Assembly: GCA_949840955.1 (NCBI GenBank)
Contig: CATKXV010000008.1
Location: forward strand, 56,007-120,006
Length of the DNA stretch: 64,000 nt
Origin: an uncultured Anaeroplasmataceae bacterium
GTDB lineage: Bacteria > Bacillota_I > Bacilli_A > Acholeplasmatales > Anaeroplasmataceae
Reading direction: 5' to 3'
Part shown: one piece after another, positions 1-64,000 of the stretch
Layout: every line of letters starts with the position of its first letter
How positions within the stretch are numbered: position 1 is the first letter of the stretch
The notes under the pieces: generated by a model
Told to the model about the DNA's origin: nothing
Databases searched by the model: none
Seen by the model: the letters and a program-made list of their open reading frames with translations, nothing else
Made by a program: the position numbers and the translations under genes

Positions 1-2
1 TT

Positions 3-1919
3 GGTGAAGGTGAATTTGCATTCTATAATGTCATTGGTCTAGAATTTGTTGAGGCTGATACAGATTTAAGAATCACAGGTACAATCTTAACGATTTCAGC
101 GAACCAAGGCTCCTATCGAAATGCGAACCACTTTGACACCTCTAATCTAATTATAACGGATCGAACTGGCAAGGATATAACCAAGAACTATCGTATAGAT
201 GTGTTCATGATGGTTGACATTAAGCCAGCTAAGGTTGAGGTTATATGTAAGGATTATGAAACTCCATTTACAGGTCAATACTTCACAGTGACACCAAGTC
301 CAGTATTTGAAGAGGGTAAAGAAGAGAAGTACTATGTTTTATATAGTGAGGATGGAATAAATTATCAATCTAGTCCTGTTCGTTATAAGAATTGTGGTAC
401 CTATGAAATCTTCTATAAGGTTGTATTTGAGAATTATGAGGCAGTTACGGGCTCTGCTCATATCACGATTACTAAGGTAGACGCAGAGGATATTGTTGTG
501 GATACTTTAACTAAGCCATATGATGGACACCCAATTGAAAATGTTGAGTATAAGACAAATACAGATGGTACACCTACCTATACCTGGTTTAAGCAATTGG
601 ATGATGGATCTTATATTGAAGTAGCAGAAGCAATTGATCTAGGACATTATAAGGTTCGAATTGATATCAGTGAAGGTACAAATCATAATTCAATTTCTGG
701 TGAATTTGAATTTGATATTACCGTAAGAGAATTCATGATTTACTGGGTTGGTGCCAAGGTTGAAATTGATGGAATCGAATATATTCGTTTCGAATATGAT
801 GGAACAAAGCAAGTTCCACTAGGATATCCATCCATTGCAATTAGTGGCGAACACAATATTCAGATTACATATACAGGTGATGATAACCAATCTATTAACC
901 GTGGATACTATGTTGCGACTGCAACAATAGATAATCCAAACTTTGTAATTTCTAATCCTACACATCACTATATGATCGATTATCAAGTGATTGATGTTCC
1001 TGAGCAAATCGAAAGAGAGTATACAGGAAGACCAATTCTAATCGAATTCAATAGCTCCTTTACTTCTGATATTACTTCCGTTACTAATGTTGGTACGTAT
1101 AATGCGACATTAACATTAAAGGATGAGAATAATACAGTTTGGAGATTGGCTGATGGTACAATATCAACAGAGGATGTAGTAATTCAAGTGAAGGTTACTC
1201 CAGCATCACTTGCTGGTATGGGAATTCAGGTAAATGAGGTTCCTGCTCAAAATTATACAGGTGTAGCTGTTAAGCCTCTTCCAACAGTTCTATTCTTCGG
1301 AAAAGGATTAGTTGAAGGTGTGGATTATACAATTCGTTACCAAAATAATAGAGAGCCAGGCAATGAAGCTAAGATTATCATTACAGGTATGGGCAACTTC
1401 CAAGGAGAAATTGCTGTATCCTTCAAGATTCGTTTGACAGTATTTGGTTTAGCAGATACTTCAGATTATAAATTCATGACAGCAAAGAGTACAGATTATT
1501 TAGTAGAAGAAGCACATAAGACATATAAGTCTTCTCAAACTGTCGTTGTAGCAAACGTACAAACGGAAACAACAATAGAAGAATTCTTAAATAATTTAAC
1601 AATCAATGAGAGTCAAACCATTGTAGTTATGGATAGTGATTACATAAAAGTAAATGCAAGAAACTATTCAACAACCTATATTGGTACAGGCTTCAAGATT
1701 CAATTAAAAGAGAAAAATATTGTTAAGGATGTTATTTACGTATCTGTTATCGGTGACTTAAATGGAGATGGTATATGTGATATCAATGATGTTGTTCGGC
1801 TACAAAATCATATTCAATTTGGCAATTTACTAGAGTATGAATATTATCAATCAGCAGATATTAATAATGATGGTTTGGTTGATGCTAGTGATTTAATTGA
1901 AATGATGAATATGATGTAA
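3..1919 (+). CDS. C-terminal part of a giant secreted YDG/MBG-repeat protein ending in a type I dockerin (5' end outside window)
   Basis: Frame 3 is open from base 3 through the ORF-track start at 201 (GTG, not a real start). Repeats carry signatures such as KPYDGHPIENVEY and FEYDGTKQVPLGY. C-terminus GDLNGDGICDINDVVRL...SADINNDGLVDASDLIEMM is a duplicated Ca-binding dockerin. Confidence 0.88.
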   Translation, partial: GEGEFAFYNVIGLEFVEADTDLRITGTILTISANQGSYRNANHFDTSNLIITDRTGKDITKNYRIDVFMMVDIKPAKVEVICKDYETPFTGQYFTVTPSPVFEEGKEEKYYVLYSEDGINYQSSPVRYKNCGTYEIFYKVVFENYEAVTGSAHITITKVDAEDIVVDTLTKPYDGHPIENVEYKTNTDGTPTYTWFKQLDDGSYIEVAEAIDLGHYKVRIDISEGTNHNSISGEFEFDITVREFMIYWVGAKVEIDGIEYIRFEYDGTKQVPLGYPSIAISGEHNIQITYTGDDNQSINRGYYVATATIDNPNFVISNPTHHYMIDYQVIDVPEQIEREYTGRPILIEFNSSFTSDITSVTNVGTYNATLTLKDENNTVWRLADGTISTEDVVIQVKVTPASLAGMGIQVNEVPAQNYTGVAVKPLPTVLFFGKGLVEGVDYTIRYQNNREPGNEAKIIITGMGNFQGEIAVSFKIRLTVFGLADTSDYKFMTAKSTDYLVEEAHKTYKSSQTVVVANVQTETTIEEFLNNLTINESQTIVVMDSDYIKVNARNYSTTYIGTGFKIQLKEKNIVKDVIYVSVIGDLNGDGICDINDVVRLQNHIQFGNLLEYEYYQSADINNDGLVDASDLIEMMNMM

Positions 1920-1927
1920 AATTCCTT

Positions 1928-1968
1928 AAAAAGGGTCGATATGCTTGTGCATATTGGCCTTTTTTTTT
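1928..1968 (+). terminator. Rho-independent terminator after the first dockerin gene
   Basis: Hairpin aaaaagggtcgatatgc-ttgt-gcatattggccttttttttt directly after the stop codon. Confidence 0.85.
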
Positions 1969-2118
1969 GTGCTTTTTTAGGAATTGTCAATATATGGATA
2001 TTGTGATAGTTTCGCACTATTTAACCTTATATTCCGTCAATTACGCATTCTTTTTATCGAAAAGCACATAAACTTCGACGAAATCGCGTTATTTTTTGCA
2101 TAAAAACCATCTAACTTG

Positions 2119-2147
2119 TTGAAAAAGTTGACAAAGAAGAGTATAAT
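2119..2147 (+). promoter_or_regulatory. Sigma-A-type promoter for the 5590-aa gene
   Basis: TTGAAA (2119-2124), 17-nt spacer, TATAAT (2142-2147). Confidence 0.75.
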
Positions 2148-2160
2148 CATAGTGGACTAG

Positions 2161-2186
2161 TATTCAAAAAACTAGTTTTTTGAGTA
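2161..2186. promoter_or_regulatory. 26-bp palindrome in the 5' leader of the giant gene
   Basis: tattcaaaaaa-ctag-ttttttgagta: 11-bp arms (one G-T) around CTAG, starting about 14 nt after the -10 box. Confidence 0.6.
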
Positions 2187-2245
2187 TGAAAAAATAATTT
2201 TAGATAATTTACACAAAAAATTTGGCAGAAAAAAGGTGATTTTTT

Positions 2246-5200
2246 ATGTTAAAAAAATTGATAAATTCTGGGAAATGGAAACTTTTATCTATGGTATTTA
2301 TGGCAATAACAACCATTGCCTTGACAACTACCGTTCTTTTAGAGGTTTCAAATGTTTTTAGTCCTAAAGAAAAAGATAACACAGTAAAAGTTGAATATGA
2401 TGATGCTTATTTTAATGAAATGGCAGAAAAGAGCTTTGATACGTCTTTATTCATTTTCAACAATTATACAGATGCTACAGCTGCTCCAGATGGTAAAACC
2501 ACTGGATATTGGTTGACTGGAATTGATATGGATTATGACTATACCAGCTTTTATCCTGGCGTATCCAACAACAATGTGGCACGCGCTAGATATTTTGAAG
2601 ATCATGCTATCATCATTCCTGAAATGACAAATAATCGACCAGTCGTTGGTGTCGATTTTGAAACCAGAGGAAAAAATGTAGGTGCTACTCGAGATTTATT
2701 AGAAACCTCTATGTTCTCCTTGGTTAAAATGGTGAAGGTGCCTAAGTCTGTGAAAGCCATAAAATCTGGATCCTTCTTTGGTTTTGTAAGGTTGGAATAT
2801 TTAGACATTCCATTTATAGGAACAGAAAGAGGCTCTTCTGGTAATGGTATGAATCTATCTCTTACAGAAATTAGAAATAATTATGGACCTAACAAGCCAA
2901 GTAGTGATTCCTTTGGAACGATGTTTGGTGTTCCTTTTGATTCAAGTAATGTAAATCGTTGGGAGGTACAGTATCATACCAGCTGGTGGAATAAGTGGAC
3001 ATGGGATAATGATGCTAGAACAAGTGGACAAGCTGATTTGATTGATACTGAAAATGCAACCAATTTGGATGATATTAATCCAGATGTTGTTCGAGTTCTT
3101 TGGCAGGAGCTTTCCGGAGGAAGCGATAATCCAAATGATCCAGCAGCATCCTATAAATTTACCTTCTTATTACCTAAATCATTGAAAAGATTGATTGTAT
3201 CTGATGATACGAAGATTGGTAATAATGCATTAACCTCTTGTCCTGCGTTGAAAATTGAGGTTCCAAATTATTCTGGATCATCCTTGATGATTGGTAACTA
3301 TGCATTTTCTGAATGTTCTAAAACAACAGAAATTATATTACCAACAAGACCAAATGTGTCCTTTAGAAAAGGTGCATTTAATATGTGCCAAAGCTTGGAG
3401 AAAATTATTTTACCTCCAGCTATAAATGATATTGGTATTTCAATGTTTTTCAATGCGGTTAATTTAAAAATAATCTATATGCCTGCCAGTGTTCAAAATA
3501 TTGGAGATGGTGCATTTTATGGTTGTAACCTTTTAGAAAGAATTGCTTTATATAGTGGTAATGACAGCTCAAAGCTTACAGGTGATTTTGAGGCCGATTC
3601 TCAAAATGGTGCTGTTTTAAGCAGTAGCTATAAATTCAATTTACCCGCTGCCTTAAAAACCATTGGTACAAATGCATTTTATGGCTGTAACCATATGGAT
3701 GAAATCAATGTTCCTGAATCTGTACAATCTATTGGTTATGCAGCATTTGGGCAATGCTATAATTTGACAAAGATGCTATTACCTTTCATTGGAGCTCATA
3801 GTGATTCTTGTGATGGGGAAAATAATAAAAATAATTGTGAATTAGATAAGCTTGGTGGAGATAAGCACTTCCATGGCTTATTTGGTTGGATTTTTGGTTC
3901 TACAGGTAGCACAGTAGGGGATATGTATCAGGCTACACAAAAATATTTAAATGATGGAGGAGGAGAAGAAATATATTCCTTCTATATCCCTTCTAAATTA
4001 ACGGATGTTACGATTCGTGGAGAAACGAAAATTCAACATGGTGCTTTACAATCTTTAAAAAATATTGAGAATTTAACGATTAATGAAGCTGTGGGTGACA
4101 ATATAGCTGCCGGAGCTTTAAATGGCTGTTCTATGCTGAAGAGCTTATCTATTTCTTCCGTTACAAATCATTTAGGTGATTTGTTTAAGGGAGACGAATT
4201 TGAAAATAGTATTGTAACAAGAAATGATTCTCGTGTACCTTTGAATTTGAAAACCATTGTTGTTACAAATCAAGTCCATATTCCTACAGGTGCATTTGAT
4301 CATTGTACAAGAATTGAAAATGTTGAAATTGGTACAAATACCCAAATTATGGAAAGTGCCATTTTCTATAACAATGAAATGCTTACAAACCTGATTATTC
4401 CTTTTAAAGGAAGAAGTCGTGGAAATTGGCATCAGAACTATTGGTGGTGGGGAGATAATGCCATTCGTAACTCTGTTGCGTGGTTATTCTCTACCGTAGA
4501 TCATTCCAATACATATTGTAATAGAGCTACCTATTGGTGGTATTTAAGATATATTCCAAATCGTTTGAAGAGCTTAACTGTAACAGATGATACCTCAATC
4601 AATACGTATGCATTCCGTGGCATGAGCTCCTTAGAAACGATATCGATTACCAATGTTCCAAATAATATTGATAATTATTCCTTCTCTGGCTGTTCTGGAT
4701 TACAGGAGATTCATATTCCATATATTGGCTATGATTTGAATCCTACTGGAAAGACAGGCTATCAGCATACACTAGGCTATATCTTTGGATCCTCAGAATA
4801 TGAAGGCTCCTATCCAGCAGAGCAAGGTGGTTCAGTCTTCTATATTCCTGAAAAATTATCCATTGTCAAGGTTGGTGCTCCAGGAAGAGAAGAACAGCAT
4901 ATGTCAAATAAGATATTTGATTATGCTTTCCAAAATTGTGAATCTATAACAACAATTGATTTTTATCAGGCGAATATCCATGAGCTAGGTATTGCAGCAT
5001 TCCAAAACTGTGTCAATTTGTCTCGTATTAATTATCCAAATGCTCAATATATGCATGTTGGAGATTATGCATTCTATAATTGCCAAAAGGTATTGGATAT
5101 TGATGATTTCACACCAAATACCGTTACTACGATTGGAAATTATTCCTTCTATCAGACATCTGTTGGTAATAAAGTAAAGCCAGGTGTTGCTAAGGGTGAG

Positions 5201-8200
5201 CTTGTAATTGATAAATATACATCTATTGGAGATTATGCATTCGGAAACTGTTTACAGGTAGAAAAAGTATCTATTCCATCCTCCTTAAGCTTTATTGGAG
5301 AGGGTATGTTTGCTGGCTGTGCTTATTTGAGAGATGTTACTTTAACCAATAATAAGAATGTAAGCAAATATATGTTTAAGGATTGTGTAAGCCTTGAGGG
5401 TATTGACCTTTCTGGCATTACTTCCATTCCTGAGGGTTTATTACAGGGCTGTAAAAACCTATTATGGGATACAGAATATAATGAAGGTTTAATCTACGAT
5501 ACAAATACAACAGAAATTGGCAAATATGCCTTTGCTGGCTGTAGTGGATTAGATCAATTCATCCTAAATAATGCTTTAAAAACGATTGATGAAGGAGCAT
5601 TCCAGGGCTGTAAAGGAATTGAATATATGACAATTCCTCGTGAAACTACAGTAATTAATCCATATGGATGGATTGGCTGTAATGATAATTTCTTCTTCTA
5701 TGTTTATGAACCAGAGGAGAACTGGCCTAAAACTTGGGTTAATAACTGGAACTGCGATTATCCTGTTTATGTTTTAGGACAAATTAAGGATGATGTTTAT
5801 ACCTATGTCTTTGATGTTGTTGAAAAGAAGTTCTATATTACAGGATTAACACCTACGGGTACTTTAAATGGAATTATTACAATTCCACATATGCATAATG
5901 GTATTCAAGTTGTGGGTATTGATGAATCCAGAAGAACAGAGGAGGATATTTTAGCTGGTGCTAAGGATATCAAAACTCAAATGGGTATTTCTAAGGTCAT
6001 TTTACCTAAGAGCATTACGAAGATTGTTGGAGATCCTTTTGCTACTGGAATGCGTGTTGATGTTTATACAGAACTAACAAAGGATGAGGTTACAAAAATT
6101 TATAATGATCACTATGCTGTTTTAGAAGAGGAATTTACGCAGTGGAAAAAGGATAATTCTACGGCTAGTGAAACTCAAATAGAAAATACAAGAATTAATA
6201 TTTTCAAAAAAATTAAAGGATGGCTGCCATTTGCTCCAGATCGTACAGGAGTATGCAGTAATTCAAATAGTGAAAATCCTGGACAAGAGCTTTGGGATGA
6301 AAGAAACTGGATTACGGGTGGATTCTTATATTATAAAGATTACTGGCAATATGGTACAGGAGTATCCTTTAATATTCCTTATTTAAATATTGGTAACTTT
6401 AAGTTTACTTTAACCAACTATGATAATCATTATACAGGAAAGCCGATAGAACAATATGTTAGTGAAATTCAGCTTGTTGGTGAAATCTTTGAAAATGAAG
6501 AAATTGGTGTAACACGTAGTCTATTGTTTATTGGTGGTAGAAGTAGTGAATTTTCTCCACTAGACTTGTTAGGATATAAATATTCCAATAATGTGGATGT
6601 TGGTACTGCAACATTAGAATGCGAAGTATCTAATGATATTTTAAGAGATTTTAATAGAGAATGGACAAGCCTTGTAGTAGAAACAGATAATGGTATGAAA
6701 ATGCCGAATGCCTTACATGCTTTATACTTGGTGGGCAAAGTGAATCTGCATTATAAGATTCAAAAGAGCTTAATTACAGTCAAATCAATCTCTGGTAATT
6801 TTGTTACTAAGGTTTATGATGGTCAGGTGTATCGTTATGAAACATGGGCAAATGGTGAAATTTCAGGACTTGAGGGATTTGTTGGTGCTCAATTTAGTGG
6901 TCGTATCGAAACCAATAGAGAAAATGTAGGTCTATATGGTGAGGGTACTGGCTTATATTGGGGAAGAGATTGGCGTGTAACCTTAAATGGACGTAATATT
7001 ACGGACAACTTTACTGTTAAAGTTGAATTTATGGTAAATATTATTCCAATGGAAGTTGAGGTTAAATTCACAAAATCGGATGATCCAATTAATGGTGTCT
7101 ACCAATTCGTCGATTTATGGGAAGGGGAAAACACATATAATTATAATGGAAGAGAAATTCCTCTATTGAATTACCCATATATCGGTGGTCAAATTAAGCC
7201 ATATGCTGTGGCTGTAAATGTTGAAACACAAGAGGTTGTGAATAAGAGCATTTGTCAAGTGGTAGCTACACATATGGATAATAATCAAATTGGTACATTC
7301 CCATATGGAGAAAATGGAATGCGTTCTACCTATTTGATTTATGCCTATATTCACTCTAGTCATGCTAGAAACTTTAAATTGAAAATAAAGCAAGCAGATG
7401 GTACCTATATCGATTGTCCAGATTTGGTATTAGGTGCTACAAGCAAAGTTAAGGCGGTGCCTGCTGCTTATCGTGTAGGTAAAGGTAAAATCACAATTCG
7501 TTTTGATGAAAAATATACAATAAGTCCATATGAGGATTATTGGGTAAGAAGATATGGATATAGAGACACCAGTGATGGTGTGGATATACATCATGATAAT
7601 TTAGAAGGCTTGGGTACAAATTCATACCTTGTTGGTGCATTAAGATCCACAGGAGATGAACAGGCTGTTTATAGTGCTAAATTTGATTCAACAGTCGGTG
7701 GTGGATATCCAGGTACACATACCTTCCAGGATGATGGTAGAACAGCCCTTACATGGGATAATCTGTTTAAAAATAATCATTTGTATTTGAATTATTCTGG
7801 TATGGCAATTGACTTCATTCCGAGTGAGGATCAACCATTTATTATCTTTAACCCAGTATTGAAAATAGCGGATGAAACAAAATATTATGATGTAATTCTA
7901 GATGGTAGAATTCAAATATTCTATAATAACTTTAATCCTTCGTATTTTATAGGTATGGATAATGATGAGTATATGGATAACAGAAATCCAAATTATTTGG
8001 TATATCCTCGTACCATCACAGAAGAAACTGAAGGCAACAGACGTGAATATGAATACATTGAATATATGGTTGATGGAGAATTATATAAGTTAACTGTAGA
8101 TGATTTAACTGCTTTTGGAAATCGTTATCCAAATTACACGGTTGAGTATTATAAGGATGATGGTGAATCTCTAAATAATGAGGGTCCTCAGTTCCAAAAA

Positions 8201-11200
8201 ATTGGTGAATATGTATACATGTTCCAAATGTCTGCAAGACATTATAATACGTTGGCTAAAAATATTAAGCTTAAAACAGTAAAAAGTAATATAGTTATTG
8301 GAAATCTAGATAAGGTCTATGACCGTAATCCAGTGGATCCAGTTAATGATGGTAAAATTCTAAAAATAGGTAAGGATCAGACGCTGAACTTAGAATTTAG
8401 ATATTTTGACATCAATGGAAATCCATTAGGCAGTGCACCTAGAAATGCAGGAAGCTATAGTGTTAGAATCACTGCTCCTGAGGGTGAATACTTTAATGCT
8501 TACGATCAAACCCATCGATTCAAGATTTCAAAGCGTAAGGTTTATATTAATATTAGTGGAGAAAAGACCTTTGATCAAAATATCTTCAGTCTAACTCCAA
8601 TGACCTCTGATCTTCTAACCAATAGCGAGAATCCTGATGGTGGTCTATTGGTTGGAGATGAGTTTGTAGGTACGATTCAAACCAATGGCTTTGAGCCTCA
8701 AACCTATCGTTACCCAGATGATTTTATTTGGGCACCAGATTGGTCTATCTATTATAGTGATGATAACAGTGATGTATCTATGAACTATGATGTAATTGTT
8801 CGAGGCTCCTATCGAATTAAACCATTAGAGTTTGTTTATGAGGCTGGTGGATATAAGGAAGAATTTGATGGATATTATCATACTGGCTATGTTACTGTCT
8901 TATATCCAACCCCAGACAACTATGCTCCTGCATTTACTCCAGATGTAGCTGTGAAATGGAGCTTATCTGATTTAGATGTGGATTCTAGTAGCTGGTTATC
9001 TAAGGCTCCTGCCTTTGTAACTCCTGGAAAATATGAGCTTTATTATAAGATTGAAGCTCCATATTTTAGAACAATCAAAGGTAGAGTTATTGTAGAAATC
9101 ATTGCTTTAACCATGGAATATACCGACCCTGCAATGGATGAAAGTGATGGCTCTCATGATCATTGGATTTTTGAATATGATGCAAGAAGCCATGAATTTG
9201 AGGTTATTGTTACGAAGCCAGCAGCAGGTGCTAAGGTTTCCTATAGTGTGAATGGCTCAGCCTTCACTACAGAAATTCCATTGTTGATTAATTATGGTAC
9301 ATATAATATATCCTATAAGATTGAAGCTCCAAATTATAAGGATGTTGAAGAACGTCGTGTTGTCAAAATCGTCTTTGATATGAATGATCCCGATAATGAG
9401 GGTCTAGGAGATCCGATGGATATTGATGATTATTATGCTAATTTCTATAAGGGCGAATATGATGGTCAAGAGCATCAAATCGAGGCTGGCTTTAGTGATG
9501 CCTTCTTACTGAGCGTTGGCGGTGAGGATAATACTCATATTTTCTATTCCCTAGATGGTGGGAATACATGGACGGATAAAAATCCAGTATTCAAGGATAT
9601 TGGAAAGTATGAAATCACAGTGAAATATTCAGCAAAGGGCTATCGAGATGCTATGCTTCAAGGAATTGTTGAGATCACAGGCTTACAGCTCGATATAACT
9701 ACAATTCCATATAAGGGCTTCTTTGATGGACAATATCATATGATAGGTCTTGATTCAAAGACTGCGACACTACGCTTTAATGATGTAACGAAAACATATT
9801 TCTATAAAACAGATAAGATTGATGAAGAAGTAGAATTGAAATTCTATTATACGACAGATCCAAATGTTGTTGGTGGAAGTGGAGGCTGGTTGCCTACAGT
9901 TGTCACTAAAGATGGAAAAGCTGTTGTTGCGGGTATTAAGGATGCTGGTATTTATACGGTTTATGTCCGTATAGAGGCAAAATATTTCGATACATTAGTC
10001 ATTGAGGAATATACCTCTTTGGTTATTGATCGTCTAGAGAATCCAGATATTTCTATGGATAGTCCACAGCAATTTGAATATTCTAAGGCACCTTTGGATA
10101 CAAGCAAGATTGTAGTTGATACCATTGCAGATGGAGAACGTGCTTACTATTTCTATTCTGCTTATTGGGATAATGGTGTTCCTAAATATGATGAACCATT
10201 AAATCGTATTTTACCACCAGAGGAATTAGGTATCTATTATGTAGTTGTTCGTGTTGCTCCTTCAAGAAACTGTGCAGGCTGTGAAATCTCTGGATATGTG
10301 GAAATTGTACCACGAGTATTAGAGGTTCAATTTACTAACCCTCAATACTATGATGGAACATTAAAAACACCAGATGCATATGTTGTCACAGGAACAAGTG
10401 ATGTGATTCATTTATACACGGCGATTCGAGGCACGGTTGAGCCTATTGATGTTGGTTTCTATGAATTTGATGTAACCATGGTAGAAAAGAATCCGAACTA
10501 TGTTTTATCTACCAATATTATTGAAATGGAGATTCGTAAGCGTAATCTATTCTTCTATTTAAAAGAAGAGTGTCTTGCAAAAGAGGATGGATCCATTTGG
10601 ACTCATCTAGATTCACAGTATTATGATCGATCCAATCAGGTTGGGGATAATCGATGGCATATGCTCGGTGATATGAGTGGTACTCATACCTTCTATAATG
10701 AAGATACAAAGCAATTTGAAACGGTTACTTATGCAGGATTAGCGCCTGGACATGCTTTATCTGTTAGCTTAAAAACAAGAAAAGGTCAAAGAAATACATA
10801 TTTCAAATCCAATGTATTCTTTGAGGAAAATGAATATTATGCTAACGTTATTGATGTTGAAGATTTAAATATTTATGAAATTGACGGAAACGGAAACTAT
10901 GTTCTTGAAAATGGTATGCCAAAATCAGTGCTTGATTTCTATGATGTAGATTATTACATTATGGTTGATTTGGTTAACCCTGATGTGAATTTAAATGATT
11001 TAGAAATCAGAGATACCTATACATATGATGGACTTTTACATACCGTTCAAGTAAATTTACCTTCCTATTTGAAGGGTGGATATATCCGTTATAGAGGTTC
11101 TGAGGGTATTTATGGCTCTACACCTCCTAAATTTATAAACGTTGGTGAATATGAAATCAGATACTTAGTTGGTGCTGATGGATATGAAGAAACCTATGGC

Positions 11201-14200
11201 TCTGTTATTTTAAAGATTTTAGCAGCTGATTTAGATATTCAAATCGGTGATATGTATAGAACAGAGGATTTGAGCAAAACACCTCATGATGTTTATGATG
11301 ATAAGCCTCATAAGCATGACTATACTGTAGAAAATATCCTTTCTGGAAAGATTCAAGCCGATGTATTCAAATATTATAGTGCTAAGGATTATGAATATGA
11401 TGTTATTTTAGAGTATTATAGTCATGTCGATCCAAACAATTTGGTATTACCATATGGATTAGATCGACTTACAGAGGCAGGACATTATTTCCTAGTCATC
11501 TACTTTAAAGAAGATAATATGCGTTGGAATGAATCCTTTGTCGTATTAAATGTTGAATTAAAGCAGCGTGAGCTTCATATTGAAATTCCAAGAACCGATG
11601 ATATTGTAAAAGTATATGATGGTCAAAAGATTGTAATTCCATTGACAGAAGCTTCTATTGTAACGGAAAGAACTGAAACCAGTGGTTTGGTTCAAAACCA
11701 TACAATCAATCAGACTTTAGAAATGATGAAGCAATATTCTGTACAAACCATAAGTGCTGATGCTGGGGAATATGATTTATTAACTCAGTTTGAATTTGGC
11801 TTCATTGATATTCGTCGTACCGATGGTAAGGTAATTGATCAAGAAAATTATCGTCCAGTCATTCATGGTAATTTTAATGTTATCATTGAAAAGGCGTATT
11901 TAAAGGAGGGTGATTTTACTGTCGAGCCATATAAGGAAAAGGTGTATGATGGATATCGCCATGAACCAAATTATTGGTCCATCTCTGATGGTGAATTATT
12001 AATTACGTATTTCTTAATGGAGGATGTGGATGGTAATATCAATATTACCGAATTAAAAGGAGACCAAAAGAATGTTGGTCACTATCAGCTTCAGGTATCC
12101 ATTGGAGAGGGTAAGAATTACCATTCCTGGGAGGATTCCTATTGGATCATGCATTTGGTTGATGCTCCATATCTAGAAAGTGAGATTCTGTGTACCCCTA
12201 AAGAGGTAGAGGTTCAATGGGAGGATACAGAACAAACCTTTACTGGAGAATCCTTATCCATTAAGCCTTGGATTATAGATGCTGAGACGGATCATGAAAA
12301 TGAGATTCGTGTTGATTTGGTTGCTTCTTATTGGGATAATGATATCTATGATTGGGTTTCTGATGTAGTAAATCAGGGAACATATTTAGCTTTAGCTCAA
12401 TTTGATACGACAACTACCATTGGACAAACCTATAATAAGAATTATATATTAACCAATGATACACAGTATTTCGTTATCCTATATCTGACACTAAAGATTC
12501 AATTGGGTGACGGAGAGGAAACAAATGATATTGTATACTATAATACGCAAACGGTATGGCGTTCTGAATTGTATAAGGAAAATACGCCAAATGCAGCTGA
12601 AATTCTTGCAGAAACACCAGAATTACAGGCATGGCTAGAAAATATTACCTTAACCTCAAGTGCAGACCCACAGGCACCAGCATCCATATCCGCAAAGGAT
12701 TATATGCCTGGTACATATCGTGGAGATCGTTTTGATATCAACTGTACCATTCGGAATAAATATGGCGTAGATGTAACGAAATCAATTAACTTTGAAATTA
12801 TTGGTTCTGTAACGGTAAAAAGAGATGAAATTGATTTTACAACAAAGGATGTTACATTAGTATATAAGGAAAATAAAAATGATAGTACAGTTGTGGGCTA
12901 TACCTTTGAAGAATTAGAGTGCTTAGCTGTATCCAATCCAAAGAGTGGATATACCGTATCCAATTTCGTGATTAATGGTATAAATTATGGACATACCTTC
13001 CAAAATTTAAGCCAGGCTGGAGAATATGATATCAGCTTTGATATTCTAGCTTCTGGATATGAAGCTCAAAGAGCATCTGTCCATGTAACCATTACCCAAT
13101 TCCCAGCATATATGACCTTTGCTACAAATTTAACGAAGGCCTATGATGGGTCACCAGTAGATGTTTCTAAATTGGTTGAAACAAGTGCTTCTGGATTTAA
13201 TGGTACTGTTTCTGATTTGATTATTGAATATTTTGAATTGGTATATGAGAATGGTCAATACTTTGAGAAGCCTTTTGATTCTATACCTTTAAATGTTGGT
13301 AAATATCGTGTTCATATTACATCTGCGATAGATCAACTTGATGATGTTCAAAAGAATTATACAGAATTGGATGTAGTACAGGATTTTGATATTACAGCAA
13401 AAGAGATAAAATTAACCTTAGAAGAGGATATGGAGCTTTTAAGTGATGAGCTTTTAGGCAAATCCTGGACAAGTAAGCTATATACCTATGGTGCTGGAGA
13501 CAATCCATATATTATGTCTGGAGATGTCCTACAATTACAATTCTCTACAGATGTATTTACTAGAGGAAATTATATTGGAAGTAAGATCTTAAAGGTTACA
13601 ACAGAAGGTGCCTTAGATGCTACCAATACAACAAATATGGTTACGGAAAGTGGTAAGATATTTAATGTATCTTGGCGACTACTAAAAGCAAATGACAAGG
13701 GTGAAATTATCTATGATGAATATGAGGATCCAAATGATCCAACAGGACCTAAGCTTAAGGTTCCTCGTGATGTTTCACCAAACTATTCTATTAGCTTAAT
13801 ATTGAAGCTATCTGTTCATTATCCTTATATTCCTGTCACGATTGAAGGAGTAGAGGTAGATTATGATAAGGATGATCATTTTGGTAGTATTACATTTGCT
13901 GATTTTACTAGTGCTGATACATCCATATCATTCCCTAAGGATTGGTTTGAGCAAAATGCTGTTCAATTGTATTCTATCAATCGAGATGAACTGACAAATT
14001 CTCCTGAAACATGTAAGACAAGCATTGAGCAATTGGCATTCTCTGATCCGGGAAGCTATGTGATTTATTACAAGATTGATGTTAAGGATAATGCTACATC
14101 CTTAAAGTTTGAATCCAATACAGGCTCTTATATCATTAAGATTAATAAATTGGAAAGAACAGTAGTAGAAACACAGACGCTGGATAAGCAATATGATGGT

Positions 14201-17200
14201 CAAGCAGCGGGGAATAATCGAAATGGTAGATACTTCCCGAATTTTGAAGTAACCCATGATGATGAATCTATTGTAGATGAATACATTATAGAGGATTTAG
14301 AAATTATCTATAAGCAGGCAGGCTTAACAAGTGTAATTGATGCACAAATCGGATGTATTGATTCTGGTATTTATGTATATTCTTTAATCATTCCAGAAAC
14401 AAGATATTATAAGCAATCTACTTTACAAGGCTCCTTTATCATATCTAAGATAAGAGTTTACATTGAAGATAAATCTGACTTTGAAAGAGCAATCTTCCAA
14501 TATGATGGATTGGTTAAGAGTGTACTTGTAACAGAGGATTCCTCCTATTATCAGGTTGGAACAAGACAAAGTCCAGAGGATCCAATTGATCCACTTGCTT
14601 TAAACGGATTAATGTTTGAGGCTACATTGGTTACAAGAAGCATTCAGGTTAAAAAATATGTGGGTGCAGATACCTCCTTGATTTTATTCAATTATGAATA
14701 TAAGATTACGGATTTAGATGGTAATGATGTATCCAACAATTATTTAATTGATTATTCTAAGGCTTCTATTGAAATTATTCCAATTTCAATGAAGTATCAA
14801 ATTAATCACCCAGTTTATGTTTATGATAACCAGTATCATCCATTCTCTATCTATATTTCAACTCCAAGCAATACTAAGCTTGTGAAAATTGAATATTATG
14901 ATGAGGTTATTGGGGAGTGGACGACAAAGCCAATTATGAAGCGTGATGTTGGTACATATGAAGTTAAGGTAAGAATGTTTGCTGATAATTATCAGCCTTC
15001 TGGTGAAATCACCTTACCAATGACGATTGAACCAGCAGAAACGATCATTGAATACGTTTCTAATCTAAGTCGTGTTTATGATGGTAATGAGGTTACCATG
15101 CCAGAAATTATCATGACAAATCGAGATGATGCTTTTGAAGGTACACTAAGAAATCATTATACCTATCGATATTATCGTTATGATGAGGATGGTAATTTAC
15201 TACCAGATCCAATCTATGAACAACACTATGACTTTGATTTAGAACAGGTTGTAGCAAATGGTAAGCGTGCTGTTGATGTAGGTAGATATAGAATGGAATT
15301 AGAGATTCCAGCAAGTGATAACTTTACTGCTGTTACCTATTCCGATGATTTTGTTATTTCTTCCTTTGTGACAGATTTAACATGGCGTGATTTGAAATTT
15401 GTTTATGATGGCAAATCCCATACGCCAGAGGCTTATTTACAGCTTGTACCTACAGATAAACTAAGTGGAGAAATCAAGAATATTGTTATAGATGTTCAAG
15501 TTACTCCTGCTGTGCCTGGTGGAGATATTAACCACAAGAATAAGGGTACATATATAGCTGAGGCTAGTATAAATTATCAATTGAGTGATGATAAGATTAA
15601 AAACTATATCATTGGCGATAAAACAAGACGTGTAACGTTTGTTATTCAACCAAGAACGACTGTAATCACATTAAATTATCCTCAAGCCTTATACAAGGGT
15701 GAAGTGGATTATTTGATGCATTATAATAGTCAAACAGGTTATAAATTTACAGCTTCTAATATAGTTCCTGAGCATAAAATTACGGATTACATTAAATTAA
15801 ATTACGATGGTCCAAGAGAATATAATAAACCTAGTGATTTTATTTGGATGGATGGAGTAAACAATGTAGCTCTTTCTAACCAAACTCCAAGAATTTATGA
15901 TGAATTTAATGTAGATGTAACGGATAATTACATTATGGGGTATTCTTACTTATTCGTTTTAAGCGAAACCATAACGGATGCCGCGGTAAGTATTACCAAT
16001 TATGCTGGTGTCTATGATGGACAGTGGCATACCATAGAAGTTGATTTATTGGTTGATGATCCAAGTCAGTTTACGATTAAATATTGGGTTATCGGTCAAA
16101 GTAAGGTTTGGTCTACGACAAAGCCTAGAAGAATGGATGTGGGTCAAGACCAAATTGCCGTTCGTATTGAACGTGAAGAGCAGGGTGTAAGTAGAGTTGT
16201 ATTTGAAGGAACAGCCGGTATAACAATAACAAAAGCTGATCCAGAAATTGAATTTGAAGATTTGTATTTCCGTTTGGGTAAAACCTATGATGGTGTTCCT
16301 ATTGTTAATCCAACGGTAACCTATAATGGAGCTACCGCAACGGGAGTAAAATATACCTATTATGAGATTGACGAAAATGGCAATGCTCATAAGCTAACAT
16401 CAAATCCAATTAATGCTGGAAAATATCGTTTGGATGTTGAGGTGCCAGCTACAAATAACTACAACAGTGTAGTACATTCCTTTGATATATTTGAAATTAC
16501 ACCTCGTACAATAACAATCCATATAAAGACACAAACAAAGATGTTTGATTACTTATCATGGACACATAAGGTTGAAGACCATGAGGTTGAAAATCTAGTG
16601 AAGGGACATACCCTACAGTCAGATTCCAATCCAAATAATGGTATCCTTATGACAACCTCACCAGAGGTTGGTGAATATACTCTTTTAGGCATGGATCCTG
16701 GTTTCCAATGGCAAACAAACTCCTTAAGAATCTACGATAAGGATGGATTTGAGGTTAATTCTCCTAGAAGAGAAAATTATGTAGTGAATCTATTAGCAGA
16801 TGTAACGATTGTTGGACGTCAATTCTCAGTTGACTTTGGGTCTAAGGCGTTCCTGTATGATGGTGATCCACATTTCATTACAGCTCGTATAAATGGTACG
16901 GTAAAGCCAGATGGAACGGTTGAGCCATATGTTTATGTTTCTGATTTCGATAATGACGTATTAATTGAATATGGTATTTATGATAAGGGGAAATATGAAT
17001 ATGGTGTGGATATTATCAATCGAATTGGAATAGGTGTATATAATATTCGTGTTCGAATATCAGCTCCAAATTATGAAACATTAATTAAGGAAGCTTATCT
17101 AGCTATTCTCGATCCAAATAATCCAAATCTTCCGCCAGAGCTAACGGACCCAGATGATCCGGATGATCCATCAAACGATCCAGACAACCCAGATTGGCCA

Positions 17201-19018
17201 GGTCCAAATGATGCGGATAAATTCCCATTCTTAGAATTTGATAAGAATAAGGTTTATGACAAGCTTCCATATAATGATCCGGTTTATATCAATAACGCTG
17301 GAGGAAATCATGTGGTTCAATATTATTTGTGGGATGATTATTTAGCGTATGCACAAGCCCATAAATTAGATGAAACTGTTGTTCTAGATGAATCTAAGGC
17401 TATGTCATCTAATCCAGTGAATGCAGGCAGATATGTATTTGTCTTTAAGATTGATGATCAGGATTTGACATACCCAGGCAAAGTAATTCATCAAGAGTTT
17501 AAGATTTATCCACGTCCAGTCGATGTTGTTTGGAGTGATTTAAATCAGCAATGGTTGGGTGGAACACCACAATTACCTACAGCTTATTATGAGGATATTG
17601 ATGGAAATAGAGTGGATTGTACAGTGAAGGAGCCACAGTATGCTACAGGTACATTCTCTGTAGTAGCTTCTACGGATGATACAAATTATTTATTAAATAA
17701 TCCAAATGCGAAATTTAATATTACTAAAAATGTAATTGATGATATTGTGTTAGTACCACCAGAGAATGGATATGAAACGGGAGAGCCAATTATCATTGAA
17801 GACACAAATGGTAATAAGTATATTCCTAAGGAGGAATTTGATAAGGACCCATCCATCGTAGAAGATCCAGAGCATACATTCATTGTAGATGAAGATGGAA
17901 ATATATTAAAATATGACCCTACAAAGGATGAATGGGTAGATGCTGAGCTACCATGGACAATGGAAATTGATCCAGATTATGTAGATCCAGATACAGGAGA
18001 ACATAAGGTCAATGTTGATATTTCATTAAAGGACCCTGAAAATGATTCTTGGAAGGAAAATGGTAAAGATGATATTCATTACGATTTCCCATTAAAACCA
18101 CAAGAATTACCATCAGAAAAATACAATTTGGTATTTGATTATACTGAGGTATGGGTACATACAGGAAACCCAATTGAACCAGAGGTTACTGTATATTTAA
18201 GAGATGTAGATACCAATGAAATGACTTTATTTGATCCAAAATATTACAACATTAGTTATAACAATAATATTGAAGTAACTACTGAAGACTCTAAGGCTGA
18301 GATTTTATTTACAAGTGTTGAAGGAAGCAAATACTTCTTTGAAGATATCACTCAATACTTTACAATTACAGCCTCAAAACCAGAAGTTTTAGAATTAAAT
18401 GATGACGCATTAATTATGTTTATCAATGCTAAATATGAAAATGGTGCCGCAATCATTATTGAAGATGGTACTGTTGAACATTTAATGGCGGGAGAAGAAG
18501 GACTATATTTAGGACATATACATCAAGAAACTTTGATTCCTGATATTATAAAACAATTTAAAAACAATCCTGAAAAATTAGTTGTTACTAACCCTAATGG
18601 GGATGTTATAGAAAAAGAAGAATATGAAAATTATTATTTTGGTAATGGATGGACTGTTTCTTTAACTGATGATGGTGGACAAGTGATTGATTCTGTTCAA
18701 GCTATATTGTATGGAGATGTAGATTGTGACGGTTCAATATTAGGCTCTGATTTGATTAATATAACAAATTATCTAGACAATGATTATAAATATCAACCCG
18801 ATGAAGCCTATATTTATTTTGCTTGTATAACAAGTGATAGAACACAAGGTATCTTTACTGCCGCTGCACTTATAGATATTGTTAATTATCTAGATGATGC
18901 TTCAGCACATGATTTTAATTCTTTTGATGGAAAATATTCAAGTGCAAATACTGATGAACCTATAGTTGAAGTAGCTTTGTCAGTATTGTACAAGGATGAA
19001 GAGAGGTATAATTTATGA
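2246..19018 (+). CDS. 5590-aa surface protein: N-terminal hydrophobic segment, BspA-type LRR region, >20 YDG/MBG-like repeats, Asp/Pro-rich linker, pre-dockerin module and C-terminal dockerin
   Basis: N-terminus LLSMVFMAITTIALTTTVLLEV. LRR_5 pattern (IGTNAFYGCNHMDEINVPESVQSIGYAAFGQC) over ~2.6-5.7 kb. YDG signatures (KVYDGQ, GEYDGQEH, GVYDGQWH, FVYDGKSH, FLYDGDPH) over ~6.4-17.9 kb. C-terminus GDVDCDGSILGSDLINITNYL. SD aaaggtgat upstream. Confidence 0.92.
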   Translation: MLKKLINSGKWKLLSMVFMAITTIALTTTVLLEVSNVFSPKEKDNTVKVEYDDAYFNEMAEKSFDTSLFIFNNYTDATAAPDGKTTGYWLTGIDMDYDYTSFYPGVSNNNVARARYFEDHAIIIPEMTNNRPVVGVDFETRGKNVGATRDLLETSMFSLVKMVKVPKSVKAIKSGSFFGFVRLEYLDIPFIGTERGSSGNGMNLSLTEIRNNYGPNKPSSDSFGTMFGVPFDSSNVNRWEVQYHTSWWNKWTWDNDARTSGQADLIDTENATNLDDINPDVVRVLWQELSGGSDNPNDPAASYKFTFLLPKSLKRLIVSDDTKIGNNALTSCPALKIEVPNYSGSSLMIGNYAFSECSKTTEIILPTRPNVSFRKGAFNMCQSLEKIILPPAINDIGISMFFNAVNLKIIYMPASVQNIGDGAFYGCNLLERIALYSGNDSSKLTGDFEADSQNGAVLSSSYKFNLPAALKTIGTNAFYGCNHMDEINVPESVQSIGYAAFGQCYNLTKMLLPFIGAHSDSCDGENNKNNCELDKLGGDKHFHGLFGWIFGSTGSTVGDMYQATQKYLNDGGGEEIYSFYIPSKLTDVTIRGETKIQHGALQSLKNIENLTINEAVGDNIAAGALNGCSMLKSLSISSVTNHLGDLFKGDEFENSIVTRNDSRVPLNLKTIVVTNQVHIPTGAFDHCTRIENVEIGTNTQIMESAIFYNNEMLTNLIIPFKGRSRGNWHQNYWWWGDNAIRNSVAWLFSTVDHSNTYCNRATYWWYLRYIPNRLKSLTVTDDTSINTYAFRGMSSLETISITNVPNNIDNYSFSGCSGLQEIHIPYIGYDLNPTGKTGYQHTLGYIFGSSEYEGSYPAEQGGSVFYIPEKLSIVKVGAPGREEQHMSNKIFDYAFQNCESITTIDFYQANIHELGIAAFQNCVNLSRINYPNAQYMHVGDYAFYNCQKVLDIDDFTPNTVTTIGNYSFYQTSVGNKVKPGVAKGELVIDKYTSIGDYAFGNCLQVEKVSIPSSLSFIGEGMFAGCAYLRDVTLTNNKNVSKYMFKDCVSLEGIDLSGITSIPEGLLQGCKNLLWDTEYNEGLIYDTNTTEIGKYAFAGCSGLDQFILNNALKTIDEGAFQGCKGIEYMTIPRETTVINPYGWIGCNDNFFFYVYEPEENWPKTWVNNWNCDYPVYVLGQIKDDVYTYVFDVVEKKFYITGLTPTGTLNGIITIPHMHNGIQVVGIDESRRTEEDILAGAKDIKTQMGISKVILPKSITKIVGDPFATGMRVDVYTELTKDEVTKIYNDHYAVLEEEFTQWKKDNSTASETQIENTRINIFKKIKGWLPFAPDRTGVCSNSNSENPGQELWDERNWITGGFLYYKDYWQYGTGVSFNIPYLNIGNFKFTLTNYDNHYTGKPIEQYVSEIQLVGEIFENEEIGVTRSLLFIGGRSSEFSPLDLLGYKYSNNVDVGTATLECEVSNDILRDFNREWTSLVVETDNGMKMPNALHALYLVGKVNLHYKIQKSLITVKSISGNFVTKVYDGQVYRYETWANGEISGLEGFVGAQFSGRIETNRENVGLYGEGTGLYWGRDWRVTLNGRNITDNFTVKVEFMVNIIPMEVEVKFTKSDDPINGVYQFVDLWEGENTYNYNGREIPLLNYPYIGGQIKPYAVAVNVETQEVVNKSICQVVATHMDNNQIGTFPYGENGMRSTYLIYAYIHSSHARNFKLKIKQADGTYIDCPDLVLGATSKVKAVPAAYRVGKGKITIRFDEKYTISPYEDYWVRRYGYRDTSDGVDIHHDNLEGLGTNSYLVGALRSTGDEQAVYSAKFDSTVGGGYPGTHTFQDDGRTALTWDNLFKNNHLYLNYSGMAIDFIPSEDQPFIIFNPVLKIADETKYYDVILDGRIQIFYNNFNPSYFIGMDNDEYMDNRNPNYLVYPRTITEETEGNRREYEYIEYMVDGELYKLTVDDLTAFGNRYPNYTVEYYKDDGESLNNEGPQFQKIGEYVYMFQMSARHYNTLAKNIKLKTVKSNIVIGNLDKVYDRNPVDPVNDGKILKIGKDQTLNLEFRYFDINGNPLGSAPRNAGSYSVRITAPEGEYFNAYDQTHRFKISKRKVYINISGEKTFDQNIFSLTPMTSDLLTNSENPDGGLLVGDEFVGTIQTNGFEPQTYRYPDDFIWAPDWSIYYSDDNSDVSMNYDVIVRGSYRIKPLEFVYEAGGYKEEFDGYYHTGYVTVLYPTPDNYAPAFTPDVAVKWSLSDLDVDSSSWLSKAPAFVTPGKYELYYKIEAPYFRTIKGRVIVEIIALTMEYTDPAMDESDGSHDHWIFEYDARSHEFEVIVTKPAAGAKVSYSVNGSAFTTEIPLLINYGTYNISYKIEAPNYKDVEERRVVKIVFDMNDPDNEGLGDPMDIDDYYANFYKGEYDGQEHQIEAGFSDAFLLSVGGEDNTHIFYSLDGGNTWTDKNPVFKDIGKYEITVKYSAKGYRDAMLQGIVEITGLQLDITTIPYKGFFDGQYHMIGLDSKTATLRFNDVTKTYFYKTDKIDEEVELKFYYTTDPNVVGGSGGWLPTVVTKDGKAVVAGIKDAGIYTVYVRIEAKYFDTLVIEEYTSLVIDRLENPDISMDSPQQFEYSKAPLDTSKIVVDTIADGERAYYFYSAYWDNGVPKYDEPLNRILPPEELGIYYVVVRVAPSRNCAGCEISGYVEIVPRVLEVQFTNPQYYDGTLKTPDAYVVTGTSDVIHLYTAIRGTVEPIDVGFYEFDVTMVEKNPNYVLSTNIIEMEIRKRNLFFYLKEECLAKEDGSIWTHLDSQYYDRSNQVGDNRWHMLGDMSGTHTFYNEDTKQFETVTYAGLAPGHALSVSLKTRKGQRNTYFKSNVFFEENEYYANVIDVEDLNIYEIDGNGNYVLENGMPKSVLDFYDVDYYIMVDLVNPDVNLNDLEIRDTYTYDGLLHTVQVNLPSYLKGGYIRYRGSEGIYGSTPPKFINVGEYEIRYLVGADGYEETYGSVILKILAADLDIQIGDMYRTEDLSKTPHDVYDDKPHKHDYTVENILSGKIQADVFKYYSAKDYEYDVILEYYSHVDPNNLVLPYGLDRLTEAGHYFLVIYFKEDNMRWNESFVVLNVELKQRELHIEIPRTDDIVKVYDGQKIVIPLTEASIVTERTETSGLVQNHTINQTLEMMKQYSVQTISADAGEYDLLTQFEFGFIDIRRTDGKVIDQENYRPVIHGNFNVIIEKAYLKEGDFTVEPYKEKVYDGYRHEPNYWSISDGELLITYFLMEDVDGNINITELKGDQKNVGHYQLQVSIGEGKNYHSWEDSYWIMHLVDAPYLESEILCTPKEVEVQWEDTEQTFTGESLSIKPWIIDAETDHENEIRVDLVASYWDNDIYDWVSDVVNQGTYLALAQFDTTTTIGQTYNKNYILTNDTQYFVILYLTLKIQLGDGEETNDIVYYNTQTVWRSELYKENTPNAAEILAETPELQAWLENITLTSSADPQAPASISAKDYMPGTYRGDRFDINCTIRNKYGVDVTKSINFEIIGSVTVKRDEIDFTTKDVTLVYKENKNDSTVVGYTFEELECLAVSNPKSGYTVSNFVINGINYGHTFQNLSQAGEYDISFDILASGYEAQRASVHVTITQFPAYMTFATNLTKAYDGSPVDVSKLVETSASGFNGTVSDLIIEYFELVYENGQYFEKPFDSIPLNVGKYRVHITSAIDQLDDVQKNYTELDVVQDFDITAKEIKLTLEEDMELLSDELLGKSWTSKLYTYGAGDNPYIMSGDVLQLQFSTDVFTRGNYIGSKILKVTTEGALDATNTTNMVTESGKIFNVSWRLLKANDKGEIIYDEYEDPNDPTGPKLKVPRDVSPNYSISLILKLSVHYPYIPVTIEGVEVDYDKDDHFGSITFADFTSADTSISFPKDWFEQNAVQLYSINRDELTNSPETCKTSIEQLAFSDPGSYVIYYKIDVKDNATSLKFESNTGSYIIKINKLERTVVETQTLDKQYDGQAAGNNRNGRYFPNFEVTHDDESIVDEYIIEDLEIIYKQAGLTSVIDAQIGCIDSGIYVYSLIIPETRYYKQSTLQGSFIISKIRVYIEDKSDFERAIFQYDGLVKSVLVTEDSSYYQVGTRQSPEDPIDPLALNGLMFEATLVTRSIQVKKYVGADTSLILFNYEYKITDLDGNDVSNNYLIDYSKASIEIIPISMKYQINHPVYVYDNQYHPFSIYISTPSNTKLVKIEYYDEVIGEWTTKPIMKRDVGTYEVKVRMFADNYQPSGEITLPMTIEPAETIIEYVSNLSRVYDGNEVTMPEIIMTNRDDAFEGTLRNHYTYRYYRYDEDGNLLPDPIYEQHYDFDLEQVVANGKRAVDVGRYRMELEIPASDNFTAVTYSDDFVISSFVTDLTWRDLKFVYDGKSHTPEAYLQLVPTDKLSGEIKNIVIDVQVTPAVPGGDINHKNKGTYIAEASINYQLSDDKIKNYIIGDKTRRVTFVIQPRTTVITLNYPQALYKGEVDYLMHYNSQTGYKFTASNIVPEHKITDYIKLNYDGPREYNKPSDFIWMDGVNNVALSNQTPRIYDEFNVDVTDNYIMGYSYLFVLSETITDAAVSITNYAGVYDGQWHTIEVDLLVDDPSQFTIKYWVIGQSKVWSTTKPRRMDVGQDQIAVRIEREEQGVSRVVFEGTAGITITKADPEIEFEDLYFRLGKTYDGVPIVNPTVTYNGATATGVKYTYYEIDENGNAHKLTSNPINAGKYRLDVEVPATNNYNSVVHSFDIFEITPRTITIHIKTQTKMFDYLSWTHKVEDHEVENLVKGHTLQSDSNPNNGILMTTSPEVGEYTLLGMDPGFQWQTNSLRIYDKDGFEVNSPRRENYVVNLLADVTIVGRQFSVDFGSKAFLYDGDPHFITARINGTVKPDGTVEPYVYVSDFDNDVLIEYGIYDKGKYEYGVDIINRIGIGVYNIRVRISAPNYETLIKEAYLAILDPNNPNLPPELTDPDDPDDPSNDPDNPDWPGPNDADKFPFLEFDKNKVYDKLPYNDPVYINNAGGNHVVQYYLWDDYLAYAQAHKLDETVVLDESKAMSSNPVNAGRYVFVFKIDDQDLTYPGKVIHQEFKIYPRPVDVVWSDLNQQWLGGTPQLPTAYYEDIDGNRVDCTVKEPQYATGTFSVVASTDDTNYLLNNPNAKFNITKNVIDDIVLVPPENGYETGEPIIIEDTNGNKYIPKEEFDKDPSIVEDPEHTFIVDEDGNILKYDPTKDEWVDAELPWTMEIDPDYVDPDTGEHKVNVDISLKDPENDSWKENGKDDIHYDFPLKPQELPSEKYNLVFDYTEVWVHTGNPIEPEVTVYLRDVDTNEMTLFDPKYYNISYNNNIEVTTEDSKAEILFTSVEGSKYFFEDITQYFTITASKPEVLELNDDALIMFINAKYENGAAIIIEDGTVEHLMAGEEGLYLGHIHQETLIPDIIKQFKNNPEKLVVTNPNGDVIEKEEYENYYFGNGWTVSLTDDGGQVIDSVQAILYGDVDCDGSILGSDLINITNYLDNDYKYQPDEAYIYFACITSDRTQGIFTAAALIDIVNYLDDASAHDFNSFDGKYSSANTDEPIVEVALSVLYKDEERYNL

Positions 19019-22000
19019 AAATTAGTAGAAAAATTAAAATAGGATTAGCTTTTGTCCTTGTGAGTTTTACTGTTTTGTTTGCTTTTGCCAATATTGGAGT
19101 AAAAGCTGCGGCAGGAGATGGAGTTGTTACTTATCATTATAGCGTTTATAAGCAGGACACATGGGACAAGTATATGGCTGCACAAAACAATGAAAATTTC
19201 ATTGTTTTCGATGGACTGAAAGTTAGTGAAGCAATGACTGCTGATGATGTTCTTCCTTGCTTAGAAGATTATGTTAATAGTGGTGAATCTTTACTAGATG
19301 CTATTGGTGGTGAATTTTATACCAACGAAGATCTTCAAATGAATGGTGGAGATTATGCGACTTCAGGTACAGGTAGAAACCAAAAATATGTTTTAAAGTC
19401 TGGGGCTCAGCTTCGTACTTTTAACACAGATGCTGAAGTGTATGGCGTTTTAAGTGAGTTATTCCCATGGAAAGATATAGGAAAATATCCAACAATTACT
19501 CAAGCTGTTCCAGGAGATCAAATCTTTATTGCAGTAACCTCTGAGTATACAGGCGGATCTTCTCCTAATTTGATAAGTAATGTTGTATTATTAGATATCG
19601 CGAAGTATGCCCAAGGAGGAAAATATACTAAGCAAGCATTTTTACCTGACAATTGGGCTCCAAGTAATTTAACTGTGTCTGGTATTGGTGAAGACCTTGG
19701 TGGTGCTAGAACTTCTAGTTCAGGACCAGTAATGCCATCGCCTCATTTATTAGGTGGTATAGGATTTACTATCTCTACTGGTCTCTCTGGAAGTATGAAA
19801 ATTGAATTTTTAAAAACAGGAGTTAATGCTGGACATACGCAGTTTACTAATGGAGTTACAGGATCTACATCTTTAAAATATAGCGAAGCTAATAAAGCAC
19901 ATTTTGCTGAAGATGATTGTGTAATTCAAGTTGCTGGTTTATCTGATAATGTAGATCTTACGGATATTACAGTTGAAGGTGAATCCTGTATATCAAAGAA
20001 CACAAGTGTAACCATTGGTGGTAATTCAACATTACAATATTCAGGTAAGGAATCAAATGATGGTACTGCAAATGTAACAGTTACTGTTAAAGATAGTGGT
20101 AAATTGGTTGCTGGTTCAGTTAAGTATGGTAAAACTTTAGCTAACCAGTCCAATACGGCTCAAGTGAGTGGTGATTCATTTTCTGTTCCTTTAAATGGAT
20201 TGAATCCTGGGGAAAGCTATATTGCTACCTTCCAAGTTATATCATCATCGGGTAATGTTACTAAAACGTATGCTGTTGAATTGCCTAAAGCAAAGGATAC
20301 AAACTGTGATTTGGATGGCTTAGATGCTAGTGGTAGAACAGCTGGTGGGCAAAATGCTGAATTAAAATTAGATCCAGTATTCTCATCAAGCACGACAAGC
20401 TATACTCTATATGTTTTAAAAGGAACGAACTCCTTAAAGCTTACGCCAACGGTTAGTAGTAGTTCTAAGACTATAAAGGTTGCATATCCTGCAAATACTA
20501 CTGCTCAGTCAATTAATTCAGGTACAGCGTATACTATACCTGATGACTGGACAAATAATAGTCAGGTTAAATTCACAGTAACTGCTCAAAGTGGTGCTAC
20601 TAAGGATTATACAGTAACCTTACGTGAGGTAAATTTAAAGCCAACGAGTGTCAATGTAACCTCTGGCTCTATATTCAATACAAGTGATACAGACTCAGAT
20701 AATAATGATGAGTTTACTATTACAAATATGCCATATAGCTGCAAGACCTATAATTTAGCAGCTTCTTGGACAAATAGAACAGATATTCAAAGTGTAAATG
20801 TTTACCAAAATAATATCAAATCAACAGGAAATCTTTTGACTGGTGCAGTTACATTTATGATGTCTGATAATGGTAGTGCATCTACGGATGAAATTCGTAT
20901 AGAGGTTATTTCTAAGTATGGCATTAAACAAGAATTTGTAGTTAAGGTAAATCGCTTAGCACCAAATAGTGATAATGCCTTAGGTACGGTTCAGATTGTT
21001 GCGAATAATGGTAGTGATACCACGATTTGTAATACCTTCAGTGGAAATAATTTAATTGTAAATTATCCTGGTGGTGCATCTGAATTACCTTTAAGCTATA
21101 AGAATTTCAAGGTTACTGCAACAGCTAGTAATCAATATGCAACTGTAGAAATAAGAATTAATAATAATGTTCAGTCTTCCTTTACATTTAGTAATGGAGA
21201 AGCCCAATCTATACCTGTACAAATTAAGGTAACAGCAGAAGATGGCTCATCTCAAACGTATACCTGTACAATAAAAAGAGCAGGAGCTGATGATGACCAT
21301 GATTTCCATTTCGAAAATCTAGAATATACGTATCTAGATGGAGGTGGCAGTACTCAAACGGGTACATATCAATTGGTACAAGGTACATCTCAAGCGAACT
21401 GGAGTAATACAGATACATTATTAAAGTTCTCAACGACCAAGGCGAGATTTAAGATTGTACCAAACAGTTCAACGACGAAAGTTTATATCGGCGGTGTAGA
21501 TTATACAAATAAAGTATATGAGTGTAATATTACTAATACAGCAGCAATTCATAAGGTAAGAATTCAAGCATTGGTTAAAACCGAAAAGGATGAAATCGAT
21601 AGACCTGGTGCTACTGTTGGTGGTATGACGGTTAATATTGATATAGAATCAGAAGCACCAGATAACACAATGCAGCTGACCGATGTAAATTTGTTACATT
21701 CATCAAGTGGTGTTACCATTAGTGATTCAACGAATACATCTATTAATGGAAATACGTATGCATATGTATTAAAGGAAAGTGTTGTTGGACCTTCCTATAA
21801 ATTAGATTTATCATGGCTATCTACAACAACTAAGGCTTATGTATCTAAGACCAATTCAGCTAGCCAAGCTATACCTCAAAATGAATATAATCCAAATTCA
21901 ATTTGGTCTATAGGAGAAAAGATATATGTTATTTTGGTAGCTCAATCTGGAAATAGCTTGATTTACACAATTGATCCTAAATTTGCAGATGAAAGATCTA

Positions 22001-25000
22001 CTGAAAACGGTATTCAAAATGTTGTTTTAAATGATGGAACCAATGATTTAAATTTCACATTTAATGAAAATCAAACGACATATCCTGCGAGTGGTACATT
22101 TAAGGTTCCATTCTCTGTAACAAGCCTAAATTATGATATTACTGTTAAGCATGCGTTAGAAACTTTAGCTGCTGGTGTAAATTTCTTATCTGGTGGTATT
22201 GATGCTAATTTACATGCTAAAGGGAATATTCAATTAAAGGTAGGTACAAATGAATTTAAGGTTAAGGGTAGAGCTCAAAATGAAACCTATGGTCAAACCT
22301 ATACATTCGTTGTAGAAAGAGAAGCAGGTGGTACTCAAAAGGAAATTGAGGGCCTAGTAATTAATGGAGTAGATTGTACAGATACAAACTATCTTGGACA
22401 AAACTTCGATTATGTATTTAAATCAAGTGATCGTAACTTCTCATTCTATTTACCAAGAGGTACTTCATACTTAGATTTACAATTAGGTGTATCTAAAAAT
22501 GCAAGCTATACCATTACCACAGATCGAGGAAATCCAATAACAAACGGACCATTATATTGTACCGTTTCTGATGGCGAAGTGGTTAGTATAACCATTAATG
22601 TTAAATCAGAAACAGAAACTGTATTGGGTAGTGGTAGTGGTAATACATATAACATTAAGGTTTACATTGCGGATCGAGATAATAAATTAGATAATTTAAA
22701 TATCTTTAAATCTGAGAGTGAGCAAATTGATGTTGAGGATGTGAATGGTAATTTCTTCCAATTTGATGCAAATACAGCAAACTTAGGAACCTTTACTGTT
22801 CCATTTAAGACTAGTGGTGTATTCTTATTACCTACAAAATATGGATTTAATGGTTCTGTTACAATTGAAAATAGTACATTAACAGACCTAGCAGATGGTT
22901 ATACGAAATCACTTCCTTCTGCTACAACATATACAGTTCGAATTAAAGTTTCTTCTGAATTGGCTAATTTAGCTAAAGCAGATAGCAAGGTGAATAAAGC
23001 CGAACAAGAGTTTACTTATACGCTTACTATAGTAAGAAATAAGGGTTCAAATAATGCTTTCTTGCAGAGCTTAGAAATCTATGTTGATGGTGCACTTCAA
23101 ACCTTTACTATGGCCTTTGATAAAACAAAACCAGGACCATATGCGGTTGAATATGTTCAATCAACCTCTTCTAGTATAGCTCAAATTGAAGCTATTCCAG
23201 AGGATTCACGTGCTACTGTAACGGGTGCTGGAATTCAAAATCTTATTTTAGGAAATGATACAATATCTCAGGTATTTACGATTGATGTAACTGCTGAGGA
23301 TGGTGTAACAAAGAAGCAATATCGAATTCAGCTATGGACAACAAAAGCCAATCCAGATACAGATAAAACATTAACTCGTATTATTGCTAATACAGATAAA
23401 AATGGTACGATTAATAAGTTAACACCTACATTTAGTCAAGCGACACATCAATATAATGTGAAATTATCCTCTCTTGAAGAAGAAGCAATTTTACGTTTTA
23501 CTAAGCAAAGTGGAAATTCAACATTACATATTGATGATGGAAATAATCTTGAAACGACATTAGATCAAAGCTATGATTATCATGTACCAGTAGCTCCTGA
23601 GGCAACCGTAGTTGTTAAGGTATGGTTAAGTGCTCAGGATGGTACAAGTACAGAAAATGATGGCTATTATGAGGTTATTATTTCTAGAGATCCAGCAGAT
23701 ACAGATGCAACATTAAAAGATTTCAAGGTAAATGGAAAGCCTGTAACGGGCTTCAAGGCTGGAGATCAGGGTGGCTCCTATAAGCATTTTATTGGTGATG
23801 CAGAAGAGGTTTGGTTTGAAGGAACTCCTTCTAAGACAACTACTACCATCACTCAAAATGATGCTCCAACGGACAACAGACAGCCTCTATATGTAGGGGA
23901 TAACCAATTTGTTGTTACTACAACAGCACAAGATGGTATAACCCAATGTCAATATATTGTAAATGTTGTTAAGGATGCCCCTAAGACTTTAGATAACCTA
24001 GAAGTATTGGTTGATGGTACAAATATGTTAAATCCAACCTTCTCTTCTAATATTCTAAAGGGATATACAGTAAATTTAACCTTTGATCAGGATACTGCAT
24101 ATGTTGCTTATTATTCTACCTATGTAGATGATGGCTATAATACGGTGGTTGTATTAGATAGAAATAATAAGGAATATATAAGTGGTACGCATGAAATAGA
24201 AATTCCAAATATACCTGTTGGTACAAGTACCTATCGAGTACGTGTTAAAACCCAATCAGGAGCTACAGCTGATTATGAAGTAACCTTCACAAGAGATGCA
24301 GGTAGTGATGATAATACCATTATTCGTTATGAATACTTAAAGGAAAGTACAGATAGTGTTTTAACGGAATTAACCCTTACTCCAGGAGGAATTAGCTATA
24401 GCTATGCTGTAGGTAGAGATATTCAAACCTTTGATCCTACAATCACATGCTCAGATCCAAATGCTACGATTGAGTGGCCACAGGATATGTCTTTAACTCC
24501 AGGACAAGCAAATAAGAAGCAAGTTACCATTGTGAGTCAAACGGGTAAAAGAAAGGTATATACATTTACAGTATATCCATGTGATACAAACTTTAGTATT
24601 GATGATATTAATGCATTAGATCAAGAAAATGGTAGTGATATTTTTGATATTGATGGCTCAAGCTTTATTGATTATGAAAATAAACACTTATCCATTACAG
24701 TTCCAAACAGCATCAGTCAAACCTATTTAGAGGTTGTAACAGGTGGCTATAATTCTGTAACCTATGTGAATGGTAGCCGTTATGATAATAAGATTGTTTC
24801 TTTAAAGGAAGGAACAAATAACTTTGTTATCTATGTTGTAAGTGAATATGGTGAGGCAAGTAAGGATTCATCTGCTAAATCTGAGCAAGTGACAGTTAGT
24901 ATCATTCGTCAAGCGAAATCTACAGATTCATCCTTAAAGTACTTAGCTGTTACATATATTGATGATTCAGGTAACCCACAAGTGTTCGTTCATGATGCTT

Positions 25001-26919
25001 TACCTGGAAACTCCTTACTATCTGTTCCTTATATTGGAGATAATGTAACCGTAGTTAATATTGAGGCTGTTCCAAATGATCCTACATCTAAAATTTTAGG
25101 TGATGGACAAAGAGATTTAAATGATGTAGAGCAGGCTGTGTTTAACTTTACAGTAAAATGTACAGCGGAGGATGGTAGCTATACAGATTATCCAATTAAA
25201 ATTTCTCGTGGTCCAATTGATCCAAACAAGGATAATTCCTTAACCTATATTGAGGTTTCTGATGGAGATGGAACATTACATTTAGGTCAGCATAACTTCA
25301 AATTGGAAGTAGATAAATATGGTGTATATCATATTCCAGCAACGGCTCAAAACTATACAATTACAGTTGTAAAGCCTGGCTATGCACAATCTAGCGTTTT
25401 AATTGACGGTGTTGCTGTTTTATCTAGTACAAAGACTACAGTAATCTTAGATTCTGATCGTGGTAAAGCAAAGAGCGTTATAGTTCAGGTAGTTGCTCAA
25501 GATGGTACACCAGGTACAGCATATACGATTGATTTGGAATTTGATGCTCCAAGTGATATCGCATCCTTAGATGACTTAACAGCAGATGGTGTAACCGTAC
25601 CTGGATTTAGTCCAGAGGATCAAGGTGGTACATATACACTTGCACCAAGACCTTATGAAACAAAGAGCATAGAAATTGGTTATAAGGCAAGTGATCCAAC
25701 GGCAACCATTACAGGTGATTTAGGTACTCAAGAGCTAAAAGAAGGCTTAAATACCTTTGTAGTAGTTGTTACATCACAAGCAGGTACATCATATACTTAT
25801 AGAATTCAAGTGCAAAGAGACTATGCTGCTCCATATTTAACGGATTTAGGAGCTGTTGGAGAAAAGCTACTGGATACATCCTATAAGAGTACAACCTTCG
25901 ATAAGGAAGTATATGAATATACAATGATTGTTACCTATATGACGCTTCATGCAACAATTTTTGCATCCATTGATAATGAATCATATACGGTATCTTGTAG
26001 TAATTCAACTGCAATTATTACAACAGGGTTAACGAGAACCTTTAATGTTGATTTAGTCGAAGGCTTAAATCGATTTACAATCACAGTTACATCTGTTGAA
26101 GGTAAAACTACAGAATATGTACTAACGATTAAACGTCGTGGTGAGGATTCTACAAATACAGATGTTGCTAGTATTGAAATTAAACAAATTGAAGTATTCA
26201 AAACAGATTATACAAATGATTTAAGAGAATATGCTTACCAGGTTCCAAATGGTATTCATGATCTTGATTTCATTGTACATCCTGAAAAGTTAGCTGATTC
26301 TAATGGGGATGGTGCAACCTATAAGATTATTAATGATAAGGACTTAAGAGTTGGCCATAATACTGTAGTTGTATTAATCATTGCAGAGGATATGATTTCT
26401 ACAAGAGCTATATTAATTGATGTAGAACGTCTACCAATGAATTTTACAGTTGATGAGGAAGCATATGACAAATTCACCTGTACATCTACAGATCAAAAGA
26501 ATGTTTATGAAATTGATTTAGGAGATAAGAGAGCTTCTGCAATTGAAGATTATACAAAGTATATTCAATTTTCAGAGGAAGATTATGATTCTTCTAATCA
26601 ATTCGTTAAAGAGCCTATCGTAACTGTTATTTCTGATGTTTCTGATGAAAACTGTAGAGAAGTAGTTGTAAGTGTTTTTGATGGCTCTGAAGAACAATTT
26701 GTTACATTTAAATTAAAATCTACGGCATTAACTACAGGCTACTCTATTCCAGAAATATTGAAGCAGATTATGCCATGGATACTTTTAGCAATTGCAATCA
26801 TTTTCTTAATTATTATCTTAATTTGTGTTAACCGTGATAAGTATGGTGCAATCAATAAGAGAAGAAAAAAAGATGATGAAGCACAGCAAAAAAAATCAAG
26901 AAAGAAGAGTGAAAAATGA
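19015..26919 (+). CDS. 2634-aa membrane-anchored cadherin-like beta-sandwich repeat protein
   Basis: Signal peptide (IGLAFVLVSFTVLFAFANIGVKAAA). Repeats ending in AEDGxxxxYxIxI-type motifs. C-terminal TM IMPWILLAIAIIFLIIILICV plus basic tail KRRKKDDEAQQKKSRKKSEK. ATGA overlap with the upstream gene. Confidence 0.88.
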   Translation: MKISRKIKIGLAFVLVSFTVLFAFANIGVKAAAGDGVVTYHYSVYKQDTWDKYMAAQNNENFIVFDGLKVSEAMTADDVLPCLEDYVNSGESLLDAIGGEFYTNEDLQMNGGDYATSGTGRNQKYVLKSGAQLRTFNTDAEVYGVLSELFPWKDIGKYPTITQAVPGDQIFIAVTSEYTGGSSPNLISNVVLLDIAKYAQGGKYTKQAFLPDNWAPSNLTVSGIGEDLGGARTSSSGPVMPSPHLLGGIGFTISTGLSGSMKIEFLKTGVNAGHTQFTNGVTGSTSLKYSEANKAHFAEDDCVIQVAGLSDNVDLTDITVEGESCISKNTSVTIGGNSTLQYSGKESNDGTANVTVTVKDSGKLVAGSVKYGKTLANQSNTAQVSGDSFSVPLNGLNPGESYIATFQVISSSGNVTKTYAVELPKAKDTNCDLDGLDASGRTAGGQNAELKLDPVFSSSTTSYTLYVLKGTNSLKLTPTVSSSSKTIKVAYPANTTAQSINSGTAYTIPDDWTNNSQVKFTVTAQSGATKDYTVTLREVNLKPTSVNVTSGSIFNTSDTDSDNNDEFTITNMPYSCKTYNLAASWTNRTDIQSVNVYQNNIKSTGNLLTGAVTFMMSDNGSASTDEIRIEVISKYGIKQEFVVKVNRLAPNSDNALGTVQIVANNGSDTTICNTFSGNNLIVNYPGGASELPLSYKNFKVTATASNQYATVEIRINNNVQSSFTFSNGEAQSIPVQIKVTAEDGSSQTYTCTIKRAGADDDHDFHFENLEYTYLDGGGSTQTGTYQLVQGTSQANWSNTDTLLKFSTTKARFKIVPNSSTTKVYIGGVDYTNKVYECNITNTAAIHKVRIQALVKTEKDEIDRPGATVGGMTVNIDIESEAPDNTMQLTDVNLLHSSSGVTISDSTNTSINGNTYAYVLKESVVGPSYKLDLSWLSTTTKAYVSKTNSASQAIPQNEYNPNSIWSIGEKIYVILVAQSGNSLIYTIDPKFADERSTENGIQNVVLNDGTNDLNFTFNENQTTYPASGTFKVPFSVTSLNYDITVKHALETLAAGVNFLSGGIDANLHAKGNIQLKVGTNEFKVKGRAQNETYGQTYTFVVEREAGGTQKEIEGLVINGVDCTDTNYLGQNFDYVFKSSDRNFSFYLPRGTSYLDLQLGVSKNASYTITTDRGNPITNGPLYCTVSDGEVVSITINVKSETETVLGSGSGNTYNIKVYIADRDNKLDNLNIFKSESEQIDVEDVNGNFFQFDANTANLGTFTVPFKTSGVFLLPTKYGFNGSVTIENSTLTDLADGYTKSLPSATTYTVRIKVSSELANLAKADSKVNKAEQEFTYTLTIVRNKGSNNAFLQSLEIYVDGALQTFTMAFDKTKPGPYAVEYVQSTSSSIAQIEAIPEDSRATVTGAGIQNLILGNDTISQVFTIDVTAEDGVTKKQYRIQLWTTKANPDTDKTLTRIIANTDKNGTINKLTPTFSQATHQYNVKLSSLEEEAILRFTKQSGNSTLHIDDGNNLETTLDQSYDYHVPVAPEATVVVKVWLSAQDGTSTENDGYYEVIISRDPADTDATLKDFKVNGKPVTGFKAGDQGGSYKHFIGDAEEVWFEGTPSKTTTTITQNDAPTDNRQPLYVGDNQFVVTTTAQDGITQCQYIVNVVKDAPKTLDNLEVLVDGTNMLNPTFSSNILKGYTVNLTFDQDTAYVAYYSTYVDDGYNTVVVLDRNNKEYISGTHEIEIPNIPVGTSTYRVRVKTQSGATADYEVTFTRDAGSDDNTIIRYEYLKESTDSVLTELTLTPGGISYSYAVGRDIQTFDPTITCSDPNATIEWPQDMSLTPGQANKKQVTIVSQTGKRKVYTFTVYPCDTNFSIDDINALDQENGSDIFDIDGSSFIDYENKHLSITVPNSISQTYLEVVTGGYNSVTYVNGSRYDNKIVSLKEGTNNFVIYVVSEYGEASKDSSAKSEQVTVSIIRQAKSTDSSLKYLAVTYIDDSGNPQVFVHDALPGNSLLSVPYIGDNVTVVNIEAVPNDPTSKILGDGQRDLNDVEQAVFNFTVKCTAEDGSYTDYPIKISRGPIDPNKDNSLTYIEVSDGDGTLHLGQHNFKLEVDKYGVYHIPATAQNYTITVVKPGYAQSSVLIDGVAVLSSTKTTVILDSDRGKAKSVIVQVVAQDGTPGTAYTIDLEFDAPSDIASLDDLTADGVTVPGFSPEDQGGTYTLAPRPYETKSIEIGYKASDPTATITGDLGTQELKEGLNTFVVVVTSQAGTSYTYRIQVQRDYAAPYLTDLGAVGEKLLDTSYKSTTFDKEVYEYTMIVTYMTLHATIFASIDNESYTVSCSNSTAIITTGLTRTFNVDLVEGLNRFTITVTSVEGKTTEYVLTIKRRGEDSTNTDVASIEIKQIEVFKTDYTNDLREYAYQVPNGIHDLDFIVHPEKLADSNGDGATYKIINDKDLRVGHNTVVVLIIAEDMISTRAILIDVERLPMNFTVDEEAYDKFTCTSTDQKNVYEIDLGDKRASAIEDYTKYIQFSEEDYDSSNQFVKEPIVTVISDVSDENCREVVVSVFDGSEEQFVTFKLKSTALTTGYSIPEILKQIMPWILLAIAIIFLIIILICVNRDKYGAINKRRKKDDEAQQKKSRKKSEK

Positions 26920-29834
26920 TGAATTTTTTAGAAACTGCATTATTTACAATGGGAAGCTTTGAAATCACACTTACGATCTTGATTATAGTTCTTGTCATTA
27001 TTATTGTTCTAATAGCAATTATTGCTTATCGTTATAATCACCGTAAGCAAGCAAAAGCTAGTCAGTATATGGATAATGAATGCTTAATTTACAATAAAAA
27101 AGGATTAGAAAAATATCTACAAAAAAGAATAGGTAAGTTTTCTAATCCTACCGTTCTGGTAGTTGAAATGCGAAATTTAAGCTATCTTTATATGAACTAT
27201 TCTAGAAGAAGTAAGCTAATGTATGATATTACAGATTGCTTAACTAAGGGATTATCCAAATATGAAATGATTAGTAGAATCGAATTTGATAAGTTCTTCT
27301 TAATCTTAGATAAAAAGGCTAAGGAGGATGTAAGAGCGATTTGCCAAAGTATGGAAAGAAGATTGGTAGAAATGCCTATTGAAGACTTTGGTATGTATGA
27401 CTTCTATTTGAATTTCGGTGTTTATGAAAATGCGCCTCTTGATGACCCTGAGATTATTTATATCTCCTCAGCCATCATACCATTTTCAAAATTAGTTGAA
27501 AATAATCTATATTATTATACGGATGATGTAAGAGTTATTTTTGAAAAACTTAAGAAAATCAATAATGATAAGCAGCCTGACTTTGAGCAAAATAAATTTG
27601 TTCCTTATATTCAACCAAATGTGGATTTAAGAACAGGTAAGGTTGTTGGTGGAGAAATCCTATGCCGTTGGGAAGATGAGGAAACTGGCTTTAAATTTAA
27701 TCCAGGTGATTTTATTCCATTATTTGAGCAAACAGGATTTATTCGCTATATTGATGATTTGATGCTGAGATCAGCCTGTGAATTGGCACAGCGTATGATT
27801 CAACGAGGAAGATCTGACATTATTATTTCTGTTAATGTGTCTAAGGTACAATTTTTAACTCCAAATTTTGAAAGTAGAGTTATGGAAATTGTTCAAAGCT
27901 ATCAGATTGATCCTAAGAATATTATGCTTGAGATTGCTGAGAACACCTTAATGGAAAACTATCCTTATATTTCTAAAATCATCACAAGATTACGTCAATT
28001 TGGTTTCACCGTGGCTATGGACGATTTTGGTAAGGAATTATCCTCTATGGAATCCTTAACAACAAGCTCATTTGAATATGTTAAGCTAGATATGCTATTC
28101 TTTAAGAATAAGCTAGCAACGGAAAAGGATCGTGTTGTTGTTAAAAATATTCTTCGTATGCTACTCAATCTAAATTATAAGCTGATTTGTGAGGGTGTAT
28201 CTGATGAGAAAACCTTAACAGAATTAGCTCATATTTGTCGTGAGGTCATTGTTCAGGGCTATGTTATTTCTGAACCAATTCCACTTCCTATGTTTGATCC
28301 ATTCGCTGATCGAATCTTTGACTTCAATCTTCCTGAGTATGAAGAGGATGAAGAAGAGGAGACAAAATCAAAGAAGAAGAAGGGGAAAGCAGGCAGTGGC
28401 GATGGTGTTGATGCAACCATTCTTCAAACTCCAAATGGAGGCACATCTATCAATATTTCCGGTTTAGGTGGTGGAACTACAGTGGTTCCAGAATCCAATA
28501 AGGAATTAGAGGAAATGCGTCGCCAGATGGAAGAAATGCGTCGTCAATTCCAATCCTCTTTAGAAGAACAAAAGCGTCAGGCACAGGATGAAGAAATGAA
28601 GCGTATGCGAGAAGAAATGGCTAAGCTTCAAAATCAGCCAAAGAATACAGGACAGTCTGAAATTGATGCTTTACGTCTTGAGATTGAACGCTTAAAGGCA
28701 AATCAGCATTCCAATACCTCTACCTATATTCAAAGAGAATATCGTGATAGAGGCTATTATGAATATGAGGATGAATTATCTCGTTTACGTAGAGAAGTTT
28801 CTGATTTGAGATACTCCTCTCGTGATCGTGATCGCTATTATGTTAGAGAAGATCGTAGCCATGATTATGAGTTGCTTCAAAGACAAATTGATGATTTAAA
28901 GGAAAAGCAAAGAAATCAACCAGTCTTTAATATAGACGAGCTTGTTGAAAGACTAACAAAGCGTCAGGATGATTCTCGTTATAGAGTTGAAAAGGCTGAA
29001 GCAGAGGCTAAATCTTTACGTGAAAGACTAGAACAAGAGCGTAAGGAACGCGAGGATTTAGAGGCATTGATTAATGAGCTTCAAAGCAAGCAGGCTGAGG
29101 ATGCTGAGGAAGAAACTGTTGAGGTTGATGAGGCTGAACAGGTTAGACTTCAGGAGGAAGCAGACCGTAATCTTAACCTTGATATTTCTACATTGTCTAG
29201 AACAGATCTTCCAGATGATGAAGAAGATGACGAGGATGATGAGGAAGAAATCGAAAAGCTTGCTAAACCTAAGCTTTCCTTAGAGGAGCTAGAAGCAATT
29301 ATTCAATCTTACCGTGATAAATATAGCGATGATTGGTCTACCTATGCTAAGAATGAGCTTAAGGATGGATACTATGAAATCATCGATGGCTTGAATTATT
29401 ATAAGAGAACAAGAAGAACATTCTTAGATCGTATTAAGAAGGCAAGCCCTGAATTAAAGCAGGTATTTAACATTGTTAAGAATGAAATTATGAGATATTC
29501 TAGTGTATCCAATAAGCTTACGAACTTCTATGATTCTTTCTATATTGGAAGAAAGCTTGTATGTAAGCTATCCCTAACCTCTAAGAAATTAAAGGTTTAC
29601 CTAGCTGTAGATCCAGCACAATATCCTGACCGTCAATTCCCACATAAGGATGTTTCTGAGAAGAAGGCTCATGCAAAAACCCCTTATTATACTATGGTTC
29701 GTTCACAGCTTTCTGTTCGAAGAATCAATAAGGTTATTGGTGATTTGATGGAAGAATATAAGGTTGTAGTTAATCCAAATTATAAATCTGTCGATTATGC
29801 AAATAAATATAAGTTCTTAAAGGATACAAAATAA
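26916..29834 (+). CDS. 972-aa TM protein: degenerate GGDEF, EAL domain, coiled coil, C-terminal domain of unknown function
   Basis: N-terminal TM (ITLTILIIVLVIIIVLIAIIAY). GGDEF position reads SRIEFDKFFLIL. EAL motifs GGEILCRW, NVSKVQF, LEIAEN, DDFG, VKLD, CEGV, VQGY. Repeated EEMRRQ heptads. ATGA overlap with upstream gene. Confidence 0.85.
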   Translation: MMNFLETALFTMGSFEITLTILIIVLVIIIVLIAIIAYRYNHRKQAKASQYMDNECLIYNKKGLEKYLQKRIGKFSNPTVLVVEMRNLSYLYMNYSRRSKLMYDITDCLTKGLSKYEMISRIEFDKFFLILDKKAKEDVRAICQSMERRLVEMPIEDFGMYDFYLNFGVYENAPLDDPEIIYISSAIIPFSKLVENNLYYYTDDVRVIFEKLKKINNDKQPDFEQNKFVPYIQPNVDLRTGKVVGGEILCRWEDEETGFKFNPGDFIPLFEQTGFIRYIDDLMLRSACELAQRMIQRGRSDIIISVNVSKVQFLTPNFESRVMEIVQSYQIDPKNIMLEIAENTLMENYPYISKIITRLRQFGFTVAMDDFGKELSSMESLTTSSFEYVKLDMLFFKNKLATEKDRVVVKNILRMLLNLNYKLICEGVSDEKTLTELAHICREVIVQGYVISEPIPLPMFDPFADRIFDFNLPEYEEDEEEETKSKKKKGKAGSGDGVDATILQTPNGGTSINISGLGGGTTVVPESNKELEEMRRQMEEMRRQFQSSLEEQKRQAQDEEMKRMREEMAKLQNQPKNTGQSEIDALRLEIERLKANQHSNTSTYIQREYRDRGYYEYEDELSRLRREVSDLRYSSRDRDRYYVREDRSHDYELLQRQIDDLKEKQRNQPVFNIDELVERLTKRQDDSRYRVEKAEAEAKSLRERLEQERKEREDLEALINELQSKQAEDAEEETVEVDEAEQVRLQEEADRNLNLDISTLSRTDLPDDEEDDEDDEEEIEKLAKPKLSLEELEAIIQSYRDKYSDDWSTYAKNELKDGYYEIIDGLNYYKRTRRTFLDRIKKASPELKQVFNIVKNEIMRYSSVSNKLTNFYDSFYIGRKLVCKLSLTSKKLKVYLAVDPAQYPDRQFPHKDVSEKKAHAKTPYYTMVRSQLSVRRINKVIGDLMEEYKVVVNPNYKSVDYANKYKFLKDTK

Positions 29835-29844
29835 ATTGTAATGT

Positions 29845-29873
29845 AAGACTATCTGATATTTATAGATAGTCTT
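29845..29873 (+). terminator. Intergenic hairpin (weak or attenuating terminator or processing site)
   Basis: Perfect 10-bp stem aagactatct-gatatttat-agatagtctt; no strong T-tract follows. Confidence 0.5.
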
Positions 29874-29918
29874 AGATTTTAAGTAAAAGAGGGAAACTTC
29901 TTTTATTTAGAATCTAAG
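29871..29918 (+). promoter_or_regulatory. 22-bp leader hairpin with GAAA tetraloop immediately upstream of the lipoprotein RBS
   Basis: cttagattttaagtaaaagagg-gaaa-cttcttttatttagaatctaag: 22 pairs, 3 of them G-U; followed by aaaaaggaagg and ATG at 29936. Confidence 0.65.
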
Positions 29919-29935
29919 AAAAAGGAAGGATTAAA

Positions 29936-31078
29936 ATGAAAAAACTATTGGTATTTCTTTTGTGCATAATTTGTTTTGTCACCCTTTCTTCATGTAGTCA
30001 TGACACGCAGCAGGGAGATGGAGAGCTTTTGTCTATAGAGCTTGAAACACCTGAGGATATAAAAGTAGAAAAAGGAACTGTATATAAGCCTGAGGGCATT
30101 ACCGTAAAGGCAGTATTTGAAAATAAGGTAAAGAATGTTACCCTACAAGCAGAATTTGTTATCCCGAATACAAACGAATTGGGAAAAAAGGAAGTTATTG
30201 TCAACTATCAAAGCAAGTCAGCTTCCTATGAAATAGAAATCGTTCCAGGAGTTCCAACAATTACCTATAGCCTAAGGGTTCAATCCGAGCCGAAGAAAAC
30301 AGAGTATTTTGAGGGCGAGCCATTAGATCTAGAGGGCTTAGAAATTGTCATGCTGAAAAACGAGAAGGAGCCAACAAAAATTCCTTTAGAACAATTGGAT
30401 ATGGTCATCAGTGTGAATGGACATACAGCAACGGATTTATCTGAATCAGGAAATTATAGAATCAGCTTTTCTATGAGGCATTTAGAAAATTTATATACAA
30501 CCTATATCTCTATCACGGTTTTAAAGAATATAAATCAAACTCAAAAAGATAAGCTTATGATTGATGAAAAAGAATCTAAATTGGTATATTGGTTAAATGA
30601 AGTATTTGATCCTTCAACGATTGTTGTTTACATAACGGATGAAAGTGGAACACATCAAAGTAAGATTCCAAATGATCGATGTAAATTCACTTTACTCTAT
30701 CACAGTATAGTATTAGAGGATTATAAATTTAGAAATGAAGGACCTTATATCCTTCGTGTAGAATTTGAGAATATCATTGGTGAGGCAGAAATTATTGTTA
30801 AATTTCGTCATATTGAAAAAAAGCTAGTACTGGATTTGACAGACCATAAGGTTCACTATACTGTAGGGGAAACCTTTACTTCTACAGGTCTAGTGATTTG
30901 GCTTTATGAAGATGATGTAAAGACAAGAATGATTCTTCCACAATATTGTGAATTTACCTTATATAAAGGTGGATTTGAAAAACCAGATTTGATTTTAAGA
31001 GAGCCTGGGACATATTCTGTTAAGGTTGAATATAAGCCAGAAAATATATCTGAAGGCTATAAAATAGCAGTTGTCTAG
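29936..31078 (+). CDS. Lipoprotein with bacterial Ig-like (Big_3-type) repeats
   Basis: Lipobox signal LLVFLLCIICFVTLSSC; repeated beta-rich segments (EKGTVYKPEGITVKAVFEN; YFEGEPLDLEGLEIVMLKN; YTVGETFTSTGLVIWLYED). Confidence 0.78.
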   Translation: MKKLLVFLLCIICFVTLSSCSHDTQQGDGELLSIELETPEDIKVEKGTVYKPEGITVKAVFENKVKNVTLQAEFVIPNTNELGKKEVIVNYQSKSASYEIEIVPGVPTITYSLRVQSEPKKTEYFEGEPLDLEGLEIVMLKNEKEPTKIPLEQLDMVISVNGHTATDLSESGNYRISFSMRHLENLYTTYISITVLKNINQTQKDKLMIDEKESKLVYWLNEVFDPSTIVVYITDESGTHQSKIPNDRCKFTLLYHSIVLEDYKFRNEGPYILRVEFENIIGEAEIIVKFRHIEKKLVLDLTDHKVHYTVGETFTSTGLVIWLYEDDVKTRMILPQYCEFTLYKGGFEKPDLILREPGTYSVKVEYKPENISEGYKIAVV

Positions 31079-31111
31079 AAGTAAAAGACTAAAATGTAAT
31101 GGAGTGATCGT

Positions 31112-34100
31112 ATGAAAAAGCTTTTTAAATTCATAACAGCATTAATGCTAGCAGCATTACTATTTTGTTTTGCTGGAAATCTATCATTAAATGATATAAA
31201 TGAGGAGAATAGAGCGACTGTATTAACCAGTGCTCCCCTAAATGAGCGTGCAGTTGCTACTCAGATTGAGGCTATTCGTTCGATTAAAGTAACAGCGAAT
31301 AATTATGAACAAAGCCAAACGGAGTTTGATAAAAAGCTTCCGACAAATTATTTGTTCTCTAATTTCCCTTATGCGAGTAGTGCCTATAAATTAAATATTG
31401 AGTTTGTTGATCCTACCTCTATAACGTCTGTGGAAATCACTCATAATAACATAACCGTTCCCAATTTACCTACCGATTATACTGATTTTTCTTTAGACCT
31501 ATATCATGATGTGTCTCAGATAACAACTGTTTCTACGTATGGGGATTTTTATGTGGATAAGCTCTTTTTGAATGTAAACGGAGAAAAAGCTTATATATCC
31601 ATATTAAAGCTTTTACCAGAGGACAATCAAGAATTAGGTACGATTCAAATTACAGCAGTTAGAGGTACAGAAGAGGTTGTTTTATGTGATTCCTTTGGAA
31701 CCTCTACATTAAACATTCAGTATCCTGATGGCTTAGATAAATTACCTGTTACATTTGATTCTATTCGATTAGCTGCTACTCCGAAATCCTCCAAATCTAC
31801 GGTGGAGATCCGTGTGAATAATATAATAAAAAGTGAACATCACTTTTGTTCTGATCCGTCCGATAAAACCTTGCTAGAAGCAAGTATATCTAATGAACAA
31901 AAGCTCAGTATAAGTGTAAAAGTGAGATCTGAAGCTGGAAATACGAAAGCCTATACAGGTACGATAACTAGAGGAACTGCTGATACAAATACGGAGTTTC
32001 AGATTGAGGATGAAAAGTACACGTATATTGACCCTAGTGGTAATGAAAAAGAAGTACCCTTTGAGTTGAAAATATTGACGAGAACCAATTCGGAAGGCGA
32101 AACAGAAATTGTTAATATTACAAATGCAGATAGCTTAATGAAATTTTCTACCATTAAGGCTTCTTTTAGAATTGTTCCTGCATCTTCTACAACAAAAATT
32201 TATATTCAAGGTGAGGAGTATACAAACATTCCTTTTGAAATAGATATTAAAAATGAAATGTCTTCTTTGACAAGACGTCTTAAGCTGACGGTTCGATCCC
32301 AAAAGCAACAAATATTGAGACCGGATAATACACTTGCAGGAGATTTTGAAACCAATATTGATTTAACCTCAAGTGGTCCTGAAAGAGATAAAACAATTCA
32401 TGAATTGGCTTTAAAGCATTTTGAGAAGGATGATGTCATCAGCAACCTATCCAATACAACCTTTGATGAGGATTTAAGAACATATACATTTATACTTAAG
32501 AAAAGCCTATGTGGAGAATCCTTCCGTTTTTCTATCACATTAGATGGAGAATATACGAAAGCCTATTTATCCACAACAGATCATGAGAATGTTATGAAGG
32601 ATGAGGGAAATTTATATCACCCAGACAAAGTATGGTCTATTGGAAATCCGATATATATTTATGTATTAAGTCAAAGTGGTGGCTCTGACTGGTTTAAATA
32701 TACGGTAAATACAGAATTTGCAGATGAAAGATCAGAAGAAAATGGAATTGAAAATATTCTCTTTAAGCATGGAGAAGAGGAAGTCGAGCTTCATTTTAAT
32801 GAAGGAATCTTAGAATATCCAAATTTTTCATTCCCTTATTCTGTGAAAACATTGACTGTAGAAATTACCTTAAAGGATGCAACAGAAACCTTAGTTAATG
32901 CTTCTAATTTCATATTTGCTGAGGTTAATGGTGATGTAAAGGTTGTTGTTACCCTTCAGCTTTCTGAAGGTGAAAATGTTTTTTACATTCAAGCCAGATC
33001 AGAAAAGGAAATTGCAGGATCTCTATATCAATTTCGGTTTACAAGACTTGAAGGAAATCAAGAAAATGATATAACCTCCCTTACAATTAATGGGATAGAT
33101 TGTAGTAGCCAAGATCAAGTAGGAACACATTATGATAAAGCCTTTTCTAAGGAAAATTTAAGCTTTTCTTATTATATGCAAAGAGGAACAAATGATGTTC
33201 TTTTTGAGATTACTACCTCAGCTGATTCTATTTTTACTATAAGTAATGCCACAAGAGGAAATAGCTTTAGAGTAGAGGATGGCACGTATCAAGAGTTTCA
33301 TATTCAGGTTCAATCCGAAAAGGAAATTGTTGATGGAGCTTTAGGAAAAGAGTATACCATAAGAGTTTATGTTGCCGATCAGGAAAACAAATTAGATGAT
33401 TTAAAGATTTATACGGATGAAACAAAAGCAACGGAAGTACTAGATCAAAAGGATAAGCATTTCATTTTCAATAAGAATAATAGCATTCAAACGAAATTTG
33501 ATATCAAATTTAAGACTAAGAAGGGCTATTTCTTACCAGTAAAGGCTGACTTTAATGGTAAAGTAAGCTTAAATCAAAATGAATTAGATTTTAGTAGCCC
33601 CTATGGTGTGGAATTTTCTACTGGAAGAAATTCATTGAAATTTGAAGTCTTATCTGAATTAGCTTGTTTGGCTGATGGTGATGAAAATATAACAGCTAAG
33701 CCTCAAAATTACACATTAACTGTAGAAAGAGCCTATGGGAAAACGATCGCTGAACTAGCAGAGCTTTCTATTCAAATTGATGGAACAGAAGTGAAGTTTA
33801 CAAACAATGGAACAGAAATTGAATTCCAAGAGGAAATTGCTGGTCCATATACAGCTGAATATGTATCTAAGGATGCCAATGAATTAACAATTACAGCTAT
33901 TCCTAAGGATGCTGATGCAACGATTCAAGAGGATTTAACTCAAGCAATTAATTTGACTGGCGATAACTTCAAGCAAGAGTTTACCATTACTGTACTTGCA
34001 GAGGATGGAGTTACGGATAAGGTTTATCGAATTGTTTTATGGAGAACGAGAGCTGATGCAAGTGAGGATAATGATATTGATGATTTTACAGCACATTTAG

Positions 34101-37100
34101 ATTCTGCTCCTTCCTTGGATATCTTAAATCCTAAATTCAATAAGGAAACCTCTCGATATGAAATAGAAGTTCCATATAATGATGAGGTATCTGTGTTTAT
34201 TAAAAAGGATGAGCATGCTGTATTATATGTATATGATGGAACCTCTGCCGTTCCTGAGGAAGGACAAAATGGTCGATATCGAATTCCACATCAGGATACC
34301 AATACAGAAAAAACATATATCATTTATGCTGTTTCTGAGGTTGGAATCAAGGGAAAAGAATATTCTGTTACAGTCAAAAAGAATCCAGATATGGATGCGA
34401 CCTTAAAGGAACTCCTTGTGGATGGGAATGCAGTAGATGGCTTTACACCAGGAATGGAGGGCGCTAGCTTTACCTATCTTGCAGGTGATTTGGATAGTGT
34501 TACTATAACAGCTACTCCGAATAACGCAAAAGCATCTATTACCAATCTAAATAATCCATATACCTTACATGTAGGAGATAATGAAATTGAAATTATCGTT
34601 TTAGCAGAGGATGAAACAACAACTCAAACCTATACCATCGTTGTGGTTAAGGATGCACCTGCGGTATTAGATGGATTAGAGGCTTCTGCTGAAGAAGGGA
34701 TAAATCTTTTAACACCTTCCTTTGAACCGAATACCTTTACAGGCTATGCTGTCCAAATAAAATATGCAAATCAATATGTGATTTTCACCTGTAGAACGGA
34801 ATATAACACTTGCAAAGTGATAGATTCTAAGGGAATAGAATATGTAAGTGATACGGAAGAAATTAAAGTAGAGAATATAGAGGTTGGAACAAGCCAATAC
34901 CGTATTGAAGTATCTACTAGAAGTGGGGTAAAGCAATACTATGATGTTGAAATAACCAAGGAAGCAGCTAGTACGGATGCTTCTTTAAGTGAATTTTTCA
35001 TAAATGGTGAAGCCGTTTCAGGCTTTACATCTGGTATGACGGGTGGAGAATTTGAGGTATTCATTAAGGATGCGGATACTGTTACTTTATCTGGTACGTT
35101 AACGGACGTGAATGCCTCCATTACTACCAATCCTTGTGAAACTCCTACTGATGCTGTTGTTGGAGAAAATACATTTGTTTTCATCACTACAGCTGAAGAT
35201 GGCATAACGACATGTGAATATACAGTTAAAGCCATTAAGGATGCGCCAAAGACATTGGATGATTTATCATTAAAATTAGATAGTGAGGAAAAAATTCTTC
35301 ATTTTGATTCAAAGAATTTTAAATATTCTATATTCCTAGAATATGGTCAAAATTCCTTAGTATTAGCCTTTAGAAGAACCAATGAAGCGCTGACGACCCT
35401 TCAGGTTTTAGGACCAGATGGCAAGGAAATCGAAGCTACAGGGGATGAATATATTCTAGATGATATTCAGGCTGGTATTTCTACATATAAAATTCGTATC
35501 ACAGCTGTAAGTGGTGATTATCAAGATTATGATTTAGAAATAACAGGAGAAAAAGGTAGTGATATTAACACGATTCAATCCTTTGAATATTATAAAGTTC
35601 CAGGGGATAATTTAACTACCTTAGAAATCAATGCAGATGAAACAACCTATTCCTATGTCGTTGATAGATCCTCTACTACATTTGATCCAAACATCACTTT
35701 AACTGATGAAAAATCAAGCTTAACCATGCCAACAGATCGTGGATTAATTGCAGGTATAGGAAATGAGAAAGAAGTCATTGTTACAAGTCAAACGGAGCTA
35801 ATTAGAACATACAAATTTATAGTTTATCCTTGTGATACTGAATTTGCAATCCGTGATATTTTTGTTAAGGATGTTGATACGGAGGATAATTTATTAAGTG
35901 TAGATGGCACTTACATTGATTATAAAAATCATATATTGGAAATAAAGGTTCCAAGTGATACGACTTCTATGAAATTAGATGTTGAAAAGCAAAGTGAATT
36001 TTCTTATGTCTATGTAAATCAAGCGCTTTTAACAGATGATACCATTTCTTTAGTTTCAGGAGAAAACCTCTTTACTATAGCCGTATATAGCGAGTATGCG
36101 AATGCAAATTCTGAAGCAACAGAATATATATCTGAAACCGTAACATTAAAAATTACAGTTGTAGTTGATCCTGTTATAACCATAACAACAGATGGCTTAG
36201 ATAGTCAAGAGCCGATCCAAGAAACTGTAGTATATGGTGAGGATAAGAGTATATATGTAGCTAAGCAGGGATACAATATTTTATCCGTTCAAATCGATGG
36301 AGAAGCTCCAGCTGAAATTAAGGATGAGTATTGGTTTGAAAATGTAAGAGAGAATCACACGATTCATATTGTTTATGAAAAGATTACCTATACCATAACC
36401 GTTCGTGTTACTGGAAATGGTGGAGCTTATGTCAATGAACAGAAGGTTGAAGCTGAAATTACCTTCCTCTATGGAGAAACCATTAAATTTAAATTTGTTC
36501 CAGAGGAAGGCTATAAGCTGACAGAAATTAAGGTTGACAATAGAAAAGTAAATATTACAAATGAATTAAATATTGGTACAATTGATGATCATGTTTTAGA
36601 ATTAACCTTTGAAATCATTAAGTATAAAATTACTTATGAAATTGAAGGGGATGGGGAAATTTCTCCGAATATAAATGAAATAGAATATAATCAAACGGTA
36701 ACATATGTCTTTACTCCTAGTATAGGGAAGAAGATAAAAGAAGTCATAGTAGATACGGTTTCTAAGGGGGCAATTGATAGCTTCACATTAACCAATGTCA
36801 AGGAAGAGCATACGATTCGTGTTATCTTTGAGGACCAAAAATTTTGGGTAACCCTGGATAAGCAGGGCTTAGGTGAAATAGATCCTGCAACTAATGTAGA
36901 ATATGTGTATGGGGCAACTCCAACCTATCGCTTTACACCAGAGGAGGGCTATCATGTTGGTTCTATTTTAGTAAATGGTGTTGCGTTAGGGGAAGAGGAA
37001 TTAGCCTCTGCTATAGAAAATGGGTATACCTTTGAAGGGATAACAGAAGAAATTACGTTAACCGTTGTATTTGAAATTAATCAGTATAAAATAGAAGTTC

Positions 37101-40100
37101 AGAATGCTGAGAATGGAACGATATCTGCACCACAAGAATCTTATACCCATGGAGATACAGCAAGCTTTAGCATAGAGCCGAATGAGGGCTTCCATATTCT
37201 TGAAATCAAAATCGATGGCATAAGTATAGATTTGAGTGGGTATAGTGAAGCAGAATTAAAGCAAGGGATTACCTATACCATTTCAAATATTACAAAGGAT
37301 TATACCATTGAGGTTCTATTTGATGGAGATAATACAACCTATAAGATTTATCACAGATTCCAAAAGCTAGGGGAAACGGGGTATGGTGAAAAAGAATTTG
37401 TTGAAGAAAAAACAGCAAAGGTTAATGAAGAAATCACTGTAAAGCCACAGGTGATTCCTGGCTTTGAAGCAGAGCCTGTTTTACCATTTCATTGTTTACC
37501 AAATGGGGAATCTGAGCTTGTAATTTCCTATTATCGTTTAAAGTTTGAAATTTCCTATGAAGAAAATCCCGGAATTAAATCTGTAACTGGCTTTGGAAGC
37601 TTTGAGTATGAGGCTGATGTAGAAATATTTGTAGAGCTGAATTTTGGATATCATTTTAGTGGCTTTAAAAGCAGCAACGAGGCATTGATAGGTAGCAGTA
37701 CTACAAATCCATATTCCTTTAAGGTTCCTGCTGGAAATGTAAAATTTAATGTAGATTTAATTCGTTATAATACCATTCAAATCAAAGAAACGAAAAATGG
37801 TATTATGGATATTGAGCCAGGAATATATGAATATCAAAAGGGCGAGAATTTAACCATTCATTTTAGACCATATGAAGGATATGTTTTAAAGAGTATCATT
37901 GTCGATGGTGTTGCATTACCTGATTATGAAGATACGCTGTATACCTTTGAAAATATAAATACGAACCATACCTTTGAATTGGTATTTGAGCAGATTACAT
38001 TTACTTTAACGGTTACCATTCATGGTACAACTGCTACCTTTGAAGAGGAGCATGCTATCCCTTATGGAACGAAATATGTATATACTGTAGTTCCTATTGA
38101 AGGATATGATTTAGGAAGTATTTATGTTGATGGTGTATATGTGTCTAATGGAAATACAACCTTTGAATTTGAAGAGGTAAAAGAGGATCACAATATTGAA
38201 GTTAACATCAGTCAGATTGTTTACACCATTGGTGTGACAATCAAGGGAGAAGGGCGCGTGAGTCCTGCTGGCGATAATCTTGTTACTCATGGTTCTGATC
38301 GAGTATTAACCTTTATACCAGAAACGGGATATTATATAAAGGATGTTAAAATTGATAACAGATCTTACGGTTCTATTTCGACATATACCTTTACTCGTGT
38401 AACCTTTGATCATAGAGTAGAGGTAGAGTTTGAGCAGATTATGTTTAGAATTCATATTCAAGCTCCTGTAAATGGTCGTATAGATTATGATGGTAGTCTA
38501 GAATTGCCATATGCCTCAAATCAAGAATTACGCTTTATTCCGAATGAAGGCTATAAAATAAAGGACGTATTCATTAATGATCGAAGTGTGGGGGCATTAG
38601 ATCGGTATACCTTTATCAATCTTCAAGAGGATCAAAATGTTGTTGTCGAATTTGAAGAAATTACCTATACAATTGAGGTAAGCATTAATGGTAAAGGAAG
38701 TGTTACCCCAGATATTGTCAATATTGTCGGGTATCATCAAGATATTTCCTTCACCTTTATACCAGAATTAGGATATAAAGTTTCTAGATTAGCCATTGAT
38801 GGTGAGGTTATTGATCCTGCCTATGAATATGCTTTTGAGGATGTTTTGAGCAATCATTTAATTAATGTTGAATTTGATCCAATTTTGTATACCATAACCA
38901 TTGATTCAAAGGGTGTAGGAACCTTCAATTCTGATTTGGTAACAGAGGTTTTATATAATGCAAATAAGGACATTATATTTACAACAGATCAGGGTCATAG
39001 AATAAAAACATTAGAATTAGATGGAACACCTGTCGTTGGTACGAATAAAATTTCACTAAGGGAAATCAAAGAAGATCATACAATCGTGGTTGAATTTGAG
39101 GAAATCTATTTTACGATTACAGTAACGAATGTGATTGGGAATGGAACAGTGACACCTGGAGATAGTATTGAGGTTCCTTATGGTGATAATAAAAACTATT
39201 CCTTTACACCAGATGATGGATATAAGATTAAAGAAATCAAAATTGATGGTAAGGCAATTGAAATCGTAAATTCTTATATGTTCTATAATGTTACAGAGAA
39301 TCATACGGTTTCAGTAGAGTTTGAAAAAATGCTCCATACCATTCATGTCATTTGTGGTGCTGGTGGTACAACAACGCTTCCAGAGGAAAATATCCTAGAG
39401 CACAGATCTGAATTGATGTGTAGATTTACACCTGATCCAGGCTTCCGTGTTCAGGAGGTTCTTGTTGATGGTAAGAGTGTTGGCTCAATGGAATCCTATT
39501 TCTTTGGAAATGTATCTACAGATCATACCATAGAGGTTGTGTTTGAGGAAATATTATTTGGATTTACTATATATTTTGGTCCTGAGGGCACAGTTACCTA
39601 TCCTACAGAGGAGGGACCTGTAAAGCCATCAGATACAGTATATGTACGCTCTGGAACAGATTTTGTTTTACATATAGAAGCGAAGGAAAAGTATGTTCCA
39701 AAGATCATGATTAATGGTGAAAAGGTTGATTCTACAAATGAATTAAAGTTCAATGCCGTAGATAAGGATTACTTTATCCAAGTAGAATTTGTTGAAATGA
39801 TTCATTTAGATATTTCAAAAGAGGGAAATGGAACAGTGCCTGAATCGACCTCCTATGAATGGCGTACACCAGTTACCTTAGTATTTAAGCCTGAGGTAGG
39901 ACATAAGGTAAAGGAAGTCCTTGTTGATGGGAAAAGCGTAGGAAGTGTAGAAGACTATACCTTCCCAACCTTAGTTGTAGATCATACCGTAAAAGTTATA
40001 TTTGAGCCAATTCAGTATAAGGTTTCTTATAAGCTTTATGGAAAAGGAACCGTCAGTGGAAATGTTGATTTAGATACGATTACCTATGGCGAATCCTGCG

Positions 40101-40363
40101 AGATTACGATTACCCCAGAGGATGGCTGGCAAGTATCCATTGTCTTTGTGGATGGAGAAGAGGTTAAAATGAAGGATGGTAAGGTTACTGTCCAAAATGT
40201 CAAGGATGATGTTGAACTGGTAGTCTACATCTCTGAAATTCCAGTGAAAGCTATTCCTTTATGGATATTTATCGTCCTTGGTGTTATCATATTGATTCTT
40301 TTAATTCTATTAATTGTCGTAAGTATTTGGAATAGAAAGAGAAAAGATCGATATCGCTATTAG
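31112..40363 (+). CDS. 3083-aa membrane-anchored protein: cadherin-like repeats (paralogue of 19015..26919) followed by InlB/Flg_new-type repeats
   Basis: Signal peptide; ELGTIQITAVRGTEEVVLCDSFG parallels ALGTVQIVANNGSDTTICNTFSG of the upstream paralogue. About 15 units such as GYKIKEIKIDGKAIEIVNSYMFYNVTENHTVSVEFE. C-terminal TM WIFIVLGVIILILLILLIVVSIW plus basic tail. Confidence 0.87.
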   Translation: MKKLFKFITALMLAALLFCFAGNLSLNDINEENRATVLTSAPLNERAVATQIEAIRSIKVTANNYEQSQTEFDKKLPTNYLFSNFPYASSAYKLNIEFVDPTSITSVEITHNNITVPNLPTDYTDFSLDLYHDVSQITTVSTYGDFYVDKLFLNVNGEKAYISILKLLPEDNQELGTIQITAVRGTEEVVLCDSFGTSTLNIQYPDGLDKLPVTFDSIRLAATPKSSKSTVEIRVNNIIKSEHHFCSDPSDKTLLEASISNEQKLSISVKVRSEAGNTKAYTGTITRGTADTNTEFQIEDEKYTYIDPSGNEKEVPFELKILTRTNSEGETEIVNITNADSLMKFSTIKASFRIVPASSTTKIYIQGEEYTNIPFEIDIKNEMSSLTRRLKLTVRSQKQQILRPDNTLAGDFETNIDLTSSGPERDKTIHELALKHFEKDDVISNLSNTTFDEDLRTYTFILKKSLCGESFRFSITLDGEYTKAYLSTTDHENVMKDEGNLYHPDKVWSIGNPIYIYVLSQSGGSDWFKYTVNTEFADERSEENGIENILFKHGEEEVELHFNEGILEYPNFSFPYSVKTLTVEITLKDATETLVNASNFIFAEVNGDVKVVVTLQLSEGENVFYIQARSEKEIAGSLYQFRFTRLEGNQENDITSLTINGIDCSSQDQVGTHYDKAFSKENLSFSYYMQRGTNDVLFEITTSADSIFTISNATRGNSFRVEDGTYQEFHIQVQSEKEIVDGALGKEYTIRVYVADQENKLDDLKIYTDETKATEVLDQKDKHFIFNKNNSIQTKFDIKFKTKKGYFLPVKADFNGKVSLNQNELDFSSPYGVEFSTGRNSLKFEVLSELACLADGDENITAKPQNYTLTVERAYGKTIAELAELSIQIDGTEVKFTNNGTEIEFQEEIAGPYTAEYVSKDANELTITAIPKDADATIQEDLTQAINLTGDNFKQEFTITVLAEDGVTDKVYRIVLWRTRADASEDNDIDDFTAHLDSAPSLDILNPKFNKETSRYEIEVPYNDEVSVFIKKDEHAVLYVYDGTSAVPEEGQNGRYRIPHQDTNTEKTYIIYAVSEVGIKGKEYSVTVKKNPDMDATLKELLVDGNAVDGFTPGMEGASFTYLAGDLDSVTITATPNNAKASITNLNNPYTLHVGDNEIEIIVLAEDETTTQTYTIVVVKDAPAVLDGLEASAEEGINLLTPSFEPNTFTGYAVQIKYANQYVIFTCRTEYNTCKVIDSKGIEYVSDTEEIKVENIEVGTSQYRIEVSTRSGVKQYYDVEITKEAASTDASLSEFFINGEAVSGFTSGMTGGEFEVFIKDADTVTLSGTLTDVNASITTNPCETPTDAVVGENTFVFITTAEDGITTCEYTVKAIKDAPKTLDDLSLKLDSEEKILHFDSKNFKYSIFLEYGQNSLVLAFRRTNEALTTLQVLGPDGKEIEATGDEYILDDIQAGISTYKIRITAVSGDYQDYDLEITGEKGSDINTIQSFEYYKVPGDNLTTLEINADETTYSYVVDRSSTTFDPNITLTDEKSSLTMPTDRGLIAGIGNEKEVIVTSQTELIRTYKFIVYPCDTEFAIRDIFVKDVDTEDNLLSVDGTYIDYKNHILEIKVPSDTTSMKLDVEKQSEFSYVYVNQALLTDDTISLVSGENLFTIAVYSEYANANSEATEYISETVTLKITVVVDPVITITTDGLDSQEPIQETVVYGEDKSIYVAKQGYNILSVQIDGEAPAEIKDEYWFENVRENHTIHIVYEKITYTITVRVTGNGGAYVNEQKVEAEITFLYGETIKFKFVPEEGYKLTEIKVDNRKVNITNELNIGTIDDHVLELTFEIIKYKITYEIEGDGEISPNINEIEYNQTVTYVFTPSIGKKIKEVIVDTVSKGAIDSFTLTNVKEEHTIRVIFEDQKFWVTLDKQGLGEIDPATNVEYVYGATPTYRFTPEEGYHVGSILVNGVALGEEELASAIENGYTFEGITEEITLTVVFEINQYKIEVQNAENGTISAPQESYTHGDTASFSIEPNEGFHILEIKIDGISIDLSGYSEAELKQGITYTISNITKDYTIEVLFDGDNTTYKIYHRFQKLGETGYGEKEFVEEKTAKVNEEITVKPQVIPGFEAEPVLPFHCLPNGESELVISYYRLKFEISYEENPGIKSVTGFGSFEYEADVEIFVELNFGYHFSGFKSSNEALIGSSTTNPYSFKVPAGNVKFNVDLIRYNTIQIKETKNGIMDIEPGIYEYQKGENLTIHFRPYEGYVLKSIIVDGVALPDYEDTLYTFENINTNHTFELVFEQITFTLTVTIHGTTATFEEEHAIPYGTKYVYTVVPIEGYDLGSIYVDGVYVSNGNTTFEFEEVKEDHNIEVNISQIVYTIGVTIKGEGRVSPAGDNLVTHGSDRVLTFIPETGYYIKDVKIDNRSYGSISTYTFTRVTFDHRVEVEFEQIMFRIHIQAPVNGRIDYDGSLELPYASNQELRFIPNEGYKIKDVFINDRSVGALDRYTFINLQEDQNVVVEFEEITYTIEVSINGKGSVTPDIVNIVGYHQDISFTFIPELGYKVSRLAIDGEVIDPAYEYAFEDVLSNHLINVEFDPILYTITIDSKGVGTFNSDLVTEVLYNANKDIIFTTDQGHRIKTLELDGTPVVGTNKISLREIKEDHTIVVEFEEIYFTITVTNVIGNGTVTPGDSIEVPYGDNKNYSFTPDDGYKIKEIKIDGKAIEIVNSYMFYNVTENHTVSVEFEKMLHTIHVICGAGGTTTLPEENILEHRSELMCRFTPDPGFRVQEVLVDGKSVGSMESYFFGNVSTDHTIEVVFEEILFGFTIYFGPEGTVTYPTEEGPVKPSDTVYVRSGTDFVLHIEAKEKYVPKIMINGEKVDSTNELKFNAVDKDYFIQVEFVEMIHLDISKEGNGTVPESTSYEWRTPVTLVFKPEVGHKVKEVLVDGKSVGSVEDYTFPTLVVDHTVKVIFEPIQYKVSYKLYGKGTVSGNVDLDTITYGESCEITITPEDGWQVSIVFVDGEEVKMKDGKVTVQNVKDDVELVVYISEIPVKAIPLWIFIVLGVIILILLILLIVVSIWNRKRKDRYRY

Positions 40364-40374
40364 AATTTCATAAT

Positions 40375-40410
40375 AAAAAAAGATACTACATTTCTGTGGT
40401 ATCTTTTTCA
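40375..40410. terminator. Bidirectional terminator between convergent genes
   Basis: aaaaagatactaca-tttc-tgtggtatcttttt, A-tract and T-tract flanks. Confidence 0.75.
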
Positions 40411-41255
40411 TTTTTAAAATCGATGAACCATTGGATTCCCTTTTTTAGCTTTTCATTTTTTCTTGTAATCATACCTAGACAGGTGGTTAATTCCTTCTCC
40501 TTTAAAATGGCTGTATTCAAATGGAGATAGGAAAAGGTTTGATAGGCACTTTTTGGAACTAAAGCATATCCTAGTCCCGTGGAAGCAAGAAGAATAGAGG
40601 TCTTGGCATCATCTACCTCAGCGATAATATTTAGTTCAGCATTTGAGCTTTGAAAAAGCCTTCCGATAATTTCTTTAAACCTTCGATAAAGGATTAAAGG
40701 CTTTTTTGATAATTCTTGAATCGTAAGAGTCTCCTTATCTAGCTTTAATTTATGTACAATAATCATAGGCTCCTGATCAAAGAATTTGGTGGAAAAATTT
40801 TGATCCTCAAAGGGAGTCCGTACAATGGCTAAATCAATAATTCTTTGATTCAATAGCTCAATCAATTGATATGTATTTGCCTCCTGTATATTAAACCGAA
40901 CCTTTGGATATTTCATATGAAATTGCTGTATGGTTTTATTATAAAGAAAATCTGTAGAAGAAGAGACAATCCCAAGATTTAGGGTAATCTCATTTTTCAT
41001 TTCCAAATCATGAATTTCCTTATAGGTATTGGCTGTCAGCTCTAAAATAGAGCAGGCTCTTTCATATAGAAGTCTCCCTGTATTTGTGAGCTCAATTCTT
41101 TTTCCCCGAATAAAAAGTGTTGTTTTTAGCTCCTCCTCTAGCAGATGCATCATTCTAGAAAGAGGTGGCTGAGCCATATTGAGCTTTCCTGAGGCTCTGA
41201 GGATTGAGCCTTCTTCAACAACTGCCTTAAAGCATTCTAGCTGTCTTAAATCCAT
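40386..41255 (-). CDS. LysR-family transcriptional regulator
   Basis: MDLRQLECFKAVVEEGSILRASGKLNMAQPPLSRMMHLLEEELKTTLFIR winged HTH. Start chosen at 41255 because GGAGGT lies just upstream; the track start at 41276 is less likely. Confidence 0.92.
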   Translation of the reverse strand: MDLRQLECFKAVVEEGSILRASGKLNMAQPPLSRMMHLLEEELKTTLFIRGKRIELTNTGRLLYERACSILELTANTYKEIHDLEMKNEITLNLGIVSSSTDFLYNKTIQQFHMKYPKVRFNIQEANTYQLIELLNQRIIDLAIVRTPFEDQNFSTKFFDQEPMIIVHKLKLDKETLTIQELSKKPLILYRRFKEIIGRLFQSSNAELNIIAEVDDAKTSILLASTGLGYALVPKSAYQTFSYLHLNTAILKEKELTTCLGMITRKNEKLKKGIQWFIDFKNEKDTTEM

Positions 41256-41267
41256 ATATACCTCCAT

Positions 41268-41311
41268 AGTATACATTAGTAATAAAATTTGTATATTAAG
41301 TATACACTAAT
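41268..41311. promoter_or_regulatory. Divergent regulatory region with two AGTATACAyTArT boxes
   Basis: agtatacattagt (41268-41280) and agtatacactaat (41299-41311), 31 bp apart, between the LysR gene and the ABC operon. Extended -10 TGcTATAAT (TATAAT 41318-41323) follows. Confidence 0.55.
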
Positions 41312-41345
41312 TTGTGCTATAATACAATAGGAAATGGGTGAGAGA

Positions 41346-43079
41346 ATGTTTAAGCTATATAAAAAATATTTGAAAAAATACAAAAAGCATGTTATTTTAG
41401 GACCATTATTTAAATTAGTAGAGGCTATATTTGAGCTTCTTGTGCCACTGATTATTGCAAGAATGATTAATGAGGGATTAAATAATACCATTTTAACAGA
41501 AGAAGAAAGAATTCAATTTATTTTACAAAATGGAGGTCTATTATTTTTATTTGCAGGTATTGGCTTGTGCTCAACTTTAGTATGTCAATTTTTTGCATCT
41601 AGAGCATCACAAGGCTTTGGAACAGCCTTAAGGGATGATTTATATGCCCATATCAACACTTTATCCTTTAAGGAGCTAGATCAATTTGGAGCATCTTCCC
41701 TATTAACACGAATGAATTCAGATATCAATAATTTACAGCAAAGTGTGGCTATGCTCATAAGGCTAGTCGTTAGAGCACCATTTTTAGTTGTTGGTGCAAC
41801 CATTTTATCCTTTATGGTTTCCTGGAAGGCAGGGCTTATCTTTTTAGGAACGGGTATTCTATTATTTATGATTATATTTTTTATTATGTTTTATACGATA
41901 CCCAAAAATAAAAAGGCTCAGGAAAAGCTAGATACAATTACATCCATTACAAAGGAGAATTTGAGTGGAAACCGTGTAGTCCGTGCCTTTTCAAGGCAGG
42001 CCTTAGAATTTCAACGCTTCATTGATGAGAATGTATCCTTAAAAAATCTTTTGGCCAAGCTTGGAAAAATCAACGCGCTTTTGAACCCTATGACCTTTAT
42101 TGTTACGAATCTAGCTATTGTAGGAGTACTTTATTTAAGTGGCTATGAATTTCAATTGGGTGGGTTAAATCAAGGAGATATTACATCCCTGTACAACTAT
42201 CTGTTACAAATCCAATTGGCGATTATGGTGGTTGCAAACCTTGTTGTTATCTTTACTAAGGCAAGTGCCTCAGCTGGAAGAGTGAATGAGGTATTTCAAA
42301 CAAGAAGCTCTATCATTGAAGGAAAGGAAACCACACCTAAAACGACAGTACCCTTTGTTTTTCAAGATGTGAGCTTTTGTTATAATGAAAATGCAAAGCC
42401 TGCCATTTCTCATGCGTCCTTTACCATTTCTTCTGGGATGACCGTAGGCGTTATTGGTGGAACAGGCTCAGGAAAAACGACATTAGTTCATCTGATGCAT
42501 CGTTTCTATGATGTAATGGATGGAAGTCTTCTTTTTTATGGAAGAAGCATTAAAGAGTATAGCAGAGAATTTCTAGATCAGCAAATTGCTTTGGTTATGC
42601 AAAAGGCTGTACTTTTTAGTGGAACCATCAAGGATAATTTATTGTGGGGAAATAAAGAAGCCTCCAATGAAGCAATAAGAAGTGCTTTAGAAGCCTCAAT
42701 GAGCTTTGAGTTTGTGGATAAGCTCGAAGCTAAGGAGGATACGGTTTTATATCAAGGTGGCTCCAATTTAAGTGGTGGTCAGAAGCAAAGATTATCTATC
42801 GCTAGAGCGTTAATAAAGAATAGTCCGATATTGATATTAGATGATTCCTCTAGTGCCTTGGATTATAAGACAGAGTTAAACCTAAGAAAAAATATAAAGG
42901 CTTTAAATAAAACAACCATACTTATTTCTCAAAGAGCCTCATCGATTCTGCATGCTGATTTAATATTAGTATTAGATCAGGGCCATATTGTAGGTCAAGG
43001 TAAGCATGAGGAGCTATTAGCCACCTGTCCTGTTTACCAAGAAATCTGTGATTCACAGGATTTAGGAGGTGAGTTCTAA
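41346..43079 (+). CDS. ABC exporter half-transporter (TMD-NBD), degenerate-site subunit
   Basis: Six-TM region, Walker A GGTGSGKTT, signature LSGGQKQR, Walker B LILDDSSSALD (Asp at the catalytic Glu). Start 41346 preferred over track start 41334 on SD position. Confidence 0.92.
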   Translation: MFKLYKKYLKKYKKHVILGPLFKLVEAIFELLVPLIIARMINEGLNNTILTEEERIQFILQNGGLLFLFAGIGLCSTLVCQFFASRASQGFGTALRDDLYAHINTLSFKELDQFGASSLLTRMNSDINNLQQSVAMLIRLVVRAPFLVVGATILSFMVSWKAGLIFLGTGILLFMIIFFIMFYTIPKNKKAQEKLDTITSITKENLSGNRVVRAFSRQALEFQRFIDENVSLKNLLAKLGKINALLNPMTFIVTNLAIVGVLYLSGYEFQLGGLNQGDITSLYNYLLQIQLAIMVVANLVVIFTKASASAGRVNEVFQTRSSIIEGKETTPKTTVPFVFQDVSFCYNENAKPAISHASFTISSGMTVGVIGGTGSGKTTLVHLMHRFYDVMDGSLLFYGRSIKEYSREFLDQQIALVMQKAVLFSGTIKDNLLWGNKEASNEAIRSALEASMSFEFVDKLEAKEDTVLYQGGSNLSGGQKQRLSIARALIKNSPILILDDSSSALDYKTELNLRKNIKALNKTTILISQRASSILHADLILVLDQGHIVGQGKHEELLATCPVYQEICDSQDLGGEF

Positions 43080-44821
43080 TGCAAAATAATAGTAAGTCTA
43101 TGCTAAAAAGAATTCTAATATATACGAAAAAATATAAGTTTATTTTAATTTTAGCCTTTATTTTTTCCATACTTTATGTATCTGCAACATTATATGCACC
43201 CAAATTAGTAGGAGAAGCCATTGATCAGTTTCAAAATTCACTTGCTTTTCAAATGGAAGATATTTATTGGATTGTTTTAGAATTATTAATCATTGTCATT
43301 TTAGGTGCATTTTTTGGTTGGTTTATGAATGCCTTATTAAATAAAGTAACCTACTCTATCGTTAAGGACTTAAGAGTTGATGCCTTTCATAAAGTTTTAA
43401 ACGTTCCAGTTTCCTACTTGGATTCTCATTTATCAGGAGATATTTTAACGAGAATTATTTCAGATACAGATCAAGTATCTGAGGGATTACTTCAAGGCTT
43501 TTCTCAAGCCTTAACAGGCATTATAACGATTGTTGTTACGATCGTAATGATGCTAATTATAAAATGGGAAATTGCCTTAGTTGTTATCATTCTTACACCG
43601 CTATCCTTATTTGTGGCAGCATTTATATCGAAAAGAAGCTTTAAAACCTTTAAAGCTCAAGCTCAAATTAAAGGAGAAATGGGCGGGTTCTTAAATGAGA
43701 TGATCACAAATCAAAAAATGGTTATTGCCTATCACCAAGAAGTTATAAATATAGATAAATTCCAAAAAATAGATTCAAATCTTTATGAGGTAGGAATCAA
43801 AGCTCAATTTAATTCATCCTTAACCAATCCAACAACTCGTTTTGTTAACGCAATTGTATATGCAAGTGTAGCTACAATAGGCGCGATATTGATTATTAAA
43901 AATCTTGCTCTAGGCTTTGGAATTGGCGGTTTGACAGCATTTTTGACCTATGCAAGTCAATATACAAAGCCATTTAATGAAATCTCAGGAGTAGCCACAG
44001 AACTATCCAATTCTTTTGCAAGTCTTAGACGTGTTTTTGAGCTTATTGATGAAAAGGAAATGGAAGATGAAGCAGTAAAGGGGTCTTTAGAAATTAAAGA
44101 AGGCAGTGTAGAATTTAAAGATGTTTGCTTTAGATATATAGAAGATAAGCCTTTGATTGAAAATTTAAATATAGATATAAAGCCTGGAATGAAGGTGGCA
44201 ATTGTTGGACCTACAGGCTGTGGAAAAACAACTTTAATCAATTTATTAATGCGTTTTTATGATATTCATCAGGGAGAAATATTGATTGATGGGAAAAGTA
44301 TTATGGAGTTTTCTAAGGATAGCCTAAGAAAACAAATTGGACTTGTACTACAGGAAACATGGCTTTTTAAAGGAACTGTATTTGATAATATAGCCTATGC
44401 TAAAAATGATGCAACTTTAGAAGATGTAGTAGAGGCAGCAAAAATGGCATATGTCGATGATTTTATTTCTAAGCTTCCTAAAGGGTATCAAACAATTATA
44501 TCGGATGATGATGGTGTATCTGTGGGTCAAAAGCAACTTCTTTGTATTGCAAGACTTATGCTTAGATTACCTAAAATACTTATCTTAGATGAAGCAACCT
44601 CAAATATTGATACAAGAACAGAAGTAATGGTTCAAAAGGCTTTTCATAAAATGATGGAAGGCAGAACGTCATTTATTATTGCCCATCGATTATCTACCAT
44701 TAGAAATGCAGATAAGATATTAGTTATGCAAAATGGGACAATTGTAGAACAAGGAACACATGATGAATTGTTGATTGCTAATGGATTTTATAAGAAATTA
44801 TATGAATCACAATTTGAATGA
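43079..44821 (+). CDS. ABC exporter half-transporter (TMD-NBD), partner subunit
   Basis: Walker A GPTGCGKTT, non-canonical signature VSVGQKQ, Walker B LILDEATSNID; TAATG overlap with the preceding gene. Confidence 0.92.
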   Translation: MQNNSKSMLKRILIYTKKYKFILILAFIFSILYVSATLYAPKLVGEAIDQFQNSLAFQMEDIYWIVLELLIIVILGAFFGWFMNALLNKVTYSIVKDLRVDAFHKVLNVPVSYLDSHLSGDILTRIISDTDQVSEGLLQGFSQALTGIITIVVTIVMMLIIKWEIALVVIILTPLSLFVAAFISKRSFKTFKAQAQIKGEMGGFLNEMITNQKMVIAYHQEVINIDKFQKIDSNLYEVGIKAQFNSSLTNPTTRFVNAIVYASVATIGAILIIKNLALGFGIGGLTAFLTYASQYTKPFNEISGVATELSNSFASLRRVFELIDEKEMEDEAVKGSLEIKEGSVEFKDVCFRYIEDKPLIENLNIDIKPGMKVAIVGPTGCGKTTLINLLMRFYDIHQGEILIDGKSIMEFSKDSLRKQIGLVLQETWLFKGTVFDNIAYAKNDATLEDVVEAAKMAYVDDFISKLPKGYQTIISDDDGVSVGQKQLLCIARLMLRLPKILILDEATSNIDTRTEVMVQKAFHKMMEGRTSFIIAHRLSTIRNADKILVMQNGTIVEQGTHDELLIANGFYKKLYESQFE

Positions 44822-44860
44822 TTTTTAAATCAGTGAGGATATGAAATAAGTAGAAGAGGA

Positions 44861-44902
44861 ATAAAATATAGGGCTATCTTTTGGGATAGCCCTATATTTT
44901 AT
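44861..44902. terminator. Bidirectional terminator
   Basis: 18-bp perfect stem ataaaatatagggctatc/gatagccctatattttat with short loop, between convergent genes. Confidence 0.88.
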
Positions 44903-44909
44903 ATACAAT

Positions 44910-46199
44910 TTAATTTTTTAGACAAGCTAAAGGAACAATATACACACCAGTATCACTTTGATATGCAAATTTATTTTTTGTTACTACCATTAAAAATGCT
45001 GGTTTTCCTGTTTTATCACAATCAATATCATTTGCTATTGAAATCAAGTTTTTGCAGGCTTGTTGGATATCCTCTTCATTTCCAAGCTTTACCTCTATAA
45101 GAGCCCAACTACCATCTGAAAATTGAATTACAGCGTCAGCCTCTCTTTTTTTTGAGTCTCGATATTTATATACTTGAGCACCGATGGTATCACAATAGAT
45201 TCGAAGGTCTCTAATTACAAGAGATTCAAATAGAAATCCAAAGGTTGTTATATCCTTAAAAAGACTTTGTGGAGTTAAACCGAGTGCTGCCGCACCGATG
45301 GAAGGATCAATAAAATGACGCGTATTCTTAGATCGAATAGCTGTTTTACTTCTAAGATTCGGATTCCATGCAGGAAGTTCTTCAATTACATAGAGGTTCT
45401 TCAGTGCATTGATATATTTAGCAAAGATATCTTTATCAAATGTTTCATCTGCTGAGGAACAATCTGCACGTAATGTCTCATCCGAAGCTGGAATTGATAC
45501 GTTTCTTGCATAGGAGCGCATAACCTTACGCGCGCGTTGTTCATCCTTGCGTATCGTAATATCTTTTAATGAAAATATATCTTCACAAACTACCATTTCA
45601 TAGTAGTCTTTTGCTTGTTGAAGCGCAATGCTATAATTTTGTTTCATTGCAAGAGGCCATCCACCTCGACACACATAAAATGCATAATCGTTAATGGATT
45701 TGTCTGAAAAAGAAGGCTTGAAAATTCCATTCTTTAAATCCATCAAAGAAACACTTCCATTACTTTCGCCACTTTCAAATAAAGACATAGTACGCATCAT
45801 TTTTTTTACAATTCGACCATTCCCTGTATGCCTTACACCATAATCATCTATATCTTCGTTTTTTTCTTTATCACTTACACTTCCAGTAAGAATATACTGC
45901 CCAAAATTTCCAGTTTTGTCTACTTCGTATTTGATTTGATCCCAAATAAATGAAACGTGCTGCCACTCATCTATAAGTATAGGCTTTTCACCCAAATTCA
46001 GAAATTGACTTGGAGCTATTTTAGCCAATCCTATATAATCTTTTCTTGTATCTAAAGGCATCAAATCAATCAGTGTCCTACTAAAACGTTTAGCAGTGGT
46101 TGATTTTCCACACCATTTAGGGCCTACAACAACTACGCATCCTTTACTTTTTAATGCAAAATCTAGTATTTCATCAAACAATCTTTTTATATATTCCAT
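44910..46199 (-). CDS. AAA family ATPase with DUF4143 C-terminal domain
   Basis: P-loop GPKWCGKSTTAKRFS, Walker B-like PILIDEWQ, C-terminal nuclease-like YKYRDSKKREADAVIQFSDGSWALIEVKLG. Confidence 0.88.
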   Translation of the reverse strand: MEYIKRLFDEILDFALKSKGCVVVVGPKWCGKSTTAKRFSRTLIDLMPLDTRKDYIGLAKIAPSQFLNLGEKPILIDEWQHVSFIWDQIKYEVDKTGNFGQYILTGSVSDKEKNEDIDDYGVRHTGNGRIVKKMMRTMSLFESGESNGSVSLMDLKNGIFKPSFSDKSINDYAFYVCRGGWPLAMKQNYSIALQQAKDYYEMVVCEDIFSLKDITIRKDEQRARKVMRSYARNVSIPASDETLRADCSSADETFDKDIFAKYINALKNLYVIEELPAWNPNLRSKTAIRSKNTRHFIDPSIGAAALGLTPQSLFKDITTFGFLFESLVIRDLRIYCDTIGAQVYKYRDSKKREADAVIQFSDGSWALIEVKLGNEEDIQQACKNLISIANDIDCDKTGKPAFLMVVTKNKFAYQSDTGVYIVPLACLKN

Positions 46200-46230
46200 A
46201 ATTTATCTCACCTCTTATATATTTTAATAG

Positions 46231-46319
46231 AAATCGGAAGAAAAGTAAAGAATAAATCGGAAGAAAAATAAAAAATAAATCGGAAGAAAAATGAAAAATA
46301 AATCGGAAGAAAAAGAATT
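46231..46319. repeat. Tandem direct repeat, 23-bp unit, ~4 copies, upstream of the AAA/DUF4143 gene
   Basis: aaatcggaagaaaagtaaagaat (46231), aaatcggaagaaaaataaaaaat (46254), aaatcggaagaaaaatgaaaaat (46277), aaatcggaagaaaaagaatt (46300). Confidence 0.93.
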
Positions 46320-46345
46320 ATGAATATAAAATGAAAGTGGAATGA

Positions 46346-46552
46346 CTAAATCTCAATCATTCCACTTTTGGCTAACAATATAATTGCTTGAGTTCTACTA
46401 GCAACCCCTAGTTTTCCAATCACATTGGAAATGTGATTTCTTACGGTTTTATCACTTATATGTAGTTTATCAGCAATTGATTTTGTTGTTTCATTTTGAA
46501 TTAATAATTTAAAAATTTCTAGCTCTCTAGGAGTTAAAAAATGACCATTCAT
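46346..46552 (-). CDS. Stand-alone LuxR/GerE-type HTH protein (68 aa)
   Basis: LTPRELEIFKLLIQNETTKSIADKLHISDKTVRNHISNVIGKLGVASRTQAI; SD ggagg upstream of ATG. Confidence 0.88.
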   Translation of the reverse strand: MNGHFLTPRELEIFKLLIQNETTKSIADKLHISDKTVRNHISNVIGKLGVASRTQAIILLAKSGMIEI

Positions 46553-46713
46553 AGGGAACCTCCATTATTTCCATTTTATTGTATGTGAAAAAGAACAAAA
46601 ATGTTTCTATTTTCTCTTATTTTTATAAAAAAATCAGTTGAGTAGGGTATCCAAATCCGATTTTTGGAATAAACTCCTCATATATGGAAACCATATAGGT
46701 AGGAGGAATATGT

Positions 46714-47148
46714 ATGATTGAGCCAGATACAATAAAACTATTAAGAGAATGTGATTTAGGAATAAAAATGGGAGTTTCTGCCATAGAAGATGTACTAGAT
46801 TATGTCAAGGATGATCATTTTAGAACCTTGTTACTTGATTGTAAAAAGAAGCATGAAACTCTAAAAGAGGAGATTGTAGAGCTACTTCATAATTATCAGG
46901 ATGAGGGTAAAAATCCAAATCCTATGGTAAAAGGCATGTCTTGGGTGAAAACCAATGCCAAATTAAGAATGAAGGAATCAGATAATACAATTGCAGATTT
47001 GATAACCGATGGCTGTAATACGGGCGTAAAATCCTTAAATCGCTATTTAAACCAATATAAAGCAGCCGATGAGGTTACAAAGGATATTACAAAGCGATTG
47101 ATTCATATAGAAGAGCGCTTAACAACTACGATTAGAGGATATTTATAA
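46714..47148 (+). CDS. Hypothetical helical protein, probably a ferritin-like/DUF2383-type four-helix bundle
   Basis: Predominantly helical 144 aa (LLRECDLGIKMGVSAIEDVLDYVKDDHFRTLLLDCKKKHETLKEEI); SD aggagg. Confidence 0.6.
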   Translation: MIEPDTIKLLRECDLGIKMGVSAIEDVLDYVKDDHFRTLLLDCKKKHETLKEEIVELLHNYQDEGKNPNPMVKGMSWVKTNAKLRMKESDNTIADLITDGCNTGVKSLNRYLNQYKAADEVTKDITKRLIHIEERLTTTIRGYL

Positions 47149-47175
47149 AACGCAAGGCTTTGCGTTTTATTTTTT
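47145..47175 (+). terminator. Rho-independent terminator overlapping the stop codon
   Basis: aaaacgcaa-ggct-ttgcgtttt followed by a T-rich tract. Confidence 0.85.
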
Positions 47176-47281
47176 GCTTATTTTTTTAATAATTCTAAGA
47201 TTCTTAGATAAATTCTTTAAATTTTGTATGTACTTTTTTCTCTATAAGAATTAGAATTAAAGCAGAAAGGTGGGAAAGACT

Positions 47282-48523
47282 ATGGCAAAGTCCATTGGTA
47301 AATTTATTTCAAGTTTAAGAAAGGCAAACGGCTATACACAGGAATCGTTGGCTGAAGTTTTAGGAGTGTCGAATAAAACCATTTCTAGCTGGGAAACAGA
47401 TAAATCATCTCCAGATCTATCCATATTACCTATTCTAGCAGACCTATTTCATGTTAGCTGTGATGAGCTTTTACGAGGGGAAAGAATCCCCAATTCCAAA
47501 TTAGAAGAAGAACAATCCTTGGGAACGAAAACAAAGAATCTAATCCTTAAGCGAATCCTATTGAAATATAGGAATATGGTATATATCTCTGTAGCTATAT
47601 TTTTAGTATTTCTGATTTTCTTTATTGCAGGCTTTTTTCTTGTTCCACGTACCTTGGGAATAGTTTTTCTTGTATTGTCGGTATGTATTTATATAGGTGG
47701 TATTGTATTTTCCTATATTACCTATACCTCAGTGGATACAAAGGTTCTAGAGGAGGAGCCCCATCCGATATTTATGAGGTATATGTTAAAATATAGTACC
47801 TTCCTCAAATGCTTATATTCCTTATTTCTATTTTCCTCATATTTTTGTTATGAAGCAAATAAGAAGCTGAAAATGGATGAGAGGTATAAGCTAAATCAAG
47901 AAGAGCTTCAACGGCTAGCCTATAATTTTAGACTGAAGAAAATTATGCTATTCTGTTTTGTTGGCATGGTTCTAGTTCTTTTTAGTGCTTTTGCAATTTA
48001 TAATTTTACACCCCTTACGCTTTATAAATATACGAAGGATGAAATTAAAGAACAGATTTATGATGTTCAATTTAATAAAAAGGAAGAAGTAAATTTAGGT
48101 ATATCCTTTGAGAATAATCACTATAACTTTAGTGTAGAACTACCTAGAGCATATCAGGATATTTCTTTTCCTGAAACTTATGTTTTGGATATCTTTTTTG
48201 GATCACAAGAGGAGCTATCCTCTATTTCTAAGACATCTGATTCTATTTTCACCATCCTATATCATGAGGAAACCTGTGATATTTATGTAGAGGATTTTAA
48301 ACTTTTTACACTCTATCAACAAGAAACAAAAAATAAAACAGTCTATTTTGCCTATGAGGATGAAAGGCTGATTGAGGATTTCAATAAGGAATACTATCTT
48401 GTAGCAGATGCACAAAATCGAACGATAGGATCAAGATTAACATGGTTCCTTGTAGGTTTATGCCCTTTGGTTTTTATTCTAATCGTAGGAATCTATTTTC
48501 TAAAAAGAAAAAGAATTCTTTAA
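47282..48523 (+). CDS. XRE-family HTH protein with C-terminal membrane segments
   Basis: IGKFISSLRKANGYTQESLAEVLGVSNKTISSWETDKSSPDLSILPILADLF; several hydrophobic helices. Start moved from GTG 47270 to ATG 47282 because AGGTGG lies upstream. Confidence 0.85.
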   Translation: MAKSIGKFISSLRKANGYTQESLAEVLGVSNKTISSWETDKSSPDLSILPILADLFHVSCDELLRGERIPNSKLEEEQSLGTKTKNLILKRILLKYRNMVYISVAIFLVFLIFFIAGFFLVPRTLGIVFLVLSVCIYIGGIVFSYITYTSVDTKVLEEEPHPIFMRYMLKYSTFLKCLYSLFLFSSYFCYEANKKLKMDERYKLNQEELQRLAYNFRLKKIMLFCFVGMVLVLFSAFAIYNFTPLTLYKYTKDEIKEQIYDVQFNKKEEVNLGISFENNHYNFSVELPRAYQDISFPETYVLDIFFGSQEELSSISKTSDSIFTILYHEETCDIYVEDFKLFTLYQQETKNKTVYFAYEDERLIEDFNKEYYLVADAQNRTIGSRLTWFLVGLCPLVFILIVGIYFLKRKRIL

Positions 48524-48552
48524 TATGCTCTCCTATAGAGCATATTTTTTTT
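48522..48552 (+). terminator. Rho-independent terminator
   Basis: aatatgctct-cctat-agagcatatt followed by a T-run. Confidence 0.88.
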
Positions 48553-48584
48553 GAAGTTTTCTCATACTAAAATAGGGTGATAAA

Positions 48585-49379
48585 ATGAGACAAACGATTG
48601 TATTTACTGGAGCCACAGGAGGCATAGGAGAAGCCCTTTGTAAGGAATTTATGAAGGATTCGTATACAATCCTTCTTGTTGGACGCAATTTAGAAAAATT
48701 AATAGCCTTACAGCATAAGCTAAAGGATAAGCAGGACATCCTTCTTCTTCCAGTGGATTTAAGGAAAAAGGATGCTTTTTTAGAAATCTATTCCTATGTA
48801 GTGGAAAAGAAGCTGGAGGTTGACATCCTCATCAATGCTGCTGGGTTTGGAATTTATGGAGAATATCTAGACCAAGATATCAGGTCCAATCAGGATTTGA
48901 TTATGGTCAATATCATGAATCTTGTTTGTCTATGCCATGTCTTTGGCAATGAAATGAAAAGAAGAGGGAGAGGATATATCATCAATTTTTCCTCCATTTC
49001 TGCCTTTTTTCCTGGTAAACTTATGGCTACCTATTATGCATCTAAGGCTTTTATTTCATCCTTTAGTATAGCTCTTGCAGAGGAATTGAGGCACGATCAT
49101 GTAGATGTACTTGCTCTATGTCCAGGGGTTGTCGACACTCCATTTTATAAGAAATCTAAATCGGATAGAGCCCATAGCTATCTTTTAGATCGCATGCCCC
49201 CTATCTCCGCTAGAAGGTTTGCCAAAAGGGCTTATCGGGTGATTCAAAGAAGAAAGAAGATGCTTCATATTTCTGGAGTGAAAAATAAAATATGGATTGG
49301 AATAAGTCGATTCCTGCCAGTGCATATTTTAGTTAAAATTATAGGCTTTGTACAAGCAAAAAAAATACCTCCAAAATAG
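48585..49379 (+). CDS. SDR-family NAD(P)-dependent oxidoreductase
   Basis: TGATGGIGEAL nucleotide-binding motif, NAAGFG, catalytic Tyr-x-x-x-Lys (YYASK). Confidence 0.93.
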   Translation: MRQTIVFTGATGGIGEALCKEFMKDSYTILLVGRNLEKLIALQHKLKDKQDILLLPVDLRKKDAFLEIYSYVVEKKLEVDILINAAGFGIYGEYLDQDIRSNQDLIMVNIMNLVCLCHVFGNEMKRRGRGYIINFSSISAFFPGKLMATYYASKAFISSFSIALAEELRHDHVDVLALCPGVVDTPFYKKSKSDRAHSYLLDRMPPISARRFAKRAYRVIQRRKKMLHISGVKNKIWIGISRFLPVHILVKIIGFVQAKKIPPK

Positions 49380-49407
49380 ACCTCTAGGGCTTCCTTTTTT
49401 GGAGGTA
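49366..49407. terminator. Likely bidirectional terminator
   Basis: Inverted repeat tacctccaaaa ... ttttggaggta between convergent genes. Confidence 0.6.
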
Positions 49408-49416
49408 TGTATTCAT

Positions 49417-49746
49417 TTAAATTTTTAATCCCTTTAAAACATCATTGATATTTATATTAGACATAAGGCTTGGGATGATGTCAAAGAAATCCTCTTTTGG
49501 AGCCTTATCCTCAAATTTTAATATCGTTACAGTATCATTTTTAATTTGTAGAATACAAACAGGTGTAATCAGTAGAGATCCACTAGAGCCATCTCCTGTA
49601 GTATTTTTAATATCTGTATTGACATTAAAGAAATTTACCTTAACCTTATATACAGGGACAATGCTCAAATTTTCAGTTAACTCTTCCTTTTTTCCAAGCA
49701 TAATCCGTTCATTTAATAATTTTGAAATTAAATCTAAGCTTTCCAT
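49417..49746 (-). CDS. GerW/YtfJ-family-like sporulation protein
   Basis: IVPVYKVKVNFF...GDGSSGSLLITPVCILQIKNDTVTILK resembles the YtfJ core (IIPVSKV...GG.GGG..I.PVAFLV). Confidence 0.65.
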   Translation of the reverse strand: MESLDLISKLLNERIMLGKKEELTENLSIVPVYKVKVNFFNVNTDIKNTTGDGSSGSLLITPVCILQIKNDTVTILKFEDKAPKEDFFDIIPSLMSNININDVLKGLKI

Positions 49747-51537
49747 TTATTCCATCTCCAATTTTATTTTGTAGGCTTTAAACCAATAATCTATTTGATA
49801 CAGGTAGGCTAAAAATGCAGTTTTCCGCATGAGCTGACCATACCATGGAACCTCTAGCTCTTCTTTAGAGTCTATGATTGCTTGAATCTTTTCTATATCA
49901 AAGATTTCATATAGGATACTATTCTTATCCTCTAGGGTATGCTTTAGCAGCTGAACAACTTCCTCATGATATTCACTTGAATTACTCTTAGGATAAGGAC
50001 TTTTCTTTCTTTGGATTACCTCATCAATGACAGTTCCCTCATAAGCATCTCGTAAAAGCTTTTTTTCAACCTTATTTCTATATTTATATTGAAAGGGAAC
50101 ATTATATAAGAAATCAACCAAGTCCTTGTCACAGAATGGAACCCGGACCTCAATGGAAGCAGCCATAGTTAAGCGATCCTTTCGGTCTAATAGATTCGTC
50201 ATGAAGTATTTCATATTGATATAGCTCAGCTGACGATCTCTGATGGTCGTCCTTGAATCCGATGGTAGAGTTGGTGTCTCCTGAATTGCCGTTTGAAATT
50301 CATTCATAACGTATTCCTTCAAATGAAGGATTTTTTTATATTTTGGGGACAAAAGGCTTTCCTTATAATCTAGATTGCGAATCCAAGGGAACGTTGAAAG
50401 TTTTCTTTTCTTTTCATAAAACCAAGGATAGCCTCCAAACACTTCATCGGCACATTCTCCAGATAAGCCCAATCGATGCTTTTCTCTAATCTTGGTTGCC
50501 AAAAAGTACATAGAAGAATCGATATCTGTCATTCCAGGAGTGTCTCGTATGAGAACGGCTTTTTTTAAGCCCTCCACTAGCGATGAATTATCAATCATAA
50601 TATCATGCTGTGTGGATGAAATGGCATCACTTACCAAATGAGTAAAGTCGGAATCCCTTGACCGCTCAAATGCATTTTCCTTAAATTCGGAATTTTCATA
50701 TGAGATACTATAGGTATCAAGTGTATCCTTATGCATCGCAACAATTGTTGAGATAATGGATGAATCTAATCCACCTGATAAAAAGGTTGATAGGTCGACA
50801 TCTGAAATCATTTGTCTTTGTATGGCTCTATCCAAAAGGAATCGAACTCGTTTTTTGGTATCCTTATAGCTTAAATGAAATTCCTTAGCCTCTAGCTGGT
50901 AATAGACATGCTCCTCTATTGGAGAGCCCTTTTTCCATTTCAAATAATGTCCAGGCTTCAGCTCATAAATATCCTTAAATATGGTTTTGCCTTGACTATG
51001 AGAGGGACCCATCCCCAATAGCTCACAAAGACCATCCTTATCGATTACTCGATGATTTGTATATTCCAAAATGGATTTTATTTCAGAGGAAACAAGAATG
51101 TCTTGATTATAAAAGGTATAATATAGAGGCTTAACTCCAAACATATCTCTTACAATCCATACCTCATCTAGATGAGTATATACAAAAGCAAATATACCAT
51201 TTAAATCCTTTAAAATCCTTTCCTTATAGCTCATCAGTAGCTTCAGCAACAAAAGCGTATCGCTTTCAAACTCTAAGGGTTCAGAAAGCTTAGGAAGTAA
51301 ATCCTCCTGATTGTATAGCTCTCCGTTATAAATGAGATGGTCATTTAAAATAGACATGGGCTGCTTTGCCTTTTCAATTTCACGTATGGCTAACCGCTTA
51401 TGTCCAAAGGAATGCTCCTTATTAAAGAGAAAGCCATAATCATCTGGACCTCTATGATTTAACAAATTACATGCCCTTATAAATCTTTTTTCATCCGTTT
51501 TTGTGTAAAAATTACTTTTATAAAATATTCCACACAA
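49747..51537 (-). CDS. asnB: Asparagine synthase (glutamine-hydrolysing)
   Basis: TTG-initiated MCGIFYKSNFYT (Cys2 nucleophile), RGPDDYG, LSGGLDSSI PP-loop, SGECADEVFGGYPWFY. Confidence 0.95.
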   Translation of the reverse strand: MCGIFYKSNFYTKTDEKRFIRACNLLNHRGPDDYGFLFNKEHSFGHKRLAIREIEKAKQPMSILNDHLIYNGELYNQEDLLPKLSEPLEFESDTLLLLKLLMSYKERILKDLNGIFAFVYTHLDEVWIVRDMFGVKPLYYTFYNQDILVSSEIKSILEYTNHRVIDKDGLCELLGMGPSHSQGKTIFKDIYELKPGHYLKWKKGSPIEEHVYYQLEAKEFHLSYKDTKKRVRFLLDRAIQRQMISDVDLSTFLSGGLDSSIISTIVAMHKDTLDTYSISYENSEFKENAFERSRDSDFTHLVSDAISSTQHDIMIDNSSLVEGLKKAVLIRDTPGMTDIDSSMYFLATKIREKHRLGLSGECADEVFGGYPWFYEKKRKLSTFPWIRNLDYKESLLSPKYKKILHLKEYVMNEFQTAIQETPTLPSDSRTTIRDRQLSYINMKYFMTNLLDRKDRLTMAASIEVRVPFCDKDLVDFLYNVPFQYKYRNKVEKKLLRDAYEGTVIDEVIQRKKSPYPKSNSSEYHEEVVQLLKHTLEDKNSILYEIFDIEKIQAIIDSKEELEVPWYGQLMRKTAFLAYLYQIDYWFKAYKIKLEME

Positions 51538-51749
51538 TTTCTATCACTTCCTATATTAAAGTATGTAAATCTATAAAAAATGTGATATTTTGACTATATA
51601 TTTCTATTGATGATTTTCTTGTCCTTCCATTTTACAATGAAGGAAGAAAAAGAACAAATAGGGGAAGAAACGATAGAATAGAGGGCCTTAAGCTCGCTAA
51701 AAAAAGAAGAAGTTCCATAGTATCCTAGGTTTAAATTTTTGATAGACTG

Positions 51750-51778
51750 TTGCAAAGCATTGTTGAAAAGAGTATAAT
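51750..51778 (+). promoter_or_regulatory. Promoter for the transglutaminase-like surface protein
   Basis: TTGCAA, 17 nt, TATAAT. Confidence 0.6.
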
Positions 51779-51832
51779 TGATTCGGTATTCTTTAGGAAT
51801 ATTATAGAATATTATAAAAATTTGGAGGTTTT

Positions 51833-54619
51833 ATGAAAACTTTATTCAAGCGTTTAGGAATCTTCGTTTCTGTTTTACTAGCAGGAACAGGATTGGTAGC
51901 TATTCTAGGAGTAGAAGCACATGCAGCATCTGAATCCAAGGGCTACTTTTATGATCAAATTTCTAAAGATTCAAGAGCGGAAAAGGTATATCAAACCTTT
52001 GAGGATTTAGAAAAAAATGGTCAATTCAAGGATGGAAAAATTGAATATGATCTCATTAAAAATAATGTATTTAGTGAAAGTGATATCTCCCAGTATATTC
52101 AAACAGGAGATGAGGACATGTTTGATTCTTATATGAAGGGAAGAGATGCCTACTATATGGATCATCCAGATTTATTTTATGTTGACATCTATGGATTAAC
52201 AATTCAAACGGGTATGCAGGGCAATACCTATGCTGCCTATTTAGATTCAAGTAATTCCTTGTCCTTATATATGGGAGACTTTACTTCAAAAAAGAGTGTG
52301 GAACAGGCAATGTCCACCTATGAAAATAAGCTTACAGAAATTGTAAATGCAGCCAAGGCAGCATCCACAGTTAAGGAGCAGATTGAATATGTAAATCAAT
52401 ACCTTGTAGACCATATAGAATATAGCTATGGTACCTACGTTAAGGATGGAAGAAATGTAGATGGTCCAGAGGCTCCATTTATACGTTCCGCTTATGGAGC
52501 ATTGGTCTATGGTAAGGCTGTATGTGAGGGCTATGCAAAAGCCTTTCAAGCGATTTTAAATCGATTAGGAATTCCATGTGTATGTATTCCAGGCTATGGT
52601 CAACCCAATCAATCCAATTCCTTCTTGCCTCATATGTGGAATTATGTAGAGCTAGATGGCGTTTGGTATGCTGTAGATGTGACTTGGAATGATACTGAAA
52701 ATGCTCCAACAAGATGGCTATTCGTTGGAGAAAGTCGTTTATTTTCTTCCCATTTAGAAGAAAGAAAGGTATCCTATGATGGTCCAGAATTCCGCTTCCC
52801 AGCAATCAAGCCTTATGACTATGGCAATGATCAGGATGATAATGGAATGACCATTGTTGGTGAATATTCCGATTCCTCTGATCAAACAGGAAAGGTACTT
52901 TATTTAACGGTTTCCTATGAGGATAAGAATGCTACAGAGCTTCAGGAGGAAGGAAAGTATTTGGCCTTCCGTTCAGGGGCTCGTTCTAAAACAAGCACTG
53001 AGGTGGAATGGGGATTATGGTATAATGTTCTAAGCTTTAATGATGTTTGGGTACCCGTATCCAAGGATCAGGATCATGGAACTCAATTTATGCTGAATTC
53101 AGGGACAGAATATATTCAATTTGGATTACTTGATTATGCACCAGATGACAGTCTAGGAGCTACATATCCAAATAATCCTGATACCTATGGAGATCTTGCA
53201 GGAACACCATATTATTATGCTTACAAGCCAGAAAATCTTAACGATTCTCATTTTATTGGTGGAGCAAGTATTCCGTATCATAACAATGAATTTGGTTCCT
53301 ATTTACCAGCTCCAGGAGGGATTGGAACTCCATCCAATACAGGGGATTTACCAGTAGATAGAACCTATGATATCAAAATTACCTATAATACGTCTTTAAA
53401 AAAGATCGATAAATCTTTACCTGTTGAAATGGAATTTTACACCTCAAAAGGAAATTCTACCGTTCAGCAGCATGCCACAATATCCAATGTGAAATGGGAT
53501 GGTGATAAGGTAATCACATTTACATTTACACCAAGCCTAATGTATGAGCACAATCTTGCAACGTATTATTTTACTCCAACCAATTTAGTAGGAGCTGAAA
53601 GTGAAAAGGTTCCAGATTATGTTGCCTATACCTTTAAGGGAAAAAGTGTTGTTTGCAGCAAGGTGTTTAATGATGGAAGACAATTTATGAAGGTCTTTGG
53701 TGAGCCTAAGATGCTGGATACATCCGATTTATCCGTAACCGATTTTAAGGATGAAAATGGAAACTATTTTGCACAAAGCCAAAGAAGTCAGCTTTTATTG
53801 GTTGCAAGTAAGCCATCTGCTGAGACAGAAGCTAAAATGGATGAGGTTTTAAAAACGGATACTCCAATTCAATCAGAGGATATTGTAGCCTCCTCCACCT
53901 ATGAAATTGATCTGCAAATCTGCGGCTTAATCCGTACAATTCCGAATGGAAGCTATCTACAGGTTGCTTTTGGATTCCCAGAAGGATATAGTAAGGATGA
54001 TGCAGGAACAACCTTTAAAATTTACCATTATAAGCATGATGATAAGGGGAATATCACAGGAGTAGAGGAAATCCCTGTGATTGTTACAGAATATGGATTG
54101 ATTGCTCGAGTAAACAGCTTTAGTCCATTTACAATTGTTCAATTGAAAAACACAAGTGCAGCTGTGCTAAAGTCCAATACAAAGAATATTTATGCGAATG
54201 TAAATGGAAATGGTGGCTCCATCAAGGCCAATGGAAAAGGTGGAATTGCAGTCGTTGAGGATAAATCCATTACCTATACGATTGAGCCTGAGAAGGGATA
54301 TCAAATTGCAGGGGTAATCCTTAATGGAAAAGCCCTTGAGTCTAACCGATATAAGGATGGTACATTAACCTTATCTAAGGAGGAATTAGAGGATAGCAAT
54401 ATGCTAGAGGTATCCTTTATTACAGAGGAGTTTGTAAAGAGCTATTCAGAAAAGGGATTTGTGATCTCCAATACAAGTATAGCTCCAGCTGAAACATCAG
54501 CAGGAATGAATATCGTAGGTGTTGTTGTAACCTGTGTTGTTTTAGCAGTCGTACTTGCTGGTGGTTCAATTGGTGCCGTATTCTATACTAGAAAAAAACA
54601 AGCCAAAGCAGATAAGTAA
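51833..54619 (+). CDS. Secreted, TM-anchored transglutaminase-like (papain-fold) protein with a C-terminal InlB-type repeat
   Basis: Signal peptide; GKAVCEGYAKAFQAILNRLGIPCVCIPG, HMWNYVELDGVWYAVDVTWND (Cys/His/Asp). C-terminal YTIEPEKGYQIAGVILNGKALE, then TM and RKKQAKADK tail. Confidence 0.9.
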   Translation: MKTLFKRLGIFVSVLLAGTGLVAILGVEAHAASESKGYFYDQISKDSRAEKVYQTFEDLEKNGQFKDGKIEYDLIKNNVFSESDISQYIQTGDEDMFDSYMKGRDAYYMDHPDLFYVDIYGLTIQTGMQGNTYAAYLDSSNSLSLYMGDFTSKKSVEQAMSTYENKLTEIVNAAKAASTVKEQIEYVNQYLVDHIEYSYGTYVKDGRNVDGPEAPFIRSAYGALVYGKAVCEGYAKAFQAILNRLGIPCVCIPGYGQPNQSNSFLPHMWNYVELDGVWYAVDVTWNDTENAPTRWLFVGESRLFSSHLEERKVSYDGPEFRFPAIKPYDYGNDQDDNGMTIVGEYSDSSDQTGKVLYLTVSYEDKNATELQEEGKYLAFRSGARSKTSTEVEWGLWYNVLSFNDVWVPVSKDQDHGTQFMLNSGTEYIQFGLLDYAPDDSLGATYPNNPDTYGDLAGTPYYYAYKPENLNDSHFIGGASIPYHNNEFGSYLPAPGGIGTPSNTGDLPVDRTYDIKITYNTSLKKIDKSLPVEMEFYTSKGNSTVQQHATISNVKWDGDKVITFTFTPSLMYEHNLATYYFTPTNLVGAESEKVPDYVAYTFKGKSVVCSKVFNDGRQFMKVFGEPKMLDTSDLSVTDFKDENGNYFAQSQRSQLLLVASKPSAETEAKMDEVLKTDTPIQSEDIVASSTYEIDLQICGLIRTIPNGSYLQVAFGFPEGYSKDDAGTTFKIYHYKHDDKGNITGVEEIPVIVTEYGLIARVNSFSPFTIVQLKNTSAAVLKSNTKNIYANVNGNGGSIKANGKGGIAVVEDKSITYTIEPEKGYQIAGVILNGKALESNRYKDGTLTLSKEELEDSNMLEVSFITEEFVKSYSEKGFVISNTSIAPAETSAGMNIVGVVVTCVVLAVVLAGGSIGAVFYTRKKQAKADK

Positions 54620-54623
54620 AAGA

Positions 54624-54654
54624 AAAGGGGTGTTTTAGAAATAAGACACCCTTT
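54624..54654 (+). terminator. Rho-independent terminator
   Basis: aaaaggggtgtttt-agaaat-aagacaccctt. Confidence 0.65.
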
Positions 54655-54673
54655 ATAATCTTAGGAGATACAT

Positions 54674-56797
54674 ATGAAGAAAAAATTTTTATTTTCAGCC
54701 AATCCCTCAAAAAAGGATAAGGATGCCTTTAATGATGCAATTCCTATTGGAAATGGGCATCTTGGAGCTATGATCTATGGGGATCCCTTTCATGAAAAGC
54801 TTATTTTAAATGAAAATACCTTTTGGCTAGGAAAAAAGGATCGTGTTCGATACGCCCCATCCTTTTATGAGCACTATAAAAAGGTACAGGAATATGTACT
54901 AAATGGTAGGGTTTTAGAGGCTGAAGCCCTAGCTCAATATACCCTTTTCCCTAATCCCAAGCAAGAGGCCATCTATACCGTTGGAGGCCAGCTTAATCTT
55001 CAAATCCTCCATCCAGAGGAGGTAGAATATGAAAGAAGTCTAGATTTAGATCAAGGAATAGTAGAGGTCATAACAAAGGGAGGAAAAAACACAATCAAAA
55101 GAACATATTTTGCAAGCTATCCAAAGGATATACTCGTAATTCATATAGAAGCAGAGCAGGAGCTAGAGGCCATTGTTTCCCTAGATAGAGAAAAGCTTGT
55201 AGATGCAATTTATGCCAGTAGGAATGAGCTTTATTTGAAGGCTTCCTTTAATCAAGAGGATGAATTTCATATTCGTCTTCAAGCTCAAGCTAGCACAATT
55301 TTAGAGCTTGGTGCCTCCTTATATCTTAAGGGAAAGGATATTGTCCTATATCTATCTATGGCAACAACGCTTTATACACCTGACCTAGCGGCCTATGAAA
55401 AAAGGATATTTCAGGATTTGGAAGACCTCAATATAACAGAAATTCAAAAAGAAGCAATTTTAGATTATCAGACTTTATATCAAAGACAGGAATTTACCTG
55501 CAATGATTTAGAGATGACCTATATGTATCAGCTTTCTCGATATCTTATGATATCCTCCTCTAGAAAGAATCTACCCTGCAATCTTCAAGGCCTATGGAAT
55601 CAGGATTATTTTCCTGCATGGGATTCAAAATTTACCATTAATATTAATTTACAAATGAATTATTGGAATGTTTTTTCTGCCAATTTGAAGGAATGCTTTT
55701 CCCCTTTATTACGGCTGATTGAAAAAATGTATCCGAATGGAAAAAAGCTTGCGAGGGATATGTACCATGTAGATGGATTTGTGGCACATCACAATACAGA
55801 TTTTTATGGGGATTGTGGCTTACAGGATCATTATTTACCTGCAACCATATGGCCATTAGGGGCAGCATGGCTTACCCTTTTTATCTATGAGGCCTATGCC
55901 TATTCTAAGGATGTTCAAATCTTAAAGCAGTATGGGTATTTGCTTAAAGAGGCAGCGAAATTTATTTCAAGCATGCTGATTCTAGATTCTAACGGATATT
56001 ATATTTTATGTCCATCCTTATCTCCTGAAAATAGCTATATGCAAAAAGAGGCGCTTTGTCATTTTTCAAAGGGCTGTGTTATGGACGATGAGATTATTTA
56101 TGATCTATTTCATAAAACCATAGTAACCAATGAAATTTTGCAAATCAATGAGGATATGAATCAAAGACTTAAGGAACAGCTGAGGCATTTATATCCATTT
56201 CAGAAAAACCAATATGGAGCCTTATGTGAGTGGCATGAGGATTTTATAGAGGCAGAGCCTGGACATCGTCATATTTCTCATCTTTATGGTCTATATCCCT
56301 CCAATCAAATTAAAGAAGGAACAAAGGCCTTTGAATACGCTAAGGTAACATTAAAAAGAAGATTGGAGCATGGTGGAGGACATACGGGCTGGAGTAAAGC
56401 ATGGATTACAGCACTATATGCACGGCTAAAGGATGGATGTCATGCCTATCAGTCCTTTAAAGAATTTTATAAAAATTCAACCTCTAGAATCGGGTTAGAC
56501 CTACATCCACCCTTTCAAATTGATGGAAATTTTGGTATAGCAGCAGCAATCAAGGAAATGCTACTCTATGAGGAAGAGGGATATATTGAAATCTTCCCTG
56601 CCAAGCCAAAGGAAATCACAGAGTTGTGCTTTACCCATATTCCAATCAAGGGAAATATAAGTCTATCCTTATGGCTAAAGCAGAATCAGCTGAGCTATGA
56701 AATTGAAGTCCAGGAAGAAACCACACTTCAAATTCATTATAAGGGAGCCTCTAAGCAGCTTCATCTTACCAAAGGAATTCATCGCTTTACAGAATAA
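54674..56797 (+). CDS. Glycoside hydrolase family 95 (alpha-L-fucosidase-like)
   Basis: NDAIPIGNGHLGAMIYGDP, NLQGLWNQDYFPAWDSKFTININLQMNYW, HRHISHLYGLYPSNQI, GHTGWSKAW, FQIDGNFG. Confidence 0.93.
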   Translation: MKKKFLFSANPSKKDKDAFNDAIPIGNGHLGAMIYGDPFHEKLILNENTFWLGKKDRVRYAPSFYEHYKKVQEYVLNGRVLEAEALAQYTLFPNPKQEAIYTVGGQLNLQILHPEEVEYERSLDLDQGIVEVITKGGKNTIKRTYFASYPKDILVIHIEAEQELEAIVSLDREKLVDAIYASRNELYLKASFNQEDEFHIRLQAQASTILELGASLYLKGKDIVLYLSMATTLYTPDLAAYEKRIFQDLEDLNITEIQKEAILDYQTLYQRQEFTCNDLEMTYMYQLSRYLMISSSRKNLPCNLQGLWNQDYFPAWDSKFTININLQMNYWNVFSANLKECFSPLLRLIEKMYPNGKKLARDMYHVDGFVAHHNTDFYGDCGLQDHYLPATIWPLGAAWLTLFIYEAYAYSKDVQILKQYGYLLKEAAKFISSMLILDSNGYYILCPSLSPENSYMQKEALCHFSKGCVMDDEIIYDLFHKTIVTNEILQINEDMNQRLKEQLRHLYPFQKNQYGALCEWHEDFIEAEPGHRHISHLYGLYPSNQIKEGTKAFEYAKVTLKRRLEHGGGHTGWSKAWITALYARLKDGCHAYQSFKEFYKNSTSRIGLDLHPPFQIDGNFGIAAAIKEMLLYEEEGYIEIFPAKPKEITELCFTHIPIKGNISLSLWLKQNQLSYEIEVQEETTLQIHYKGASKQLHLTKGIHRFTE

Positions 56798-56834
56798 AAA
56801 AAGAAGCTAGCAAGTAAGCTGGCTTCCTTTTTTT
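56796..56834. terminator. Bidirectional terminator
   Basis: aaaaaagaagctagc ... gctggcttcctttttt between convergent genes. Confidence 0.75.
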
Positions 56835-56841
56835 AGTCCAT

Positions 56842-57573
56842 TTAAAAAATTTCTTCTACATAATTTACATAATCCAACTGAGCAAAAATATCTAAATATT
56901 CCTGATGATTGTGTCTCTTTTTCTTCTCTAGGACTCTTAGTGAAATGGTATAAACACTTAAGCCAGAAGCAGAATAGGCAGAATTATGCTCAATGGATAT
57001 AACCTGAAAATTCATTTGCCGTATTAAATTAATAAATTGCTTTAAATTTTCTCTAGTTTGAAATTCAATATGAATCTCAAAAAAGTTTGATTTTCTATTG
57101 AAGGTTGCTTCAATTTTAGGAAGAATGGCAAGCACAATGGAAATCACTAGGGTACCCATAATCGCAAGGGTATAAAAGCCGATTCCTATGGATAGACCTA
57201 AGCAGGCACATGCCCATAGACCAGCAGCAGTTGTTAAGCCTCTAATTTGATTTCTAGAGGTAACCAAAATGGTACCAGCACCTAAAAAGCCGATTCCTGA
57301 AATCACCTGTGCACCTAATCTAGCGCCATCCCCCATATTGGTAGCTCGAGAAATAAATTCATTTGTGAGCATTGCTATGGTTGAGCCTAGGCAGACAAGA
57401 ATATAGGTTCTAAATCCAGCAGCCTGGTGCTTTTTTGCTCGTTCAAAGCCGATCACACCACCACAAATAATGGCTAATACCAGCCTGAAGCAAACAGAAC
57501 CAAAATTGATTTCTGCAAGAACATCCCACTTGAATAATTGTATAATGGGATCAATAATTTCAAATAAAAACAT
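56842..57573 (-). CDS. MgtC/SapB-family membrane protein
   Basis: GGVIGFERAKKHQAAGFRTYILVCLGSTIAML, GAQVISGIGFLGAGTILV, GLTTAAGLWACACLGLSIGIG. Confidence 0.93.
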   Translation of the reverse strand: MFLFEIIDPIIQLFKWDVLAEINFGSVCFRLVLAIICGGVIGFERAKKHQAAGFRTYILVCLGSTIAMLTNEFISRATNMGDGARLGAQVISGIGFLGAGTILVTSRNQIRGLTTAAGLWACACLGLSIGIGFYTLAIMGTLVISIVLAILPKIEATFNRKSNFFEIHIEFQTRENLKQFINLIRQMNFQVISIEHNSAYSASGLSVYTISLRVLEKKKRHNHQEYLDIFAQLDYVNYVEEIF

Positions 57574-57655
57574 AAATTGTACACCTCTTTTGTTTATTAT
57601 ACAAAAAAAGAAGAAAAAAGAAAAGGGGTTTAAAAAATAAAAAGGAAAACCTTGT

Positions 57656-57907
57656 CTATTTTCCTTCTTTTGGATTGCTTTTTTCCTCCTTACTTAAGGG
57701 AACAGGATCATAGCCTGGCTTAAATAATGGATTACATTTTAAAAGTCTTTTTGCTGTTAAATAGGATGCTTTTGCAAAATTAAATTTCTGATAGCATTCC
57801 TTAGCATATTGACTACAGGTAGGAGTGAATCTACACCTTGGTGGTTTTGTTGGAGAAATCCCCTGCTGATACTTTTCAATTAATTTTATCGGTAGCTTAT
57901 TCTTCAT
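57656..57907 (-). CDS. yidD: Membrane protein insertion efficiency factor
   Basis: KLIEKYQQGISPTKPPRCRFTPTCSQYAKECYQKF...CNPLFKPGYDPVP. Confidence 0.93.
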   Translation of the reverse strand: MKNKLPIKLIEKYQQGISPTKPPRCRFTPTCSQYAKECYQKFNFAKASYLTAKRLLKCNPLFKPGYDPVPLSKEEKSNPKEGK

Positions 57908-58433
57908 CGTAGATTCGTTTTCTTAAGGATAGAAGGGCTTCCTCCCCAGAAAGCTTCCTTATGATTTCATAGGCAAAGTCAATGCTCGTAGCAGCACTAC
58001 GCGCTGTAATTAAATTCCCGTCTACGATGACACGCTCATCTAGATAGGTGCCACCAAAATCCTCATTTAAACAGGTAAAGCAGGTATAGTTTCTATTTTT
58101 AAGATATCCCAATCGACCTAATATGGTTGGAGCGGCACAAATGGCTCCTACAACCTTATTATGATTCATAAAATATTTTATAATCTCAATTGCATACCCA
58201 AAGGTTTCCATAAAACGATAGTGTGGACCACCTGGGAGAAGTAGGGCATCAAAATCCTTATAGTCTATTTCATTGATTAATGAAACATCCATAATATGAA
58301 TGTAATGGGCACCAACCACCTCATTTCGATTGGATACAATGGTTAAATCTAATCCAGCACGTCTCAATAGTGCAAAAGGAGCAGTGGCCTCTAATTCCTC
58401 AAAACCATCAAATATAATCGCAAGTACTCGCAT
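57897..58433 (-). CDS. DJ-1/PfpI-family protein
   Basis: MRVLAIIFDGFEELEATAPFALLRRAGLDLTIVS, LLLPGGPH, GAICAAPTIL. Start placed at 58433 after AGGAGG; 11-nt overlap with yidD. Confidence 0.9.
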   Translation of the reverse strand: MRVLAIIFDGFEELEATAPFALLRRAGLDLTIVSNRNEVVGAHYIHIMDVSLINEIDYKDFDALLLPGGPHYRFMETFGYAIEIIKYFMNHNKVVGAICAAPTILGRLGYLKNRNYTCFTCLNEDFGGTYLDERVIVDGNLITARSAATSIDFAYEIIRKLSGEEALLSLRKRIYDEE

Positions 58434-58537
58434 ACGTATTCCTCCTAAGGTATTACTATTATACACTGATTTGCTTGAATTATCTATATATTTTCAAAAG
58501 ATTGCATAAATCTTCTAAGGATTGGATATGCTTAATT

Positions 58538-59101
58538 ATGATACCATTTATATTTAGGAGTATGATATTAGGGATTGCTCTAGCAATGGATGCTGGGGCT
58601 GTATCCATTGCAAATGGATTAAAATATCCTAAAATGAATAAGAAAACGATTCTACTGATGAGCCTGCTTTTTGGTCTATTTCAGGGTGGTATGCCCCTCC
58701 TTGGGTATTTTATAGGCCATGCCTGCTTAAAATACTATGTAGATTATCTTCCTTGGCTTGCTCTTGTCCTCTTAGGGGTCTTAGGAATCAATATGCTCAT
58801 CAGTGCCTTTTCAAAGGAAAATAAATCCATGCCAAGGCTGTCTATAGCTTATATTTTTCTCCAAGCGCTTGCTACCTCCATAGATGCCCTATCTGTAGGA
58901 CTTACTATTGCAGAGTATACCCTCCTTCTAGCCTGCTCTTGTGCAGCTATCATTGCTGGTATAACAGGTGTAATTTCATTTCTAGGGATTCAAATTGGCA
59001 AAAGATATGGGATGAGATTAGGGAAACCAGCAGAGATTTTTGGAGGTATCGTATTAATTCTTTTGGGGATTGAAATTTTTATAAAGGGAATGATGCTTTA
59101 G
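58538..59101 (+). CDS. MntP/YtaF-like membrane protein (putative manganese efflux pump family)
   Basis: AMDAGAVSIANGL and ATSIDALSVGLTIA twin motifs with six hydrophobic helices. Track start 58475 is probably too long. Confidence 0.82.
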   Translation: MIPFIFRSMILGIALAMDAGAVSIANGLKYPKMNKKTILLMSLLFGLFQGGMPLLGYFIGHACLKYYVDYLPWLALVLLGVLGINMLISAFSKENKSMPRLSIAYIFLQALATSIDALSVGLTIAEYTLLLACSCAAIIAGITGVISFLGIQIGKRYGMRLGKPAEIFGGIVLILLGIEIFIKGMML

Positions 59102-59992
59102 ATGAAGGAATCTATTTTAGAATTCATAGGAAATACGCCGATGGTTCGGCTGAAGGGATATTCCATCTTTTTAAAATTGGAATACTTTAATTTGACTGGG
59201 TCAATCAAGGACCGAGTGGCTAAGCAAATTCTTTTGGATGCCATACATGAGGGGACATTAAGGAAGGGCATGACGATTGCTGAGGCCACAAGTGGAAATA
59301 CAGGAATTGCCCTTGCAGCTATTGGTAGGGCTTTAGGCTTTCCCGTTCTTTTGTTTATGCCAGAATCCATGTCAATGGAGCGAAGAAAACTATTGAAGGG
59401 CTATGGAGCAGAGCTCATTTTAACCCCTAAGGAAGAGGGGATGGAAGGAGCAACCAAGCGACTTGCCAAGCTAAAGAAATCCCAGTCTAATCTCTTTATT
59501 CCGAATCAGTTTGAAAATCCCAAAAATATTTTAGCCCATTATCTTCATACAGCAAAGGAGATATGGGATGCTATGGAGCAGGCGGTAGATGTCGTTGTTG
59601 CTGGAATTGGAACAGGAGGAACCATTATGGGGATTGCTCAATATGTAAAGGAAAGGAATGCCTCCTGCTATATTGTTGGAGTAGAGCCAAAGAATTCCCC
59701 TTTTTTGACAAAGGGCTATCGGGATACTCATCAGATTGAGGGAATTGGGGCAGGATTTTTTCCTCCTTTACTGGATATGGCCTATCTTGATGAAATTCTT
59801 CCTGTTTCAGATCAGGAGGCCTATCATCTTCTTTATGAGCTGGCTTTAAATGAGGGACTGTTCTTAGGACCATCCTCCTGTGCAGCCATTGTAGCTGCAA
59901 AAAAAATACAACAGAGAAAAGAATTTCAGGATAAAAGAATTGCTGTGATTTGTCCAGATTCCATCAGCAAATATATCAGTCTTTTAAAATAA
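59102..59992 (+). CDS. cysK: Cysteine synthase / PLP-dependent beta-synthase
   Basis: IGNTPMVRL, GSIKDRVA, TSGNTGIALA, GTGGTIMGIAQY; begins directly after the stop codon of the preceding gene. Confidence 0.93.
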   Translation: MKESILEFIGNTPMVRLKGYSIFLKLEYFNLTGSIKDRVAKQILLDAIHEGTLRKGMTIAEATSGNTGIALAAIGRALGFPVLLFMPESMSMERRKLLKGYGAELILTPKEEGMEGATKRLAKLKKSQSNLFIPNQFENPKNILAHYLHTAKEIWDAMEQAVDVVVAGIGTGGTIMGIAQYVKERNASCYIVGVEPKNSPFLTKGYRDTHQIEGIGAGFFPPLLDMAYLDEILPVSDQEAYHLLYELALNEGLFLGPSSCAAIVAAKKIQQRKEFQDKRIAVICPDSISKYISLLK

Positions 59993-60007
59993 ATGCTTAC
60001 ATCTCTT

Positions 60008-60036
60008 TTGAAAAAATGATATAATTTTACTATAAA
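60008..60036 (+). promoter_or_regulatory. Promoter for the Veg gene
   Basis: TTGAAA, 17 nt, TATAAA. Confidence 0.6.
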
Positions 60037-60084
60037 GCGACTTTATGTAGCAAGCGTCTTTTTAAAAAGAAAAGGAGAAAAAGA

Positions 60085-60345
60085 ATGCAAACAACTCTTG
60101 CCAATATGCAGTTTAGTACAATCAAGGAAAAAATCAAGGAGCTTTCCTTACAAAGCCCCATGATTCATGTTACCATCCATAATAAAAGGAATAAGGTGAT
60201 GGAAGCCCCCTCTACAATAATAGGGATATATGAACGGTTTTTATGTGTTGAATCTAGGGTACAAAGCTATGTTGAACGGTTTACCATACATTATTCAGAT
60301 TTACTGACAGGAAGTATTTCAATAAAGGAATTAGCTAAGGACTAA
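60085..60345 (+). CDS. veg: Veg-family protein
   Basis: 86 aa, SPMIHVTIHNKRNKVMEAPSTIIGIYERFLCVE...ERFTIHYSDLLTGSISI resembles Veg. Confidence 0.8.
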   Translation: MQTTLANMQFSTIKEKIKELSLQSPMIHVTIHNKRNKVMEAPSTIIGIYERFLCVESRVQSYVERFTIHYSDLLTGSISIKELAKD

Positions 60346-60409
60346 CCATCCTTTTTTCTTTTCATTTCGAAAAAATCGATGTATAATAAGGAAGTATGGA
60401 GATGAGATA

Positions 60410-62413
60410 ATGAAAAACCAAAGGAAACCAAAAAAACGGAAGGTCTTATGGATTCTATTTGGATTCTTAGGGCTTTTACTCCTTATTTTTATAGGGGGAA
60501 TCATTTATATAAACATGGATTATGATGCCAATGCCTATGCAAAGGAGCATATGAAATCCTCTGAGGCAGTAGAGGTGTATCAGGAAAATCGCTATATTAT
60601 TTTTGAGCCGAAGACATATGATACAGGGATTATTTTTTATCCAGGGGGAAAGGTAGAGGCAACTGCCTATGCACCCTTACTGAAAGGACTTGCTGAGGAG
60701 GGGTATCTTTGCATTTTATGTGAAATGCCTTTCAAGCTGGCTGTTTTTGATGTGGATGCTGCCCAAGGGCTTCAAGAGCGATTTACAATCGATCGCTGGT
60801 ATATGGCTGGCCATTCCTTAGGAGGTGCCATGGCTGCATCCTATCTTGCAAAGCATAAGGAGGACTATGAGGGCTTAATCCTGCTTGCTGCCTATTCTAC
60901 AGAGGATTTATCAGAAACATCGCTTCAGGTCTTATCCATATATGGAGAAGAGGATCAGGTTTTGGATATGAAAAAGTATCAATCCAATCTAAAGCATCTT
61001 CCTGCTACATATAGGGAGTATCAAATACCAGGAGGCTGTCATGCTTATTTTGGCTCCTATGGAAAACAGAAAAAGGATGGGATTCCCACCATCACAAATG
61101 AACAGCAGATTGAAAAAACCATTGCCTTTATTATAACAAGCTTAGAGGGAAATCGGATATCCTATCTCGAGTCTGTTGAGGCATTTGCTAATCCAGATTG
61201 TTGCTTCTATGAGCCTGTATATATAAAGTGTACTCCAAAGGAGGTATCTAAGGTTCAGGAGGGATACCTGAAGTATAATGCGCTACTTCATTTAAGAATT
61301 GATATTTCCTCCTTTAGCAGTAGAGTCAATCAGAATAAGGATTTGGAATTTACAAGCCAAATGCTAGACCAGTTTGATCAGCAGCTTGACAGAATGAATC
61401 GGGCATCCTGCTGTATTATACTACGCTTTGCCTATGATCCTGGGTTTTCAGGAAACAAGGATATGGAGCCTGATATAAAGCTTCAAAAAAAGCATATTGA
61501 AGCCTTAAAGCCTTTATTCTATAAGTATGAAAGGATGATTACAGCTGTAGAATTTGGCTTAATTGGACCATGGGGAGAAATGCATTCGAGCCAGCTTGCC
61601 CAGCAAAGCACCTATAATCAGTTGATTCCTATCTATTTAGATGCTCTACCAAAATCTGTAAAGCTATTGGTAAGACGCCCTAAATTTATTTATAGCTACT
61701 ATGGATATACCTTAGCTACCTTAGATCAATTTCATGAAATGGATTGTCGCTTGGGCGTATATAATGATGGCTATTTGGGTTCTGCAACAGATCTAGGTAC
61801 CTATGATGATAGAAAGCTTGAAACAGAATTCTTAAACAAGCTCAATGATAAAACACCCTATGGAGGAGAAGTAACTGTACCAGGCAGTGGCTATAATTCA
61901 TTAAATCAGGCGGTAGAGGAAATGTATCAGCTTCATTTAAGCTATTTAAATCGCTCCTGGAATGATCAGGTGATACGGCAGTGGAAGGAAGCAAGCTATA
62001 CGGGACAGGATGCCCTCTATCAGGGAAAAACAGAATATGACTATATTCAAAATCATTTGGGATATCGCTTTGTTTTAACGGATATGGTCTATAAGGATCA
62101 AGGAGCAACGCTGAACCTTACCTTACATTTAAAAAATGTAGGCTTTGGGAATCTATGTAAATCGAAAAATGCTTATCTGATTTTTCAAAATGAAAGCCAT
62201 ACCTATTCCTTTTGTTTTGAGGATGTCGATATCCAAAAGCTCAGTCTTACCATAAATAAAGAATCCCTTGAAAAGGGAGAATATGCTATCTATTTTGCTT
62301 TAGCAGATGATTTTAAGGAGAGTGGAATACGAAGCATTCGCTTTGGAAATGAAGGGCTTTGGAATGATACCCTAAAGGCAAATCGGCTTGCTGAAAGCTA
62401 TCATAATAAGTAA
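60410..62413 (+). CDS. Membrane-anchored alpha/beta hydrolase fused to a DUF4874/DUF4832-like domain
   Basis: N-terminal TM; FYPGGKVEATAYAPLLKGLAEEGY, GHSLGGAMAASYLAKH (nucleophile elbow); then SSFSSRVNQNKDLEF...LRFAYDPGF...VEFGLIGPWGEMHSS. Confidence 0.8.
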   Translation: MKNQRKPKKRKVLWILFGFLGLLLLIFIGGIIYINMDYDANAYAKEHMKSSEAVEVYQENRYIIFEPKTYDTGIIFYPGGKVEATAYAPLLKGLAEEGYLCILCEMPFKLAVFDVDAAQGLQERFTIDRWYMAGHSLGGAMAASYLAKHKEDYEGLILLAAYSTEDLSETSLQVLSIYGEEDQVLDMKKYQSNLKHLPATYREYQIPGGCHAYFGSYGKQKKDGIPTITNEQQIEKTIAFIITSLEGNRISYLESVEAFANPDCCFYEPVYIKCTPKEVSKVQEGYLKYNALLHLRIDISSFSSRVNQNKDLEFTSQMLDQFDQQLDRMNRASCCIILRFAYDPGFSGNKDMEPDIKLQKKHIEALKPLFYKYERMITAVEFGLIGPWGEMHSSQLAQQSTYNQLIPIYLDALPKSVKLLVRRPKFIYSYYGYTLATLDQFHEMDCRLGVYNDGYLGSATDLGTYDDRKLETEFLNKLNDKTPYGGEVTVPGSGYNSLNQAVEEMYQLHLSYLNRSWNDQVIRQWKEASYTGQDALYQGKTEYDYIQNHLGYRFVLTDMVYKDQGATLNLTLHLKNVGFGNLCKSKNAYLIFQNESHTYSFCFEDVDIQKLSLTINKESLEKGEYAIYFALADDFKESGIRSIRFGNEGLWNDTLKANRLAESYHNK

Positions 62414-62436
62414 GAAGGAAGGAGACTTCCTTTTTT
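62412..62436 (+). terminator. Rho-independent terminator
   Basis: aaggaag-gaga-cttcctt followed by a T-run, at the stop codon. Confidence 0.8.
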
Positions 62437-62508
62437 CTATATTTCTTTTCCTAAGGAATCATAAAAAAAAGCATTCCCTAGTAAACTATACCAAGGGAAG
62501 ATGAAATT

Positions 62509-63741
62509 ATGAAAATACTTGTATTAGGAAAAGGGGTAGCCAATGATGGAGTTATAGAGCTACTTCAAGAAGAAAATGTAGAATATGATTATTTGGAAAT
62601 CAATGAGGTGGATTCCTTTGACTATAGCTATGTGGTTAAAGCTCCAGGGATTCCTTATACAGCTGAGGTCATTTTAGAATTTATAAAAAGAAGAATAAGA
62701 GTTCTTACAGATATTGAGCTGGGTATGAGCTTAAGGAAAAAGCTTTATATTGGTGTTACAGGGAGTAATGGGAAAACCACCACGGTATCCTTATTACAGC
62801 ATATCCTATCTGCCCAATATTCTGTGGTTGCTTGTGGGAATATTGGATATAGCTTTTGTAGAGCCTTAGTAGAGCAAAGGGATGCAGAAATTTTTATCAT
62901 TGAAATGTCAAGCTTTCAATTGGAAAATTCAAAAATAGATCCAGATATAAGTCTTTTTTTAAATGTCCATCCTTGCCATTTAGATCATCATCAAACATTT
63001 AAGGACTATGTTCTAAGTAAGGCCAATATTTGTATCAATCAATCTGAAAATCATCTGTTTATTTATCCTTCAGATGATGCTATAATCCAGTCCATCGTAA
63101 AGCAAGTTCAAGCAAGAACTAGCTCCTTTTCTAGGAATAATCCTTTAGCAGATTGTTATATTTCCTCTCATCAGATCTTTTATAAGAATCATAGAATTGT
63201 AAAGCTTTCATCCAGTATGGAGGAAAAAGCCTTTTTTGTTGAGGATATGATGGCTGCCATTAGTGCATCTATCCAATTTAAAGGGATTACCCCTCGAATC
63301 ATTCAAAAGCAGATGAAAACCTTTCAGGAGGTAGAATACCGGTTGACCAAGCTCAATGATTTCATTTACAACGATGCGAAAAGCACCAATCCCTATTCAA
63401 CGATTGCTGCCTTATGCTGCTTTTCCTCTGTTGAATTGATTTGTGGTGGATATGATAGAAAAGAGGATTTGTTTTGTCTTAAGGATAGTCTATCTAAGCT
63501 TAAGCGGGTATATGCCTATGGGCAGTCAAAGGAAAAAATAAAGAAATTTATGGATGAAAACCATGTTGAATGCTTCATTTTTGATAGCTTAGATGAAGCC
63601 TTTTATCAGGCCTTTAAGGATAGAAAGGATGAGATTATTTTATTTTCTCCGATGTTTGCAAGCTTTGATCTTTTCAAAAATTATATAGAGCGAGGGGCAT
63701 ATTTTAATAAAATTGTAATGAATTTGCTTAAGTCCAAATAA
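62509..63741 (+). CDS. murD: UDP-N-acetylmuramoyl-L-alanine--D-glutamate ligase
   Basis: KAPGIPYTAEV, GVTGSNGKTTTVSLLQHIL, FLNVHPCHLDHHQTFKDYVLSKANI, NDAKSTNPYSTIAAL, LICGGYDRKEDL, LFSPMFASFDLFKNYIERGAYF. Confidence 0.93.
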   Translation: MKILVLGKGVANDGVIELLQEENVEYDYLEINEVDSFDYSYVVKAPGIPYTAEVILEFIKRRIRVLTDIELGMSLRKKLYIGVTGSNGKTTTVSLLQHILSAQYSVVACGNIGYSFCRALVEQRDAEIFIIEMSSFQLENSKIDPDISLFLNVHPCHLDHHQTFKDYVLSKANICINQSENHLFIYPSDDAIIQSIVKQVQARTSSFSRNNPLADCYISSHQIFYKNHRIVKLSSSMEEKAFFVEDMMAAISASIQFKGITPRIIQKQMKTFQEVEYRLTKLNDFIYNDAKSTNPYSTIAALCCFSSVELICGGYDRKEDLFCLKDSLSKLKRVYAYGQSKEKIKKFMDENHVECFIFDSLDEAFYQAFKDRKDEIILFSPMFASFDLFKNYIERGAYFNKIVMNLLKSK

Positions 63742-63746
63742 ATTCC

Positions 63747-63775
63747 TTGCAAAATGAACATATTTGGGGTAAAAT
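63747..63775 (+). promoter_or_regulatory. Promoter for the DegV-family gene
   Basis: TTGCAA, 17 nt, TAAAAT. Confidence 0.6.
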
Positions 63776-63813
63776 ATGTAAGAAATTGATATATTTTACA
63801 AGGAGAACAAATT

Positions 63814-64000
63814 ATGAACAAATATGTCATTATGATGGATGTTTCAGGAGATATTGTAGAAGAATCTCTGAAACAATGGGATTTAAAATTTATACCGATG
63901 CAATACTCCCTAGGAGAGGAAATGAGAACCTCCTATGGACCAGAGGATGCGGATGTCTTAAAACGATTCTATGATGGGCAAAGGCATGGGGATTTAACCA
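63814..64000 (+). CDS. DegV-family (fatty-acid-binding) protein, N-terminal fragment, truncated by window end
   Basis: SD aggag upstream of ATG; MNKYVIMMDVSGDIVEESLKQWDLKFIPMQYSLGEEMRTSYGPEDADVLKRFYDGQRHGDLT. Confidence 0.75.
   Translation, partial: MNKYVIMMDVSGDIVEESLKQWDLKFIPMQYSLGEEMRTSYGPEDADVLKRFYDGQRHGDLT

Follow-up and report, generated by a model that had tools for sequence, protein, structure and literature searches.

We have analyzed a set of five consecutive genes, termed here g1 to g5, within a 64,000-nucleotide stretch of DNA (the window) from an uncultured Anaeroplasmataceae bacterium. Judged by comparison of the sequences of relatives, the supposed five-gene operon is a conserved three-gene core, g1-g2-g3, followed by the variable genes g4 and g5. 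On this evidence we consider the chances to be about even that g1-g2-g3 is a surface-assembly module, in which g3 would be a c-di-GMP receptor or scaffold acting on the tail of a giant surface protein.

All five open reading frames lie on the + strand, g1 to g5 occupying positions 2246-19018, 19015-26919, 26916-29834, 29936-31078 and 31112-40363. Domain matches agree with the original prediction of an LRR giant, a cadherin-like giant, an EAL protein, an Ig-like lipoprotein and a second TM giant. The g1/g2 and g2/g3 junctions are both ATGA overlaps, as had been claimed, and an RBS-like stretch precedes each of the five genes. The promoter assigned upstream of g1 corresponds to a promoter-like site on the + strand, TTGAAA-17-TATAAT at 2119-2147, with 11 of 12 matches, and a similar stretch is found at the same location in genome G006. 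The terminator placed at 40375-40410 is weaker than had been stated, a terminator-like hairpin at 40377-40408 (+ strand) with a poor T-run. The open reading frame directly upstream of the cluster (window positions 3-1919) is the tail of one of 16,204 amino acids.

The evidence does not support a single transcript reaching 40.4 kb. At the 3′ end of g3 (29846-29916, + strand) lies a double RNA hairpin, itself conserved, which divides g3 from g4. Its 26 pairs are kept in 6/6 sequences, 5 with double changes, and it scores higher than all shuffled sequences. Since g4 and g5 are in addition not conserved with the core in relatives, a 38-kb transcript is doubtful. Synteny holds for g1-g2-g3, while g4 and g5 vary. 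Scanned against Rfam, neither the window nor the loci of several relatives showed a c-di-GMP riboswitch.

The first gene encodes an LRR/MBG-type giant of 5590 amino acids (LRR_5, E = 3e-96) that lacks a C-terminal TM helix, and its homologs lie directly upstream of g2 in G003, G005, G006, G007, G009 and G066. A dockerin had been ascribed to it. A dockerin-like end can be seen by eye, but no Pfam dockerin was found in the C-terminal third at E ≤ 0.5. As the genome also contains no cohesin, a cellulosome scaffold based on a dockerin-cohesin pair was rejected. The product of g2 is a cadherin-like giant of 2634 amino acids (Cadherin-like, E = 1e-51), ending in a TM helix and a basic cytoplasmic tail, VNRDKYGAINKRRKK... 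(26761-26916, + strand). Comparison of 14 orthologs gave a mean pairwise identity of 72% for the tail, against 36% for the adjacent ectodomain. The conserved tail motif is VNRDKYGxINKKRKK. Its retention while the ectodomain diverges implies a conserved intracellular partner, although the tail may instead be conserved for membrane insertion or for a partner other than g3. The remaining genes are accessory: g4 encodes an Ig-like (Big_3) lipoprotein of 380 amino acids that is conserved in part of the genus, and g5 a TM giant of 3083 amino acids with Cadherin-like and InlB-type repeats, which is a paralog of g2 but has a different tail.

The pairing of g3 with g2 is strict. In all 14 genomes in which g3 was found, it lies directly downstream of the membrane-anchored giant. 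These genomes represent four genera of Anaeroplasmataceae and, in one case, a different family of Bacilli. The two genes co-occur in an identical set of 13 of the 56 Anaeroplasmataceae genomes compared, a count that ignores shared ancestry. The EAL gene was thus not found apart from the giants in any of these relatives, and a chance neighborhood was rejected on the synteny together with the matched presence. The g3 orthologs share about 40-90% identity, and the EAL domains of the operon form one clade (support 0.95). No giant adjoins any other EAL gene in the 16 neighborhoods examined. EAL proteins of about 900 amino acids in relatives were considered as g3 orthologs and rejected; these are ordinary sensor-type proteins located away from giants.

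What kind of protein is g3? It has 972 amino acids, and in the AlphaFold model a single TM helix runs into a linker helix (residues 15-49; 26958-27062, + strand), leaving about 15 residues outside the membrane and no extracytoplasmic domain. There follow on the same strand a GGDEF domain (27063-27560) and an EAL domain (27561-28295; E = 4e-50), both as predicted. The GGDEF domain is indeed degenerate, scoring 16.6 bits, which is under the Pfam cut-off, with IEFDKF at the GGDEF position; the motif is absent from the aligned orthologs. The EAL domain keeps ExLxR and the metal ligands, with a loop 6 of DDFGKELSS. Beyond it are a predicted coiled coil and acidic linker (28476-29195, + strand), recognized from an SMC-like match and from composition, and a distinct C-terminal domain (29265-29831, + strand); the original prediction had overlooked both. 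The C-terminal domain has no sequence match in Pfam, NCBIfam or PDB, nor in plasmid and phage collections. Only a fold search hinted at a relationship, to the YjbR/DUF1801 (frataxin-like) fold (E = 0.02, probability 0.99). Giant surface proteins (P0009) carry the same domain as their cytosolic tail, and it is present in small TM partners of other TM giants, whose genes they directly follow.

The residues of the EAL domain bear on function. ExLxR and the metal ligands are kept in 13 of the 14 orthologs, g3 among them, whereas loop 6 is degenerate in every one. In place of the DFG(T/A)GYSS of active EAL domains, 13 have DDFGKE or DDFGKD, so that the loop Gly has become E or D (Gly is retained in 32 of 44 other EALs), and G005 has DNFGAES. 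The EAL domain of G005 has lost further residues (DNFG, QGN), with the module still kept, and in the genus labelled g1 (a genus, not the gene) the second Glu of EGVE is mostly lost too. Could g3 be an active membrane-bound phosphodiesterase that sets the local level of c-di-GMP, its place in the operon merely co-regulating it with surface proteins? The catalytic metal ligands remain for the most part, so that hydrolysis is possible. The best PDB relatives of the EAL domain, DosP, MorA and RocR, are enzymes (a Foldseek search with the GGDEF-EAL region did not discriminate between enzyme and receptor), and the other EAL of this genome, C12, is badly degenerate. However, loop 6 has been reported to be essential for activity (PMC12943098), and LapD, an inactive receptor, does not conserve it (PMC3032553). 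Its alteration throughout the orthologs, and the loss of Glu, argue against an enzyme, as does an HD-GYP domain elsewhere in the genome. Moreover, an enzyme alone would need neither the coiled coil, the YjbR-like domain nor the strict pairing with g2, and we regard this explanation as unlikely. It appears similarly improbable that g3 serves the giant as a structural scaffold in the membrane, its GGDEF-EAL region a retained dimerization fold with no role for nucleotide. The partners of other giants that have a YjbR-like domain contain no EAL, so a partner role does not need c-di-GMP, and the losses in G005 hint that the nucleotide may not be essential. Yet conservation of ExLxR and the metal ligands in 13 of 14 such divergent orthologs would not be expected of a dead fold. 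The genome has one intact GGDEF domain, in the same protein as the HD-GYP domain, giving a putative c-di-GMP enzyme; no PilZ receptor was found in the genome. These motifs, with the putative enzyme, make a c-di-GMP-linked role for g3 plausible.

The original prediction drew an analogy with LapD of Pseudomonas, also a membrane protein with a degenerate GGDEF and an EAL domain linked to a giant surface protein. LapD possesses a HAMP domain as well as an output domain in the periplasm, and it sequesters the protease LapG (PMC3032553). The analogy fails on architecture. g3 crosses the membrane only once, HAMP and output domains are both missing, and its cytosolic part extends into a coiled coil and a YjbR-like domain. 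Its match to the LapD model covers only positions 230 to 646 of 647 and scores 74 bits, where the cut-off is 1020. Its EAL domain, with degenerate loop 6 and retained metal ligands, might bind c-di-GMP as that of LapD does. No LapG was seen among the scanned window proteins, only a Transglut_core protein (51833-54619). Both g2 and g5 carry a TM anchor of their own at the end. Control of proteolytic release of the giant by c-di-GMP bound to g3 is extremely unlikely. Another parallel is YdaK of the Bacillus ydaJKLMN operon, a membrane c-di-GMP receptor with a degenerate domain encoded among the genes of the surface product that it controls (PMC9800504); g3, too, is encoded directly after a surface giant, in a putative operon with it. 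In YdaK, however, the degenerate domain is a GGDEF, and the product controlled is a polysaccharide rather than giant proteins. YkuI, a degenerate EAL protein of Bacillus, has likewise been regarded as a possible receptor (PMC9800504), but has no known TM-giant partner, and the domain following its EAL is unrelated. Consecutive genes for giant surface proteins also occur in the small genome of Apilactobacillus kunkeei (Giant1-5), with different folds and no c-di-GMP-type partner described in the abstract (PMC12863079). In the related lineage of Mycoplasma mobile, gli123-gli349-gli521-gli42 encode three huge surface proteins and a small one together (PMC7052211). Given a host related to mycoplasmas, and a gene set that combines huge surface proteins with an inner coiled-coil protein, a gliding or force-transmitting machine can be imagined by analogy with that gene order. 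But the inner machinery of M. mobile uses F-type ATPase paralogs (PMC7052211), of which there are none among the scanned window genes; the gliding genes include no EAL protein, and no homology was found. Walls are mixed across the Anaeroplasmataceae (PMC10868615), and the PBP transpeptidases present in this genome indicate a probably walled organism, leading us to reject a wall-less setting. A gliding machine is accordingly very improbable.

We return to the surface-assembly module. The sequences show a conserved module in which g2 and g3 co-occur exactly, a conserved tail, the arrangement of domains, the pattern of EAL motifs and a putative c-di-GMP enzyme; from these we infer contact of g3 with the tail, binding of c-di-GMP and a direction of control. 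The three proteins would act as a conserved unit, g3 being held in the membrane by its one helix and facing the cytoplasm, where it would engage the short conserved tail of the anchored giant g2. Its EAL domain would bind c-di-GMP and is more probably a receptor than an effective enzyme, while the coiled coil would self-associate and the YjbR-like domain dock the giant or inner machinery. From inside the cell, c-di-GMP might thereby control how the surface layer of g2 and g1 is clustered, retained or displayed.

The LapD systems of Gram-negative bacteria are a known case in which c-di-GMP controls giant adhesins post-translationally. In Clostridioides difficile, c-di-GMP governs surface adhesins via riboswitches (PMC6447587). 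It is possible, though we would expect otherwise, that the present locus exemplifies a new system of inside-out signaling in monoderm bacteria, a membrane EAL/coiled-coil/YjbR protein reading c-di-GMP and acting directly on the cytoplasmic tail of a giant adhesin without protease, HAMP or riboswitch. If true, a receptor matched one-to-one to a giant anchored in the membrane would be a distinct solution in the lineage next to the mycoplasmas. The conserved adhesin tail would be a ready binding target for the receptor, and there would be a first functional handle on the YjbR-like domain found repeatedly alongside giant surface proteins. Enormous surface proteins, with a putative reader of c-di-GMP inside the cell, would provide a plausible means of controlling the surface coat.

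The five plus-strand reading frames originally predicted to form an operon of giant surface genes with a c-di-GMP-type receptor are present as described, and both ATGA overlaps were confirmed by checking ORFs and junctions in the window. They encode an LRR/MBG giant (g1, 2246-19018), a cadherin-like transmembrane (TM) giant (g2, 19015-26919), a 972-aa TM protein with GGDEF and EAL domains (g3, 26916-29834), an Ig-like lipoprotein (g4, 29936-31078) and a second TM giant paralogous to g2 (g5, 31112-40363). The promoter-like site claimed upstream of g1 is good; at the proposed terminator a hairpin is indeed present (40377-40408), but it is weak. The window belongs to contig C8; the genome measures 2.1 Mb, and ~95 kb of it around these genes is mostly filled by giant surface genes. 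Just upstream of g1, positions 3-1919 hold the last part of one ORF of 16,204 aa (C8:9311-57925, read across 25 unread bases bridged as N) that terminates in a true Pfam dockerin. About 11 kb downstream of the giant cluster, 51833-54619 encodes a protein of 928 aa that contains a transglutaminase core.

Orthologs of g3 were found in 13 of 56 family genomes and, outside the family, in a single genome from a different family of Bacilli (G432); a search across the order, 161 genomes, gave no further ones. Among the relatives with this gene, those bearing a name are a MAG of Anaeroplasmataceae and two MAGs labelled 'uncultured Mollicutes'. In all 14 ortholog genomes g3 starts at most ~21 nt from the end of a TM-anchored giant. 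A search for g2 recovered it from exactly the 13 family genomes with g3, while the remaining 43 gave no match; random matching would produce this with a probability of 5e-13. Although this value ignores shared ancestry, the module is patchy (7 of 11 genomes of the genus), which argues for g2 and g3 being a unit gained or lost together. Where contigs reach far enough (G003, G005, G006, G007, G009 and G066), an LRR/MBG giant precedes the g2-type giant. Downstream, g4 is retained in only part of the genus, an unrelated ~1500-aa protein replaces g5 in G003 and G009, and different genes follow g3 in G005, G022, G024 and G066. Judged from these comparisons, the conserved core is g1-g2-g3.

A double RNA hairpin (29846-29916) with no Rfam family directly follows g3; it is seen entire or as its first stem in seven genomes. 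In an alignment of six sequences 26 pairs are intact in all six and five pairs covary by double changes, a signal exceeding all 500 shuffles and the slid controls. Since a proper T-run is missing, the element more probably acts in processing or stability control than as a terminator. The element follows g3 in G005 even though g4 is absent there, which fits a role as boundary of the core.

The AlphaFold model of g3 (mean pLDDT 86) has one long N-terminal helix followed by GGDEF and EAL folds. The GGDEF motif is absent. The EAL domain aligns with MorA, DosP, MucR and RocR, and retains ExLxR and the metal ligands in 13 of 14 orthologs, G005 being a worn exception; EAL domains of such operons form one clade (support 0.947). 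Loop 6, DFG(T/A)GYSS in active enzymes (PMC12943098), reads DDFGKE or DDFGKD in 13 of 14 orthologs and DNFGAES in G005; its glycine is retained in 32 of 44 other EAL domains compared. Loop 6 is likewise not conserved in LapD (PMC3032553). The original prediction was mostly right in what it observed; its LapD frame is rejected on architecture, and a c-di-GMP-linked role remains plausible.

The sole intact GGDEF found in the genome (RVGGDEF) belongs to a 956-aa REC-HD-GYP-GGDEF protein, possibly the main c-di-GMP enzyme, whose gene (C2:61414-67043) adjoins one for a 915-aa hybrid-kinase-like protein. Each of the other 12 family genomes that carry the module has strong GGDEF matches. Because the EAL domain encoded on contig C12 is badly degenerate, PilZ is absent from the genome and a scan of the window and several relatives' loci detected no c-di-GMP riboswitch, g3 is the best-preserved candidate receptor seen in the genome, with predicted binding.

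Beyond the EAL domain, g3 has a predicted coiled coil and then an acidic stretch. Its C-terminal domain lacks a Pfam or NCBIfam match; the model of this domain is similar to the frataxin-like folds of YjbR and DUF1801, at a weak E-value. In G067 a surface giant of the MBG type (2368 aa) has the YjbR-like domain as its cytosolic tail. One to three copies also occur in small TM proteins whose genes come immediately after those of other TM giants and overlap them. On contig C9 of the genome that holds the window (18722-35144) a 4746-aa giant overlaps by 23 nt a 734-aa partner with three such domains; G006 has the same layout (4759 and 494 aa, contig C41), and G005 pairs a giant of at least 2990 aa with a 332-aa, single-domain partner (contig C89). 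As these pairs accompany other giants, the layout of TM giant plus YjbR-like partner is shared by at least two kinds of locus; g3 is its EAL-carrying version. The domain is not exclusive to giants, since multi-TM proteins without an adjoining giant also bear it. In two loci (L129:9326-16429 and L049:2184-3326) the cytosolic part of membrane proteins carries an acidic linker, the YjbR-like domain and then a ribosomal uL15/L27A-like stretch.

The cytoplasmic tail of g2 ends in 15 conserved residues, VN[RK]DK[YF]Gx[IV]xK[KR]RKK, with small departures. Mean pairwise identity among the 14 orthologs, including that of the other family, is 72% in the tail versus 36% in the neighboring ectodomain; the tail of g5 is unlike it. 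Conservation of the tail while the ectodomain varies suggests a fixed intracellular partner, and g3, the only other protein seen always accompanying this tail, may be that partner. The host cell is likely walled, since PBP transpeptidases are encoded in its genome and 40-60% of Anaeroplasmataceae genomes reportedly keep peptidoglycan genes (PMC10868615). On the sequence evidence, g3 is most likely a dedicated membrane c-di-GMP receptor or scaffold for a giant surface protein.
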